DNA of 46,987 bases from a virus: positions 1-46,987 of the IMG/VR virus record IMGVR_UViG_3300035698_004489; one strand, given 5' to 3'. The position numbers were made by a program, and so were the translations under genes. The notes under the pieces were generated by a model, which worked only from the letters and a program-made list of their open reading frames with translations, was not told the origin of the DNA and made no database searches. Numbering within the stretch: position 1 is the first letter of the stretch; the number at the start of each line of letters is the position of its first letter. Positions 1-46,987 of the stretch are shown here, in pieces.

Positions 1-556
1 TCTGCGATGTGAAGTTGATTATAGGTGTAGAGATTTTGTAGATGCCGCTGGGAATATACATGCGCCCAACGGTGTTTGCCGCCGTAAGTGCCAAGTTGAA
101 TGCGGCAGTACATTCAGTACTGTTATCGGCTACCGCTCCCCACCACTGCGGATAGACTTCCTTTATTCTCCCAACACCAAAAGCTATAGTTCCGCCTAGC
201 GTCAAGTCGAAAATTTGGTACAAATCCGCTTTAAGTCCGCCATTTATTGTAATAGCTACCCCCGAATCTGGCTTTAATTCAGCACCACCAAGAAGGACAA
301 GTCTGGTATCCGCATTAAAAGTAATACTTGTGCCGATTAAGTACGTTCCGGCGGCAAGGACTATATCTCCACCACTAACCGTAGCGGCAGCATGGGCAGC
401 AAGTATGGCGGCGTAATCATCTGTAACTCCGTCGCCAACCACATTGTAAGTATCGCCAGTAAAAACCGGGCCAACTCTAGCCTTTTGGTCGGTAACCATA
501 CCGTTCCAAGAAGCCGGAAAGAGTATTTCATTACCTAGAACATCATCCCACGCCAT
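1..556 (-). CDS. Tail spike/fibre protein, N-terminal half (gene crosses the window ends)
   Basis: The ATG at 556 follows GAGGTGA seven bases upstream, and the frame is open to base 1. Residues about 50-70 carry YNVVGDGVTDDYAAI and a later GDIVLAAGTYLIG, the usual start of a pectate-lyase-3-type beta-helix in phage tail spikes. A second spike-like phrase, VYPQWWGAVADN, lies near residue 140. With the window treated as a circle, the frame continues in phase into 46987-46428, giving a 371-residue protein whose second half is a LamG-like fold. Its place after two tail-domain genes and before the portal fits a virion receptor-binding or glycan-cleaving protein. No catalytic residues can be assigned by eye. 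The beta-helix part is short for a full enzyme and may be only an attachment module. Confidence 0.75.
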   Translation of the reverse strand, partial: MAWDDVLGNEILFPASWNGMVTDQKARVGPVFTGDTYNVVGDGVTDDYAAILAAHAAATVSGGDIVLAAGTYLIGTSITFNADTRLVLLGGAELKPDSGVAITINGGLKADLYQIFDLTLGGTIAFGVGRIKEVYPQWWGAVADNSTECTAAFNLALTAANTVGRMYIPSGIYKISTPIINFTSQ

Positions 557-565
557 AAACTCACC

Positions 566-1366
566 TCATCCTGAAAGTTTAAGTTCACCTAAAATATCAA
601 CACCGAGTACCATGCTGCCAAGTCCGTAGGTAGGTGCAGCACCGCCGCCAATAGTAAAGGTGTCTGCTATATTCTTTCCAACCAGCAGTGTCTTTGAGTC
701 AGCGATGCCGAAAGTCTCTGCTATGTTTTTCCCAACTTCAAATAAGTGCAAATCAGACATATTAAATGAATCATCTAATCCAGGTATCTCTTTAGTGAGG
801 TGCATAGATAATGAATCCGATATGCCAACTTCTTCCGCGAAACCACTTGAATTAGAACCTGGAGTATCGCCACGAAGTATAGTCACGGCACACTCTATTA
901 CGATTTCATCTATATTGTCTTTACTCTGCCCTGTAGGTAGTACCCATCTTCTGCCAAGTACTCCGGTAACGGGGTCATCAAAAATACCTATCTCGTATAT
1001 CGTTAGATCATCTCCGGTCGGTTCGTCTTGACCGAATGTGGCCTTGACGAAATAAGTATTTCTTATAACCCATACCGAACCAAGTTTACGATGTATCTCA
1101 CCCCACAAAGCGGTATCGTTATCTTCATCTTCTGCTTGATTTGAAGTACCAATAGCAACATAAGGCATCCACTCAGCAGATTCATCAAATGGATTAGAGA
1201 GTGTCTTTGCTATATCCTTTAACCCAACTATCTGAGCTGCTATGATCAATGCCTTGAAAATACTATCGGAAATAGTCATAGCCTCTATTAGAGACTTTGA
1301 TATAACCTTGGAGAAAGAATCAGTAATTGCAAATGAATCGGCAAATGATTTAACATGAGCGGTCAA
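566..1366 (-). CDS. Tail-associated protein with conserved WMPY/EIGIFD domain flanked by SDS-type repeats
   Basis: This 266-residue protein appears to start at a TTG (1366) with GGAG about ten bases upstream. Residues about 66-165 form a domain shared with the 39665-40093 product: EWMPYVAIGT, EIHRKL, YEIGIFDDPVTG and GRRW align with WMPYIALGQ, ELHRRL, REVGILDKLTG and ARW there. Short repeats of the form (A/S)DSF.I.DS and GKNIA(D/E)TF flank this domain on both sides. They resemble spacer repeats of fibrous surface proteins. It lies directly upstream of the spike gene in the late transcript. A virion role as a fibre or baseplate-like accessory is likely, but no enzyme signature is present. Confidence 0.65.
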   Translation of the reverse strand: MTAHVKSFADSFAITDSFSKVISKSLIEAMTISDSIFKALIIAAQIVGLKDIAKTLSNPFDESAEWMPYVAIGTSNQAEDEDNDTALWGEIHRKLGSVWVIRNTYFVKATFGQDEPTGDDLTIYEIGIFDDPVTGVLGRRWVLPTGQSKDNIDEIVIECAVTILRGDTPGSNSSGFAEEVGISDSLSMHLTKEIPGLDDSFNMSDLHLFEVGKNIAETFGIADSKTLLVGKNIADTFTIGGGAAPTYGLGSMVLGVDILGELKLSG

Positions 1367-1368
1367 AT

Positions 1369-1869
1369 TTAACTAGCTCCGTAAGTAATCGTCCAAGTAG
1401 TAACCAATGAATCACCAGCGGCTTTATTAACCGCTGCAAATTCCTTATAGGCTTGTAAAGTTGCGCCGGGATTAACATCGGTAAACAGCCCGGCCTCCAA
1501 CAACGCGCCAGTACCTACACCTGCTCCGAATGTGGCAATATGAACTACATCATTATCGGCAGCACCGGCACCCTGAGTATCACTATCATCAACAACCCTT
1601 GCAACCTCAGCCTCTAAAGCTGTGGACGCAGTGGACTTACCGCCGGAAGTTGTACCTATTCCGGTATTGTCAATCAAGTCGTCAGTACCACCAGCCAACC
1701 GATCCGCAACTGTTACATCATGTAAAGCCGTGATGGTGTTTTTCATCTCGCGGCGGTCTTTAAGCTTACCTTCGGGGTCAAAGAGTTCAATTACAAGATG
1801 ACCCTTGATTGGATACTTATCATACAAATCAAAAATACGTTTACCTTTTGTCTTACTTGAGATACTCAT
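1369..1869 (-). CDS. Small tail-associated structural protein, related to the WMPY/EIGIFD domain family
   Basis: The chosen ATG (1869) overlaps the TerL stop as TAATG and has GGAGAGGAG just upstream. A longer open frame to 1953 would run into TerL and is not needed. The 166-residue product starts with a basic segment, then KNTITALHDVTVADRLAGG, an IGTTSG turn, ALEAEVARVV and ALLEAGLF, ending in WTITY. The order (VADRLAGG, IGT, L.E..R, LEAGLF, W.ITY) matches the two other tail-domain proteins of this genome, so I read it as a third, diverged copy. It is probably a tail or fibre component. No catalytic motif is seen. Confidence 0.65.
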   Translation of the reverse strand: MSISSKTKGKRIFDLYDKYPIKGHLVIELFDPEGKLKDRREMKNTITALHDVTVADRLAGGTDDLIDNTGIGTTSGGKSTASTALEAEVARVVDDSDTQGAGAADNDVVHIATFGAGVGTGALLEAGLFTDVNPGATLQAYKEFAAVNKAAGDSLVTTWTITYGAS

Positions 1870-3386
1870 TACGTTGCTCTCCTCTCCGTTGCTGTCATAT
1901 CGTGTGGATGCTTCGCAGCGTCCATACTCGCCATCCCCGTCATCATTTCCCAATAAGTTTCACCTTCTGGTATCATCTTTAAACCTTCAATATCAGATGG
2001 AATTATATTACCACCACATATATATCTAGCAGCATCTACCCAATGCTTCCATTTATCATTTGCTGGCTTCCTAATATCAACACCGGTCTTTTCTCCCCAA
2101 CTGTGATAATTAAAAGCTTCAACAGTTTCTACACAATTAGAAGTAACAAACAACCTAGGACAATGACTCTCACTCCATTTAAGTCTTTCATTAACCCTAT
2201 TAACCGAAACGAGGATATTCTTAGCTTCCTTGGTTGTTGGTAAACTCGGCAACCCATACTGCGTCTGAAACTCTGCTCTGGCTTGGGGGTCTTCTGAATC
2301 AATATAAGTAATGGTTTTGTGATTGTATTTATTTATAAAGGTGTCCCATAAAGAAGAGTGTATTCCATATTCCTCAGCCCTGTGCCGTTTTATTTCAGCA
2401 GCCCTTGTTTCGTAAACCTGTTCACTGTCGGAGTATTCATCTGTAATATAAATGATACCAGATGGGCTAATAACAGAACGTAACCAAACAAATCTTCCAC
2501 TATACCCTGGGTCAATCGCTTCATAACTCCTCCAATGATAAGGAATATCGAAAGGCTGTATAACGTGAACGTCATCGTCAAAATCAAGTACAGAACCAGA
2601 GAAGGTCATAAACTTACCTTCATACTGTTCCGCAAATATCAATGGAGACATAGAACGGCGCAATTCATACGGATCTTCTGGAAATCCCGGATTCTCCCAT
2701 GAAGGCCATTCTCTTGTTTGATAATCGCGTTCGCCCAGATTGTACCCTTTTTCGTACATATCAAAAAGCCAACCCTCTTCGTCGTGTTTGTTTGTCTTTC
2801 CTGCTGGAGTGGTGGGAACTAACAAATCGCCTCGCCGGGTAGTGAGGCGACCCCTTAAATAACGTTGCCAAGTTTCTTGTGGTTTCTTTATCTGTGCAGC
2901 TTCCGACATGATAATTAAATCAACTTCTTCTCCAAGCGCACCGCCACCACCTTTATCTAGCGATATACACTTAACTTCCGCCCCCCACACCGTCTTTAAC
3001 TGCATGTTGCCTTGATCAACATTGTCTACCAGTTTAATCAATGGCGAACCACCAAAGAGTTCTACTATCTCCTCGCTAGTCATCCTCTCTTTTATATAGC
3101 GAAATTCCTTTTCAGTATCAGCATACTTTGCGCCAACTATCCATACCCTCGTAGCTCCGGCTAAAAGGTAAACCACAGCCTCTTCGCCAGCAGCGCGACT
3201 CTTTCCACCACGCGTACCTGCTATCCACATTCTGAAACGGGCATCAGAAAGATGTCCCTCCATCTGAGCGGTGTGTGGCTCGTATCCAATATAATCGAAC
3301 CACCACCACTTGATGGCATCTATATTCTCCTTCCGCTCCTGCGGAGAAGGGTTTTTATGTGTTTTATGAAGAGCTGATAATCTCAT
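1869..3386 (-). CDS. terL: Terminase large subunit
   Basis: This 505-residue protein is the ATP-driven DNA-packaging motor and nuclease that docks on the portal. The Walker A motif is GTRGGKS at residues 57-63. The Walker B-like strand VDLIIMSEAA follows, with E162 as the likely catalytic carboxylate. The C-terminal RNase H-like nuclease shows YEAIDPG, ITYIDSED and KHWVDAARY, which supply acidic residues in the expected order. Length is normal for TerL. The start overlaps the upstream 74-residue gene (ATGA). The family is consistent with headful packaging, which fits the open reading frame across the window ends. No intein or frameshift is seen. Confidence 0.95.
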   Translation of the reverse strand: MRLSALHKTHKNPSPQERKENIDAIKWWWFDYIGYEPHTAQMEGHLSDARFRMWIAGTRGGKSRAAGEEAVVYLLAGATRVWIVGAKYADTEKEFRYIKERMTSEEIVELFGGSPLIKLVDNVDQGNMQLKTVWGAEVKCISLDKGGGGALGEEVDLIIMSEAAQIKKPQETWQRYLRGRLTTRRGDLLVPTTPAGKTNKHDEEGWLFDMYEKGYNLGERDYQTREWPSWENPGFPEDPYELRRSMSPLIFAEQYEGKFMTFSGSVLDFDDDVHVIQPFDIPYHWRSYEAIDPGYSGRFVWLRSVISPSGIIYITDEYSDSEQVYETRAAEIKRHRAEEYGIHSSLWDTFINKYNHKTITYIDSEDPQARAEFQTQYGLPSLPTTKEAKNILVSVNRVNERLKWSESHCPRLFVTSNCVETVEAFNYHSWGEKTGVDIRKPANDKWKHWVDAARYICGGNIIPSDIEGLKMIPEGETYWEMMTGMASMDAAKHPHDMTATERRAT

Positions 3387-3607
3387 TTATAATTATCCCT
3401 ATAAAACTTTATAGCTTCTGGAACTAATGAACTCCAATACATAGCCTCTCTGGAGATTTCCTCGTAGTGCTTCAGGGCTGCATTGCATAATTCTATGTGC
3501 GATGCGTTGACGGCCACATCTGGATCGTTACTGCGCCTTTCGCACTCCTCCCGCATCTTGTTCTGGTACTCACCCATTTCCTTTTGTCGTAAATTTCCAT
3601 CACTCAT
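3383..3607 (-). CDS. Small charged protein upstream of terL
   Basis: This 74-residue product overlaps both neighbours: its start lies inside the end of the cytidylyltransferase-like gene, and its TGA overlaps the terL ATG. It is highly charged and predicted mostly helical, with MGEYQNKMREECERR and an ELCNAALKHYEEI helix. It is not recognised. Position next to terL would suit a packaging accessory, but the larger first gene of the operon is the better TerS candidate. The tight overlaps support a real gene. Confidence 0.6.
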   Translation of the reverse strand: MSDGNLRQKEMGEYQNKMREECERRSNDPDVAVNASHIELCNAALKHYEEISREAMYWSSLVPEAIKFYRDNYK

Positions 3608-4046
3608 TGTTTTCTAATCCCGCTTGTTTGTATATCCGCCGTCGTATATAAGAACTGGATAAAGGTTTGCCCGTTATCGAAGTTATAATAGGGCAAGTTA
3701 CCGACCTACCGTCGTGTTGCTCGACCACCTCCTTTACATTTACACAAGCACCATCTGTATTCCCGTCACTATTATCTATCAACACACTAGGTTTAAGTTC
3801 GTGTACCACATACAGCAAGTCTCTGGCAATTACAATAACCCTATCAACATATTTAACCGACTCTAACACAGCTTTTCTAAAGTTGAGTGGATTTATAGGT
3901 GTTACACCTTTTAACGTCTCCGAAAACGCATCATCATAAAGGAGGGCTATTAAGTGGTCTCCGAAAGATTTTGCATATTTAAGAGCGGAGGCGTGCCCTG
4001 CGTGATAAAGGTCGAATGTACCGCAGATTACGACAGTTCCATTCAT
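3600..4046 (-). CDS. Cytidylyltransferase-like nucleotidyltransferase
   Basis: The product is 148 residues if started at the ATG at 4046, which overlaps the upstream stop as ATGA. A longer frame begins at 4094 but adds only a non-family N-terminus. MNGTVVICGTFDLYHAGH is the HxGH nucleotide-binding start of glycerol-3-phosphate cytidylyltransferase/FAD synthetase-type enzymes. Near the C-terminus SSSYIRRRI corresponds to the family ISSTxIR motif that contacts the triphosphate. Such enzymes transfer CMP (or AMP) to a phosphorylated alcohol or sugar, making an activated donor. Its place between the first late gene and terL is unusual. A link to the glycosyltransferase island in the same operon is a reasonable inference, but the substrate is unknown. 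Confidence 0.8.
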   Translation of the reverse strand: MNGTVVICGTFDLYHAGHASALKYAKSFGDHLIALLYDDAFSETLKGVTPINPLNFRKAVLESVKYVDRVIVIARDLLYVVHELKPSVLIDNSDGNTDGACVNVKEVVEQHDGRSVTCPIITSITGKPLSSSYIRRRIYKQAGLENNE

Positions 4047-4657
4047 GATTTTGTTAGCCCCACAATCTCCTTTGGGGACTGACCGGGAGTCCATTCAGTT
4101 TTAGTTAAGGAATAAGACTCCAGCCCAGGGGCGGATAAAGGAGACTGAATATCCACATCGAGGGCTGAAGTCGCGTCGTCGTCGCTGGCTGTAGCGGTTT
4201 GACCCTGGAGGGTCTGGCGGGAAGGCAAGCTCTTCAATTCTAAAGCATCGTCAACTGCGCCAATTCGTTGACGCACAGTTTCTCTAGCCTTTACTGCTTT
4301 GTCTGCTGCGCTCTGTAAAGCGTGGGGGTTTTCAATTATTGCTGCGGTGAGTATTGCTCGCATGTCAATTGTTTGGTGAGCTTCGATGCGCTGGACTGGA
4401 TCGGGCGTTTTCTTTTCTGCTAAACCCTTAAGTAATGGAAAAGCCTCTTTCATTGATATTCCACCATTAGCGGTTCCCTTCACTAAAGTTGCCATAGAGA
4501 GACGGCCAATGGCTTCTATATCGCCTATCTTTTTTTCATTTACATCCGTTACCGTATTGTCCGTTAAAGTGTCGGCAGCTTCGGCTAATTCGGCAGAGTA
4601 AGGGATTTTGTTTTTAACGTTGGCAAGTACGTTGCTCTTTACCTCTACACGCTTCAT
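4043..4657 (-). CDS. First late gene; possible terminase small subunit
   Basis: This 204-residue protein begins the late transcript and is followed by overlapping genes leading to terL. It is rich in Ala, charged and probably helical in its first 140 residues (MATLVKG, KEAFPLLKGLAEKK, IDMRAILTAAI, AADKAVKARETVRQRIG). The Pro/Ser-rich C-terminus looks disordered. No helix-turn-helix is obvious. First position upstream of TerL and a helical core with a flexible tail would suit TerS, but that is inference from context only. Translation starts beside an SD-in-loop hairpin, so this gene may set late operon output. Confidence 0.6.
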   Translation of the reverse strand: MKRVEVKSNVLANVKNKIPYSAELAEAADTLTDNTVTDVNEKKIGDIEAIGRLSMATLVKGTANGGISMKEAFPLLKGLAEKKTPDPVQRIEAHQTIDMRAILTAAIIENPHALQSAADKAVKARETVRQRIGAVDDALELKSLPSRQTLQGQTATASDDDATSALDVDIQSPLSAPGLESYSLTKTEWTPGQSPKEIVGLTKS

Positions 4658-4684
4658 TAAGATAAATGCTCCTAATTTATCTTA
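4658..4684 (-). promoter_or_regulatory. Hairpin presenting the Shine-Dalgarno of the first late gene
   Basis: Perfect 10-base arms (4658-4667 and 4675-4684) enclose a seven-base loop, TAGGAGC in the mRNA sense. The 3' arm touches the ATG at 4657. The loop is the only good SD for this gene. Whether the stem blocks or displays the SD cannot be told by eye; a protein or small RNA could act here. Confidence 0.7.
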
Positions 4685-4725
4685 GGGAGTTTCCCCGGTT
4701 TTTCGTTTTTCTAACCCCACATCTA

Positions 4726-4754
4726 ATTATACCATACCTGAACCAAAATGTCAA
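4726..4754 (-). promoter_or_regulatory. Late promoter, perfect sigma-70 consensus
   Basis: On the minus strand TTGACA (4754-4749), a 17-base spacer and TATAAT (4731-4726) match the consensus exactly. TGG before the -10 adds an extended -10. Transcription should start near 4719 and enter the late block. The 11-mer TATGGTATAAT is shared with the early promoter at 5885. Confidence 0.85.
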
Positions 4755-5335
4755 GGAAAATCGTGTGCCTCATAAAGGGTGCCGCCGTGTGTTGATTTCC
4801 TGCGACCTGTCAGCATAAAAACAGTGGGCAGGTTTGTGTGAATCAGCCAGTATCTGTCGTTTTAATGGCAAATGTGCAAACCATTTGCAATCAGTCAACA
4901 AATTGAGAATAATCTGACCCCCAGATCCAGGGAAATAGCCACTTTCGGCGTCGACGCCAATAAAAATGCGCCGTGTCGGTATTTTGGAAATATATAAATA
5001 TATGTTTTGGTCGATTTTGGCGACTCGTGGGCGGGTAAAGGTGCGTGACAGTGTATTTCCCATTCGCCGCGAGTTGCGCCACCCCTCGACGCCTTTGCTT
5101 TTTAACAACTCGCTAACTCCACAAATCAATTATCGGCTGGCTCCGTGCGTGCCGATGGCGGAGATTCATTGACATATCGCAAGGTATATATATATACTCT
5201 GCTATATGGGAGATTCCGTAAACATATATAATAAACAAAATGACACGGTGTATAAATACCCGCGTAAAGTGGTACTATTCAGGGGGCCTATGAATGCTGA
5301 TGTTGTGTTGGGGTTTTTACCCCCCCCCACCCGTG
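4755..5335. other. Control region, left part: no convincing gene, several dyads
   Basis: This gene-free stretch holds a GCAAATG/CATTTGC dyad (4868-4874 and 4882-4888, seven-base loop), a perfect 12-base palindrome GGCGTCGACGCC (4947-4958), and a GGGG/CCCC snap-back followed by a nine-C run near 5310-5329. The dyads look like protein-binding sites. Open frames here (such as 4770-5129 minus) lack ribosome sites and family features. Confidence 0.5.
5169..5198 (+). promoter_or_regulatory. Candidate plus-strand promoter in the control region
   Basis: TTGACA (5169-5174) is followed by 18 bases and TATACT (5193-5198). No gene starts within 800 bases downstream, so if active it would make a leader or noncoding RNA crossing the AT-rich tract, perhaps for replication priming. 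Strength and use are unknown. Confidence 0.4.
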
Positions 5336-5399
5336 TAATTTTTATATATATATAAACATATATATATATATAAATATATAATAAATATATACACCAGTA
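5336..5399. repeat. AT-rich alternating tract, possible DNA-unwinding element
   Basis: About 60 bases of almost pure alternating TA with ATAAATATATAATA interruptions follow a C-rich run. Shorter TATATA tracts lie at about 5186-5196, 5225-5231 and 5820-5875. Such tracts melt easily and are common beside replication origins. The assignment as an origin is inference. Confidence 0.45.
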
Positions 5400-5441
5400 T
5401 ATACCTGTAATGTCTAATCAAGCCCCAGGTTCTAGCAATTT

Positions 5442-5753
5442 TCATGCCAACGTAATTTTGGTTAGAGTTTATGCGACTCCAGAACATTTAACTCTTTAGT
5501 ATTCGATTTGGCATGATAATTGCACCTTTACGATTGGCATAGTTCATGCTATGACAGTTTTTAGTCGATTTGCATGTCTACTACACATGTGTATAGTAAT
5601 ATATTGACCATGTTCTGGGTTATTCACCCTTTATATGTTTTCAGACGGCCGGGTAAACATATATTCAATAATGACAGTTATTGGCTGATTTTCTCACGAA
5701 AAAAACAGAAACTACTACACATACGTTATTTCCACTAATCATGTGTGTAGTAT
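5442..5753. repeat. Cluster of short repeat families (iteron- or operator-like)
   Basis: Three families crowd here. (a) TTGGCAT(GA): inverted at 5442-5450, direct at 5508-5516 and 5534-5540. (b) ATGACAGTT..TT.G..GATTT at 5550-5572 and 5670-5692, matching at most positions; its core TATGACAG recurs at 6718-6725 and 6775-6782. (c) CTACACAT dyads: 5579-5598, and arms at 5711-5722 and 5741-5753. No gene is supported. The density suits an initiator- or repressor-binding region. Confidence 0.55.
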
Positions 5754-5884
5754 TTTTAACGACATTTATTGCCCAATTTACACAAATACACATTTACACA
5801 ATTTGACCCCCCTGTTTTGGTATATATTTATAGGTTATATAGGCGGCGTCGCTAATATATATTGCATATATACCTATTTTTCCC

Positions 5885-5913
5885 TTGACAACGCCGTGAT
5901 AGTATGGTATAAT
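5885..5913 (+). promoter_or_regulatory. Early promoter, perfect sigma-70 consensus
   Basis: TTGACA (5885-5890), a 17-base spacer and TATAAT (5908-5913) with TGG before the -10 give a full consensus extended promoter. The predicted start is near 5920, about 120 bases before the first early gene. It is divergent from the late promoter and shares the TATGGTATAAT string with it. Confidence 0.85.
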
Positions 5914-6042
5914 AAAAGCACAACACAACACAACACATAACACAACACACCCTTTGCGAGGTAACGAAATGGTCAAATAATTTTCCCGGCGTTCACACTG
6001 AACCGCGCACGCTTTACAACAACTGAGAAAGGAAATTGAAAA
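5914..6042 (+). promoter_or_regulatory. Early mRNA leader with CACAA repeats and a three-codon minicistron
   Basis: The leader starts with a CACAA-type repeat (about 5919-5950) that should stay single-stranded. GAGG (5958-5961) then precedes ATG GTC AAA TAA at 5969-5980 with good spacing and the same ACGAAATG context used by other early genes. It could be a leader peptide or the remains of a lost gene start. The true SD for the next gene is AAAGGA before 6043. Confidence 0.45.
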
Positions 6043-6627
6043 ATGTCTGTAATCCTAGATGCCAAAGAGTCGAACGGGATCAATGCGATCTTAATCGCGG
6101 CGATTAAGAAAGACCCGGCGAAAGCCGTAGAGTTTCTAGTATTTTCCGGTCAATACCCGGACAAAAAGTCTGCACAGGAATTTGTTGACATTGTCAATTC
6201 TAAAATAGAATTCGCCGCAGTCAACGAAAAGTTAGGCGTATATTACAAAGAAGTGTCGCAGGCCATACGTGATTTAGTTGTCACGTTCGATGATCCAGAC
6301 GAGAAGGTCGTTTACATGACGGCCACTGTAACATTTGATCGGGCGATAAACCAGACTACTAAAGAGCCTATCGGCTGGATATGTGGGGACGTGAAACATA
6401 AACTCCACGGCGAAGAGCGTTTGTCCGGCGGCGCGCGAAAACAGCCAACCTCTAACGGCGGAACGAAACAGTCGTCAGTCAAAACACCAGAGGACGTCAA
6501 ATCGTGGCGCGCACATCTAGAGGAAAACTACCCGGACGAGGTTCCGCAGGGCAATTTTTCTGCACCGCGGATACTAAAAACACTGGGCGATCCAACCTAC
6601 CTCGCCGCCGCAGGGCTGACCGAATAG
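6043..6627 (+). CDS. First early protein, unknown function
   Basis: This 194-residue soluble protein is the first gene behind the early promoter, with AAAGGA upstream of its ATG. The N-terminal half is a mixed alpha/beta domain (AILIAAIKKDPAKAVEFLVF, a VVYMTATVTFD strand pair). A Gly/Lys/Ser-rich linker at about 130-147 follows. The C-terminal segment, SAPRILKTLGDPTYLAAAGL, is probably helical. I do not recognise the family. Placement first in a strong early operon suggests a highly made protein, such as a host takeover or DNA-binding factor. A stem-loop follows the stop codon, so it may often be transcribed alone. Confidence 0.8.
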   Translation: MSVILDAKESNGINAILIAAIKKDPAKAVEFLVFSGQYPDKKSAQEFVDIVNSKIEFAAVNEKLGVYYKEVSQAIRDLVVTFDDPDEKVVYMTATVTFDRAINQTTKEPIGWICGDVKHKLHGEERLSGGARKQPTSNGGTKQSSVKTPEDVKSWRAHLEENYPDEVPQGNFSAPRILKTLGDPTYLAAAGLTE

Positions 6628-6650
6628 CCCCCCTTTACAGGTTTACAATA

Positions 6651-6681
6651 ATACCGGGTCAATCGCATATTGACCCGGTAT
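6651..6681 (+). terminator. Strong stem-loop after the first early gene
   Basis: Perfect 13-base arms (6651-6663 and 6669-6681) around a five-base loop, CGCAT, start 23 bases after the stop at 6627. A short T run follows on the plus strand and TATTATT on the minus strand. It may be a partial terminator or an mRNA-stabilising hairpin, since the next genes lack an obvious promoter of their own. Confidence 0.65.
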
Positions 6682-6903
6682 TTGCATGTTCAGATACACC
6701 ATTGAGGTATGCCAGTTATGACAGAACATACCCCCATAAACATCATATACAGTCGGCCGTCTATACCATAGGCTATGACAGAATGTCCACCACCGCCCAT
6801 ATAATCGTTCGTATATGGACACTGACGGCAATCCTAAATACTAGACGGCGTATTAGTCGAATGATACCACAGGACGCCCATACAGGCCATTCTGAATACA
6901 GCC

Positions 6904-6931
6904 ATTATACCATATATTCCTATGTTTTCAC
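6904..6931 (-). promoter_or_regulatory. Candidate antisense promoter
   Basis: On the minus strand TATGGTATAAT (6914-6904) is an extended -10 identical to the two main promoters. The -35 is weak: GTGAAA, 16 bases upstream. A start near 6897 would give a transcript running toward the 6681-6651 hairpin and antisense to the first early gene if it reads through. Confidence 0.3.
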
Positions 6932-7019
6932 GTCCTGCGGGCCATACAGGACGAAATGTGCGTTTTCTGGTCAACCAACAAACCACCTTTACACTAATTG
7001 AAAAGGGGGTGAAGTAGAA

Positions 7020-7250
7020 ATGATGACACCGAGACAAAAGGCAATACTGCGAGACATAAGACGAACGAAGCAAAATCTGATTAACCAAGCCAAGCGCAAT
7101 GGTATTAGCGAAAACTTCGGTCAAAAAGAAATGCGAAAGTTACAAGACAAATACGATTATTACGGTTTAGCCTATGGGTCGAGTGATGATCGCTGCCTCG
7201 CTACTGAGATGAGTACTCTGGAAGATTGGGCAATGGAGTATACCGGATAG
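7020..7250 (+). CDS. Small basic helical protein
   Basis: This 76-residue protein has AAGGGGGT nine bases before tandem ATGs at 7020 and 7023; either may be used. The first half is very basic and helical (RQKAILRDIRRTKQNLINQAKR), the second half acidic and aromatic (DYYGLAYGSSDD). It could bind nucleic acid, but no known fold is recognised. It opens the run of small early genes. Confidence 0.7.
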   Translation: MMTPRQKAILRDIRRTKQNLINQAKRNGISENFGQKEMRKLQDKYDYYGLAYGSSDDRCLATEMSTLEDWAMEYTG

Positions 7251-7268
7251 CGTTAACGGAGAAATGAA

Positions 7269-7814
7269 ATGGAAATCACAGAAAACTGGCTAAGAAAAAA
7301 TGACGCTTGTGCAGGATCAATAAAGGCGTTCAGGAGGTGGAGGTTTCCGAATGGAAAAAAGGATGTAGTTCAACTTATCCACCTGTTGATTGAGGCAGAT
7401 AAGTTGAATTGGGCGAACTGGTTATTGTCATGGGCGTTACCTCAAAGAGATAAGGTTAGGTATGCCGTGTTTGCGGCGAGGTCAGCGCTGATGCTACATC
7501 AAGAGCGTAATCCGCAGGACGAAAGATTTTTGGCCGCTATAGAAGCGGCTGAGGCTGTTATTGAAAACAATAACCGCGAAACAAGAGCGGCGGCTCGTGT
7601 GGCGGCTGATGCGGCGACTTATACGGCGGCTCGTGCGGCGGCTCGTGCGGCGGCTTATACGGCGGTTCGCGTGGCTCGTGTGGCGGCCTATACGGCGGGT
7701 TATAGAGCAGCTAATGCGGCGGCTCGTGTGGTGGCTCATACGGCGGTTGATGCTCTATATGATAAAGCAATGACGGCCATAGTAGAGTATGGCCTGACCT
7801 TAATGGAGGAATAA
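7269..7814 (+). CDS. Imm-5-like protein with alanine-repeat tail
   Basis: The first 110 of 181 residues contain NDACAGSIKAFRRW, LNWANWLLSWALPQ, VRYAVFAARSAL and FLAAIEAAEAVIE. These match my recollection of the putative immunity protein (Imm-5) family, in which W.N/C..., W...L and AAR helices lead into Ala-rich repeats. Residues about 113-165 are such a tail, built of AAR/AAYTA units, and its DNA is a run of imperfect GCGGCT/TATACGGCG repeats (about 7590-7750). Family members occur in bacteria and phages, and their role in phages is not settled. The ribosome site is GGAG. The gene's last codons and stop form part of a direct repeat copied downstream at 8142. Confidence 0.65.
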   Translation: MEITENWLRKNDACAGSIKAFRRWRFPNGKKDVVQLIHLLIEADKLNWANWLLSWALPQRDKVRYAVFAARSALMLHQERNPQDERFLAAIEAAEAVIENNNRETRAAARVAADAATYTAARAAARAAAYTAVRVARVAAYTAGYRAANAAARVVAHTAVDALYDKAMTAIVEYGLTLMEE

Positions 7815-7834
7815 AAATGAAGTACAAGACAAAA
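7802..7834 (+). repeat. Direct repeat A, upstream copy (gene junction)
   Basis: This copy covers the 3' end of the Imm-5-like gene, a GGAGGA site and the start ATGAAGTACAAGACAAAA. It matches 8142-8174 at 31 of 33 positions. Here the start leads into a different frame and is not a gene. The 97-residue gene between the copies looks inserted. Confidence 0.85.
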
Positions 7835-7847
7835 AAGGAGAGACGAA

Positions 7848-8141
7848 ATGGCAATACATCTTCCCTGGACAGACGGTTGCTGTGCTTATATAGAGTTGGA
7901 CAATCACGAAGATATATCCAACTTTATGAAACGCAAACGCACACAAAAAACAGTTATCTACCGATTGGGAGGTGATTTGTTTCCGGTAGACTGTGCTTTA
8001 TGTGGTAAACCGATAACCGAAGAGAGCGGCAATAGAGTTGACGTTTATCCTAAGTTGAAAAAGGTCTTTCCATACCACTACGAATGTGCTTGGAAAATGA
8101 CATTTGCTGCTATTGATAGACTTATTGCTAAGTGTAACTAA
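7848..8141 (+). CDS. Small zinc-finger-like protein (inserted cassette A)
   Basis: This 97-residue protein has an AGGAGAGACGAA ribosome site. CALCGK (C-x2-C) near residue 49 and YHYECAW (H-x2-C) near residue 78 could bind one zinc ion. The N-terminal part has WTDGCCAYIEL and a basic KRKRTQK loop. No family is assigned. The gene lies exactly between two copies of direct repeat A: the downstream copy starts on the base after its stop codon. That suggests insertion between the Imm-5-like gene and the 54-residue gene. Confidence 0.75.
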   Translation: MAIHLPWTDGCCAYIELDNHEDISNFMKRKRTQKTVIYRLGGDLFPVDCALCGKPITEESGNRVDVYPKLKKVFPYHYECAWKMTFAAIDRLIAKCN

Positions 8142-8174
8142 AATGGAGGAACGAAAATGAAGTACAAGACAAAA
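8142..8174 (+). repeat. Direct repeat A, downstream copy
   Basis: It begins directly after the stop codon at 8139-8141 and contains the functional GGAGG and ATG (8157) of the 54-residue gene. Its partner is 7802-7834, 340 bases upstream. Confidence 0.85.
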
Positions 8175-8321
8175 CGCGACGCCCTACGGTCGCGAACCAA
8201 CTTTACAGCATCTAGCGGATGGACTGAAAGGGCTACAGAGACGCGGTACTTCAGTATAAGTGAAGGCAGATTTGTAAAGTGCTGGATACTCGTGCTGGCT
8301 AGAAAGAATCAAGTTCACTAA
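8157..8321 (+). CDS. Small 54-residue basic protein
   Basis: ATG at 8157 follows GGAGGAACGAAA, and the frame ends at TAA 8319-8321, just before the next AGGAG. The product opens MKYKTKRDALRSRTNF and has an aromatic/basic middle and a hydrophobic WILVLA stretch. It is not recognised. The excellent ribosome site and tight fit between neighbours support a real gene. Its 5' end is the unit duplicated at 7802-7834. Confidence 0.65.
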   Translation: MKYKTKRDALRSRTNFTASSGWTERATETRYFSISEGRFVKCWILVLARKNQVH

Positions 8322-8334
8322 GAGGAGAGACGAA

Positions 8335-8655
8335 ATGGATATGAAGTGTTTGCGTTGCTTAGAATCCTGGGATATTAGCTACATTAGAGAGGATATACTT
8401 CCCGATGTCGGCCCGTGTAATCTCTGGAAGGCGGCGGCAAAAGCTCCAAAGCCAACACATAGCAGAGGTTTTACGTTCTCTGCGCCCGGCCCGTATATCG
8501 AGAGTTGCCCAGCCTGTCCTCCGGTTGTAGACGATTCAGTTAAGGATGAGTCGGCTATAATTAGAGCGATAGCAGACTTAATGGGTGATGATATTGATGG
8601 CTTCTGTTCCGAGATTGAGGATATGGAAGCATTGGGTATGTTTTCTGAAGAATAA
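8335..8655 (+). CDS. Small Cys-motif protein
   Basis: This 106-residue protein starts with MDMKCLRCLESWD; the C-x2-C at residues 5-8 and a second CPAC pair near residue 62 could form a zinc ribbon with a long insert. The C-terminal 40 residues are acidic (SAIIRAIADLMGDDIDGF). It has an AGGAGAGACGAA ribosome site, a 16-base string with the ATGG that also precedes the 7848 gene. No function is assigned. Confidence 0.7.
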   Translation: MDMKCLRCLESWDISYIREDILPDVGPCNLWKAAAKAPKPTHSRGFTFSAPGPYIESCPACPPVVDDSVKDESAIIRAIADLMGDDIDGFCSEIEDMEALGMFSEE

Positions 8656-8687
8656 CTTAAATCCGAATAACATGGAGGTGACGAATA

Positions 8688-8753
8688 ATGGGAAACAAGT
8701 CTGTGAAAGATATGGCTGTTGAAGTTGGTTTATTTGACGGATACGAGTATTAG
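8688..8753 (+). CDS. Possible 21-residue small protein
   Basis: GGAGGTGACGAATA precedes ATG at 8688; the frame ends at TAG 8753. The peptide is MGNKSVKDMAVEVGLFDGYEY. The ribosome site matches the pattern of real early genes nearby. The product is too short to place in any family. Confidence 0.45.
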   Translation: MGNKSVKDMAVEVGLFDGYEY

Positions 8754-8777
8754 AATATCAACTAACATAAAGCCGAA

Positions 8778-8813
8778 ACGCCGAAAGGCGTCTGCTGGCA
8801 GGGATGACCAGCA
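8778..8813 (+). ncRNA. Tandem stem-loops in the 8844 gene leader
   Basis: ACGCC (8778-8782), a GAAA tetraloop and GGCGT (8787-8791) form a GNRA-capped hairpin. One base later TGCTGG (8793-8798) pairs with CCAGCA (8808-8813) around a nine-base loop. A purine-rich stretch and the SD for 8844 follow. This looks like a folded leader element, but it does not match a riboswitch class I know. Confidence 0.5.
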
Positions 8814-8843
8814 CCGACGAGGCAACCAACGAAGGGAGAAGTA

Positions 8844-9095
8844 ATGAAAATAAAAAAGCGAGTGCTGTTTATGGGTCAACGCGATATTGACAATAATAAA
8901 TGGAGTAAGTTTTTTTCTTACACAAAGCAAGAATTTTGCCCTTCCTGTAAAAAGAATTTGTATAATGGGTACGCGTGGGAGTGCGAATACGAAAAAAAAG
9001 AAAAGCCCGACATCCTTTGCGAAAACTGTGTCGATGTCGTCTCTTTAAGCGAGTTAATTAAGGTCTACCTTAAGGCACAGATAGGGGCGATGTAA
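8844..9095 (+). CDS. Small zinc-ribbon-like protein
   Basis: This 83-residue protein has CPSC at about residue 32 and CENC near residue 62, a four-Cys arrangement typical of zinc ribbons. The N-terminus is basic (MKIKKRVLF). AAGGGAGAAGTA gives the ribosome site. It ends by overlapping the next gene as TAATG. The leader contains two stem-loops, so translation may be regulated. The function is unknown. Confidence 0.7.
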   Translation: MKIKKRVLFMGQRDIDNNKWSKFFSYTKQEFCPSCKKNLYNGYAWECEYEKKEKPDILCENCVDVVSLSELIKVYLKAQIGAM

Positions 9096-9409
9096 TGCAA
9101 CCCAATTTTCATTCACCTTTACTGTATGGTCGACGACCTCCAGTGATGCGCGATCCTCGTATCTTGTATCCAATCAAGCGTGGGCTGCCTCCTATAGCTA
9201 AGAACGTAGCGCGGAGACGCTTGGATACAAAAATTACCTACGCTTTGACGGGGGCGCATACTTTACAGTATGCCGAGATTGAGGATGCGCTCACCCGTGC
9301 GGGGAGTGGCGACGGCCGCGCGGCTTTCAAGTTGGTTACAAGGATCAACTCCCGGACTGATTACGTTATAGTCGGGGATGGTGTAATGAAATTACAAAGG
9401 AGGCGTTAG
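9095..9409 (+). CDS. Small basic protein, unknown
   Basis: This 104-residue, strongly basic protein begins at an ATG overlapping the previous stop (TAATG), so it is likely translated by coupling. It has Pro/Arg-rich segments (YGRRPPVMRDPR) and an AGSGDGRAAFKLVTRINSR region followed by a beta hairpin, YVIVGDGVMKL. Nucleic-acid binding is plausible from charge alone. It is not recognised. Confidence 0.65.
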   Translation: MQPNFHSPLLYGRRPPVMRDPRILYPIKRGLPPIAKNVARRRLDTKITYALTGAHTLQYAEIEDALTRAGSGDGRAAFKLVTRINSRTDYVIVGDGVMKLQRRR

Positions 9410-9411
9410 AG

Positions 9412-9705
9412 ATGGAGAGATACAATCGATCGGTTGAAGAACTCGAACAGGCACTGGCGGACGCGAAAGAGCAGAAGGAGATTGCATTTCAGGAGAAGGC
9501 GTGGGACTTGGGTCTGGCGATACTGGACGACCGCGAGTTAAGGGGCGACTCGTACAACCAGAAAACGCTGTACGGGCCCTGGGAGGGTTTCTCGCCTCGG
9601 CAGAGAGCAAAAGTAATGAAGAAGTTTTGCCATAAAGCTAAGGGGATGATGAGGTATGGTATAATGGACGCTATCCGCGACGTGCTGGCGAGCGAGGAAG
9701 AGTAG
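9412..9705 (+). CDS. Small coiled-coil protein
   Basis: The 97-residue product starts with a likely coiled coil, SVEELEQALADAKEQKEIAF. A helical region with FSPRQRAKVMKKFCHKAKG and an acidic C-terminus follow. AAGGAGG lies nine bases before the ATG. Codons for the RYGIMD segment include the TATGGTATAAT string (9655-9665) seen in the main promoters, without a fitting -35. No function is assigned. Confidence 0.65.
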   Translation: MERYNRSVEELEQALADAKEQKEIAFQEKAWDLGLAILDDRELRGDSYNQKTLYGPWEGFSPRQRAKVMKKFCHKAKGMMRYGIMDAIRDVLASEEE

Positions 9706-9736
9706 AACGCCCCCCACTTTAACGGAGGAACGAAAA

Positions 9737-10075
9737 ATGGATTGCAAAACTTGCAAATTGAAAGATGGCTGCCCAGTGCGCGACCTTGAGCCCGCGTGGG
9801 ACGAAGCGGGGGTCGTGTGCGATACCTTTAACGACTTCATGGTATTAGCCATTGAAAATACATCACCACTTGGAATGTTTCTGGCTTATAAGCTGATGAG
9901 AGCCAGGCTAAGTGTAGTTAGTGAGCTTGTAGAGAGTTCTTATCCACCAGTCGTCGTAAAGGCAATAGACGAGTTTGTAGAGGTACAAGCTAATAAAGAA
10001 ATGACAGATACAGTTAACGATCTATTAGACTCCGGTAGATACGTGGAGGAAGTCTTAAATGAAATACAATCTTGA
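9737..10075 (+). CDS. Small Cys-cluster protein
   Basis: This 112-residue protein has MDCKTCKLKDGCPV at its start (Cys 3, 6, 12) and CDTF near residue 28, enough ligands for a zinc ion or a small Fe-S cluster. The rest is helical with LGMFLAYKLMRARLSVVSEL. The ribosome site is GGAGGAACGAAAA. The end overlaps the next gene by 17 bases, which indicates tight coupling. It is not recognised. Confidence 0.7.
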   Translation: MDCKTCKLKDGCPVRDLEPAWDEAGVVCDTFNDFMVLAIENTSPLGMFLAYKLMRARLSVVSELVESSYPPVVVKAIDEFVEVQANKEMTDTVNDLLDSGRYVEEVLNEIQS

Positions 10076-10535
10076 CCCAGAAATGGAGCAGCTTAAAGAG
10101 AAATTAAACCAATTAGAGGCGGCTCACAGCGCTATGGCTCACGATGTTGCGGCCTTTATGGGTAAAGCGAGTAGGGCTTTGGATGTTATGGACGAGGTGC
10201 TTACTGAAGAAATAGACGGGTACGCTGAAAAATTCCAAAAGCACTCTCTCGTATTGGTTGTGCGCGGCGTAGTGAGGAATAGAATGGCTCTACATGCACG
10301 CGGCGACCTTGAAGGGTACGCGAAATTAGGCGAACATCTTGACACTATAAAGGCGGCAGCGAAAGAGGACGGATTGCAAAGCCTTTACAACAAGGTCGTA
10401 CGCAAGCTTGAACAGGAAGCCGAGGCGAACAAGCACGCAGAGATGGCGGCCAAAAAGACGCATAAAGAGATTACAGATTTGCCGGACATGAAGGTCGTGT
10501 CTATCGTTCCCCCGGGCAAAGCCGAGAAGCTTTGA
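10059..10535 (+). CDS. Coiled-coil helical protein
   Basis: This 158-residue product is almost wholly helical, with an N-terminal coiled coil (MEQLKEKLNQLEAAH) and a second charged helix at about 115-145. It starts inside the previous gene behind GGAGGAAG. The C-terminus is a short Pro-containing tail. The shape suits an oligomeric scaffold or partner protein in the replication block that follows. It is not recognised. Confidence 0.65.
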   Translation: MKYNLDPEMEQLKEKLNQLEAAHSAMAHDVAAFMGKASRALDVMDEVLTEEIDGYAEKFQKHSLVLVVRGVVRNRMALHARGDLEGYAKLGEHLDTIKAAAKEDGLQSLYNKVVRKLEQEAEANKHAEMAAKKTHKEITDLPDMKVVSIVPPGKAEKL

Positions 10536-10596
10536 ACCCGGAGGTTCGTTTCTCCAAACCAGAAAGGAGGATATAATATAGTTGATTATGACGATC

Positions 10597-10635
10597 GGTC
10601 GGCTTCGGGTTTCGTGCGGATTACCGGAGCCGACC
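10597..10635 (+). promoter_or_regulatory. Stem-loop upstream of the SNF2 helicase gene
   Basis: GGTCGGCTTCGG (10597-10608) pairs with CCGGAGCCGACC (10624-10635) over 12 bases with one G-T, around a 15-base loop. No T run follows, so a processing site or translational element is more likely than a terminator. It lies 32 bases before the GTG start at 10668. Confidence 0.55.
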
Positions 10636-10667
10636 TTATCTAAAAATGAAAGCGAAGGAGAAACAAA

Positions 10668-12626
10668 GTGAAGCTAGTTCATATTAGAACCGGAAGTAGA
10701 AGAACCTCAATAGGAATTGCGGGACGATTGAATTTCTATGAGGGGAAACAGTTGCGCGCTATTGGTGGGTCGCGGAGTAACGCTTCTCCATCACTAAACC
10801 CCCCCTTTAACGAACGGTCGCATTACTTTGTGCCGATGGTGATGGCGCGCCGTCTCTTTAACAAACCGGACAAAAAAGACTTCGGGAAATGGGCGCAACC
10901 AAACTTTATGATGAAATGGGAGTATGCTTTAGGTGAAACCTTTAGCGACCTTCGTATTACCAACGAAGCTTATAGTTTTTACCAGAGGTGGCTCGCGGCG
11001 GAGAAGGAAATAGCTTCGATAAAGCGTAGCGACGAAGCCGTTATCGACAGAGTACTCGCGAGGAACGGTGTTGATGACGCCTTCTTCGCCCGCGAGCCTA
11101 AATTGCATCAGAAAGCGGGCTTGGCTTTTTTCTTAGTTTCGTACGAGCTTGACGCGGGGCATATTATGTTGTTCGACGAGATGCGGACAGGCAAAACGAA
11201 ACAAGCGATTGACATAGCCCGCTTTCTTCTTGTCAATAAGATTATAAATCAGGTCTTGATAGTGTGTCCAAACAGCATCAAGCGTGTCTGGATAAACGAG
11301 TTAATGAAAGACGCGCCCGATAGAGCGTTCCTTAGTACGATAGTACAGGGAACGAAGGCCAAAAGACAAGAAATATGGCGTCAAGGCTTTTTCTTTTACG
11401 TCGTAGGGTATGAATCTTTACGAAATGACATGAAGGAAGCATATGCTTGGCAGAAAGATAAAAAACTTAAATGGCTTTTGATTGTTGACGAAGCTCATAA
11501 GTTGAAGAACGCTGCCGCTTTGCAGACTAAGGTTATTTTAGGTACTGCTAGAAATTATGATGGTCTAAAGCCTGATTATAGTGTATTTTTGACCGGAACT
11601 CCAGTTGCAAATCAACCAATTGACATAGTGACGACATGCAATTTCGTGTGTCCCGGTATACTTGGGGAGAATGTGGAACACTTCAAAACTCGCTTCACCA
11701 TCAGGGGAGGTTATACCGGAGGAGAGGTGACTGGCTATCAGCACTTAGACGAGATACGATGGAGATTAGCTCGCATATCTATGCGCAGAGTGCGCTCTGA
11801 TGTAATGTTTGACGAGTCAGTGATTATGCCGCGATACGGAACCTTAAAGGGCGACCAGTTAAAAGCTTACGAAGATATGCGAGACAAGCTCTATGCCGAG
11901 ATAATTGGACTTAGCGGTGAACCGACCGCTGTTCAAGCTCGTAATCAACTATCAAAGATGATACGACTTCAGCAAATTACCACCGGTTACCTATCTCCAG
12001 ACCCACAGACTATCGGATGGTTCAAGAATTACGGCTGGAAGATACAAGAACTGGATGATTTGCTAAAAGATTATCTGGCTGACTTTGGCAAGATAGTAAT
12101 TTGGTCGAGGTTTGTACCTGTTTTGTTGCATCTTTTAGAAAGGTACAGGAAGCATGGTGCTTTGATTTGTCGAGGTCAGATGGGAGACAAAGCGATAGAA
12201 AATATGTATGCTTTCCAGCGGAAACCAGAACACAAAATTATGCTTGCACAGTATCAAACTAGTGAAGGTAAAGGGTTTCAGCCGGCTACTGCTGCGGTAT
12301 TTCTTGACAAATGGATGTCTCCAGCTCTGAACAAGCAAGCCGCCGATAGAATTACAGGAATTGAAAATCCTGTTACAACTTGTCTAATACCCTTTATAAC
12401 AGAGGGTACTATTGACGAGCGCATTGAGTTTTTGTTGCAAGAGAAAAGGGATTGGTCGGATGCGATAACCGGAGACAAACGAACCAACGAAATCAAGTTG
12501 CCGCATCTTGATAAACATACGCTTCTATATCTGTTGGCTAATCCTGATGAAGCTAAGGAATACGAGTCCAGATTTAAGGAGGAAAAAGATGGACAAAGAA
12601 AATTTGATCTTAGAAAAAGTAAATGA
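10668..12626 (+). CDS. SNF2-family DEAH helicase/translocase
   Basis: The start is GTG behind AAGGAG. This 652-residue protein has motif I DEMRTGKT (170-177), motif Ia CPNSIKRVW, motif II DEAH (274-277) and motif III LTGTP (308-312). The C-terminal helicase lobe shows IVIWSRFVP, SEGKGFQPATAAVFLD and a Q..DRITG arginine-finger motif. SNF2 ATPases translocate on duplex DNA and remodel or clear bound proteins. Phage members often sit in replication modules, as here. About 150 N-terminal residues precede motif I and are not recognised. Confidence 0.9.
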   Translation: MKLVHIRTGSRRTSIGIAGRLNFYEGKQLRAIGGSRSNASPSLNPPFNERSHYFVPMVMARRLFNKPDKKDFGKWAQPNFMMKWEYALGETFSDLRITNEAYSFYQRWLAAEKEIASIKRSDEAVIDRVLARNGVDDAFFAREPKLHQKAGLAFFLVSYELDAGHIMLFDEMRTGKTKQAIDIARFLLVNKIINQVLIVCPNSIKRVWINELMKDAPDRAFLSTIVQGTKAKRQEIWRQGFFFYVVGYESLRNDMKEAYAWQKDKKLKWLLIVDEAHKLKNAAALQTKVILGTARNYDGLKPDYSVFLTGTPVANQPIDIVTTCNFVCPGILGENVEHFKTRFTIRGGYTGGEVTGYQHLDEIRWRLARISMRRVRSDVMFDESVIMPRYGTLKGDQLKAYEDMRDKLYAEIIGLSGEPTAVQARNQLSKMIRLQQITTGYLSPDPQTIGWFKNYGWKIQELDDLLKDYLADFGKIVIWSRFVPVLLHLLERYRKHGALICRGQMGDKAIENMYAFQRKPEHKIMLAQYQTSEGKGFQPATAAVFLDKWMSPALNKQAADRITGIENPVTTCLIPFITEGTIDERIEFLLQEKRDWSDAITGDKRTNEIKLPHLDKHTLLYLLANPDEAKEYESRFKEEKDGQRKFDLRKSK

Positions 12627-12792
12627 GAGTAAGTTTTACCCGTGTCATGACGAGTATAAAGCATTTCTCAAAAAGCTCAGTGTATCGGAGTTAGTTTTGG
12701 TAACTCATGATTTAAGGCGTTCCCCAGAAGATAAAAACTATTTGCTTGCGGCACTAATGGAAATGAAAAGGAGGGCTAAGTGTCAACAATAA
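12589..12792 (+). CDS. Small helical protein overlapping the helicase gene
   Basis: The chosen ATG (12589) has AAGGAGGAAAAAG upstream and lies 38 bases inside the helicase gene. A longer open frame to 12508 has no site and is rejected. The 67-residue product is charged and helical (SVSELVLVTHDLRRSPEDKN) with a basic end. It is probably translated by coupling with the helicase. The function is unknown. Confidence 0.65.
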   Translation: MDKENLILEKVNESKFYPCHDEYKAFLKKLSVSELVLVTHDLRRSPEDKNYLLAALMEMKRRAKCQQ

Positions 12793-13229
12793 TGCTTGAG
12801 CGAAAGAATTGGATATTTCATCCTCATACCAAAGCGGGTAAAGAGTCATTCCAGATAGAGGATAGAAACGAACACGAAAGGTTTATGCGAGAACAATTTG
12901 GGTGGATACCTTTATTTGCAAATACCGAGCTGACCTGTAAAGTGTGCGACGAGAGGATAAAAGGGAATGACGCACTAAGTCATCTTCAGACCAAGAAACA
13001 CTTAGCAAAAAGGGAGGAGTTGCTTCAGAAAGTAAACTGTATTGATCCTGACTTTTGTGACGGGTGTCCTAACTTGATACAGGAAGATAATCCGTGGAGT
13101 GAGATGACGGAGCAGGTGTGTCGTCTTGGTTATGCTTATATGTTGGATGGTGATATTCCGACTATTGCATACTGTATTGACGAGGACTTGGAAAGACCTT
13201 TGTGCTGTACTTCTTATACAAGGAGCTAA
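12780..13229 (+). CDS. C2H2 zinc-finger protein with second Cys cluster
   Basis: The GTG at 12780 sits five bases after AAGGAGG, better placed than the in-frame ATG at 12792. This 149-residue protein has C53-x2-C56, then H68 and H74, in TCKVCDERIKG...HLQTKKH, a U1/matrin-type C2H2 finger. A second part has CIDPDFCDGCP and later CCT, giving four or more possible metal ligands. C2H2 fingers of this type bind RNA or DNA in eukaryotes and occur now and then in phages. The role is probably nucleic-acid binding in the replication block. Confidence 0.7.
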   Translation: MSTIMLERKNWIFHPHTKAGKESFQIEDRNEHERFMREQFGWIPLFANTELTCKVCDERIKGNDALSHLQTKKHLAKREELLQKVNCIDPDFCDGCPNLIQEDNPWSEMTEQVCRLGYAYMLDGDIPTIAYCIDEDLERPLCCTSYTRS

Positions 13230-13232
13230 ACA

Positions 13233-13787
13233 ATGAATCTACAAACAAACCTTGACAACGGGATGCAGCTAGACGACCTTGATGCAATGAAGCCATTGGA
13301 GGCGGCTATACAGGCACAAAAAGAGTATCTATTTCTGAATCAGGAAATGAAAATAGCTGTAGCAAGGCGTAGCTATACCAGGGATAGACTCATTGCCGAA
13401 CTTGAGGCTAGAGGCAGCGATAGAGATGGAAATGAAGATGGCAAGGTACTTTTAATGCACAAGACCTATCCAAAGGTAACAGACCACGAAGCATTAAAAG
13501 AATATATCTACTCACTTGACGAGCCTGTCGGCACTTACTTGAAGGAGGTGTTTATTAAAGGGAATAAAAGTCAGGGTATTGATAACCCGCTAGATATATT
13601 AGTGGAGAAAGCTATGTTGCGCTCGATAGAGGAGGATATAGACATTTCAGAGGCTATGCCTCCTGGACTTACCGTTACCACCGATGCAAGTGTCAGGGTA
13701 ACATTGAAAAAGAACACTGGCGAGACGGCGCCCTTTAAAGATACTAGTAAATATCCAGAATTGGATGCAGCATTGGAGGAGAAATGA
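13233..13787 (+). CDS. Conserved-looking helical protein, unknown
   Basis: This 184-residue protein has AAGGAG before its ATG. It has a long helical N-half (KPLEAAIQAQKEYLFLNQEM), a Ser/Asp/Gly turn region, an acidic middle (SIEEDIDISEAMPPG), and a C-terminal beta segment VTTDASVRVTLKK. It is not recognised. It lies between the zinc-finger gene and small helical genes leading to the SSB-like gene, so a DNA replication or recombination partner is likely. Confidence 0.65.
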   Translation: MNLQTNLDNGMQLDDLDAMKPLEAAIQAQKEYLFLNQEMKIAVARRSYTRDRLIAELEARGSDRDGNEDGKVLLMHKTYPKVTDHEALKEYIYSLDEPVGTYLKEVFIKGNKSQGIDNPLDILVEKAMLRSIEEDIDISEAMPPGLTVTTDASVRVTLKKNTGETAPFKDTSKYPELDAALEEK

Positions 13788-13788
13788 A

Positions 13789-13971
13789 ATGCTAATGGAG
13801 TTGGAAGAGTTTGTAAAACAGATTGATGTTCTAACCGAAGCGGTAAAGGCTTTAATGATAATAGCGGTAGATGATTTGCTTGCTATTGGTATTCGCTCAG
13901 ATGATGAAAATGAAAAAGTTATTGGTTTATCTAGTATTGTTACTAAGATAGCCGAATTGGAGGAGAATTAA
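13789..13971 (+). CDS. Small acidic helical protein
   Basis: ATG at 13789 is chosen because GGAGGAGAAATGA precedes it; a longer frame to 13765 is inside the previous gene without support. The 60-residue product is acidic and helical (LEEFVKQIDVLTEAVKAL, SSIVTKIAELEEN) with hydrophobic heptads. It could pair with the next helical protein, which starts two bases after its stop. Confidence 0.6.
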   Translation: MLMELEEFVKQIDVLTEAVKALMIIAVDDLLAIGIRSDDENEKVIGLSSIVTKIAELEEN

Positions 13972-13972
13972 A

Positions 13973-14269
13973 ATGATTGAAGAAGGAGTCGAAGAAGTAA
14001 AAAAAGCTGGTTTTTGTGATAGAATAGACAAGATGCACGGCACTACACTTACAACCTTAAACTTGAGCATAGCTCGCCTTGAGAATAAAGTTAAATCAAT
14101 AACCATGCGCGATTTAGCTCCAGACAACGAATCGAAACCTGATTCTTCGGCCAGGGAGTCAAAAGGTTACGCAAACACTGAGCTGGGAGAAAAGATTGAA
14201 TCTCTTGACCATGAAACAATGTTCTTGGTTGCTAAATTGGACGCCGTGATAGAGAAGATAGTACTTTAA
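13973..14269 (+). CDS. Small coiled-coil protein
   Basis: The 98-residue product has GGAGGAGAATTAAA before its ATG. It contains LNLSIARLENKVKSI and LGEKIESLDHETMFLVAKLD, two amphipathic helices joined by a polar Ser/Pro/Lys linker. No catalytic residues are apparent. It may form a helical partner with the 60-residue product just upstream. Confidence 0.6.
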   Translation: MIEEGVEEVKKAGFCDRIDKMHGTTLTTLNLSIARLENKVKSITMRDLAPDNESKPDSSARESKGYANTELGEKIESLDHETMFLVAKLDAVIEKIVL

Positions 14270-14298
14270 CCGAACACAATCATGAAGGAGTAAGTAAA

Positions 14299-15144
14299 AT
14301 GGCAAAGAAAGCGTTGACCACTGGTGGCTTTGATGCTCTAGATGCAGAACTTAAAGAAGAGGACGCAGGATTTAATCCTCGACCTGTTACGGTAAAGATT
14401 AACCATCAGTCGGCAGAGTTCGAGATACCGGGCGTACCCGCCGTTGATGATCTTGAGGCCGTGATAATTGCGGCCCAAAAATGTAGGGTGTTCTTCCCAA
14501 AGATGGGAACAGATGCCTTGACTGACGAACTATCAGCCTTTACAGGCAAGCAGCCGTTCTGTAGTTCTCAAGACTATGTTCACGGAAAACTTGCCGATGT
14601 TGATTGGGATAATAAGCCTCCGACTTCAGCGGAAGGACTCAAGGATAAAATTGCCGAGGGTGGACTATTCTGTGGTCAGTGTCCGTTGAATAAATGGGAG
14701 TCAGTTACGCTGCTTGGTAGAACGGGCAGGGGTAAAGCTTGTGATGATAGGAGACGCCTTTGCCTCTGGAAAGAGGGATGGAATGTACCGGTCATACTCG
14801 GTGTATCGCCAAGCTCTATCAGGAGTTGGGATGAGTACTGTTCGTCTCTGGTTATAGGAGGATACAGGTCTTATCACGCAGTAACCAGGTTGACACTCGA
14901 AACAGTGACTGCACCAAACAGGAAATACGCGGTTATCAAATTCAAGTTTAAGAACCCAATAACCGCGGAGATGCAAACAGAACTGATGTCTAAGGTCACA
15001 ATGCGGGGCGAAGAGCAGACCCTCATCAAGGCGTTAGTCGACATCTTTAACAGGCGAGAACTTGTAGAGGACGAAGAATATCCAGAAAACGGCAATGGAA
15101 CTAAGGTTGCTCCTGATGCCGATAATTTGGGAGAAGATTTCTAA
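14299..15144 (+). CDS. Putative single-stranded DNA-binding protein with zinc site
   Basis: This 281-residue protein has C88, a CGQC pair (125-128) and C148 in GRGKACDDRRRLCLW. That pattern, followed by ILGVSPSSIRSWDEY, matches my recollection of a phage family described as SSB-like: CxxC, GKACK.RR, PPSS. The C-terminus is acidic and ends DNLGEDF, like the acidic tips by which SSBs hold partners. It has a GGAG site and precedes the methyltransferase. The last four codons, stop and overlapping ATG are copied 278 bases downstream as a direct repeat. Confidence 0.6.
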   Translation: MAKKALTTGGFDALDAELKEEDAGFNPRPVTVKINHQSAEFEIPGVPAVDDLEAVIIAAQKCRVFFPKMGTDALTDELSAFTGKQPFCSSQDYVHGKLADVDWDNKPPTSAEGLKDKIAEGGLFCGQCPLNKWESVTLLGRTGRGKACDDRRRLCLWKEGWNVPVILGVSPSSIRSWDEYCSSLVIGGYRSYHAVTRLTLETVTAPNRKYAVIKFKFKNPITAEMQTELMSKVTMRGEEQTLIKALVDIFNRRELVEDEEYPENGNGTKVAPDADNLGEDF

Positions 15145-15147
15145 TGA
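15130..15147 (+). repeat. Direct repeat B, upstream copy
   Basis: GGAGAAGATTTCTAATGA covers the end of the SSB-like gene (GEDF, stop) and the overlapping ATG of the 84-residue gene. It is identical to 15408-15425. It also supplies the SD for the inserted gene. Confidence 0.9.
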
Positions 15148-15398
15148 AAGTAAAATTTCGGTGTAAAATGGATGTGACTTTTATAGTTGAAGGCGGTGAA
15201 GATGTGGGTATTATTGAGGCAATGGAGCAATTCCCAGGGCTGGTTAAACAAGACATGAAGGGAGAAAGTGTATTTGATGCGCCCACTCATATAGAAATGA
15301 AACGCGAAGATGATCCAGAGTGGGAAATTGATATTGCCCGTATTCGGAAAATGGAAGAAGAAATGGCAAGTCAGGACGCCTGGACAAACAGGGGTTAA
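15144..15398 (+). CDS. Small acidic protein (inserted cassette B)
   Basis: This 84-residue product starts at an ATG overlapping the SSB-like stop. It opens with a beta strand MKVKFRCKMDVTFIV and continues with acidic helices (IDIARIRKMEEEMASQ). It is not recognised. The gene lies between two identical 18-base copies of the SSB stop/start junction, so the older order was probably SSB-like gene then methyltransferase. Confidence 0.7.
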   Translation: MKVKFRCKMDVTFIVEGGEDVGIIEAMEQFPGLVKQDMKGESVFDAPTHIEMKREDDPEWEIDIARIRKMEEEMASQDAWTNRG

Positions 15399-15407
15399 AG
15401 AAACTTA

Positions 15408-15425
15408 GGAGAAGATTTCTAATGA
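15408..15425 (+). repeat. Direct repeat B, downstream copy
   Basis: Identical to 15130-15147. It lies nine bases after the stop of the 84-residue gene and holds the ribosome site and ATG (15422) of the methyltransferase. The codons for GEDF here are untranslated leftovers. Confidence 0.9.
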
Positions 15426-16564
15426 CAACTAAGCAAAAGGCTTCCGGTCACGTCAACGTCAAAGACGTGGCCGGAGACTATAAAACCGTAAACCGTGTTT
15501 GGCTCGACAAAAATGCTGTAAAGATTCACTGGTTTATTGAAGAAACCAACAGCCATTGGCACAAAACCTATTTTACGAGTCGCGCAATCCATGACCATCA
15601 AGCAAAAGGTAATTGCAGGTTAGCATGGATGGTGCTGGACGAAATGGAAGGGCAGGGCTGGATCAATCCAAAATCAACTATTATACTTGATAATATGTGT
15701 GGGATTGGGAGTTTCCTTATTGTTGCCGCCTTAAAAGGGTATAACGCTATTGGTATTGAGCTTGAAAAGAGGTTCTATGAAGATATGATAGGTACTGAAG
15801 ACTTTATAGATACTAATGACGAAGAAGATCTCTTTATGGGCGTTAGTAGAGGAAAACAGCCGGGAACAATATCGAATTTTCATAGCCTTACATTCAATGT
15901 TCCTTCTGTGGGGAGTATTCAGGTGATAAATGGCGACGCCCGCTTTGCTGATGAAATTATACGCAAAGTTGGAATTGAGTTCGACGATTACCAGACAGAT
16001 GACCTTGGCGTAGTCTGCTCTCCGCCATACGGTAACAGGTTGTGGGATGCTGGGTTGTCTCGGTTAGAAAACGAAACCGGACGCGCTCGGTATTCCAACG
16101 ACGAAGACAACATCGGCACTTGCCGTATAGCCGTTGTTAATTCACCTCCGTACAGTCGCTCAACAGAACATAGCGACAGTCAGATGGATGGCTTCAAAGA
16201 AACTCCAGTATCAGGTCATCGAGGTTGGCTATACAGTGACAGAGCCAACATAGCCGTGTTAAAGTTGGGCGAATACGACAAGGAGATGTTGAAGGTCTAT
16301 CAAGCCCTTTACAGAACCTTGTCTGTTGGCTCTCCTGTCGCGCTAATAACTCGTAATTTCATCCAGAAGGGAAAGATAGTAGCCTTGGATGAGCTAACAG
16401 TGAAGTTGATGGAACAAGCGGGATTCACATATCAATTTACACGTCGGGCAAACCTGTCTGACATTTCGTTTTTCAAGCGAATCAATTGGGATACAGCGCA
16501 CAAATCAAAAGGACTTCCCTTAATTACTTGGGAAGAAGTAACATTCTATAGAAAGGAAAGATAA
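15422..16564 (+). CDS. DNA methyltransferase (SPPY type, N4-cytosine or N6-adenine)
   Basis: This 380-residue protein has motif I LDNMCGIGSF (residues 89-98), which binds S-adenosylmethionine, with the acidic GIELE strand after it. The catalytic motif IV is CSPPYG (199-204). A second NSPPYS (240-245) lies 40 residues later. SPPY-type motifs are typical of amino-methyltransferases acting on cytosine N4 or adenine N6. No restriction partner is nearby, so it probably protects phage DNA or marks it. It is translated from a duplicated junction and precedes a possible RHH gene. Confidence 0.85.
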   Translation: MTTKQKASGHVNVKDVAGDYKTVNRVWLDKNAVKIHWFIEETNSHWHKTYFTSRAIHDHQAKGNCRLAWMVLDEMEGQGWINPKSTIILDNMCGIGSFLIVAALKGYNAIGIELEKRFYEDMIGTEDFIDTNDEEDLFMGVSRGKQPGTISNFHSLTFNVPSVGSIQVINGDARFADEIIRKVGIEFDDYQTDDLGVVCSPPYGNRLWDAGLSRLENETGRARYSNDEDNIGTCRIAVVNSPPYSRSTEHSDSQMDGFKETPVSGHRGWLYSDRANIAVLKLGEYDKEMLKVYQALYRTLSVGSPVALITRNFIQKGKIVALDELTVKLMEQAGFTYQFTRRANLSDISFFKRINWDTAHKSKGLPLITWEEVTFYRKER

Positions 16565-16566
16565 CG

Positions 16567-16860
16567 ATGGGTAAAGGCGAAGAACGAGGAATTTATGTAA
16601 ATCTTCCAGTAATTCTGGATAAGAAGTTGGCTCTACTCGCAAGGGTACTTCCAGTAAGACCGAACGGTAGGGGCTGGGCTAAAAAAGATATTATTGCGCT
16701 TGCCTGTGAAAAGTTTGTGGATAAGTGCGATGAATACTTTGACGGTATATCAGACCTTGACGAAATGATCGAACAGGCGAAAGGAATCAATATAGAAGAT
16801 GTGCAAGACAGCGACTCGGATATGCCTAAAGAAAATGCAGGACTTAGAGAGTTTGAATGA
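16567..16860 (+). CDS. Possible ribbon-helix-helix regulator
   Basis: In this 97-residue protein, GIYVNLPVILDKKLALLARVL followed by GWAKKDIIALACEKFVDK resembles a ribbon-helix-helix fold: one strand and two helices. The remainder is an acidic tail. AAAGGAAAG lies before the ATG. If RHH, it would be a DNA-binding repressor that could act on the dyads in the control region. This assignment is weak. Confidence 0.5.
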   Translation: MGKGEERGIYVNLPVILDKKLALLARVLPVRPNGRGWAKKDIIALACEKFVDKCDEYFDGISDLDEMIEQAKGINIEDVQDSDSDMPKENAGLREFE

Positions 16861-17005
16861 TGAGTTCTGTATAGAGTGCTGGCTAGGGAGCAAACAGTAT
16901 TTTGATCGCAAAGAATGCTTCGAGGCAAACTGTGTAACCGAGGAGGAATTTGATGGAATCCCAATTCAACCCAAGCACGGACACCGCCCAGAGTCGATTA
17001 GCTGA
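16835..17005 (+). CDS. Possible small Cys-rich protein
   Basis: This is a 56-residue frame with CIECW, RKECFEANC, a plausible metal-binding set. It overlaps the end of the 16567 gene and the start of the 16953 gene. The start is uncertain (16799 or 16835), and neither has a strong SD. It is kept because the Cys pattern resembles the other small early proteins. It could be chance. Confidence 0.35.
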   Translation: MQDLESLNDEFCIECWLGSKQYFDRKECFEANCVTEEEFDGIPIQPKHGHRPESIS

Positions 17006-17168
17006 TAATAAAGAAGTCGATACACTTAAACATCTAGTCAGATTACATCCACGAGAAGCAATGGAATGCCTCTCGTTTAATCAAATGCTCAAGTATATAC
17101 TTGAGCATAAAAATATACCGCTAGCTCTTGTACGAGTAAAGGTGGCATTGCTCAAAGAAGGGGTGTAA
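16953..17168 (+). CDS. Small helical protein before the primase-MCM gene
   Basis: ATG at 16953 is six bases after AGGAGG; the TTG at 16950 is less likely. The 71-residue product has a polar N-terminus and helices LKHLVRLHPREAMECL and MLKYILEHKN, then a basic end. It stops two bases before the TTG of the primase-MCM gene, whose translation it probably couples to. It is not recognised. Confidence 0.65.
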   Translation: MESQFNPSTDTAQSRLADNKEVDTLKHLVRLHPREAMECLSFNQMLKYILEHKNIPLALVRVKVALLKEGV

Positions 17169-17170
17169 AA

Positions 17171-20100
17171 TTGTGGGAAGAATACAAGTATTGCGAAGTG
17201 TCTTTGGTTACACCGAAAAACAAAAACACAAAATGGAGGAGGATAGAAAGAGATGGCGTCCAAGAATGGATTGAAAAGAATGAAGGTGCGCTGGCGTACT
17301 TTTCGACAATGCAATCCTTTTGCAATCCAGTTAAAGTGGAGGATGAATTACATTGGTCTCCGTTCTTTATTGATTTAGACGCTAACATTAGCCCAGAAGA
17401 TACACCTGACATTATCAAACAGAAGCTCTATGAAGTTCTTGGTGATGCAAAAAAGGTTATAGACTACTTTGCAACAGGATTTGACGTTATGCCTCGAGTT
17501 TGGTGGAGTGGCGGCAAGGGCTTTCACATCACCGTTCCCGGAGAATTATACGATGCCAAACCGGGAAGTAAACTCACGTATCACTGGAAACACCTTGCCG
17601 GGCGAATTGTTAAATTACTGGAACTCGAGACTCTCGATTGGAGCGTATACAGCGTTCCCCGAATGTGGAGAATCGCCAATACAATACACAAATGGGGTTT
17701 GTTCAAGATACCCCTGGACTTTTCCGATCTTAGACAAGGAATCGACCATATCAAGTCGCTGGCTGTCAATACACGAGTACTTAACGATACCGATGAAGTT
17801 GAAACTCCCGAGCCTTTAGCATCGCTAACAGCCATTTATCGGTCAACGGTAAGTCAATATGAAGAGCGGTTAAAGGTTATCGAGCATGACGTGCTGGCTG
17901 CTCCAGTTTTCGGAAACGATCATCCACCATGTGTCAAATTTCTTTTGGAGTATGGCCTTGGAACTATTGGAACTAAAAATAGAGCAGACATGGCATTGTC
18001 TAACTACTGCAAGGCGTCTGGACTCAGCATTAAAGATGCAGAACACTTTATGTCAGATTGGGCGAAGTCCATTCCGCTTGCTTTAACTAATACCGTTGAA
18101 CCATTAGCGCGCGCCGTACAGAGTATTAGCGTTCTAAAGGTTGTGTATTCTGACCGTAATTATCGCTTTAGCTGTGGCAGCATGAGGGCTTGCGAGTTAG
18201 ATGTAGACTGCAAACTGTGTAATGTAGAAAGAGAAAGCGAGATACAGGAAATACGTCTTGCTGAATTTGCAGATGCAAAGAATCTTGGAAGAAGAGTTTG
18301 TATTGAGGCTGACGTAATTGGAAAGAATAATTCCGAGATGATTGTTCCATCCGAGATAAGAGGATGGTGCAAGCTTGGACAGGGTGATTCCATGTGCGAG
18401 AGATGTACTCTTGGTAGATACTTTAACGCCGAAACTGGTCAGGTAGAGCGCACGATAGTTTTTGACGGTAAGGAGCGACTGACTCTACAGTTAATTGACA
18501 TAACCAAAACTGCTATAAAACACAGAATTAAACAAATCTTTGGAGTAGAGCCGAGATGTTACAACTTTCAGTATGATGTAAAGTGGGGTAATGCCGCTAT
18601 CATCTATCTTGCTACCAGAATGTCCAGCGAGTTCAAGGTAGAAGATCAAATTACAAGGAGCAGGGCATTATATTTAGACCATGCAATAGAGCTTAACAAA
18701 GGGTACAAACTCTATGGCTTTGTATGGAATCATCCACACTCAAACAACGCGATGCTTGTATTAGATTCTGCCGAGCCATTGCAGTCGTCACTAGACACGC
18801 TGGCTTTATCGGAGGAACAACTCGCTAAACTCAAGATATTCCAGCCGGCGGCAGGGCAAAGTCCGCGTCAAAAGATTAGAGACATTCATGAGGTATTCCA
18901 ATCGAACTTTATTAGAATACATGGACGTGACGAATTGCTGCTTGCTGCTGATTTAGTTTGGCATAGTGCAAGGAGAATAAATTTCCAGAAGGCTAAGGAG
19001 ATACGGGGTTGGCTTGATATTCTAATTATCGGAGATACCAGACAGGGTAAATCCGATACCGTAGAGAAATTGATGGCGTACTACAATCTTGGAGTCATGG
19101 CCGCAGGTGAAACCGCATCAAGAACCGGGCTGCTCTATACCATCCATATGACCTCTGGAGAGGAGGCTTGGATAGCGTTTGGTTTAATGTGTAGAGCTAA
19201 TGGCTATCTTGTTGTTATTGACGAAATACATGATATGCCATCTCAAGACTTCAAAGAGTTTACACTGGTGCGCAGTAAAGGTATAGTGGATGTTAAGCGA
19301 GCGGCATACGGTGCGGCTAGAGCAGAGACAAGATTGATATGTATTGCTAACGCAAAGCCCGGAAAGACTCTAGCATCGTACGGTTATCCAGTACAAGCCA
19401 TACCGGACGTACCGTGCTTTAGGTCGGCGGAAGATGTATCAAGATTTGATTACTGTGTAGGTGTAAGGGCTGGCGACGTAGACGACGACGAGATCAATAA
19501 AGATGTTTACGAAATGGAAGAGCTTGACAATCCATACGGGGCGGAAGATTGCAGAAATCTTATACTGTGGATATGGACGAGAACACCGGATCAAGTTATA
19601 ATCCAACGCAATACCGAAAGGGTTATACTTGAGCTGGCAAAGAAATTGAGTAGTGAATACATCTCCGATATACCCTTGATAGAGGCCGCCGATGTAAGGC
19701 ATAAGCTGGCGCGCCTTGCCACTGCTGTAGCTGGTAGAGTGTTTAGCACCAAGGATAATGAAACTTTGATAGTTACTCCGGTACACGCGCAGACCGCATA
19801 CCAAATAATCGACGAACTTTATAGGTCGAAAGGTCTTGATTATTATGGATGGAGTGAAGATCGGGCGAGGATTTATTATTCACCAGATCAACTTGCACAA
19901 TTGCAGCGCGATTTCAAAGACGCTTTTATGCTATCGTGGAATGTCATCGCTAACTGGTTGTTAGACGTGCCTATGTTCAACAAAACGTTAGTACGTTCAT
20001 CGTGCGGGCTAAACAGTGGCGAAACGAATACGTTAATGTCATTCCTAATCACTAATAGATTTATCCAAACCGATCAAAGGCAGTACATTAAAACTCCACA

Positions 20101-20209
20101 AGGCAGAACGTTTCTGAGGGATCTCATGAAGGGGCGAAAAGTAGTTCCTCCACCGCAACTTAACTTTGATGCTGTCGAGGAGAAAAATGAAGAGGAGGAT
20201 GAGTTCTGA
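17171..20209 (+). CDS. Primase-MCM helicase fusion (archaeo-eukaryotic type replication protein)
   Basis: The protein is 1012 residues from a TTG behind AAGGGG. Residues about 60-180 form an archaeo-eukaryotic primase core: metal-binding D68-L-D70, SGGKGFHI (113-120) and RIANTIH (167-173). Residues about 250-350 resemble the PriL C-terminal cluster domain: PPCV (C254), then SCGSMRAC...CKLC (C335, C341, C347, C350). Next is an MCM-N-like region with C400, C409 and C412. The AAA+ module has Walker A GDTRQGKS (621-628), Walker B VVIDEIHD (D684, E685), sensor-1 Asn727 and SRFD (757-760), the MCM arginine finger. A winged-helix-like end follows. It should prime and unwind at the origin. Primase-MCM fusions are known, for example the Bacillus cereus prophage MCM. 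Confidence 0.9.
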   Translation: MWEEYKYCEVSLVTPKNKNTKWRRIERDGVQEWIEKNEGALAYFSTMQSFCNPVKVEDELHWSPFFIDLDANISPEDTPDIIKQKLYEVLGDAKKVIDYFATGFDVMPRVWWSGGKGFHITVPGELYDAKPGSKLTYHWKHLAGRIVKLLELETLDWSVYSVPRMWRIANTIHKWGLFKIPLDFSDLRQGIDHIKSLAVNTRVLNDTDEVETPEPLASLTAIYRSTVSQYEERLKVIEHDVLAAPVFGNDHPPCVKFLLEYGLGTIGTKNRADMALSNYCKASGLSIKDAEHFMSDWAKSIPLALTNTVEPLARAVQSISVLKVVYSDRNYRFSCGSMRACELDVDCKLCNVERESEIQEIRLAEFADAKNLGRRVCIEADVIGKNNSEMIVPSEIRGWCKLGQGDSMCERCTLGRYFNAETGQVERTIVFDGKERLTLQLIDITKTAIKHRIKQIFGVEPRCYNFQYDVKWGNAAIIYLATRMSSEFKVEDQITRSRALYLDHAIELNKGYKLYGFVWNHPHSNNAMLVLDSAEPLQSSLDTLALSEEQLAKLKIFQPAAGQSPRQKIRDIHEVFQSNFIRIHGRDELLLAADLVWHSARRINFQKAKEIRGWLDILIIGDTRQGKSDTVEKLMAYYNLGVMAAGETASRTGLLYTIHMTSGEEAWIAFGLMCRANGYLVVIDEIHDMPSQDFKEFTLVRSKGIVDVKRAAYGAARAETRLICIANAKPGKTLASYGYPVQAIPDVPCFRSAEDVSRFDYCVGVRAGDVDDDEINKDVYEMEELDNPYGAEDCRNLILWIWTRTPDQVIIQRNTERVILELAKKLSSEYISDIPLIEAADVRHKLARLATAVAGRVFSTKDNETLIVTPVHAQTAYQIIDELYRSKGLDYYGWSEDRARIYYSPDQLAQLQRDFKDAFMLSWNVIANWLLDVPMFNKTLVRSSCGLNSGETNTLMSFLITNRFIQTDQRQYIKTPQGRTFLRDLMKGRKVVPPPQLNFDAVEEKNEEEDEF

Positions 20210-20496
20210 TGCACGCAAAAGACAAACTGGCAGTAATAATTAACCAAGTAACGGAATTACTTGATAGCGAAGAGGCCGCAGCGTCTAAAATACCGGTAAC
20301 CGAATGGGAGGAACGATACAAAAAACTAAAAGGAATGAGGGCTTTCTTCGGTGCGCCATGGAACGAGCTAGAGACGATGATTAGAGGTACAGCGTATCCA
20401 GAAGAATGGATATGGGAATCACGAAAGGACGAGGCGTTCAAGAAGTATTATATGCTTCGTCACAAGGCAGACGAAATGGAGGTATTGGTGAAATGA
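20209..20496 (+). CDS. Small helical protein after primase-MCM
   Basis: The ATG overlaps the primase-MCM stop (TGATG), so translation is coupled. The 95-residue product is helical and charged, with KLAVIINQVTELLDSEEAA and a Trp-containing EEWIWES. It ends DEMEVLVK. The DNA for that end, plus the next ATG, is the unit copied at 20852. It may be a partner of the helicase. It is not recognised. Confidence 0.65.
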   Translation: MHAKDKLAVIINQVTELLDSEEAAASKIPVTEWEERYKKLKGMRAFFGAPWNELETMIRGTAYPEEWIWESRKDEAFKKYYMLRHKADEMEVLVK

Positions 20497-20497
20497 A
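20473..20497 (+). repeat. Direct repeat C, upstream copy
   Basis: These 25 bases cover the last codons and stop of the 95-residue gene, the SD GGAGG and the ATGA of the next gene. They are identical to 20852-20876, 379 bases downstream. Confidence 0.9.
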
Positions 20498-20849
20498 TAT
20501 ACTTGATCGTATCAAAAAACGTTACTTGCCTTACAGGACTGTTGAAGCGGAGGTTACGTCTCCGGTAACCGTTACGGGAATATGTTACAGCGGCTTTAAT
20601 GATAATTTAGAAGTATCGAAGATTATGCCTATATGTATGCATAAAAATGACACACTTAACATCGAGTGGAACCTTGAACTCGAATACAAAAAAGGTAAAA
20701 AAGGTAAAAAAGTATTCATTAGCTGCGATGGAGAACTTTTAGCGGAGTTATCCAGAGGCGATAAGTATGCTAGTAAAAAAACTCTCCACATTGAGTATGC
20801 CGGCACGCCCGATGGAGGTGCTTCATACTTTCGACCAAGGAAGATATAA
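20493..20849 (+). CDS. Small beta-rich protein (inserted cassette C)
   Basis: The start at 20493 overlaps the previous stop (ATGA) and uses the GGAGG inside repeat C. A longer frame to 20406 lies in the previous gene and is rejected. The 118-residue product has a basic start (MNILDRIKKRYL), several likely strands (VEAEVTSPVTVTGI, KVFISCDGELLAEL) and a Lys-rich loop KKGKKGKK. It is not recognised. Identical 25-base copies on both sides mark it as an insertion between the 95-residue gene and the membrane protein. Confidence 0.7.
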   Translation: MNILDRIKKRYLPYRTVEAEVTSPVTVTGICYSGFNDNLEVSKIMPICMHKNDTLNIEWNLELEYKKGKKGKKVFISCDGELLAELSRGDKYASKKTLHIEYAGTPDGGASYFRPRKI

Positions 20850-20851
20850 AT

Positions 20852-20876
20852 GAAATGGAGGTATTGGTGAAATGAA
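20852..20876 (+). repeat. Direct repeat C, downstream copy
   Basis: Identical to 20473-20497. It starts two bases after the stop of the 118-residue gene and gives the ribosome site and ATG (20872) of the small membrane protein. Confidence 0.9.
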
Positions 20877-21042
20877 AGACTACCACAAAAAACTTTACAA
20901 ACTGGCAGAAAAAACAACTAATAGGATGAGTAATAATCTTGGCCCGAATTGGGGAATAAACGAATGGGTGTGGTTTATAATTGCAGTGATAATATTTTTT
21001 GGAGCTATCGCCGCACTTATTAGCTTAGGGTGGCACGACTGA
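20872..21042 (+). CDS. Small single-span membrane protein
   Basis: ATG at 20872 has GGAGG ten bases upstream; the frame ends at TGA 21040-21042. The 56-residue product has a basic N-terminus (KDYHKKLYKLAEK) and one membrane segment, VWFIIAVIIFFGAIAALISL, near residues 33-53. It could be a holin-like or membrane-anchoring protein. With a single span, no lysis role can be claimed. Confidence 0.65.
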   Translation: MKDYHKKLYKLAEKTTNRMSNNLGPNWGINEWVWFIIAVIIFFGAIAALISLGWHD

Positions 21043-21063
21043 TCGCTAAAAAGGAGATGATAA

Positions 21064-21414
21064 ATGTCAGACAGAAAAAGAATAAACCAACACGCAAGGC
21101 GCATGGAAGATAAAGCAGAGGACAGGTTGAAAGAGTTAGGCTTTACGCTGGTAGAAGATACTGGTAGGCGTACCCAGAATCTTGGTGATAAAATTATGTA
21201 CCACAAAGATACCGGTCTGCTACTTATGATAGACCATAAGAGTACACAGAACAAAGAATCGTTTAGTATGAAGAAAAAAGCATTGCGTAAAATAAGGGAG
21301 GAGGGAGAAAGCTATGGCGATGCAGTTCTGGCAGCGTTGACGATAACCTTTAAAGGTGATACCGATGTATATATAGCCTTTAACCTTAAAGACTTATTGG
21401 GGGTGATGTATTGA
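21064..21414 (+). CDS. Putative PD-(D/E)xK nuclease, resolvase-like
   Basis: In this 116-residue protein, E19 in RRMEDKAEDRLKELGF, then GRRTQNLGDKIMY, and LLLMIDHKST with D57-x-K59 fit the PD-(D/E)xK order of archaeal-type Holliday junction resolvases and related phage nucleases. The size is right for that family. It would cut branched DNA before packaging or during recombination. A GGAGATGA site precedes the ATG. The catalytic set is inferred from spacing only. Confidence 0.6.
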   Translation: MSDRKRINQHARRMEDKAEDRLKELGFTLVEDTGRRTQNLGDKIMYHKDTGLLLMIDHKSTQNKESFSMKKKALRKIREEGESYGDAVLAALTITFKGDTDVYIAFNLKDLLGVMY

Positions 21415-21869
21415 TGTTAGTTAGTTCCGCTGCTAGAAAGTACGCGCATGGCGATATGTCCTTAGCGGAAGATATACAACAAGAAATAAATATATCTATG
21501 TTACAAGGACACAACTTCTTCGAGGCTGTTCGTGACGGCATAGACTTTATGCGCCGATATACAAGATGTGCTACGAAACAAGCGAACAAGATTGTACTTT
21601 GGCCTGACATGGATTTGTATATTGATCTAAATCAATCAACCGAAAATATGATACTTACCAATATAATGGTGGAGCGCATTCTTGACTGTTGGCCTAAGGA
21701 AAGTATCGAACACGAGATACTGGTAAAGCGTTTTTTCGAAGGGTTTACCTATGAAGAAATAGGAGAACAATATGGCAAGAGTAGGTGGTGGGCGAGTACG
21801 AGAATTTATAGAATGAAAAAACAAATAGAGGAGAGATACAATGTCAAAAATTCAAGACCCTCTGTATGA
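21414..21869 (+). CDS. Sigma-70-family-like transcription factor
   Basis: The ATG at 21414 overlaps the previous stop (TGATG). Of 151 residues, the N-terminal half looks like sigma region 2 in outline (LAEDIQQEINISML, EAVRDGIDFMRRYTRCATKQ). The C-terminal half is a clear region-4 helix-turn-helix: ILVKRFFEGFTYEEIGEQYG followed by KSRWWASTRIYRMKKQIEE. Being near the end of the early block, it is a good candidate for switching on middle or late genes. Recognition sequence is unknown; the late promoter also has a full host consensus. Confidence 0.65.
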   Translation: MLVSSAARKYAHGDMSLAEDIQQEINISMLQGHNFFEAVRDGIDFMRRYTRCATKQANKIVLWPDMDLYIDLNQSTENMILTNIMVERILDCWPKESIEHEILVKRFFEGFTYEEIGEQYGKSRWWASTRIYRMKKQIEERYNVKNSRPSV

Positions 21870-22929
21870 GAAACAATGGAATCTCAAACTAATGAACGTT
21901 GAGGAAGCGTGGAAATACTCAACCGGTGAAGGCGTTGTAGTTGGTGTCCTTGATTCTGGAGTCGATGCTACACATCAAGACTTGGGATGGGGTGAGTATA
22001 TAGAGCTATCCGCATCCGATACTCGTAATATTATAAGAGATAAAACTAGTCATGTTTATGCTCAAATAGCCAAAGAAATACACCCGAAGATTTTGCCGGG
22101 TTGGGATTTTGTGCATAATGACGATTTCACCTTTGATCTCTACAGGCATGGCACATATATGGCTGGCATTATTGCCGCCGACAGAGACAACATAGGTATC
22201 GTTGGCGTCGCCCCTGATTGCAAAATTAGGCCGTATGTGGTACTGGATAGCGGCGGTTATGGCAATCAGTTTAATCTAGCGGCAGCCATCAACATAGCCG
22301 TTGAAGATGGATGCAACATAATCAATATGAGTCTGGCATGGTGGAATAAGGATAATGCTGTACAAAAAGCAGTGACCGCCGCTGTAAAAGCTGGCGTTAT
22401 ACTCATCGCCGCTACCGGCAATAACGACATGGAAAGAATTATGTACCCCGCCGCTTATGCTGGGGTGATAGCCGTCGGTGCTTGTAACTGTAGAGGTACC
22501 CGATGGGTGCATAGCGAAGAAAGAGGAAGTAACTACGGAGATAAACTACTTTGTATTTGTCCCGGAGACGGACAGCCTACGACCCAGAGGCTTCGTAGCA
22601 GACATACAAACGTAGACGCTACATCCGCTGCCACTGCCAACCTGAGTGGAGTGGCCGCGCTAATAAAGGGAGCTTATGGCTTTTTAGATACGGAAAAATT
22701 CGAGGAGTTGATACGGGAAGGATCGCATTTAACTTGTCAAAGTAATTTTGTTGGGTGTGGAGTTCCCGATGCTGGAGAGATGGTTCGGGCTGTAATGGCG
22801 GAACCGGCGCAACCAACTCCGACGAAGCTGGGCGGTATTGATCTTGAAATGTTTGTATCCGAGATTGAGTATGTGGAAGAGGGGCTAAAGAACATAAGGG
22901 AGTATGTTGAAGGGTTTATAAAGGGGTAG
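21841..22929 (+). CDS. Subtilisin-like serine protease (S8)
   Basis: This 362-residue protein has a catalytic Asp38 in GVLDSGVDATHQDL, His103 in RHGTYMAGIIA, oxyanion Asn194 in AATGNND and Ser262 in DATSAATANLSG. The complete triad suggests an active enzyme. No signal peptide or transmembrane segment is present, and there is no clear propeptide. A helical C-terminal tail of about 50 residues follows the fold. It overlaps the sigma-like gene by 29 bases and ends the plus-strand block. Possible targets are virion proteins, host regulators or the cell envelope. A head-maturation role is less likely, as the scaffold is a separate P22-like gene. Confidence 0.85.
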   Translation: MSKIQDPLYEKQWNLKLMNVEEAWKYSTGEGVVVGVLDSGVDATHQDLGWGEYIELSASDTRNIIRDKTSHVYAQIAKEIHPKILPGWDFVHNDDFTFDLYRHGTYMAGIIAADRDNIGIVGVAPDCKIRPYVVLDSGGYGNQFNLAAAINIAVEDGCNIINMSLAWWNKDNAVQKAVTAAVKAGVILIAATGNNDMERIMYPAAYAGVIAVGACNCRGTRWVHSEERGSNYGDKLLCICPGDGQPTTQRLRSRHTNVDATSAATANLSGVAALIKGAYGFLDTEKFEELIREGSHLTCQSNFVGCGVPDAGEMVRAVMAEPAQPTPTKLGGIDLEMFVSEIEYVEEGLKNIREYVEGFIKG

Positions 22930-22931
22930 CG

Positions 22932-22948
22932 TTACCACTTCTTGGTAA
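22932..22948. terminator. Weak hairpin at the convergent gene ends
   Basis: TTACCA (22932-22937) and TGGTAA (22943-22948) enclose five bases at the meeting point of the two blocks. Six base pairs and no T run make it a weak terminator candidate in either direction. Confidence 0.25.
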
Positions 22949-25900
22949 ACCCATCCTTGAAGCCCTTGACCGGAGAGGAGCCGAATCCTTTGAAGGTTGT
23001 GGGCTTTTTCTTTTTCTTTCTTTCTACTGGAAATATAAAGCTAATAGGAGATACGTCCTCCTCTACAACTCTTGCCCCCTGCTTGTAGAGGGCGTAACCA
23101 GGGATGTGAGCGGACATGGAGTTTACAAACTGTTTTATACCTTGGTCAAGTAAAAGATTATCTTCAGTAATAGAACCCCAACTCATCATGCCAATAGCTT
23201 CTGGTAGTTTATCTATTACTCCTACCGCTGCACTCGCTCCACCCATAAGCGCGCCTACCGTTGGCGATACAAAACCGGGAACCGGCCTTCCGAAAAGATA
23301 TGAAGTGGGCGCAGAAGCAGTGGCGGCGAGATGTGTAAGATCGAGACCCATTTTCTTTCCTGCAATATACAACGCAGCGGCTTTAACCCCTAAAGCCAAT
23401 ACTCCAAGACGCTCATAAGTGCGCAAAGGATGTCCAAAAACGTCCTCGCCCTTCAAGGCCATACGTCCAAGGGTGGGTATATGCCTTCCAAGAAAGTATT
23501 GCGGCCATGAAGTATATTTAGCAGCAAGTTTTCCAGCTTCAGAAGTAAGTATTGGAGGCATAGCAACTGAATCATACATAAATTGCGAAGTTGGTACCCC
23601 TATAAAGTCGTTCGCCCTTCGCATGTCCTGAAACATTCCTACATCAAGAGCATCAGCTAATACATCAGCAAATTTATCACCAGTTAAACTTCTGCGCTCT
23701 ATACCTAGCGTTCGTTTAGCAAAATCTGCAAGATCATCCATCAACCTCGGCGAACCCCTCTCGAAAATCTGATGCCATCCAGCAAGATAGGAGTGAGCAA
23801 CATTAAGTTGGTCGGTAAGCATTATTCCGCCGTAGCTGGTAAATCTGTCGGCTTCTTTGAGTTTTCCCCACTTTGCAGCATTCCTTATATCTACACCAGC
23901 AATCGGAACTCCGCGACCAGCCATCATCTTAGAAGTCTTTAATAGTTTGTGACCACCCTTGAGCGGCATCTCTTTCCATGCCCATGCAGAAGATTTTAAT
24001 CCGTAAAGTTGGTTATCCAGTTGAGTCTGAAATAAGTTTCTCGCACTTGGTCTTAACTGCTTCAACAATCCTCTATCAATGGCGTTCCTTGCTCTTCTCG
24101 AAAAGTTAACAAACGGCTGATCGGAAGCCTCCCACTTAGGTATAATCTTTTCCATCTGTTTCGATAGTGGATTAAATATACTATTCAAAGTAACATCTAT
24201 ATCTGACTGTATTCCCAAAGCAGATGAAGCCAATTTGTTAAACTCTTTTTGTATTCTACCGCGAAGCTCTATCGGCAAAGCCTTTATGGACGCCTCCATT
24301 TCAAGGAGACCGGGCTGTACTATGAAATGCTTGGCGGACATCAAATCCGCCGTTGACTCCACCTCCATGAAGGCGTACTTTATATCATCGGGTTCTAAAT
24401 CTTTACGAGCAATAACAATACCGCCGCTGGTTTTGGTGGGGGCTTTTCGTTCTCTTCTAAGTTTCTCTATTCTAGATTCTCTAAATCCCGTATCTGGCAA
24501 TTCGTGTTTTCTTGCAAACGCCTTTCTGCCTTCATCAAATTCCACAATCTTTGTTCTAGTGTGTCTAAAATAAGGTTCTTCAACAGGAGCTATGCCTTGT
24601 TTAATCAGTTCTGGATCACGAGTTATTTTACCCTGCTCTAATCCCATGTCTCGCCACTTGTTTACAAATAGCTCTGCGTTCTCTTGCGCTATATCATCCA
24701 TCCATGCGAGTTCTTCTGGAGACACAGCAGATACAAGCTCAACCGGCCATTCGTCAATTGGATTTCCGTCTGATACTCTAGCCATAGCCTCGTCAATAGC
24801 ATCATCCCACTTTCTACCAAACCTATTCTTGAATCTTCCTCGCAAATCAATAAGCCATTTGTTCTTACTATTGTGCAGAATCTTTGCCGTGTATACATTA
24901 TCATAAAACTTAGCAAGATCTCTCTCCATGCCGAACTGTGACCATACATGAACTGGTGGAGATATAGTTTTTCTATAAGCCCTAGCAATCCACCCATCAC
25001 GCACCTTTATGGGTACTTGACCTAGCACTCCTACCTGCCTGGAAAGGTCGTCTAGCTCATCAACGTTTAGTTGAAATATTTTAGTCTTTGGGGTTATCTT
25101 GCCGGGAGTTATTTCCGGTAACGTTCTAGTCTCTATCATCTTCTTCATATCCTTCGGCCTCATCCAGCCAGAAGGATTGTCGCGAGTGATTAAAGAATCA
25201 TTTAGATACTTTTGCCTGACAACACCCTTAAAGACATCATCTAAACTTGTTGCACCTTTGTAAATGTCATCAAAGGTTTCAGCCCCAGTCATTGCCATTG
25301 CAGCCCTCCAAGCTTCATCGGCATTCGGGTCTTGCAAAATTTTAACCAACCTTGTAGGCATATCATCACCGCCAGATTTTATCATCGCCTCGCTGGTAGA
25401 AATTAAAATATCATCCACAAGGTCTCCTGGATTTGCCTTTCGTATAAAGGGCTTTATTCTGGCCGGAAGCTTTAGCTTTGTTGCGCCCCGCACTCCTTTA
25501 GCAACTACATTATCTATACCTGCTCCAACGGCGACCTCAAGTGATATAGCAACGCTGAGTTCGGCGATAGCTTCATTCACACCTAAAACCTTACCTAACG
25601 ATGGATGTCTTTCAATGAACTTATCGTAGTCATATAAAGATTGCGGGAACACAGCACCGAGTGAGTTTCTTACAACCTTCGTTCCTCCACCGGCCCACGC
25701 TTCTTCTACTGCGAGTTCGTAGTCTCTTGCTGATGGTTTAGGATGGTTACCTTTTGGATCAGTTATTTGCCTTCTTTTCCAATCCGATATTACTCCGGCT
25801 ACAGCACCCACAAGCTGACGCGGACGAGCCTCTATATCTAATACATTGAGAAGCGTAGTTCCTGTAGCTATATTAGTAGCAGCGTCTCTTAATTCTATTG

Positions 25901-26225
25901 CCGCAAATCTATTAAAAAAACCACCCTTTTCTTCCATCTCATTCGCTATGTTATCTAACTCTTGATACGCCTCGTTACCTTCCAAATCACGTTCTGCTGC
26001 CTCTACACCAGATAACAATGACCAAAGGCTGGGTCTATCTTGTTCCTCCGGCGTAGCCATACCTATATCATTTGGAGGTACTCCCAGAGCGGCCTTCAAA
26101 TCACTTAGCATAGATGCGCTTGGATGCTCAAGTACTCCCTCCAAGCCCTCTTTAGGGGAAAGTATCCCCTCCAACCCTTCTTTAGGGTAGAGTATTCCCT
26201 CTAAGCCTTCTTTATTCGTTCCCAT
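22932..26225 (-). CDS. Large internal virion protein (ejection-protein candidate)
   Basis: This 1097-residue protein is the last late gene. It starts with three copies of a ten-residue KEGLEGIL unit (residues 5-34). The bulk is helical and amphipathic, with many basic and acidic patches and Gly/Ala-rich, weakly hydrophobic segments near the C-terminus (LGVKAAALYIAG, VGALMGGASAAVGVI). The end is very basic (RKKKKK...). Size, position after the tail hub and two other helical proteins, and absence of a tape measure suggest the large protein ejected with DNA in short-tailed phages (like T7 gp16 or P22 gp16/20 in role). No lytic transglycosylase motif is recognised. Confidence 0.65.
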   Translation of the reverse strand: MGTNKEGLEGILYPKEGLEGILSPKEGLEGVLEHPSASMLSDLKAALGVPPNDIGMATPEEQDRPSLWSLLSGVEAAERDLEGNEAYQELDNIANEMEEKGGFFNRFAAIELRDAATNIATGTTLLNVLDIEARPRQLVGAVAGVISDWKRRQITDPKGNHPKPSARDYELAVEEAWAGGGTKVVRNSLGAVFPQSLYDYDKFIERHPSLGKVLGVNEAIAELSVAISLEVAVGAGIDNVVAKGVRGATKLKLPARIKPFIRKANPGDLVDDILISTSEAMIKSGGDDMPTRLVKILQDPNADEAWRAAMAMTGAETFDDIYKGATSLDDVFKGVVRQKYLNDSLITRDNPSGWMRPKDMKKMIETRTLPEITPGKITPKTKIFQLNVDELDDLSRQVGVLGQVPIKVRDGWIARAYRKTISPPVHVWSQFGMERDLAKFYDNVYTAKILHNSKNKWLIDLRGRFKNRFGRKWDDAIDEAMARVSDGNPIDEWPVELVSAVSPEELAWMDDIAQENAELFVNKWRDMGLEQGKITRDPELIKQGIAPVEEPYFRHTRTKIVEFDEGRKAFARKHELPDTGFRESRIEKLRRERKAPTKTSGGIVIARKDLEPDDIKYAFMEVESTADLMSAKHFIVQPGLLEMEASIKALPIELRGRIQKEFNKLASSALGIQSDIDVTLNSIFNPLSKQMEKIIPKWEASDQPFVNFSRRARNAIDRGLLKQLRPSARNLFQTQLDNQLYGLKSSAWAWKEMPLKGGHKLLKTSKMMAGRGVPIAGVDIRNAAKWGKLKEADRFTSYGGIMLTDQLNVAHSYLAGWHQIFERGSPRLMDDLADFAKRTLGIERRSLTGDKFADVLADALDVGMFQDMRRANDFIGVPTSQFMYDSVAMPPILTSEAGKLAAKYTSWPQYFLGRHIPTLGRMALKGEDVFGHPLRTYERLGVLALGVKAAALYIAGKKMGLDLTHLAATASAPTSYLFGRPVPGFVSPTVGALMGGASAAVGVIDKLPEAIGMMSWGSITEDNLLLDQGIKQFVNSMSAHIPGYALYKQGARVVEEDVSPISFIFPVERKKKKKPTTFKGFGSSPVKGFKDGFTKKW
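26124..26213 (-). repeat. Three 30-base in-frame repeats (KEGLEGIL units)
   Basis: Residues 5-14, 15-24 and 25-34 of the 1097-residue protein are near copies (KEGLEGILYP, KEGLEGILSP, KEGLEGVLEH). The DNA copies differ mostly at wobble bases, so they have been kept at protein level. Confidence 0.85.
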
Positions 26226-27927
26226 TACGCTTTAAACCCCATATCCTTTTAACTTTACTTACAGGAAATCTACTTGTTACTTTGTGAAGAGGTTTGGCTC
26301 CAGCATATTCTTTTCTAGATAAGGGTCTCCCTTGAACTTGAAAAGAAATATAATTCATAATCGAAATGGCATCGTCACGAGACAAGCCCTCCTCTTCTAG
26401 AGCCCTTACTCCTCCCCATGCAAAATCTACGAAGTCCTCTGGAGCGTAGTACGAATTGCCAGAAAAATAATCCATAACTTCTAGCACGCGCTCTTCAAGA
26501 TGTTTTCTGGAAACACCCCCCGGTATCTCTACATAGTCTAGGGTGGTAGATAAATGCTTTAAAGCCGCCTCTTTTGTTGGCAACACTTTCGATACCGGTG
26601 ACTTGGTTCTACTTGATATAGTTGGTGTATCTACATTTATCGAAGGCGATATATCTTCTATAGATTCACCCACATCCTTAAACGTTCTTCGAGCTTCGGT
26701 TAACTTACTTACAGATTTTGTTTTTGGAACAGTGGCGGGGGCTTTACTTATCGGACGCTGTGCTTTTTCTTTTATTGCACCATATACATAATCTTTCATT
26801 GCAGCAGCATCAGATTCGGAAAAGCCGCTTTTTATTAACGCTGGCTTGGTCAGTGCTTCCCAATTGGCATCCAGCTCATTTTTTGTCCATTCTGTACGCA
26901 TTTTCTGGAGTCTGTCAATAAAGAGTGTTTGCGATACGCTAGCAGGGAGTGTTATATCAGGTAATCCAATTTCTTCCAAAGTTTGTGATGTTTCTTGTGG
27001 TGCTGGAGTCGGAGCGGTTGGAGTCACAACTGGAGTATCGGCAGGCCGTACTCCCTTTTCCGCATCTTTTCCGAAAAGTTTCTGTACAAAGGATTTTTCT
27101 TTGTCAAACTCCTCTAGCCCTTGAATGCTTCGTACACCTATTGGCTCAACACCAAGATCGATCAAGGCTCTACTCAAATCATCGTAACCGCCCAAAACAT
27201 TTCCAGCCGCTCTGTTATATGATGGAAGTAAATCCACCCTTTTTGTAGGCCAATCAGGATCGGGTATATCCATCTCAAGAGATATGCGCTCAAATGCTAT
27301 TTCGGCCATTCTGATTCTTCCATATATCGGAGTTAATCGAGGGTCTTGACTCAGTGGTTTATCAAAATCACCAAGCTCTGCTCTTTTATCAAGTATCTCT
27401 AGGGCAATATCTTTTTTATAATCGGCAAGTGATTCAGACCGAGTATATTCGGTAGTCGCGGCTGAAACTTTTGCATCAGCAACCATTTTGTCTGCGGCAG
27501 TCCTCGCATCCGCAACTAATTTATCGGCATCTTCTTTGTTGGTTGTTGATACTTTACTGGCCTCTACCCTTGCATCAGCAACAAGTTTAGCTGCATTCTT
27601 CTGGACAGTATCTAAATTTTCTGCCGCAAGAGTAGCCGCCGCCTGTGCATCCTCTTGAAGGTCTATCTTGAGGTCTCTTTCTTTTTGTTTTTCTATATTG
27701 GCGGACTGTAGCTGTTCGCGCTGGAGTCCCGTAGTCTCTTTATGTCTAGCCGTAGCACCCCGCTCCCTCATAAGGGTAGGCAGTATAGCTTTGAGCATAT
27801 CATAACTCTGCACGCCCTTAGCCGCTTCTTGTTTTTCAAGTTCTTTCTTTTGTGCGCTAGCAGTCTTAGCAAGCGTTCCTAAAAAAGTAATTGCCTTGCT
27901 AGGTACATATTTTCCACTACTCCCCAC
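26212..27927 (-). CDS. Internal virion protein with coiled coils
   Basis: GTG at 27927 is eight bases after AGGAGG. In the 571 residues, 45-190 are a long coiled coil with repeated KLVADARVEA, KLVADARTAA and KMVADAKVSA units. A Pro/Thr-rich linker (about 300-320) and several helical C-terminal parts follow. The stop overlaps the next gene by 14 bases. It resembles middle-sized ejection or core proteins of podoviruses by shape and position. No enzyme motif is seen. Confidence 0.6.
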   Translation of the reverse strand: MGSSGKYVPSKAITFLGTLAKTASAQKKELEKQEAAKGVQSYDMLKAILPTLMRERGATARHKETTGLQREQLQSANIEKQKERDLKIDLQEDAQAAATLAAENLDTVQKNAAKLVADARVEASKVSTTNKEDADKLVADARTAADKMVADAKVSAATTEYTRSESLADYKKDIALEILDKRAELGDFDKPLSQDPRLTPIYGRIRMAEIAFERISLEMDIPDPDWPTKRVDLLPSYNRAAGNVLGGYDDLSRALIDLGVEPIGVRSIQGLEEFDKEKSFVQKLFGKDAEKGVRPADTPVVTPTAPTPAPQETSQTLEEIGLPDITLPASVSQTLFIDRLQKMRTEWTKNELDANWEALTKPALIKSGFSESDAAAMKDYVYGAIKEKAQRPISKAPATVPKTKSVSKLTEARRTFKDVGESIEDISPSINVDTPTISSRTKSPVSKVLPTKEAALKHLSTTLDYVEIPGGVSRKHLEERVLEVMDYFSGNSYYAPEDFVDFAWGGVRALEEEGLSRDDAISIMNYISFQVQGRPLSRKEYAGAKPLHKVTSRFPVSKVKRIWGLKRNGNE

Positions 27928-27939
27928 TTTACTCGCCTC

Positions 27940-28668
27940 CTAACCTGTGTATTCGTCGTACTGCTTTAAAGGATCGTATGGTTGTTGATACATTGGAGGA
28001 AGTTGCTGAGGTTGCCGAGACTGCTGCTGTTGACCCATATTAGCAAAGTTCATAATCTCCTGCAAGCCCATCATTGGATTGGAGTCAGGTTTTTGCCATG
28101 CCTTCGTCATTATAGCCTCAAGTACACTACCCCATGCCTCATTCTCTGCTTGCTGTTTCTGGTACTGCATTTGAGTCTGTAGCACCTGAGCCTGAAGATC
28201 AAACGCTGCTCCCTGCTGCTGCAATCCAATTGTTTGCAATCCAGTCTGAGCCATAGCATTAGCCAAAGCATTTACACCACCCTGTCTAATATCTTGTTCT
28301 CTTTCAAAGCCAGCACCAGAACTGTATACACCCCTACCCGCTCTACTTATTCTATCCTGCTGTATGCCTTGGGATACCTGACCACCAATGAGTCTTTCTT
28401 GAGCCTCCATATTTCTAATTCCAGCCGCAGTAATATCTGCCGATAAGGGTTGGCGGAGAGCCATCTCTGGCGAGGTTCTGTCTAGTTTGGTTTGGTAATT
28501 AGATTGTTTAATTAACTCACCGGGTAATGATCCAAATAAATATGGTAGATATTTTTGAGTCCACGGAATGTCTACGTCTCTAGCTTTTAATTCCTGTTCT
28601 TGCGCTGATACATTACCCCTTGTATCGTACAAGGTTTTTGCCGCGCCAAGTACTGATGTCCAACCCAT
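27940..28668 (-). CDS. Gln/Ala-rich internal virion protein
   Basis: The ATG at 28668 is eight bases after GAGGTGA and is preferred over one at 28674, which touches the site. The 242-residue product has a short hydrophobic start (MGWTSVLGAAKTLY), then a helical Gln- and Ala-rich body (NALANAMAQTGLQTIGLQQQG, QTQMQYQKQQAENEA). The C-terminus is Pro/Gln-rich. Composition and place match small DNA-transfer or core proteins of short-tailed phages such as T7 gp14. The assignment is by analogy. Confidence 0.6.
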   Translation of the reverse strand: MGWTSVLGAAKTLYDTRGNVSAQEQELKARDVDIPWTQKYLPYLFGSLPGELIKQSNYQTKLDRTSPEMALRQPLSADITAAGIRNMEAQERLIGGQVSQGIQQDRISRAGRGVYSSGAGFEREQDIRQGGVNALANAMAQTGLQTIGLQQQGAAFDLQAQVLQTQMQYQKQQAENEAWGSVLEAIMTKAWQKPDSNPMMGLQEIMNFANMGQQQQSRQPQQLPPMYQQPYDPLKQYDEYTG

Positions 28669-28674
28669 CTTCAT

Positions 28675-28806
28675 TCACCTCGGTTTCTCTTGTTTGATTA
28701 TATTCGTCTGAGTTATAATAGCTGGAGCAGCTCTATCTTTTCTAGTTCTAACGGTTCTTGCTGGTGGAGAATGCCTATCCGATAATACCTTGTGATTTTT
28801 AACCAC
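28675..28806 (-). CDS. Possible 43-residue basic protein
   Basis: The GTG at 28806, overlapping the tail-hub stop, follows AAGGAGG by ten bases. The frame ends in TGA at 28677-28675, touching the next ATG. The product is basic and Pro/Arg-rich (SDRHSPPARTVRTRKDRA). The fit between neighbours is exact, but the product has no family and could be a translated spacer. Confidence 0.45.
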   Translation of the reverse strand: MVKNHKVLSDRHSPPARTVRTRKDRAAPAIITQTNIIKQEKPR

Positions 28807-30643
28807 TGTGCCCAAGCCTCCTTAAGAATAGATATGTTAAAGATTCAATAGAGCCGGCAGTCCACGTTATCTCCAAAGAAAATAACCTACCCGCTATACC
28901 GCTAAAGCCTACCGGCCCGTCAAAGCTGGTTGGAGACTGTGTTTCTTCTAGAGTATCATCCTGATTATAAAGGTTCATAGTAACACCGGTGAGTCCGTTC
29001 TGTTGTACTTGAATACCCCTGATTACTGCGTGCATAACTCCGTTGCGTAGGTTCAACCATGCGTGCCGTAGTTTGGCCGTGATGGACGTTCCGTTGTCGT
29101 CAATGGCGTCTGGGTCGTAATAGTGATTCAATTTGCGCCCTGTCCCCCCTATGGAACGCCCCTGGGCGTCCACACAGAAACATGATACATTGACGTTGGT
29201 ATCGTACCCCCAACGTCCTGTGGCGATATGACACACAAATGCGTTCCCTGACGGCTGTGATAGTACATAGAACGCCTCGTTGTCATCGTCAGTATACACC
29301 ACCCCTGCACATTCGTTGGATAGACCTGCGAGGTTGTTTATGTTTTTGGATAGTCTGGTTATGGTTGATGAGGTTATCATCCAGACGCCATGAACATTGT
29401 TGTAAAATATCAGAGCGTCATCTCCATAAGACGCTAACGACCTTGGAGCGGTACACCCTAAACCAAACTCGGTTTGACTACCGGTAACCTCTCCACCAGC
29501 GACCACTTCCATTATTGGCTGTGCTTCTGGATCTCCTGCTATAACATAAATTGAGCGTTTCTTGAAGATGTAAAGGGAGTTTCCCCTCACTGCTAGACAG
29601 GTAATAACATCTCCGTCGTCCTTCCTGACTTCTATCCAATTGTCTGACGGCCATTGCTCTGGCTCTCCTATAGCTGAGTATCTAAGAACTGAAGGGTCGG
29701 TAAGCGTATTCACCCCGTAGATTCTATCTTTATAATAAGTAAATAATGTTAATCCAGCCTCTGGTGGAGTCCAGTCTATACTCGTGTCTAAAGGGGGGTA
29801 CTTAACTAGATTCTTATCAAGATCGGCATTACCTATTCCGTCAATAAACGCATGACTCGTATTTTCAAGTTCTGCTAGTCTAAAATATGTAGAAGTCTCT
29901 AACGATTGCGGGTTGTCCTCTATTCTAGTTCCATAAAGTTCTATGTTTGTCACCTGCGGGTCGGGAGAGGCTTGAACAGTTACGCTTCGCTTAAACAAAT
30001 TGAATACATCCTGAGCCGCATTTTCGGCAACTCCATCAGAGTCATGCGTTGCGGAGAACAAAGACGCCGTGTAGTCTTGTAGTGAAGTCCACCCACCTTT
30101 ACGGCGCGTATATCTATACTTATACCTTCTCCATCCGGCTATATTTACCGCATTAAGAGGAGCGGTACTCTTAACTATAATTGGAAGGTCGGTAGGTGCT
30201 GAAATTCCTACCCGTTCATAATCTATAGCATCATACTTGTACGGTACGTTGACCCCGTCCCCTATAATAGCCCAATCAGTATACTCCACAATCCAGACAT
30301 CTGAAGTTCCAAGCGGGTAGCCATCGTTTATCTCGATGTAATCATCGTTACCTATCTCCCAAGCAAACAGTTTAGTACCAGAGCTATAAAGATATTCACG
30401 ATAGAAGTTGGCAATGCCGGCATTACTCCACTCTCTTGAATACTCGTACACAACGTCAATGGTTCCATCTGATAAATCATCTGCATCAAGACAGGACTGC
30501 CCGCCTCTGAACTTTGTATCACCAGTATTTGTTCTTATATTCTCAGAGTCAAGCAGTGATGTATGCGGAGCTTTACCGCGACCAGAGTTTGTTCCTGATA
30601 CAAGTAATCCTAAATCAAATGTCGGTATGTTGCGATAATTCAT
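28799..30643 (-). CDS. Tail hub/stabilisation protein (P22 gp10-like)
   Basis: This 614-residue beta-rich protein resembles phage stabilisation or tail-hub proteins with a beta-propeller plan. Landmarks include YRNIPTFDLGLLV at the start, LFTYYKDRIYGV, VRGNSLYIFKKRSIYVIAG and FYNNVHGVWMITSSTITRLS, each like a propeller blade. It would form the short tail tube or nozzle below the portal and adaptor. The length is close to that of such proteins. It follows the small 53-residue gene. Confidence 0.65.
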   Translation of the reverse strand: MNYRNIPTFDLGLLVSGTNSGRGKAPHTSLLDSENIRTNTGDTKFRGGQSCLDADDLSDGTIDVVYEYSREWSNAGIANFYREYLYSSGTKLFAWEIGNDDYIEINDGYPLGTSDVWIVEYTDWAIIGDGVNVPYKYDAIDYERVGISAPTDLPIIVKSTAPLNAVNIAGWRRYKYRYTRRKGGWTSLQDYTASLFSATHDSDGVAENAAQDVFNLFKRSVTVQASPDPQVTNIELYGTRIEDNPQSLETSTYFRLAELENTSHAFIDGIGNADLDKNLVKYPPLDTSIDWTPPEAGLTLFTYYKDRIYGVNTLTDPSVLRYSAIGEPEQWPSDNWIEVRKDDGDVITCLAVRGNSLYIFKKRSIYVIAGDPEAQPIMEVVAGGEVTGSQTEFGLGCTAPRSLASYGDDALIFYNNVHGVWMITSSTITRLSKNINNLAGLSNECAGVVYTDDDNEAFYVLSQPSGNAFVCHIATGRWGYDTNVNVSCFCVDAQGRSIGGTGRKLNHYYDPDAIDDNGTSITAKLRHAWLNLRNGVMHAVIRGIQVQQNGLTGVTMNLYNQDDTLEETQSPTSFDGPVGFSGIAGRLFSLEITWTAGSIESLTYLFLRRLGHSG

Positions 30644-30776
30644 GTTTAAGTTTAATCTCCGCTTCAGGCTTGCCTAACCACCCAATGCGATCCCCTGTTA
30701 GTATTCGCTCTATACAAGATGCCAGAAAGCCATCATATCCATATAGCTCAATTCTTCCATCTTTACAGATTGTCAT
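30615..30776 (-). CDS. Small 53-residue protein
   Basis: ATG at 30776 follows AAGGAGCGGGGCAAA; the stop lies 28 bases inside the tail-hub gene. The product begins MTICKDGRIELYGYDGFLA and ends in a charged helix. It is not recognised. The same 15-base ribosome site also serves the phosphatase gene upstream. Confidence 0.6.
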   Translation of the reverse strand: MTICKDGRIELYGYDGFLASCIERILTGDRIGWLGKPEAEIKLKHELSQHTDI

Positions 30777-30791
30777 TTTGCCCCGCTCCTT
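30777..30791 (-). repeat. Direct repeat D, downstream copy (RBS)
   Basis: AAGGAGCGGGGCAAA in mRNA sense, starting on the base after the phosphatase stop (30794-30792) and serving the 53-residue gene. It is identical to 31228-31214. Confidence 0.85.
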
Positions 30792-31214
30792 TCACCAAAT
30801 AAACCCTTTATCTATCATCCAGTTCTTTTTATCTTTGACCTGCGCCCTTTTTATAGCTTTCTTGAATTTCACATTCCTATATACATTCAACCAATGAGCC
30901 GCTACCAATGCCGACCGATTATTACCAGCCGCACAATGAATTAAGATATTATCATCTCGTCTTGCGTGAGTATATACAGCTAAATCAAGTACGGCGGCAG
31001 CAGCATTAAGATCATTCTTGAAAGCCAGTCCTAACTTGGGATCATCTAATCCCCATTTAAGATAAACACAATCAGGAAAAATTGGTGTAGCAATATCATT
31101 ACAAACATTGAAGACAATACCAATACCAAACTTCTTTAACAACGTTTCATTACTTGCGTCTTTTAGATTGCCTATATAAATCATAGGCTTATTTGTTCCT
31201 TCTAATAATCTCAT
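30792..31214 (-). CDS. Dual-specificity/tyrosine phosphatase-like protein (cassette D)
   Basis: This 140-residue protein has ILIHCAAGNNRSA with H93, C94 and R100, the HCx5R phosphate-binding loop of cysteine phosphatases. D57/D58 in GLDDPK could be the general acid. The compact size fits the dual-specificity group. The substrate may be phosphoprotein, RNA end or sugar phosphate. It lies between structural genes and is bounded by two copies of the same 15-base ribosome site, so it looks like an added gene. Its ATG is at 31214. Confidence 0.8.
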   Translation of the reverse strand: MRLLEGTNKPMIYIGNLKDASNETLLKKFGIGIVFNVCNDIATPIFPDCVYLKWGLDDPKLGLAFKNDLNAAAAVLDLAVYTHARRDDNILIHCAAGNNRSALVAAHWLNVYRNVKFKKAIKRAQVKDKKNWMIDKGFIW

Positions 31215-31228
31215 TTGCCCCGCTCCTT
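31214..31228 (-). repeat. Direct repeat D, upstream copy (RBS)
   Basis: AAGGAGCGGGGCAAA in mRNA sense, whose last A begins the phosphatase ATG. It is identical to 30791-30777; the phosphatase gene fills the space between. Confidence 0.85.
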
Positions 31229-31229
31229 G

Positions 31230-32084
31230 TTAAGGTATTAAATCCGGGTTACGATACTTGTCAAAGGTGTCTGACTCTGCCGCATATTTAGCTTTCAAAG
31301 CATCTATAACGGTTACTCCAAGCCTCATTTGTGCGGCAGAACTTCTAGCTCCACTAAAATGTAATACCGGCATATTCATATAAACGTTTTCACTTAACAC
31401 CGTTCCTTGATACCAGTAATGAATAAACTCTTTAATATCAAATCTATGTACGTTCAAGCCGGTATATGTAGTCTTTACGCACGGTATAAATGTATCTGTG
31501 TCCCAAGTAGTTTCCTGTGTTATGGCTCTTGTATATGTACCGTCTGTGTAAAGTATATTAAATACTTGTCTGGTAAAAGCGTTATTACGCTCCCATTCAT
31601 ATCCAGTAAGGTCTATAGTTTGTATAACCGATAAAGTGTCGCCCAATCCAGTACCATTAAGTCCAAATCCAAATGGAACGAGTATGCAAATCTCTGAACG
31701 GGGATCATTGCGCGGGCCGTGATAAACCACGCTCCCTTCGTTTGTAACCGTTAAAGCCCATCCAGAGTTTAGCAGACATACAGAAGTAGCGGCATCGTAC
31801 TCGTACGCTTTAGTGCATCCAGTATCATCCATAGCAACTGCAACCGGAGTACCTCCCGGAAAACTTTCCCATAGAAAATAATCATCAGGAAAAGTCCATT
31901 TCTCACTATACAACCCACCATCTTCTCGTCTAATCGGAGATGCCGGAAAGAAACCATATATCCAACTAGGACTTCTGAATCCAAGCTCCGCTGGAGGTAC
32001 GGCGGCATAAACGTTTATAGATATAAACCTCAGTAAAGTCTCCGTTATCCTCATCCCTAGGACGTAGAGTGAACTTTTTATCAT
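31230..32084 (-). CDS. Structural protein, unknown
   Basis: The 284-residue product is beta-rich with many aromatic residues (SPSWIYGFFPASP, YEWERNNAFTRQVFNILY). The first 28 residues are hydrophobic (SSLYVLGMRITETLLRFISI), and an alternative ATG at 32054 would shorten this. It lies between the putative adaptor and tail genes, so a virion part is likely. No enzyme motif is apparent. Confidence 0.55.
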   Translation of the reverse strand: MIKSSLYVLGMRITETLLRFISINVYAAVPPAELGFRSPSWIYGFFPASPIRREDGGLYSEKWTFPDDYFLWESFPGGTPVAVAMDDTGCTKAYEYDAATSVCLLNSGWALTVTNEGSVVYHGPRNDPRSEICILVPFGFGLNGTGLGDTLSVIQTIDLTGYEWERNNAFTRQVFNILYTDGTYTRAITQETTWDTDTFIPCVKTTYTGLNVHRFDIKEFIHYWYQGTVLSENVYMNMPVLHFSGARSSAAQMRLGVTVIDALKAKYAAESDTFDKYRNPDLIP

Positions 32085-32086
32085 GA

Positions 32087-32803
32087 TTAAGCTTTTTCTA
32101 ATCCACCACCGCTAAACAATATATTGAATCCGGCTTCTGGACTATTCTGTATTGCTGGAGTGTTATTATCTATTGATCCTGATTGACCCGGCAAAGAAAT
32201 TATCTGCTTTGTAGCGTCTAGCTCCTTGAGCATGCGGACTGTGCGATCCCAAATTATAAGTTCGTCAGAAACGCTAATCACTTTGTCGAATTGTCGTTGA
32301 CCGGCAAGCATTAACTCCACTATAGACGGATGCCACTCAATGGGGAGGTGCGGTTCGTCGTTATCGACAGCAACGTCTGGAGGCCAACCGTAGAACCACC
32401 ATTTAATCGTCAATCCATCTTTGGCAAATGTAGGATAGAAATTAAGTTCTCTGCGGCCACTAACGCCCCATATATAAGCAGAATGAGGAACGCCCTCTGT
32501 GTCTTGATCGGCTACCGGCCCATAGAACGCTTCCGGCCCATCACAGAATTTAATAACACGGTTGTATGATGAGTTAAAGTACATGTGCCTGTGGGCAACA
32601 AACGTCGATGGAACTTGATAGGCCTTTTGGCCTTCAACGGAATCAAAAGTATAGTATTGCTCTGTACGGTTTACAGTAAACTCTTGCGCCAACTTGTCCT
32701 TTACTGTATTGAGTAACGCTGTAGCCCTAGAATCGTTCCAGTAAACGATATTATATGCGTCCATGAGAGTATTAAATCTGGTAATTATATTACGCCTTGT
32801 CAT
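32087..32803 (-). CDS. Putative head-tail adaptor protein
   Basis: This 238-residue protein has a helical start (RNIITRFNTLMDAYN) followed by a beta-rich middle with VEGQKAYQVPSTF, SGRRELNFYPTF and LTIKWWFYGWP. It ends in helices (SIVELMLAGQRQFDKV). This pattern is common in podoviral structural proteins near the portal-tail joint. The assignment rests on position and layout. AAGGAT lies upstream. Confidence 0.5.
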   Translation of the reverse strand: MTRRNIITRFNTLMDAYNIVYWNDSRATALLNTVKDKLAQEFTVNRTEQYYTFDSVEGQKAYQVPSTFVAHRHMYFNSSYNRVIKFCDGPEAFYGPVADQDTEGVPHSAYIWGVSGRRELNFYPTFAKDGLTIKWWFYGWPPDVAVDNDEPHLPIEWHPSIVELMLAGQRQFDKVISVSDELIIWDRTVRMLKELDATKQIISLPGQSGSIDNNTPAIQNSPEAGFNILFSGGGLEKA

Positions 32804-32807
32804 GTTG

Positions 32808-33002
32808 TTATATCCTTTTACTGCGAAAAACCTTAAACATCCTAGCTATGATGCCTTTATTCTTTGGTATTACAGAAATACCTGGCCTTCCATAATTAAA
32901 TCCAGAAAAAACCACAGTCCACATAGGGGCAAAGAGAGAAATCAATGTATAATACGAACACAGTAGACGAGCTAAACACTCAGAAGATAAATGATTGAAC
33001 AT
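32808..33002 (-). CDS. Small hydrophobic-start protein
   Basis: The ATG at 33002 has GGAAGG eight bases upstream inside the previous gene end. The 64-residue product has a hydrophobic stretch (LARLLCSYYTLISLFAPMWTV) then a basic tail (FKVFRSKRI). It may be membrane-associated. It has no family. The tight spacing with the adaptor gene supports translation. Confidence 0.5.
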   Translation of the reverse strand: MFNHLSSECLARLLCSYYTLISLFAPMWTVVFSGFNYGRPGISVIPKNKGIIARMFKVFRSKRI

Positions 33003-33004
33003 TT

Positions 33005-33205
33005 TTAATGCCTTCCGAAATTGGTGGTCGGCTTTCTAACCTTTCTAAAAACCCCTATACGCTTTGTAGGTTGAGCGGCATCAGTAAATGATAGAGTATG
33101 AACAACTCCATGCACTGAAATGTAGCTCATTCTTGATAATGATAATAGGTCGCAGGCCTTGCAATAGCATAATGAAAGAATCTGCGACCATATTGACTGT
33201 AACAT
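33005..33205 (-). CDS. Small Cys- and Ser-containing protein
   Basis: A 66-residue frame whose TAA is three bases before the next ATG. A weak AGG precedes its ATG. It has CYCKAC near residue 13, an aliphatic middle and a basic end. An inner ATG would give 41 residues. It is not recognised. Confidence is low as the start site is poor. Confidence 0.4.
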   Translation of the reverse strand: MLQSIWSQILSLCYCKACDLLSLSRMSYISVHGVVHTLSFTDAAQPTKRIGVFRKVRKPTTNFGRH

Positions 33206-33216
33206 TTTATAACCTA

Positions 33217-33783
33217 CTATAAAAGAAATGCTCCAATACCCTTCATGCCATTGCCGGGTATTCTTTTTTCTTCGTAGCTACATGTAAAACGTTCTTGTTG
33301 GTAATACTGAGCGGCGGTTCCTTCGCCACCTACAATATCATGATAAGCGCATATTCCAGGAGAACCAACCAGCGGCATGTATAATTCCGTTTCGGCTTTA
33401 ACCTGATCGTAAGTGTGTTTACTATCAGCGAAAAAACCATCAAGACATCCTCCGCCCAAAGCTTCAATTACCGCTTGTTTTGTAGACTCCAGTTCAGAGG
33501 GCATGTTAAGAATGACGGTTCTTTTTCCAGTTACAGCCTCTACGCGCCTTGCCAGTTCTGCAGAATTGTCGTCTAAAGTTACGCCTATTAGTATTCCGTC
33601 ATCTGCGATCATCTGTGACCACATCATAAGCCCGCCGCCACCATAACAACCTATTTCAAGCCAATTATCAAGAGGTCGACCGATATACTCTGGAATTCTC
33701 TCAATCGCCCAAAAAACTTCCGCTTGATTTTGCTGTATATTGCCAAGACCTTTCGCTAGTCTCCACATCTCTTCGTTAGTCAA
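33217..33783 (-). CDS. Class I methyltransferase, CmcI-like, copy 2
   Basis: The start is TTG (33783) behind GGAGGAA; alignment with the 35297 product supports it, as both begin MTNEEMWR. The 188 residues include a SAM-binding LEIGCYGGGGL (about 42-52), an acidic LDD after the second strand, and FFADSKHTYD, then YHDIVGGEG. This is the layout of the cephalosporin hydroxylase/CmcI-type methyltransferase group, which also acts on sugars. It ends the glycan island in transcription order. The paralogue starts with ATG. Confidence 0.75.
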   Translation of the reverse strand: MTNEEMWRLAKGLGNIQQNQAEVFWAIERIPEYIGRPLDNWLEIGCYGGGGLMMWSQMIADDGILIGVTLDDNSAELARRVEAVTGKRTVILNMPSELESTKQAVIEALGGGCLDGFFADSKHTYDQVKAETELYMPLVGSPGICAYHDIVGGEGTAAQYYQQERFTCSYEEKRIPGNGMKGIGAFLL

Positions 33784-33784
33784 G

Positions 33785-34369
33785 TTATTTCCTCCAATAT
33801 CCTATTACCAAACCGTTAGCTGCTGGAAATGGATCATTGTAATTAGCATAACATATATCTTTCCAAGACGTTTCAACCCATACATTATCGTCTAATGTAA
33901 TTCTTTTAAGATACCCGCCATACGCAAATCTTATCTCTCCATTTCTTAGCATAGCATCCATTTCCTTGTTGTAACCCATAGGAAGAGTTACAACCATCAA
34001 TTCGGAACACAGACTTTTCATATTTTCGATAGCCGAAAGAATTTTTCGTGGGTCTTTACTGCCATCATCACGACCAACATGTTCTAATGTAGAAATGCTA
34101 ACTACAAGTTTATAAGTTCTGACTGGGTTAAAGTCTACTATGTCCTCATTTATAATATCTGGAAATTTCTCATTTACTTCAAATCTATCAACCACGTCAT
34201 GAAAACACTGCCCCTTAAAGTAGTGTCCCAAAACATTGCCGACTTCTAATATATCTTCAGAATTATATTGCTTGATAATATCCCAGACTATAGGAACTTC
34301 CGCAACCCGCTCGCCGATAGCCCCTTTATAGTTGTACGTTTTTCCGCTAAAGACAAATGATTTCGGCAT
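33785..34369 (-). CDS. SAM-dependent methyltransferase-like protein
   Basis: This 194-residue protein has ILEVGNVLGHYF (about 40-51) in place of motif I and VVSISTLEHVGRDDG near residue 90, both typical of methyltransferases in sugar or polysaccharide clusters. It follows the glycosyltransferase gene with no gap (TAG then ATG). The glycine-rich loop has fewer glycines than usual (GNVLG), but the ISTLEHVG motif is strong. The substrate is unknown. Confidence 0.7.
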   Translation of the reverse strand: MPKSFVFSGKTYNYKGAIGERVAEVPIVWDIIKQYNSEDILEVGNVLGHYFKGQCFHDVVDRFEVNEKFPDIINEDIVDFNPVRTYKLVVSISTLEHVGRDDGSKDPRKILSAIENMKSLCSELMVVTLPMGYNKEMDAMLRNGEIRFAYGGYLKRITLDDNVWVETSWKDICYANYNDPFPAANGLVIGYWRK

Positions 34370-35278
34370 CTACAGAACCTTTCTCGTGGCAACCCAGAAC
34401 TTATCCCATACAACATCTGCACCGCATTTAGCTACTGCGCTTGCTATCTGCGCGTCAGTAAGTAGAATGTAGTCGCTACGCAAAACATTATCTAAATCTT
34501 CTTCAAAATTATCAATAGACACAAACTTGGCATAATCACCATACCAATATTTGAGATATTCTCCACCGTCCATATCAAGAATTATCGGAACAGAGCCACA
34601 AAAAATAGCTTCCATGTTTCCAATTTCTATACCAGCAGTTTCTGTTTCTCTATACGTTATCATGCCCTGCATACTCATCGTATACTTAGACCTGCAATAA
34701 AGCAAACGCAATTTAGCTATTCCGTCATCTGTAAGCGGGCAGTAATCAAATTGTTCTATATTCATACCGGGCAAAAACCCAACCCTGCCTCCACGACCAT
34801 AAAGAATCACATGGTTAAGGTGGGGTATTGCCGCCAAGCATCTGTCTGCTCTGTATACCCACTCGCCATGACTTGCATCTACAGTAAGCACTCCTATATC
34901 CTTCGCCTCTGGTGTCGGATAAAAAATATCCTGATCTACGGGTCGCGGCCATAAAAGTACATTTACTCCTCTGTTTCTGATTTTTTGAATTACCTCTGGA
35001 TGAAACGTAAGAAGTAAATCATTCTTTCCGAAATAGGATAAAGCTACATCATCGGTTCGTTCCGATAAAACCACTTTGGGAGTTATGTACGCAAGATATG
35101 GGTTGTACTCAGTTATTCCAAGATGCGTAATTAACAAATCCGATCCACTCTTGTACTGAGTTTCTGCGCTTTGTGATTGTACAATTTCTACATCATCAGG
35201 AAGATATTTCTTCAAACTTGACCATACTCGGTGCATGGCGCTTCCCCAACAAGTAAATGCTACGCTAACTTTTATCAT
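34370..35278 (-). CDS. Glycosyltransferase (GT-B type)
   Basis: This 302-residue protein opens with a Rossmann-like strand and turn (MIKVSVAFTCWGSAMHRV). The C-terminal half has HVILYGRGG, YCRSKYTMSMQG and a donor-site-like ETAGIEIGNMEAIFCGSVPII, which is like the E.xG...EA...G.P pattern of GT4-type enzymes. It likely transfers a sugar from an activated donor. It has a GGAGG site and lies within the island between two methyltransferase genes. Confidence 0.7.
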   Translation of the reverse strand: MIKVSVAFTCWGSAMHRVWSSLKKYLPDDVEIVQSQSAETQYKSGSDLLITHLGITEYNPYLAYITPKVVLSERTDDVALSYFGKNDLLLTFHPEVIQKIRNRGVNVLLWPRPVDQDIFYPTPEAKDIGVLTVDASHGEWVYRADRCLAAIPHLNHVILYGRGGRVGFLPGMNIEQFDYCPLTDDGIAKLRLLYCRSKYTMSMQGMITYRETETAGIEIGNMEAIFCGSVPIILDMDGGEYLKYWYGDYAKFVSIDNFEEDLDNVLRSDYILLTDAQIASAVAKCGADVVWDKFWVATRKVL

Positions 35279-35296
35279 TGCACTGCCTCCATTCGT

Positions 35297-35869
35297 TTAC
35301 AACAAAAACAAACCTATTCCCATATCGCAATGCCTATTAGTTCTCTTTTCTTCGTAACTATAATCACACTTTATACGCTGATAAAAATGCCCAGTTGAAG
35401 CCACCTTAACAGGTCGTATGTCATGCTTTGCATAAACACCAGGCGATGCCACTAAAGGGGCGTACAATTCTAGCTCCTGGCATGATTGTAATTCCGTATG
35501 CAAGCTATCCACAAATATCGCATCTAGCTTCTCGCCATCAAGCATTGCAAGTAGTTTAGCTTTAGTTGAATCCAGTTCCGAAGCTTCGTTTATTAACGAA
35601 AATCTTTTTCCTGTGATTGTCGGAATCAACTTTTCTAAAAACTTTGGCGATGGATGATCGAGTGTTATGCCAAAAAGTTGCCCACTAGCCTTGAGTATTT
35701 GCGACCACATACAAAGTGAACCACCGCCATGAAGTCCAATTTCAAGAAAATTCTTGAGTGGTCGGCCTATGTGCTTTTGTATTCTCTGCATTGCCCAGAG
35801 AATCTCTTCTTGTATTTGCAGCGTGGAACAATTATAAGTTGCAATTCGCCACATCTCTTCGTTGGTCAT
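35297..35869 (-). CDS. Class I methyltransferase, CmcI-like, copy 1
   Basis: This 190-residue product is a clear paralogue of the 33217 one: MTNEEMWR at the start, HIGRPLKNFLEIGLHGGGSL, ITLD, IFVDSLHTE, and a SYEEKR...GLFLL end. The glycine-rich SAM loop is intact. The two copies are separated by a glycosyltransferase and another methyltransferase, so the duplication is not recent or has been split by insertion. It starts with ATG at 35869. It probably methylates a sugar. Confidence 0.75.
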   Translation of the reverse strand: MTNEEMWRIATYNCSTLQIQEEILWAMQRIQKHIGRPLKNFLEIGLHGGGSLCMWSQILKASGQLFGITLDHPSPKFLEKLIPTITGKRFSLINEASELDSTKAKLLAMLDGEKLDAIFVDSLHTELQSCQELELYAPLVASPGVYAKHDIRPVKVASTGHFYQRIKCDYSYEEKRTNRHCDMGIGLFLL

Positions 35870-35892
35870 CAGGATATACTCCGGATTTCATT

Positions 35893-36543
35893 TCAATCAA
35901 ACCTTAAGACTAAATTACCTAAAGTGTAATACTTATAACTTCGTCCGCAATCTCTTATAACTTCATCAACGGCCAGTGTAGCCCCTGGAGTTAAATGAAA
36001 ACCATAATCATCGCAAATAATAAAACCTCCGGATACCATTCTTGGTATAAAAAAATCCATACAGGTTTTAACAGATGAATAATGATCCGCGTCGCAATGT
36101 ACTAAACAAAACTCCTTATTAGCGACTTCTTGGAAGGTATCCTCGAACCAGCCCTTGTGGAGTTTTATCCTTTCTCCAAAACAGGATAAGTACTCATAAG
36201 GAACCTCCACCTTTCCCCAACCTTTCCCCATAATATGTCCAATATCTTTATCGCACGGTTCAGGCAGTCCTTCCCACGAATCAAAACCATGTATCACTTT
36301 GTCCTGTAATATACTTGCAATAAGGTACATAGTTCCGCCTTTGCATACACCGGCTTCGGCGACATCTCCTGGCATAAGTTTTACCATTGTGGCAATCTCG
36401 TATATTACTTGTAGTACTGTCGGGCCAATCATTGTATACCCAAGAATGCTATTCATTATAGTATCAAAACTATCATTGATACTAAATTCATTACCCTTTA
36501 ATAATCTTTTTGCGGATACATCTGATCCATCGGATTCATTCAT
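35893..36543 (-). CDS. TylF/MycF-type O-methyltransferase
   Basis: This 216-residue protein has landmarks that match the macrocin O-methyltransferase family closely: GDVAEAGVCKGGTM (SAM loop), HGFDSWEGLPEP, VHCDADHYSSVKTCMDFF, and GGFIICDDYG...PGATLAVDEV. The Asp residues in the last two motifs bind the metal. Members methylate sugar hydroxyls. The gene overlaps the upstream stop by eight bases. It is a well-supported sign that the island modifies sugars. Confidence 0.85.
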   Translation of the reverse strand: MNESDGSDVSAKRLLKGNEFSINDSFDTIMNSILGYTMIGPTVLQVIYEIATMVKLMPGDVAEAGVCKGGTMYLIASILQDKVIHGFDSWEGLPEPCDKDIGHIMGKGWGKVEVPYEYLSCFGERIKLHKGWFEDTFQEVANKEFCLVHCDADHYSSVKTCMDFFIPRMVSGGFIICDDYGFHLTPGATLAVDEVIRDCGRSYKYYTLGNLVLRFD

Positions 36544-37960
36544 CAGGCAATACCTCTTTTAATAACGAGATAACACTTTCTGTATCATTTATGTCTTTAT
36601 CTCTAACAATTAACGTTCTATTAAATTCTTGTCTTGCCCCCCATACTGTAGGATTATGCTCATCTGAAAAAAACTCCTCCCAAGATTGCCCTCCATCATG
36701 GTTTGGCGGAACAATACAGACTGATGGAAGATGGGCATACCACGCAGCAAGTATCATACAACTATGTGTTCCAATAAAAGCTTTGGCTTCCAATACAAGC
36801 CGAACACTCACGAGTATACCAACTTTATTAACTAAATTCAATAATCCTTTTCTTTTATACAAAAAAGATTCAGACAATTTATCTCCCGATTTCCCCACAA
36901 CAATCACATTATAACCCATAACATCTATAATATAATCAATAATAACTCTATATTTCTTTTCATCAAAAACAACCCTCTCTTTCGCGCCGGCAAATGGATG
37001 AATAATAACATAATCGCCAATCGCATCTTTAATCTTGTCGGCTTCTGCAATACTATTATCACTAAAGAATATCGAACGTAAATTTGGAGCAAATCTTGTA
37101 TACATATATTCTGATTGCTCAATATGGGTAAAACCATCGTTATCAATAAAGCCGCGTTCTCGCCATTCCGCTGGGATGCTATTATAAACTTCAATAACAT
37201 CTATAAAAGGATTATTTTCTACCAATTTAACAGTGTTCGAGTTATGTGATTCCACAATAATTTTAACCTTAACATTAGGATATAATGTTTTAAGACCATT
37301 TAGCCTTCTAAGCCAAAGGCTTGTATCTATGGTACTTGTGGGATATTCTTCAATAACATCCATATCTTCATATTGTTTTCTATTACTCGGATTAGAAAGA
37401 CAAATCTGTAAGGCGTCTCCAAGTCCACCATTTAGCCATAAAAAAACATTATTATATGGCTTGGCCGCAAGAGCTAATTGATTCATTCCGCCATCGCTAT
37501 GCGCTGTACGAACTACAAACCCAACCTCTTCAAGTTTAGACGATAAAGATACTATATCATATCCCCACTTATGAAAATTCGAAGCGTACTCTTGTCCTCC
37601 ATACAAATTTGCGGCTAAACTTTCTCCATCTAAATTAGTTTGCATATCAGTGGGACTTTCCAATACTCCACAATACCGTTTGGCCGCTACTCCTATATCC
37701 GGCATCTGTATAAATATTTTAGCACCTTCTTTCATCACACGGAAGACATCCCGCAGAAAACTATCCTGACGCATCTTGCTAAGATGTTCCAAGAAATCCT
37801 GCATGTTAATCTCGTCAACGCTATCATCAGGATATGGCAAGAATTCTGTTTCCAAATCAAGAACTTTCTGTATGCCTTCCTGTGATACAATATCTATATT
37901 GACCCATCCCTCTTCTGGAGGTCTTTGATTGCGTCCTGCACCGATATTTAATTTCAACAC
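36536..37960 (-). CDS. Fusion of SAM methyltransferase and GT9-like glycosyltransferase
   Basis: The start appears to be GTG (37960). In the 474 residues, 1-160 form a methyltransferase: LNIGAGRNQRPPEEGWVNID (motif I), DEINMQDFLEHL and a GAKIFIQMPD strand. Residues about 170-470 resemble GT9/heptosyltransferases, with LWLNGGLGDALQICL near the start, DYVIIHPFAGAKE and AFIGTHSCMILAAWYAHLPSV. One protein may add a sugar and methylate the product or donor. The fusion joint is near residues 160-170. Confidence 0.75.
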   Translation of the reverse strand: MLKLNIGAGRNQRPPEEGWVNIDIVSQEGIQKVLDLETEFLPYPDDSVDEINMQDFLEHLSKMRQDSFLRDVFRVMKEGAKIFIQMPDIGVAAKRYCGVLESPTDMQTNLDGESLAANLYGGQEYASNFHKWGYDIVSLSSKLEEVGFVVRTAHSDGGMNQLALAAKPYNNVFLWLNGGLGDALQICLSNPSNRKQYEDMDVIEEYPTSTIDTSLWLRRLNGLKTLYPNVKVKIIVESHNSNTVKLVENNPFIDVIEVYNSIPAEWRERGFIDNDGFTHIEQSEYMYTRFAPNLRSIFFSDNSIAEADKIKDAIGDYVIIHPFAGAKERVVFDEKKYRVIIDYIIDVMGYNVIVVGKSGDKLSESFLYKRKGLLNLVNKVGILVSVRLVLEAKAFIGTHSCMILAAWYAHLPSVCIVPPNHDGGQSWEEFFSDEHNPTVWGARQEFNRTLIVRDKDINDTESVISLLKEVLPDE

Positions 37961-37972
37961 AATTACACCCCG

Positions 37973-38725
37973 CTACTTGAACATATTGTCAAGCATTAAA
38001 TCCACTGAATCCGCATTTACACTACCAGACTTGTAGGCCACTGCTCTTATTGTATCTCTAGCGCAAATAGTTATTCTATCAAATCCGGCAGTATTCAATA
38101 AGCGCGCCAACCAATAAGTATCATAAGAACAATGATGAAAGTCGCCCGGACTACAGCCTGAATATAACTTAAAGTTCATCCACTTCCAAAAATTCCCTTC
38201 ATGCAATCCGGGTTTATCGACATCCTTCACCATTCCGGGATATTCATTAACCGGAAATTTAACCTCTAGCCCGTCCTCTATGCGTCCAAGGTTCTTGACA
38301 TACATTTTTGCGATATATTCTAGATTAGGAGTATCAATATATATCATTCCACCCTCTGTAAGTAAACCGTGTACCCATGATAAACAAGCAGTTTGATGCG
38401 TCCATTGAATATGCTCCAATACGTGCTGCATCCTCACGGCCAAGAACGAATTTTCACGCCTCTTTAGAGCGGCAACGCTATCACTAAGTTCGTAATCACC
38501 GCTAAAGAACGCCCTAATATCTCCGACGTAATCAGCCCCTTCTACGAAGTCAACAGTTAAGCGATTTTCGATATTTATATCACCTATCTCCAAGACCTCG
38601 TCTTTGTCAAAATCATCGGTACTTTCTACAATAGAATTCATTGCGTTACTGCCAATGAAAGTTACCTTGACCGGCCTCAGCTTCTTTAAGTCTTTTCTGT
38701 GAAATAGATTCCGTGAAATCCTCAT
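37973..38725 (-). CDS. SAM-dependent methyltransferase
   Basis: ATG at 38725 has GGAGGTG seven bases upstream, though this gives an 80-base overlap with the upstream gene. A start at 38641 would remove the overlap but lacks an SD. The 250-residue protein has a motif-I region EVLEIGDINIENRL, then VDFVEGADYVGDI, and VRMQHVLEHIQWT and GGMIYIDTPN, the usual strand-4 and strand-5 signs of class I methyltransferases acting on sugars or lipids. The motif-I glycines are few. It belongs to the island. Confidence 0.7.
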   Translation of the reverse strand: MRISRNLFHRKDLKKLRPVKVTFIGSNAMNSIVESTDDFDKDEVLEIGDINIENRLTVDFVEGADYVGDIRAFFSGDYELSDSVAALKRRENSFLAVRMQHVLEHIQWTHQTACLSWVHGLLTEGGMIYIDTPNLEYIAKMYVKNLGRIEDGLEVKFPVNEYPGMVKDVDKPGLHEGNFWKWMNFKLYSGCSPGDFHHCSYDTYWLARLLNTAGFDRITICARDTIRAVAYKSGSVNADSVDLMLDNMFK

Positions 38726-39686
38726 CGTCAACACCTCCAACTGTTTCCAGAATGTTTATTGCAGCATTCGCAACTCTTTTCGGTGTCAGTGTACTCAAGC
38801 AATACTTCTTACTGCATGGTTGATACCAACAATACTGCCTTTTGCATCTTGGAAACGATCCAATCCAACGCGCCCTGTTATACTGAAGCCTAACCATAGG
38901 GTTGGTTGGACCAAAAATACCTAAAACGTTTCGCCCCATCACTCCCGCCACATGAACCATTGACGAATCCGGCCCAATTAACAGCATTGCTCCGCTAATT
39001 ATACCAAGTATAGAATTGAGGTGCATGTGATGAAATGCTTTAACTCCACTAACCTCAAAATCAAGTGTAGAATCAACGCTAACAACCTGTATGTCACGCT
39101 TCTTTCCCCATCTATACAACTTGGATAAAAGAGCTTTTGTGGTAATTTTGTGGTAATCTCTCCATCTGTCGTGACTGCGAAGATGCAATATAATATACCT
39201 ATCGTTAAGCCCAAGAGTTCTAGGTATATCCTTTTCTTCATCAGTCAACTGTAACTTATAATTTTCCCTTCTAAACTCAACCTCACATGCCTCTGCAAAA
39301 ATTGACTGTCTTGATTTAGTAATATACTGTCCATATTCAGATTCATAAACAGTTGCCGGGTCTGGATCATAAAGTCTGTATACAATGCTGCCGGCCTCTT
39401 GACACTCCATAATGAAAAAGTGGTGATCGCCACGACCTATCTCTTCTTCGGTAAAAGGAACTACAACATCAATATCTGGATGATGTCTAAAAATTGGGTC
39501 TACATAATCAATACAAACAACAACAATTAGAACATCTCCCCATTTCTTTCGCAATCCAGTTATAGCTGCGAGTATCATAGCTGCATCGCCTATACCTCCA
39601 ACCGGACGATACACTACAATAGCTCCGCCAATTTGACGAATAAAATCAATTATCCCAGGGTTACTTAAACTATATAGATCATACAT
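38646..39686 (-). CDS. GT9-family (heptosyltransferase-like) glycosyltransferase
   Basis: This 346-residue protein has a Rossmann start YRPVGGIGDAAMILAAI (about 26-42), which is the GT9 acceptor-domain motif. The donor-domain motif is LIGPDSSMVHVAGVMG followed by VLGIFGPTNP, which matches the D(T/S)...HxA and (FG(P/A)T) signature of ADP-heptose:LPS transferases. C-terminal CKRQYCWYQPC suggests a metal or disulfide site. It is the first gene of the island in transcription order and starts inside the end of the tail-domain paralogue gene. Confidence 0.85.
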   Translation of the reverse strand: MYDLYSLSNPGIIDFIRQIGGAIVVYRPVGGIGDAAMILAAITGLRKKWGDVLIVVVCIDYVDPIFRHHPDIDVVVPFTEEEIGRGDHHFFIMECQEAGSIVYRLYDPDPATVYESEYGQYITKSRQSIFAEACEVEFRRENYKLQLTDEEKDIPRTLGLNDRYIILHLRSHDRWRDYHKITTKALLSKLYRWGKKRDIQVVSVDSTLDFEVSGVKAFHHMHLNSILGIISGAMLLIGPDSSMVHVAGVMGRNVLGIFGPTNPMVRLQYNRARWIGSFPRCKRQYCWYQPCSKKYCLSTLTPKRVANAAINILETVGGVDDEDFTESISQKRLKEAEAGQGNFHWQ

Positions 39687-40093
39687 TTAATGTCCGCCGA
39701 ATCTATAGCGGCAACGTCAAGGTCGCTGGTTAAAGACCATCTCGCCCCTAGATTGCCGCCGGTAAGTTTATCCAATATACCAACCTCTCTTAAAATAAAC
39801 GCAGAACTAAAACTTGGAAACACGGCACGAACAGTAACTACATTTTCAGAATACGAAACATCAGCCAAACGCCGATGCAACTCATTCTCTAAATATCTAT
39901 CCTCTGTACTTGGGCTCTTTTCGCCCTGCCCTAAAGCTATATACGGCATCCACGCTAGTGTAAAGTTCGATGGTGATCCCAAGCATGACGCAATTGTCTC
40001 TAGCCCGCGCATCGTTATTATGTCAATAGCGTCAACCTCTACACCATTAACCTCGAGTATCGTAGTAATTTCTTTTACAGCAGTTAGCCTCAT
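39665..40093 (-). CDS. Tail-associated protein, WMPY/EIGIFD domain (short paralogue)
   Basis: This 142-residue protein has residues 48-142 that align with residues 66-165 of the 566-1366 product (WMPYIALGQ, ELHRRLA, VRAVFPSF, LREVGILDKLTG, LGARWSL). There are no SDS repeats. The N-terminal 45 residues form a different short domain. Overlaps on both sides (ATGA with the upstream gene) put it firmly in the late transcript. A virion attachment role is likely. Confidence 0.65.
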   Translation of the reverse strand: MRLTAVKEITTILEVNGVEVDAIDIITMRGLETIASCLGSPSNFTLAWMPYIALGQGEKSPSTEDRYLENELHRRLADVSYSENVVTVRAVFPSFSSAFILREVGILDKLTGGNLGARWSLTSDLDVAAIDSADIKCMIYIV

Positions 40094-40632
40094 TCTTCTC
40101 CAGCCCTTGCACCCATAGAGGCAACCATAGTGCTGACCGGAATACCACCTACTCCATGCCTTTGCGCTACTATCTTTTCGTATTCTTCTCTATCTACTAT
40201 CGCAAAAGAATACTTACTTCCCAAACTGGGAACATATACAATTTCCACTGGAACAGAAAGGCGTTTCTCTAATCCTTGCTTTGTATATTGACCCGGTAAC
40301 GGCTGATTGATTTTTCCAGGCCAACCATCCATCCTCTGCAAGTCTGATGTAGATACAGTAAGCACGCCAACCTTGTCACCAACATCTATGTATGGACTCT
40401 CGTAGTCTTTAGTTTGCTGTTCAAGTGCGGCTTTAGAATCGGCCGGAACTGACCGCTCTGAAATATCCTTCAATGTCTGCAAGGTTTTTTCTTGTATCTC
40501 TACGAAAGCTGGATTTATACCTGCTGCCGAAGCCACCCCTTTCATTGCATTTACAACCGCCTCGTCTATTGCCTTTTGCATTTCCGAAGATAACTCTTCT
40601 TTTTTCTTTACAACTCCTATTTTTTCCTGCAT
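40090..40632 (-). CDS. Structural-region protein, unknown
   Basis: In this 180-residue product the first 75 residues are helical (SSEMQKAIDEAVVNAMKGVA). The rest is mixed, with GDKVGVLTVSTSDLQRMDG and LSVPVEIVYVPSLG. It begins after the double hairpin following the decoration gene, with GGAGG at the right distance. It is not recognised. Virion assembly or completion is the likely area. Confidence 0.6.
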   Translation of the reverse strand: MQEKIGVVKKKEELSSEMQKAIDEAVVNAMKGVASAAGINPAFVEIQEKTLQTLKDISERSVPADSKAALEQQTKDYESPYIDVGDKVGVLTVSTSDLQRMDGWPGKINQPLPGQYTKQGLEKRLSVPVEIVYVPSLGSKYSFAIVDREEYEKIVAQRHGVGGIPVSTMVASMGARAGEE

Positions 40633-40725
40633 TGTTTAACCTCCATTTGTAAGAACCGGTAGGAGGTGACCTCTTCGGTATAACCTCCTACCGGCCGGCG
40701 GACGCGCGGGGCGGGCGTCCAAGTG
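40633..40725 (-). terminator. Double hairpin after the coat/decoration genes
   Basis: In mRNA order the first stem is GGACGC/GCGTCC (40720-40715 and 40705-40700). The second has 12-base arms CCGGTAGGAGGT/ACCTCCTACCGG (40694-40683 and 40667-40656) with a 15-base loop. No long T run follows. It could be a partial terminator or mRNA-protecting structure that keeps coat mRNA high relative to downstream genes. Confidence 0.6.
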
Positions 40726-41568
40726 TTATGCCGACACGCACATATTCGGTGCAGCCGGGCCACAAAGTAAATCAACAACTACATTATCGGCTGATGCCTG
40801 AGTAGCAAGAATAGCATTACCTATCAACAGGTTGAAAGCGGAAGTACTCGATACTGCAACATCAGCAGTTCTAGCAATAATAGCTTTGTCAACAGCCAAA
40901 GCTCCGTTGGCAGCTACCCAAATACGACCCTTGAAAGCAACCCACCCCCAATAGTTGTCGGCAATTCCATCGGGAGCAACAACAACTCCTTGAACCTCGG
41001 AGTTTTCATCACCCGCCGCGGAAGCTTCCAAATTATACGGGAAAGCCACATCAACCACATCACCAACAGCCAGAGCTACAGTTATATCTGGCTGGAACTC
41101 AACCCGAGTAGTGGTATTAGATATAATGTAAGCCGATTCGCCTTCAGGAGCGGCGTTCGCTCCACCGACATCATCGTATACATTCATAACACCATGCACA
41201 AGTTCATCAGCGGTCAAGCCGGTATCGGTAAAGTAGTAGAGGCCGCCGGCGGTAATGGTCAACTGTGTGTTTGCCGGTCTACTTGCCAGACTATACTGAG
41301 CAAGTGTACCTCCACTTCGGTTAAGACACCACCGAAATTCAACCTCTCCCTCGCACCATACCCTCTCGTATGGGCCGGTTCCGATTATTGAGTTTTCCAC
41401 TCTAATCTCACCGGGCTTAGGGGTTGGTTTATTTTCAACAGAGCCAGTTCTCAAAGTATACTGTGTATCGGCCACAGTGTCCCACAAGTTATTCATGTGC
41501 TGGCGCATTGTAGAGGCTTCGCCAGCCCATTCAGCTTTTAGTCTTGAAGTGATTGTCGGTCTAGCCAT
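40726..41568 (-). CDS. Head decoration or head-fibre-type structural protein
   Basis: This 280-residue protein lies straight after the coat gene and has a strong AGGAGG site. After a helical start (SRLKAEWAGEASTMRQHMNN) it is beta-rich with many Ala, Val and Thr residues (LAQYSLASRPANTQL, VAVSSTSAFNLLIGNAILA). These repeats of strands and small residues are like capsid decoration or fibre proteins. The assignment rests on position and composition. Confidence 0.6.
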   Translation of the reverse strand: MARPTITSRLKAEWAGEASTMRQHMNNLWDTVADTQYTLRTGSVENKPTPKPGEIRVENSIIGTGPYERVWCEGEVEFRWCLNRSGGTLAQYSLASRPANTQLTITAGGLYYFTDTGLTADELVHGVMNVYDDVGGANAAPEGESAYIISNTTTRVEFQPDITVALAVGDVVDVAFPYNLEASAAGDENSEVQGVVVAPDGIADNYWGWVAFKGRIWVAANGALAVDKAIIARTADVAVSSTSAFNLLIGNAILATQASADNVVVDLLCGPAAPNMCVSA

Positions 41569-41578
41569 GACTTACCTC

Positions 41579-42646
41579 CTATGCCCAAGCTGTAATTCCC
41601 TGAAGCACCGCGTGCTTGCGAGGAATCAACATTATTAACTGACCGCGAAGCATCAAATAACGCACCTTTACAAATTGATTGTAAGGCGTCCTTTCAGCAG
41701 TCCAGTTCATCCAGGCTCCACTATCAGAAATAAGACGAATATACTTTTTGTTCAGTATTCTTATCTCGCCGGTTGGAGCGTCATACGAGTCAAATCTAAC
41801 TGGAACTCCCCTGAAGAGAGCGTTACCAAAGTTATACCGAGTAGTAGCATCATTACTCTGGTAATTTATACGGTAATTTTTCATGTGTTGAACGCAATCC
41901 GTATATTGCTCGTATGTCATCTGGTCAGTGATTAGAAAGTAATCACTAAGACTCTCACCCTGAGAGCAGTTATTAAACATTGTTCCCATACGTTTCAGGC
42001 AAGTCGAATAACCAGTCGCAATAACACCAAACGCGCCAACATTGGCCGGCGCACCAAGTCCAGACTCAGTAGGGTGCGGCTGGTACGAAAGAGCCGAATT
42101 ATCCCAATAGCAATTACGCCACCAGTAATGACCAGCTCTATCAAGTCCGGCTAGCACTCCAGTTCTAGGATCGGTTGGAACGAGTAATTGAAGGCCATTC
42201 AAGTCCTTTCCAGAATTTCCTACCAATGACGCCCATAGCATGGTGTTCATTTCTTCTCTAACACCATCAACCAGGGCTTCAACTCGCTGTTCCACCAAGT
42301 CAAAAATGTTACCAGAACCGGCCTGTTCTCGCTCTGTCACCCAGTCAACGATGACATCGCCAGCCCCTTGTTTGAAGTTCCAATAACAGAAATTTAGAAC
42401 AGGAGAAGAAGCTGGAGTCATAACCGTCCCTTTGTCAAATGTCTTGAAGCTAGCATTCTTTCCTGTTCTAAGTGTTGATTTTATTCTCGCTCCACCGTTT
42501 CGTTCCTGTCTCCACGGCGAGGTTTCCAGTTCATTCAAGAGCGGATTCTGCATAAATAACTGGTCATAAATAACTGGCAGATATTCGTCAAGGCAAGTTG
42601 CTACCCGCTCGTCGTCTAGCGCATCAGTAATGTTTCTATCAGCCAC
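41579..42646 (-). CDS. Major capsid protein
   Basis: The start is GTG behind GGAGGAG. The 355-residue length and place after the scaffold fit a P22/HK97-fold coat protein. Phrases such as YLPVIYDQLFMQNPLLNELE at the start, FDLVEQRVEALVDGVREEMN (a spine-helix-like region) and GNALFRGVPVRFDSYD with IRILNKKYIRL (end-strand region) are typical of phage coat proteins. No delta-domain protease site is apparent, in keeping with a separate scaffold. It should be the most abundant virion protein. Confidence 0.8.
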   Translation of the reverse strand: MADRNITDALDDERVATCLDEYLPVIYDQLFMQNPLLNELETSPWRQERNGGARIKSTLRTGKNASFKTFDKGTVMTPASSPVLNFCYWNFKQGAGDVIVDWVTEREQAGSGNIFDLVEQRVEALVDGVREEMNTMLWASLVGNSGKDLNGLQLLVPTDPRTGVLAGLDRAGHYWWRNCYWDNSALSYQPHPTESGLGAPANVGAFGVIATGYSTCLKRMGTMFNNCSQGESLSDYFLITDQMTYEQYTDCVQHMKNYRINYQSNDATTRYNFGNALFRGVPVRFDSYDAPTGEIRILNKKYIRLISDSGAWMNWTAERTPYNQFVKVRYLMLRGQLIMLIPRKHAVLQGITAWA

Positions 42647-42662
42647 TTTTTACTCCTCCAAT

Positions 42663-43586
42663 CTACGGTATAGATCGTGGGTGTTCTTTATTAAATCTTT
42701 CCATTGCCCTTCGAGTAGCACCACCAAAGCTGTTACTTCCTTCTTCTGTGTTTCTCTTTAGCGCACTCTTAAGTTTGGAAAGTACCGATCCAGCCGAAGA
42801 GGGTACAGTAATCGCGCCACCACCAGAAGAACTTTGCTCTACACCCGGTCTCGCTTTAGGTAATGCTCCTCCAGCAAGTTGCTGTTTTGGAGGTTGCCCT
42901 GCTTGCCTGGTGTGTAAAGCTGGATTCTGACCAGCCAGCAGATCGTACGCCTCCTCAAGTTTAATCATTGATCCATCTTGCCCTCGATATTGCATTTGTT
43001 TATTCTGCAATGCTTGTAGGGTCACGGACTTTGCGCTTGGATACTTGTTGCAAAGTACACCGTACTCTGATTGCACTTGATTATTTTGCATATACCGCGT
43101 AACCTCCGTTACTGGCAACATAAGACCGGGCATAACCTCTTGAAGCACATCAGTAATCAACTTGCGCGCCTCAATTTCCTCCGGAGACCTATCTTGAACC
43201 GCCGGAGATTGAGCGTTTGGTTGATTATTACTGAATGGACTGTCTACCGGTTGACCAGACTGTATCCTTCCAATAGTCTCAAAAACTATTTTGTTTACTA
43301 CTGGATTTTCTTTAACAAGTTCACCCAAATCTGCATAATTCTGTTTGGCGTCTAATTCTCTCCCTCTATCTGCAAGTAATTGCATTTTCTGAGTGAAGAC
43401 ACCATTCATACTGTTAAAGCGTTCTTTTTCAGCATCGGTTAAAGATTCAAGGTCAACGTTCATGAACGAATCAGAGGCTTGACCCATAGCTTGCTCTGTC
43501 GGCTGCGACGAATCCTGAGTCCCTGCAGATTGGTCATCGCTGACTTCCGCCGAGTTACTCTGGTCATCTATGTTTTCGTTTGGCAT
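42663..43586 (-). CDS. Scaffold protein
   Basis: The ATG at 43586 is seven bases after GGAGGA; earlier in-frame ATGs at 43601 and 43592 overlap or touch the site. The 307-residue product is acidic and Gln/Ser-rich at both ends, with a helical middle (ADAEKERFNSMNGVFTQKMQ-like, LADRGRELDAKQNYADLG). The C-terminus is basic (KSALKRNTEEG, ATRRAMERF), as in scaffolds that bind coat through a basic end. It lies directly before the coat gene. Confidence 0.75.
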   Translation of the reverse strand: MPNENIDDQSNSAEVSDDQSAGTQDSSQPTEQAMGQASDSFMNVDLESLTDAEKERFNSMNGVFTQKMQLLADRGRELDAKQNYADLGELVKENPVVNKIVFETIGRIQSGQPVDSPFSNNQPNAQSPAVQDRSPEEIEARKLITDVLQEVMPGLMLPVTEVTRYMQNNQVQSEYGVLCNKYPSAKSVTLQALQNKQMQYRGQDGSMIKLEEAYDLLAGQNPALHTRQAGQPPKQQLAGGALPKARPGVEQSSSGGGAITVPSSAGSVLSKLKSALKRNTEEGSNSFGGATRRAMERFNKEHPRSIP

Positions 43587-43588
43587 CT

Positions 43589-43855
43589 TCATTTCCTCCA
43601 TTTGTTATTCAAGTCTTGTAACTGACGAACCATATTCTCAAAATGCACCTCACTCCTTATACTACTTTCAGTAAGTTCCTTAAAGCAAAGAACAAACAGT
43701 TTATGATCTTCTTTAAGATCATCTATAACTGCATTTCTTGAGGCGCTTCCATTGTGCGAATCTTTTATACGAAGAAAATTCGTTACAACATTTATTGCAA
43801 GTATTACGGTAGCAATTGGTATTGCTATAGTTAAGTTTACATCCACGACTCTCAC
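43589..43855 (-). CDS. Small membrane protein with helical tail
   Basis: GTG at 43855 overlaps the previous stop (GTGA). In the 88 residues, 7-28 are hydrophobic (LTIAIPIATVILAINVVTNF) and likely span the membrane. The rest is a charged helix (DLKEDHKLFVLCFKEL, MVRQLQDLNNKWRK). It could be a holin or inner spanin-like protein, though its place between virion genes is unusual for lysis genes. No cassette partner is nearby. Confidence 0.55.
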   Translation of the reverse strand: MRVVDVNLTIAIPIATVILAINVVTNFLRIKDSHNGSASRNAVIDDLKEDHKLFVLCFKELTESSIRSEVHFENMVRQLQDLNNKWRK

Positions 43856-44208
43856 CTCATGGCTGGATAAACTGCACGATACTCATAAACCTCTTCGTCT
43901 GGGATCGCTTGATTTGACTGCATTGGAACAATCTTTATATAGGCAGTTCCATTTCCGGATGCACCTATTATGCTTACCTTCCTACACGGTATCACGAACT
44001 CTTCTACAAGTGCAACGGGTATTCTATAACTGGCAGCTCTTTTCTCCGCCGCCGATAAAGCGTCCCATGTATCGTCGGCATCTTCTTGAACATGAAACAC
44101 CTCGGTCTCGCAATATATTGTATAAGAATATATTAACTCGCCAAATTCTTGTTCAACTGCGGCCGCTGCGTTGAATGCTACTTGAAAGCTATTTTCTTCT
44201 GCTGGCAT
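43852..44208 (-). CDS. Small structural-region protein
   Basis: This 118-residue protein has GAGGTGAGGATTT before its ATG. It is acidic, with an N-terminal helix (AFNAAAAVEQEFGELIYSY) and a beta-rich C-half (VSIIGASGNGTAYIKIVPM). It lies between the zinc-ribbon and membrane-protein genes, near portal and scaffold. It is not recognised. Confidence 0.55.
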   Translation of the reverse strand: MPAEENSFQVAFNAAAAVEQEFGELIYSYTIYCETEVFHVQEDADDTWDALSAAEKRAASYRIPVALVEEFVIPCRKVSIIGASGNGTAYIKIVPMQSNQAIPDEEVYEYRAVYPAMR

Positions 44209-44223
44209 AAATCCTCACCTCCA

Positions 44224-44694
44224 TTAACGAGTATTCCTTGATTTTATATCGTTAATAAAACTTCTATAATCCGCTTGTCCTTCCGTTGAAATTACATCTT
44301 CTCCGGTTCTGGAATTTTCTTTTCCCCACCCCGGTTCCTTTCTTTTGTCAAATATAGTTTTCTTTTCAACAACCGGACGACCTTCAGCAACAGCTCGTTC
44401 CTCTGAGGTTAAACGACCCGCACTCGGTTCTGGGTTAAATGGCAAGTCAGGGCAGTACGCGTTTGAATAAGCGAGTTTCTCTCTCAAGTCCCGCCTAGAA
44501 CTAACATGCATACCAAGAGATTCATCAAACCCCGGCTCAATGTCGCCCCTCACCACAGTTGTCTGCAACTCCAGGGCGCGCCTCATATCAGAACCGCAAT
44601 ACTTGCATGAAGGTAATACATTGCGATCTTTAATTTCAGCAAGTATTTCTTCTTGATACTCGCACACCGTACATATAATAGGATAAATAGGCAT
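44224..44694 (-). CDS. FmdB-like zinc-ribbon protein
   Basis: In this 156-residue protein, MPIYPIICTVCEYQEEIL and PSCKYCGSDMRRAL carry two C-x2-C pairs in the first 40 residues, the FmdB/Zn-ribbon pattern found in many phages near the terminase or portal. The remainder is polar, probably disordered, with RRDLREKLAYSN and KEPGWGKENSR. The role in phages is not known; it may assist virion assembly or regulate late genes. GGAGG lies just before the ATG. Confidence 0.7.
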   Translation of the reverse strand: MPIYPIICTVCEYQEEILAEIKDRNVLPSCKYCGSDMRRALELQTTVVRGDIEPGFDESLGMHVSSRRDLREKLAYSNAYCPDLPFNPEPSAGRLTSEERAVAEGRPVVEKKTIFDKRKEPGWGKENSRTGEDVISTEGQADYRSFINDIKSRNTR

Positions 44695-44695
44695 T

Positions 44696-46393
44696 TCAAC
44701 CTCCCCGCGAAGCAGTCAACTGCCCCATAATCTGATTACCAGTTCCACCTTGCTGCCCGCCTTGGGCAGCCGAACCGCCGCCGCCTTGCTGCGCTGCTTG
44801 CGGAGACGGCTGGAGTAATAATTGCGTTTGTCTAAAATCCAAACCAAGTGAATTTGAAATAATCTTAATGAATCCTTCTGGATTAACTTGAATCCCTGCC
44901 TGCCCTAACAAATTAGCAAGCGTAGTAACCTTGCGAAGTTCTTCATCTCTAGCGGCCATCGCTGTAGAACCAAACTTTATATCAACTTTTATATTGCTAA
45001 ATGGAAGTAATTGCCACGAAAGTTCAGGAGGAATGCCTATCCTTTCCAGAATTTTTTCACTCGGCCATGTATCGCTAACTATAGTAAGCATCTTCTCCAT
45101 CGTACTAGCAATAAATTTGTTAAGCTTCTTGCCTCTCTGTAAATTCCTAGCATCTGATTTTTCTTGAAGCGCAGCGGCCTCAAAAGCGGTTTCAACCCCA
45201 GGTTCATGACGACCCCTATCCTGCATTGTTACTCCACTCAACATGCGTATAACCGATTGCTTGATATTTAGATTCTGATAGAAGTCATACCCAACAGGCG
45301 AGCCCTTTATCTCCTCAACCGACACCCCATCTCCAAGTCCTTCGATTGGAACTAACTCAAAGTTTTTTGAACTCTTTAAGGCTTTCTGCGCCACAGCACC
45401 CACCTTCGCCGGATCGAAAGCATATTTGGTCAATCCAGCCCTGCGAGCATGAGAATCCATGTAGTACATTATCTTAGCTTCGCCAACCATGTGTTCTTCA
45501 ATACTTTGCGATATGCTTTTACCCCAAACCTTCCTCGGTCTGGACGGCTGAAAATTCAATATGTCGTAAAGTTCTATACCGTAGTCGTCGTCCTGTCGGA
45601 GAACTTTATCGTGTTTATCAGCCACAGTAATAATCTTACTGTTCTCAAGGTCATGGATTTCGATTAACAACACAGTATCATTTTGAGTATCTTTATATCT
45701 ATCCTGCTTGCTGGACTGTACTCCAAGTACTCTATCTACTGAACTCTCAGTACCAACAAGAGAAGAGGTATTGCTATAGATTTTATTGCGCTTAACCTCG
45801 TCCAGCGGTTTGCGAATTTCCTGTGCTATCCATCTTAAGTCTTTCCATCTCTTTGGGCTATAGTCGATAAGTAAATCTAATGGAGACACCCAATTACTGA
45901 AAACCATTTCACTTCGTATCTCTGGATCGCCGGCGGTAGCGTCTCCAAGTTGATAAGATGTATCCGCAACCTCGTACGCGTAACCTGACTTGTGAATACC
46001 ACTGCCAAGTATCAAACCGTCCACGCTAATTTCTTCTATAGTCTCATCAAAAGCAAGTAGATTATATAAATATGAAGCAAATAACTCCCATACAACAGCA
46101 GACCAATCCCAATCCGAATGGGTAGGTGTAAACTCGAATACCGGTTCATAAAAAATAATGCTTGGCAATATGTTGAGTACAATAGTTTCTAGTTCATTAA
46201 CTTGCGGATAGTATCCAAGTTCGTTTACGCTGCTCTTGCGATACCCGGCAGTATGGCCTTTACTTCCCCAAAGTTGGTCGTTATACAGTTTCTCCCAATA
46301 AGTCCAATCAGGGCTGTATTGCTTTCTATAATCCCTGGAAATATCTATCCTTCTATTCCAATTATTGAGATCATCACTAGTCTTTTTAGGCAT
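44696..46393 (-). CDS. Portal protein
   Basis: This 565-residue protein has a start, WNRRIDISRDYRKQYSPDW, and VNELETIVLNILPSIIFYEPVFEFTP typical of P22-type portals, with an N-terminal wing. YEVADTSYQLG...FSNWVSPLDLLIDY matches the portal stem/wing region, and QSVIRMLSGVTMQDRG plus TAFEAAALQEKS the crown region. The Gln/Gly-rich C-terminus looks disordered. It forms the ring through which DNA enters the head. Good GGAG site; it follows the spike gene. Confidence 0.85.
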   Translation of the reverse strand: MPKKTSDDLNNWNRRIDISRDYRKQYSPDWTYWEKLYNDQLWGSKGHTAGYRKSSVNELGYYPQVNELETIVLNILPSIIFYEPVFEFTPTHSDWDWSAVVWELFASYLYNLLAFDETIEEISVDGLILGSGIHKSGYAYEVADTSYQLGDATAGDPEIRSEMVFSNWVSPLDLLIDYSPKRWKDLRWIAQEIRKPLDEVKRNKIYSNTSSLVGTESSVDRVLGVQSSKQDRYKDTQNDTVLLIEIHDLENSKIITVADKHDKVLRQDDDYGIELYDILNFQPSRPRKVWGKSISQSIEEHMVGEAKIMYYMDSHARRAGLTKYAFDPAKVGAVAQKALKSSKNFELVPIEGLGDGVSVEEIKGSPVGYDFYQNLNIKQSVIRMLSGVTMQDRGRHEPGVETAFEAAALQEKSDARNLQRGKKLNKFIASTMEKMLTIVSDTWPSEKILERIGIPPELSWQLLPFSNIKVDIKFGSTAMAARDEELRKVTTLANLLGQAGIQVNPEGFIKIISNSLGLDFRQTQLLLQPSPQAAQQGGGGSAAQGGQQGGTGNQIMGQLTASRGG

Positions 46394-46427
46394 TACTAAA
46401 CTCCAACCTTGAGAGTCTGGTCATATG

Positions 46428-46987
46428 TTAAAGACCTCCGTATCGCGGCTTGTCTACCAAATACATTCGCTGGATTTCTGCTGCTGCTAATTCGCGGTTG
46501 AAAAAAACGATATTGCTAAGAAGTCCATCCAAATTCCTTTCAATTACCCCTCTTGTATTTCTTGCTCCAATCGCCAACGGGTACTCAAAGTTCGCTGTAT
46601 TGTCCGCCTGATCATTACTCCCACTGGTGAATACCAGTTTAACGCCATCCAGATAGACGCTTATTTCGCGCGCTGCTGTATAGCAGTCCCAAACAACAGC
46701 GATATTATGCCAACTTCCATCAGTAATTCCAGTGTCAAATTCCACCCTGCCGTTGTATTGTTGGATGTCCTCATCCCTAATTTGAGCAAAAATCCGTCCG
46801 CCTGCATTATCGTTAACGGTCAACTGTAAGAGGGTGTTGAAATCATCATTTATCGTTCCCAATACGTTCATTACCGTTACTGCGTCTGTGGACAGAACCC
46901 AGCCTATAAAAGTAGTGGGGCTACCGCCTAAGCCGCTGCCAAAATCCCCCATCGTGCCTGCACCCACATAGTCGGTGCCGCCATCAA
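46428..46987 (-). CDS. Tail spike/fibre protein, C-terminal LamG-like half (continues from base 556 of a circular genome)
   Basis: The frame is open from the right edge to a TAA at 46430-46428. It contains a concanavalin A/LamG-type jelly roll: an opening GGTDYV phrase, TFIGWVLSTD, DGSWHNIAVVWD, ISVYLDGVK and a closing LSNIVFFNRELAAAEI. These are standard LamG landmarks. The opening strand of the domain starts at the window edge, so the GTG at 46967 is unlikely to be a true start. Joining base 46987 to base 1 keeps the frame and links this domain to the pectate-lyase-like part at 1-556. LamG domains bind carbohydrate or protein ligands, so this is a likely receptor-binding end of the spike. 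The portal gene follows 34 bases downstream. Confidence 0.75.
   Translation of the reverse strand, partial: DGGTDYVGAGTMGDFGSGLGGSPTTFIGWVLSTDAVTVMNVLGTINDDFNTLLQLTVNDNAGGRIFAQIRDEDIQQYNGRVEFDTGITDGSWHNIAVVWDCYTAAREISVYLDGVKLVFTSGSNDQADNTANFEYPLAIGARNTRGVIERNLDGLLSNIVFFNRELAAAEIQRMYLVDKPRYGGL

Follow-up and report, generated by a model that had tools for sequence, protein, structure and literature searches.

Single genes between duplicated gene junctions in a tailed phage: probable scars of out-of-register recombination at gene slots

The stretch of DNA analyzed here in full (the window) is the 46,987-base record IMGVR_UViG_3300035698_004489, which by its gene content belongs to a tailed phage, with the following landmark genes:

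1869–3386, minus strand: terminase
10668–12626: helicase
17171–20209: primase/helicase-like protein
41579–42646, minus strand: major head protein
44696–46393, minus strand: portal

Elsewhere in the window, gene 21414–21869 displays a sigma-70 region 4-like domain (PF04545, E 5.6e-07) and is possibly a phage sigma factor, and gene 7269–7814 contains an Ala-rich stretch with a 12-nt period (GCGGCT...) at 7556–7760. No annealing protein was found in the part of the gene set that was scanned against family models.

Four genes of the window are each flanked by a direct repeat, at the coordinates that the original prediction had given. We refer below to the upstream gene as U, the flanked gene as Z, the following gene as V and the junction as J; at site 1, where there are two junctions (Jx and Jy), the gene at 8157 is X.

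7269–7814, plus strand: site 1, gene U, ending in LMEE-stop, with the SD within its last codons
7802–7834 and 8142–8174, plus strand: site 1 repeat (Jx), 33 nt with 2 mismatches; copy 1 holds the U end (MEE-stop), SD, ATG and the opening codons of a stub of X; copy 2 runs from the base after the stop of Z, with a U-like frame that reads MEERK-stop
7836–7851, plus strand: site 1, copy 1 of the second junction (Jy), with the SD and start of 7848–8141
7848–8141, plus strand: site 1 flanked gene, 97 aa, no family match
8323–8338, plus strand: site 1, copy 2 of Jy, with the SD and start of 8335–8655
15130–15147 and 15408–15425, plus strand: site 2 repeat, 18 nt, exact
15124–15147 and 15402–15425, plus strand: longer form of the site 2 repeat, 24 nt with 2 mismatches; copy 1 holds the end of 14299–15144 (NLGEDF-stop), the SD and the start of the gene at 15144, and copy 2 holds NLGEDF-stop with two synonymous changes, and the SD and start of the methyltransferase gene 15422–16564
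15144–15398, plus strand: site 2 flanked gene, 84 aa, no family match
20473–20497 and 20852–20876, plus strand: site 3 repeat, 25 nt, exact; copy 1 holds the end of 20209–20496 (EMEVLVK-stop), the SD and an ATGA start overlap, and copy 2 holds an identical EMEVLVK-stop, and the SD and start of 20872–21042
20493–20849, plus strand: site 3 flanked gene, 118 aa, absent from relatives
20872–21042, plus strand: gene after copy 2 of site 3, 56 aa with a hydrophobic segment, absent from relatives
30777–30791 and 31214–31228, minus strand: site 4 repeat, 15 nt, exact, minus-strand AAGGAGCGGGGCAAA; copy 1 (31214–31228) is the SD and spacer of the phosphatase gene, and copy 2 (30777–30791), directly 3′ of the phosphatase stop, is the SD of 30615–30776
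30792–31214, minus strand: site 4 flanked gene, with a dual-specificity phosphatase domain (PF00782, E 3.5e-13) and an HCAAGNNRS motif

At sites 1–3, copy 1 combines the last codons of U with an SD and ATG, while copy 2, lying after the flanked gene, retains a U-like C-terminus with a stop that remains readable, as had been described from the sequence before; at site 4, the SD and spacer alone are repeated. The earlier observation that, in two of the four, copy 2 follows the stop of the flanked gene without a gap is true for sites 1 and 4; copy 2 of site 3 starts two bases later than this. The synonymy between the copies of site 2 has a chance of 0.03 to 0.18 and is thus weak evidence. Site 1 had been read as another simple case, and this part of the description does not stand, as two junctions are duplicated there: Z is preceded by Jx, the first codons of X and Jy, and followed by Jx, X and Jy, such that the first X is a stub and the first 33-nt copy opens this stub of the gene at 8157, not the flanked gene 7848–8141. 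A weaker possible junction duplication (13770–14000) is seen at the starts of 13789–13971 and 13973–14269, which share ATTGGAGGAGAA-T-AAATG (score 14).

Every repeat contains an SD and a start codon, and one reading would be that strong ribosome sites merely resemble each other by selection or chance. A shuffled-sequence comparison, which had been proposed as a possible refutation, indicates that such repeats are not expected: exact direct repeats of at least 15 nt at a spacing of 60–600 nt number five in the window against 0.03 expected per genome from dinucleotide shuffles of 1-kb blocks (the low-complexity gene 7269–7814 was left out of the count), and each of the five runs across a start codon, at an equal or near-equal distance from it in both copies. 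To see whether a common SD consensus accounts for the repeats, we also compared the start regions of same-strand gene pairs (match +1, mismatch −2; threshold, a score of at least 16). In the window, this score is reached by 3/64 adjacent pairs and 2/62 pairs at distance two, and by 0/831 pairs more than five genes apart (maximum 14). Across 69 non-redundant related loci, the counts fall from 13/2263 for adjacent pairs through 6/2059, 4/1895, 2/1768 and 1/1662 to 1/5645 for pairs six or more genes apart; these counts rest on automatic gene calls, and a few of the 13 adjacent matches are tandem paralogs. Neighboring gene starts thus share far more sequence than distant ones, both in the window and in the related loci. 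Look-alike ribosome sites are refuted by the shuffles and by the distant starts of the same genome, which share no such sequence, and we consider this reading scarcely credible. The same distance dependence separates the repeats from the Start Associated Sequences of Cluster K mycobacteriophages, a 13-bp motif found just upstream of start codons at 11–19 places genome-wide, for which a role in translation initiation has been suggested (PMC3203893). That motif is fixed across the genome, whereas each of the window's repeats is specific to one neighborhood. At locus L081 (6746–7188), GGAAAGGACAGAGTAATG is common to three successive gene starts, which suggests repeated insertions in one slot.

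Direct repeats at the flanks of a gene could also represent the target-site duplication of a mobile element, homing endonuclease or transposase, and HNH genes do occur among the lactococcal insertions considered below. However, a family-model scan of the four flanked genes detected neither a nuclease nor a transposase domain, the repeat length varies from 15 to 33 and the repeats stop at start codons; we accordingly reject homing or transposition on the variable length and because the flanked genes show no such enzyme, and regard a target-site duplication as very improbable. Alternatively, the junction could have been duplicated locally in tandem, alone or together with the gene behind it, after which one of the gene copies was replaced or diverged. 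Such an origin could accommodate site 1, where a two-junction block with a gene stub is repeated, and paralog pairs with shared starts do exist, both in G005 and in the window (33217/35297). The 20-nt repeat at the starts of the latter pair (33217–33783 and 35297–35869) was rejected as a further case because these are apparent methyltransferase-like paralogs, belonging to the same family and aligning to the same G009 gene; gene 33785–34369, which lies between them, has a homolog in G001. At sites 2–4, Z and V are instead non-homologous (local protein alignment scores 17–23), which contradicts a tandem gene duplication at these sites. Along with the skunavirus alleles described below, this makes a local duplication rather unlikely.

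The original prediction had proposed close relatives as a check, in which the flanked genes should be missing and the junction single. Neither a DNA-level search of phages with positions 7000–22000 (15 kb), nor single-protein scans for relatives, nor an exact scan for the site 3 junction elsewhere returned a match; searching also yielded no donor for either the phosphatase or the 118-aa protein, and no U-J-Z parent of the window's junctions was found. Alignment-based scans yielded eleven related records, which were compared in full or in large part. The nearest is G009 (head protein 79%, several other proteins 55–69%), and the head protein of G001 is at 62%; as no close relative was found, the window's junctions are not comparable base by base. 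The proposed comparison bears out the prediction at sites 3 and 4: homologs of 20209–20496 and 21064–21414 adjoin in G001, G002 and G007, which lack both intervening window genes, and homologs of 31230–32084 and 28799–30643 are adjacent in G009. The relatives thereby lack two small genes rather than one at each of these sites, and the site 4 phosphatase is in none of the relatives searched. In G001, a 21-codon mini-ORF with ATGA overlaps at both ends lies between the site 3 neighbors (43199–43260). The slot of site 2 holds other genes in relatives (an 89-aa gene in G001, three genes in G008 and others in G002), none of which matches the site 2 flanked gene, and for site 1 no relatives were found for comparison.

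These absences could also be read as losses, with the repeat-flanked state being ancestral and the relatives having lost the gene via recombination between the junction copies, given that direct repeats of such size can recombine. This leaves the origin of the repeat itself unexplained, and site 3 would need several losses (G001, G002 and G007) as against one gain. In a five-protein tree, G009 is the sister of the window, followed by G001/G008/G010, with G002/G007/G012 outside; as empty relatives are thus placed both as sister and as outgroup, gain is more economical than loss, and the tree favors gain at sites 3 and 4.

The states of such slots can be followed in lactococcal skunaviruses, eleven of which we compared for gene-sized indels. 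Most of these indels have short repeats, and the pattern of the window appears at three junctions. First, sk1 ORF37 is flanked by a 19-nt J repeat with one mismatch, which is a single copy in relatives. Second, gp27 of PhiM1127/10W18 is flanked by a 23-nt J repeat with one mismatch, for which there are relatives with a single copy. Third, a 155-codon HNH segment in phi7/ASCC310 has a 16–17 nt exact repeat, with one copy in relatives. In phi7 (L139, 24890–25681) and also in L141, an HNH segment continues in frame into the next gene, whose own SD and ATG are kept within the fusion; separately, L139 has a single gene between 38-nt repeats (at 20714 and 20988) that look less like a bare SD than like an early promoter. 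The slot that holds gp27, bounded by U and the transglycosylase, is seen in all states: neither Z nor V (sk1, fd13, ASCC310, 37201 and i0139), V only (P008), Z only (phi7 and 56301), Z-J-V (PhiM1127 and 10W18), and V then Z with a Z-start remnant preceding V (05601). The rearranged slot of 05601 (L147, 1500–2173) reads U, a truncated Z start, V and another copy of Z.

Z is found in 88 records, V in 91 and Z-J-V in at least 84 (at least 80% coverage of a query spanning the junction), and these counts, with 84 tandem and few single, are also compatible with an old tandem from which genes were later deleted. P008, with V only, has flanks ~99% identical to those of tandem phages and may be a deletion product of the tandem, as a history of gene loss would predict. 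The Z proteins of phi7 and 56301 are more diverged (75–81% identity), so these phages are unlikely to be recent deletion products, and the existence of phages with Z alone also counts against a local duplication. The bases that differ between the two J copies of sk1 match variants in the U genes of other phages, as expected for two parents and contrary to a duplication within one genome. ORF37 itself is present in 18 records, about 13 of them near-identical, against 378 skunavirus terminase matches, which is at odds with an ancestral gene that was lost; it is also found at another place in phage 63302, with the homology bounded by its SD and stop codon. Taking sites 3 and 4 and the skunavirus slots together, we consider gene loss an unlikely origin of the pattern. 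Among Bacillus-phage and other close pairs, a long repeat was seen at one of 11 indels; as most gene-sized indels in close pairs have short or no repeats, gain with a junction repeat is a minority route.

Hence, we posit that the repeats are probably scars left when a gene slot gained a gene through out-of-register recombination. Such a slot would lie between two conserved genes, with related phages carrying different small genes (Z or V) behind the same junction J, formed by the end of U, the SD and the start codon. A left arm U-J-Z, broken just past the stop of Z, would be joined to a right arm broken inside its own U end, ahead of J-V, and the crossover of both arms would produce U-J-Z-J-V, in which each gene has a ribosome site. 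The repeat would then be the overlap of the two arms from the breakpoint to the start codon, ending at the ATG since the two genes are unrelated from there on. Selection would retain those recombinants that have kept U and Z whole and left V its SD; where the SD of V is inside the coding end of U, this end must be present twice. Among the repeat cases, U does not overlap the following start more often than elsewhere (10/18 versus 46%, p=0.48), so that test lends no support to the selection step. Later recombination between the copies could remove Z cleanly, and as a tandem can decay by such deletion, single states need not be ancestral. For the repeats of the window, we infer out-of-register joining, the contribution of two parents and the direction and order of events. 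The idea of a repeated way of adding one gene between two others survives as a description of the outcome, with the proviso that two genes are absent from relatives at sites 3 and 4; a dedicated mechanism is not needed, as unequal recombination suffices when combined with selection that keeps the neighbors and ribosome sites intact.

Lambdoid linkers and lambda ninR are examples of modular exchange at short boundary sequences. Such exchange and morons are cited in PMC3029335 and PMC6316719; morons are likewise single genes added between conserved genes, with recombination near gene borders, but classical morons are complete transcription units, whereas the flanked genes of the window are tightly packed with their neighbors. 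Closer counterparts are gene 14 of Corndog and gene 60 of YungJamal (Cluster O mycobacteriophages). In each case, one gene lies between direct repeats (17 bp, or 24 bp and imperfect) situated at a gene junction, of which relatives have a single copy, and most base differences in one YungJamal copy are synonymous in the upstream gene (PMC4351075). In LRRHood (Subcluster C1), an extra segment with genes 43–46 lies between 29-bp direct repeats, one within the terminal part of the preceding gene and the other ahead of the following gene; Cali has one copy (PMC3029335). For all three, acquisition by recombination versus loss between the repeats was left open (PMC4351075, PMC3029335). The window likewise has a direct repeat at a gene junction around an extra gene and, as with Corndog 14 and LRRHood, relatives of sites 3 and 4 lack the gene and have the neighbors adjacent. 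The differences are that Corndog 14 and YungJamal 60 are isolated cases in closely related genomes, whereas the window has four in one phage without close relatives; that every repeat of the window holds an SD, with gain and loss being weighed here via the skunavirus slot states; and that the LRRHood segment has four genes, as against one or two in the window. The scars of the window therefore belong to a kind already known from single mycobacteriophage cases and are not new in kind. As to the recombination itself, relaxed homologous recombination by phage recombinases has been argued to dominate phage mosaicism (PMC3945230).

How phages add single genes between packed, overlapping genes without breaking the neighbors is debated, with recombination at short shared boundaries set against illegitimate recombination. 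Gene-gain events of this kind are recorded directly in duplicated junctions, which are detectable in a single genome and could mark recently acquired genes in large phage collections (here, a phosphatase and several small proteins). We tentatively suggest that out-of-register joining of alternative slot occupants might be a general, measurable route of single-gene gain, whose scar may be recognizable in one genome even when no relatives are at hand, and would mark recent gains.

Follow-up and report, generated by a model that had tools for sequence, protein, structure and literature searches.

The window analysed here is a stretch of 46,987 nucleotides of viral DNA (IMG/VR record IMGVR_UViG_3300035698_004489). 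It contains an intact open reading frame on the plus strand (17171..20209), which starts with TTG, is open over 1012 codons and encodes a protein of 1012 amino acids. Residues 3-893 are matched by PHROG 18685 (E 1.2e-110), the function of which is listed as unknown. The Shine-Dalgarno-like sequence GAAGGGG is located 7 bases 5' of the TTG (17157..17163, +); it was found by sequence inspection and is a plausible ribosome site for the ORF. The protein begins with an AEP domain (residues ~1-217), continues with a four-Cys domain (~250-352) and ends with an MCM part including a probable winged helix (~353-990). An initial annotation of this DNA had proposed that a PriS-like part, a PriL-like Cys part and an MCM part are united in one protein, and this was borne out by the ORF, the profiles and the motifs; neither of the two outcomes that the annotation had named as refuting (a lack of PriL-CTD similarity, an AAA+ domain grouping away from MCM) was obtained. 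The gene is designated here as fused AEP primase - PriL-CTD-like domain - MCM helicase. The same annotation had also mentioned bacterial promoters. Near the gene 20 promoter-like sites were counted, versus 21.0 expected from shuffles of window positions 13000-23500, and promoters standing out in this region were therefore rejected.

The N-terminal part, residues ~1-215 (17171..17815, +), was assigned as an AEP (PriS-like) catalytic domain based on an AF2 model, VIA-align and the Pfam family DNA_primase_S. Passages of PMC5862659 define the AEP motifs as DhD (I), sxH (II) and hD/E (III). All three are present in the window protein, i.e., FIDLD at residues 66-70 (D68, D70), SGGKGFH at 113-119 (H119) and LD at 155-156 (D156), and the catalytic columns are conserved throughout the family alignments. 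DNA_primase_S was detected in 31 of 33 aligned members. The AF2 model of the domain had a pLDDT of 90.7, and all 50 rows listed by VIA-align for the model of residues 1-356 were AEP-superfamily structures or primase complexes (Z 11.3-14.4), with human PriS matching the AEP domain at Z 14.4 (3.5 A, 203 residues). The primase motifs DxD, SGGKG and H that had been read by eye were thus verified, with PriS structures as the best matches. Motifs and predicted structure place the protein in the AEP/PriS superfamily, with a PriS catalytic fold.

A predicted linker helix (residues 217-241, 17819..17893, +; DSSP on the AF2 model) leads from the AEP domain to the four-Cys domain (residues ~250-352, 17918..18226, +), which is described as PriL-CTD-like and PriCT-1-related based on profiles, hhalign and VIA-align. 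Its conserved cysteines were identified with family alignments. The first is C254 (17930..17932, +) in the motif PPCV at residues 252-255, while C335 (18173..18175, +) as well as C347 and C350 (CKLC, 18209..18220, +) lie within SCGSMRACELDVDCKLC at residues 334-350. Their order, PPC ... SC ... C ... C, is that of archaeal PriL sequences. The PriL-like block had been recognised by eye in the initial annotation; a resemblance to the human p58 sequence served as a lead only and did not enter the evidence. The homology to the PriL CTD held in profile comparisons and shuffles, but the ligand set had to be revised to C254, C335, C347 and C350. C341 ("MRAC") was rejected as the third ligand because it is not generally conserved; in a 33-row alignment it is common only to the window protein and its nearest relative, L014. 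For this alignment, 61 ORFs that matched the four-Cys pattern were grouped into 33 clusters of <85% identity, the partial ORF L060 was dropped and the window protein was added; since the rows were chosen with the four-Cys pattern, the invariance of the cysteines in it is by construction.

A PDB profile search with the Cys domain yielded 15 matches, the top 12 of which were PriL (best E 3.7e-4). An hhalign comparison of the Cys-domain family with 17 archaeal PriL CTDs (17 of 21 ORFs had passed the Cys pattern) gave a probability of 95.2%, and the first two cysteines of the family were paired with the first two of PriL. The profile-profile score was 47.2, compared to a mean of 11.5 (sd 2.3) and a maximum of 21.8 in 300 column shuffles. 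The probability was 75% when every Cys was masked, and 56.5% when the window sequence was used alone. With full-length archaeal PriL the alignment spanned residues 140-344; because everything before residue 217 is part of the AEP fold, no separate stretch corresponds to the N-terminal docking domain of PriL, and as judged by this alignment only the C-terminal part of PriL is present. The Pfam family PF04104 matched 27 of the 33 aligned members at E values up to 10 (best 2.3e-5) and reached 12.8 bits on window residues 1-356; it was absent from the Pfam results for the full-length protein and had no match in a search of the window genome. As 12.8 bits is below the cut-off of 22.4, the domain was named PriL-CTD-like and was not filed as PriL. 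Structure comparison gave a weaker signal. The best three VIA-align matches of the Cys domain, modelled alone, were PriX (Z 7.9, 3.3 A, 86 residues) and two PriL entries (Z 6.5, 2.6 A, 76 residues; Z 5.4), in the Z range of 5-8 that the tool rates as unsafe for helical folds, and Foldseek with the isolated model returned nothing significant, a saposin being its best match at E 0.59. With the 1-356 model, the rows listed by VIA-align scarcely probed this domain. Homology of residues ~250-352 to the PriL CTD is thus supported by sequence profiles and, more weakly, by the predicted structure.

The identity of the metal is a separate question. It is a real, if somewhat improbable, possibility that the domain is a zinc-binding PriCT-type domain and not a 4Fe-4S PriL-CTD, i.e., that the helices are homologous and the metal is different. 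Pfam PriCT_1 matches 19 of the 33 members (best 1.8e-12), the last two cysteines are close together (Cx2-4C) instead of having the longer spacing of archaeal PriL, the HPLxYY-like tail of archaeal PriL sequences is missing, and the family has a further Cys quartet, in the MCM N-domain, that could be a zinc site too. An Fe-S cluster is favoured by the order and invariance of the cysteines, which are as in PriL. In addition, passages of PMC3973330 describe the intact PriL-fused protein PolpTN2 as light brown, consistent with Fe-S.

The MCM AAA+ motor comprises residues ~560-800 (18848..19570, +; Pfam MCM, hhalign). The Pfam match covered residues 572-732 (E 1.1e-10, 41.5 bits versus a cut-off of 23.3); this family (PF00493) is not specific by itself, as it had matches in 14 of 14 control genomes. 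The hhalign probability was 98.9% for archaeal MCM (score 147, 432 columns) versus 4.8% for MoxR-like proteins (score 30), so that the domain groups with MCM and a MoxR/Mg-chelatase-like AAA+ domain was rejected. All PDB phmmer matches at E < 0.7 were MCM2-9 or archaeal MCM. The ATPase residues are intact, i.e., K627 in Walker A (GDTRQGKS, residues 621-628, 19031..19054, +) and D684/E685 in Walker B (VVIDEI, residues 681-686, 19211..19228, +), both placed by motif alignment, N727 in the sensor-1 region (IANAKPGK, residues 725-732), and R758, the arginine finger in SRFD (residues 757-760, 19439..19450, +), which is present in 64 of 64 rows. The proposal of a full MCM AAA+ core ending in SRFD was correct for the core but not for its end, because SRFD, the arginine-finger motif, lies within the AAA+ module. 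By profile and motif, the AAA+ domain is of the MCM helicase type.

The MCM N-terminal region (residues ~353-500, 18227..18670, +) was left without an alignment to the archaeal MCM N-domain by hhalign. It contains a second invariant quartet, C400, C409, C412 and C463, as a putative second metal site. Each of the 64 aligned rows, of AEP or DnaG type, has Cys at all four positions, a count that omits API480 and L098 (long branches) and three MCM-only rows. At the C-terminus a probable winged helix was found (residues 937-989, 19979..20137, +), where Pfam HTH_45 matches below its cut-off (E 0.0047) and hhalign aligns the region with the archaeal MCM C-terminus.

The window protein is not alone. 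In a census of fetched loci, the counts of which are independent of the rows picked for the 33-row alignment, the order AEP - four-Cys - MCM and the four cysteines were present in 58 of 58 MCM-fused AEP proteins. The profile alignment filled all four Cys columns in 57 of them, and in L014 the fourth Cys (TLCVGC) lies, by eye, just off the column. Among AEP proteins without MCM, four cysteines were seen in 15 of 50, which is a lower bound because letters are also missing where the local alignment had already ended; the gap between 58/58 and 15/50 may thus partly come from alignment ends. The census includes duplicate or near-identical contigs (e.g., L013/L029) and partial ORFs; of 124 relatives, 80 were kept, taken from viral contigs and from a plasmid record of Bacillus velezensis. 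The different retention of the cysteines suggests that the four-Cys domain is important where priming and unwinding are coupled. A search of viral contigs had no match with the query P0001 alone and only vB_BboS-125 with the alignment A2.

The architecture has a precedent. According to passages of PMC3973330, a PriS-PriL fusion had been reported for the Bacillus provirus phBC6A51 before that paper of 2014, and hence a new architecture was rejected. The AEP-MCM protein of phBC6A51 is called BcMCM in reviews, and PriCT-1 has been noted in the primase-helicase of phBC6A51 in PMC5141293. The likeness to the window protein, an AEP head fused to MCM, is drawn from these descriptions of BcMCM (PMC3973330, PMC5141293), and AEP head, PriL-like four-Cys domain and MCM have the same order in one chain as in fusions of the phBC6A51/BcMCM type. 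The initial annotation had rightly pointed to the Bacillus cereus MCM as a known primase-MCM fusion. It had regarded the PriL-like block as added; this part did not stand, since the block belongs to the family and the four cysteines are present across the MCM-fused AEP relatives, so that a block unique to the window phage was rejected as well. Based on sequence comparison, the window protein is a new, divergent member of the already known AEP-PriL-MCM fusion family. Its closest relative found is encoded on the viral contig L014 (IMG/VR 3300028176_000006), a separate virus record (43.5% identity over 986 aligned positions); the two have six ORFs in common and group at 100/100 in the tree. Their MCM halves form a separate deep branch, apart from the Bacillus-type prophage proteins (e.g., L024), to which the first 356 residues of the window protein are ~27-32% identical. 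The "DNA primase small subunit" of Bacillus phage vB_BboS-125 aligned with 97% of the query and has the same domain order, all four cysteines and 28.4% identity. The same AEP + CTD unit with all four cysteines is also found without MCM, in gp40 of Thermus phage P23-45 (338 aa) and gp067 of Bacillus phage KLEB27-3 (337 aa), each with an annotated separate replicative helicase nearby. PolpTN2 of the Thermococcus nautili plasmid pTN2 likewise combines a PriS and a PriL part in a single chain and has the four cysteines of PriL, but differs in that passages of PMC3973330 mention no MCM helicase domain in it.

In many other phages the same MCM module bears a DnaG-type primase. Examples are the fusions of Bacillus BSP7, Weizmannia Youna2, Microbacterium Krampus, Arthrobacter Wollypog and Paenibacillus API480. 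For most of its length, their MCM half is homologous to the MCM half of the window protein, and the same Cys quartet and ATPase residues were found in 37 DnaG-headed rows (API480 is outside this count). The heads differ; Pfam identified a zinc ribbon and/or TOPRIM (DnaG superfamily), unrelated to AEP, in six phage proteins. When 80 of 387 viral MCM relatives were kept, the DnaG-type share was 79 of 80 loci, which is not a population estimate because the seeding alignment A5 began with a DnaG-type row; three of the 79 (L198, L220, L224) are MCM-only ORFs, in which the primase profile touched only the linker. The tree needs at least two exchanges of the primase head between AEP and DnaG-type. 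An AU test on a 31-row subset of 76 gave p 0.029, which is modest evidence, and some forks between AEP groups are weakly supported. The trees were built without L044, L195 (from the contig of L018) and the BboS125 row, which duplicates L013. As far as these alignments and trees reach, the primase head is probably an exchangeable module on a common MCM chassis. No description of such an AEP/DnaG exchange on one MCM was found in the literature searched, which did not extend to the survey of viral replication proteins that bears most closely on it.

Taken together, motifs, profiles and models indicate an AEP domain, to which a long helix joins a PriL-CTD/PriCT-1-homologous domain, and an MCM motor whose ATPase motifs are intact. 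The gene very probably encodes a phage helicase-primase, i.e., a one-chain primosome of the phBC6A51/BcMCM type. By analogy with BcMCM, six copies would join via the MCM part to a ring that unwinds the phage fork, and the AEP heads on the N-terminal side would prime the single-stranded template upon its exposure. In cellular primases, PriL-CTD and PriX are thought to hold the template and the initiating nucleotide by the active site. In the same way, the PriL-like domain, which probably contains a 4Fe-4S cluster, could hold both beside the AEP active site and help primer start. In related phages a DnaG-type head sits on the same MCM chassis. BcMCM is a 3'-5' helicase according to a review, and PMC4538821 reports helicase, primase and DNA polymerase activity with a preference for dNTPs. 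An early study, as cited in a review, found no primase activity in BcMCM, which counts against a helicase-primase.

The reported polymerase activity and dNTP preference (PMC4538821) also fit an unlikely alternative, in which the AEP is mainly a primer-extending DNA polymerase (PrimPol) and the protein is the whole replicase of the phage. A scan of the larger window ORFs gave no recognisable DNA polymerase family, which is in line with this. However, vB_BboS-125 has polA just downstream of the same fusion, a linear virus record like the window is often a fragment, and the host polymerase could serve. Convergence, i.e., a chance resemblance of an unrelated helical zinc domain to PriL-CTD, would accord with the Foldseek result and the 56.5% of the window sequence alone, but is very improbable in view of the uniform top 12 PDB matches, the score far above all 300 shuffles and the 75% with masked cysteines.

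With the helicase-primase as preferred function, a broader picture can be put forward tentatively, at slightly less than an even chance. It is a modular phage primosome, in which two unrelated primase superfamilies have been exchanged at least two times on an MCM motor that has an invariant metal site of its own; the motor carries either an AEP with a functional 4Fe-4S PriL-like domain or a head of the DnaG type (zinc ribbon/TOPRIM). If true, the AEP version would unite a complete archaeal-style primosome in a single chain, comparable with the DnaG-headed one on the same motor, and the phage might even manage replication with no DNA polymerase of its own. The part that the Fe-S domain of PriL plays in primer initiation is debated, and, according to the title of PMC5700102, a eukaryotic-like archaeal primase makes primers independently of its Fe-S cluster. 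A chain of PriS-like, PriL-CTD-like and MCM parts would be a compact system for testing this role, and AEP or DnaG-type heads on the common MCM chassis would represent a natural experiment, in which unrelated primases were swapped on one motor.

The fused gene comprises 1012 open codons on the plus strand (window:17171-20209) with TTG as start codon, and GAAGGGG ends 7 bases ahead of this start. All motifs that the initial annotation had named in its product were located when the residue positions were mapped, and the single chain unites three homologous modules whose catalytic residues are intact. Residues 1-356 were modelled with AlphaFold2 using the 33 family rows (mean pLDDT 90.7), and in this model residues 1-217 match PriS, the best PDB structure match being human Pri1 (203 residues at 3.5 A, Z 14.4). 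The AEP catalytic residues D68, D70, H119 and D156 are present. Pfam DNA_primase_S was found in 31 of the 33 family rows, the strongest match having E 1.4e-17, with no listed match for the window protein itself.

The cysteines of the second module were counted with a profile-based census of all 108 loci collected, i.e., 58 proteins with AEP and MCM and 50 AEP proteins without MCM. The columns of C254, C335, C347 and C350 were all cysteine in 57 of the former, and in the 58th, from the viral contig L014, the fourth cysteine adjoins its column. All four were also found in at least 15 of the 50 proteins without MCM, a lower bound, as some local alignments end early. C341, originally counted as part of the block, had to be dropped, being common only to the window protein and L014 in the 33-row alignment.

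The PriL-like nature of this block had been proposed with reservation, and the similarity was borne out by profile matches in the PDB and by profile-profile scores compared with shuffles. The Cys-domain profile (33 rows) yielded 15 matches at E <=10 against all PDB sequences, the best 12 being DNA primase large subunits (top PriL match, E 3.7e-4), and the profile of the full head region matched PriS and PriL, each in its own half. The comparison set, 17 archaeal PriL C-terminal domains, came from loci of PriL-bearing genomes (58/60 in one scan, 3/3 in another). The profile-profile probability was 95.2%, and in the alignment the PPC cysteine fell on PPC and the SC cysteine on SC. With gappy columns dropped the score was 47.2, compared with a mean of 11.5 (sd 2.3, maximum 21.8) in 300 column shuffles. 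The probability was still 75% when every cysteine was masked in both families, 86% with the MCM-fused members alone and 56.5% with the window protein alone, whose own Pfam PriL score is below the cut-off. The Cys domain modelled alone (pLDDT 89.4) had PriX as its best VIA-align match (Z 7.9, 3.3 A, 86 residues), followed by Xenopus PriL (Z 6.5, 2.6 A, 76 residues) and yeast PriL (Z 5.4), and saposins ranked just below at Z 5.3; Foldseek alone gave no significant match to this model. Pfam PriCT_1 matched 19 of the 33 aligned members, in agreement with the kinship of PriCT and the PriL Fe-S domain described in PMC5862659. Taken together, the profile comparisons and the predicted fold argue that the Cys domain is homologous to the PriL-CTD/PriCT/PriX group.

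A MoxR-like AAA+ identity of the C-terminal half was rejected (4.8%, score 30): archaeal MCM was matched at 98.9% (score 147) over 432 columns, reaching the C-terminal winged helix, and the annotated MCM core therefore stands. A Pfam MCM match alone would be insufficient as proof, because PF00493 matched in 14 of 14 control genomes. K627 (Walker A), E685 (Walker B), N727 (sensor-1) and R758 (arginine finger) were kept in all 64 aligned AEP- and DnaG-headed rows, and Walker B D684 in 60 of them. Residues ~353-500 gave no profile-profile alignment with the archaeal MCM N-domain. In this N-terminal MCM region (window:18368-18559) C400, C409, C412 and C463 are invariant in 64/64 rows (27/27 AEP-headed, 37/37 DnaG-headed), and this quartet is probably a second metal site.

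Several phages matched the window protein in the MCM half only. Six of these, i.e., Bacillus BSP7, Microbacterium Krampus, Weizmannia Youna2, Paenibacillus API480, the Manatee Spring phage and Arthrobacter Wollypog, all carry a DnaG zinc ribbon, TOPRIM or both, plus MCM, according to Pfam, with MCM below the cut-off in Krampus, API480 and the Manatee Spring phage. When the MCM half was used to scan viral sequences, 387 relatives were found and 80 retained. The head was classed as DnaG-type in 79 of these, although 3 of the 79 are in fact MCM-only ORFs, and as AEP in the remaining one, shares that are biased by the query. DnaG-headed fusions of this MCM half occur in many phages, at loci L003, L004, L005, L006, L008 and L009 and in the L153-L232 group. 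Stand-alone MCM ORFs of this family, ~610-622 aa long, lie at L198:3886-5718, L220:4962-6803 and L224:4986-6854, and two primase-head profiles found no primase in the stretch of flanking DNA covered.

In trees of the MCM half the phage MCMs formed one group separate from archaeal MCM (support 100/100), the window protein paired with L014 (100/100), and the DnaG-headed L175 joined the AEP-headed L051 (96/95). The AEP label required at least two changes on the starred branches, and the alternative of one clade for all AEP-headed proteins was rejected (p 0.029). At least two exchanges of the primase on a shared MCM half are needed by these sequence-based trees. The AEP-Cys unit also stands alone (Thermus P23-45 gp40, KLEB27-3 gp067), and in L069, L073, L084, L090 and L103 related AEP heads are joined to other ATPases, e.g., a VapE-like domain or D5_N/DUF5906, or to C-terminal parts without Pfam match. 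Among the papers covered by the literature search, none was found to describe an AEP/DnaG exchange on one MCM chassis.

The setting within this 46,987-base virus record is that of a tailed-phage genome, because the gene is surrounded by an SNF2-type helicase (window:10668-12626), a possible DNA methyltransferase (window:15422-16564), a Holliday-junction-resolvase-like ORF (window:21064-21414) and, on the opposite strand, a terminase large subunit (window:1869-3386). An ORF at window:21411-21869 matches RNA polymerase sigma factor families (PHROG 1740, E 1.4e-9) and overlaps the start of a protease-like ORF (window:21841-22929). The scan of the larger ORFs in the early region (window:4770-22929) recognised no DNA polymerase family, where short ORFs were only partly covered and the record may be a fragment; yet this region has the helicase-primase, the SNF2 helicase and the resolvase-like ORF. 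L014, the closest relative found, has six ORFs in common with the window (L014:185-12956), among them a counterpart of window:14299-15144 (45% identity), and on this gene content the two are probably related phages.

A comparable published protein is BcMCM, which combines AEP with MCM and is encoded by a prophage integrated in B. cereus; PMC4538821 reports 3'-5' helicase activity for it and, on the basis of later work, activity as a primase and polymerase with dNTP-preferring priming. A PriCT-1 domain is marked in BcMCM in PMC5141293, and PMC5862659 refers to earlier descriptions of MCM helicases in bacteriophages and itself finds them also on bacterial plasmids. PMC3973330 mentions a PriS-PriL fusion as previously reported for the Bacillus provirus phBC6A51. 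The phBC6A51 protein is taken to be BcMCM, because both are tied to McGeoch and Bell 2005 and Samuels 2009. The fused protein may form a hexameric ring that bears the primase heads on the N-terminal face, where the PriL-like domain would aid primer initiation. The PriS-PriL-MCM design has already been published, and what the window contributes is a further lineage, deep and divergent.
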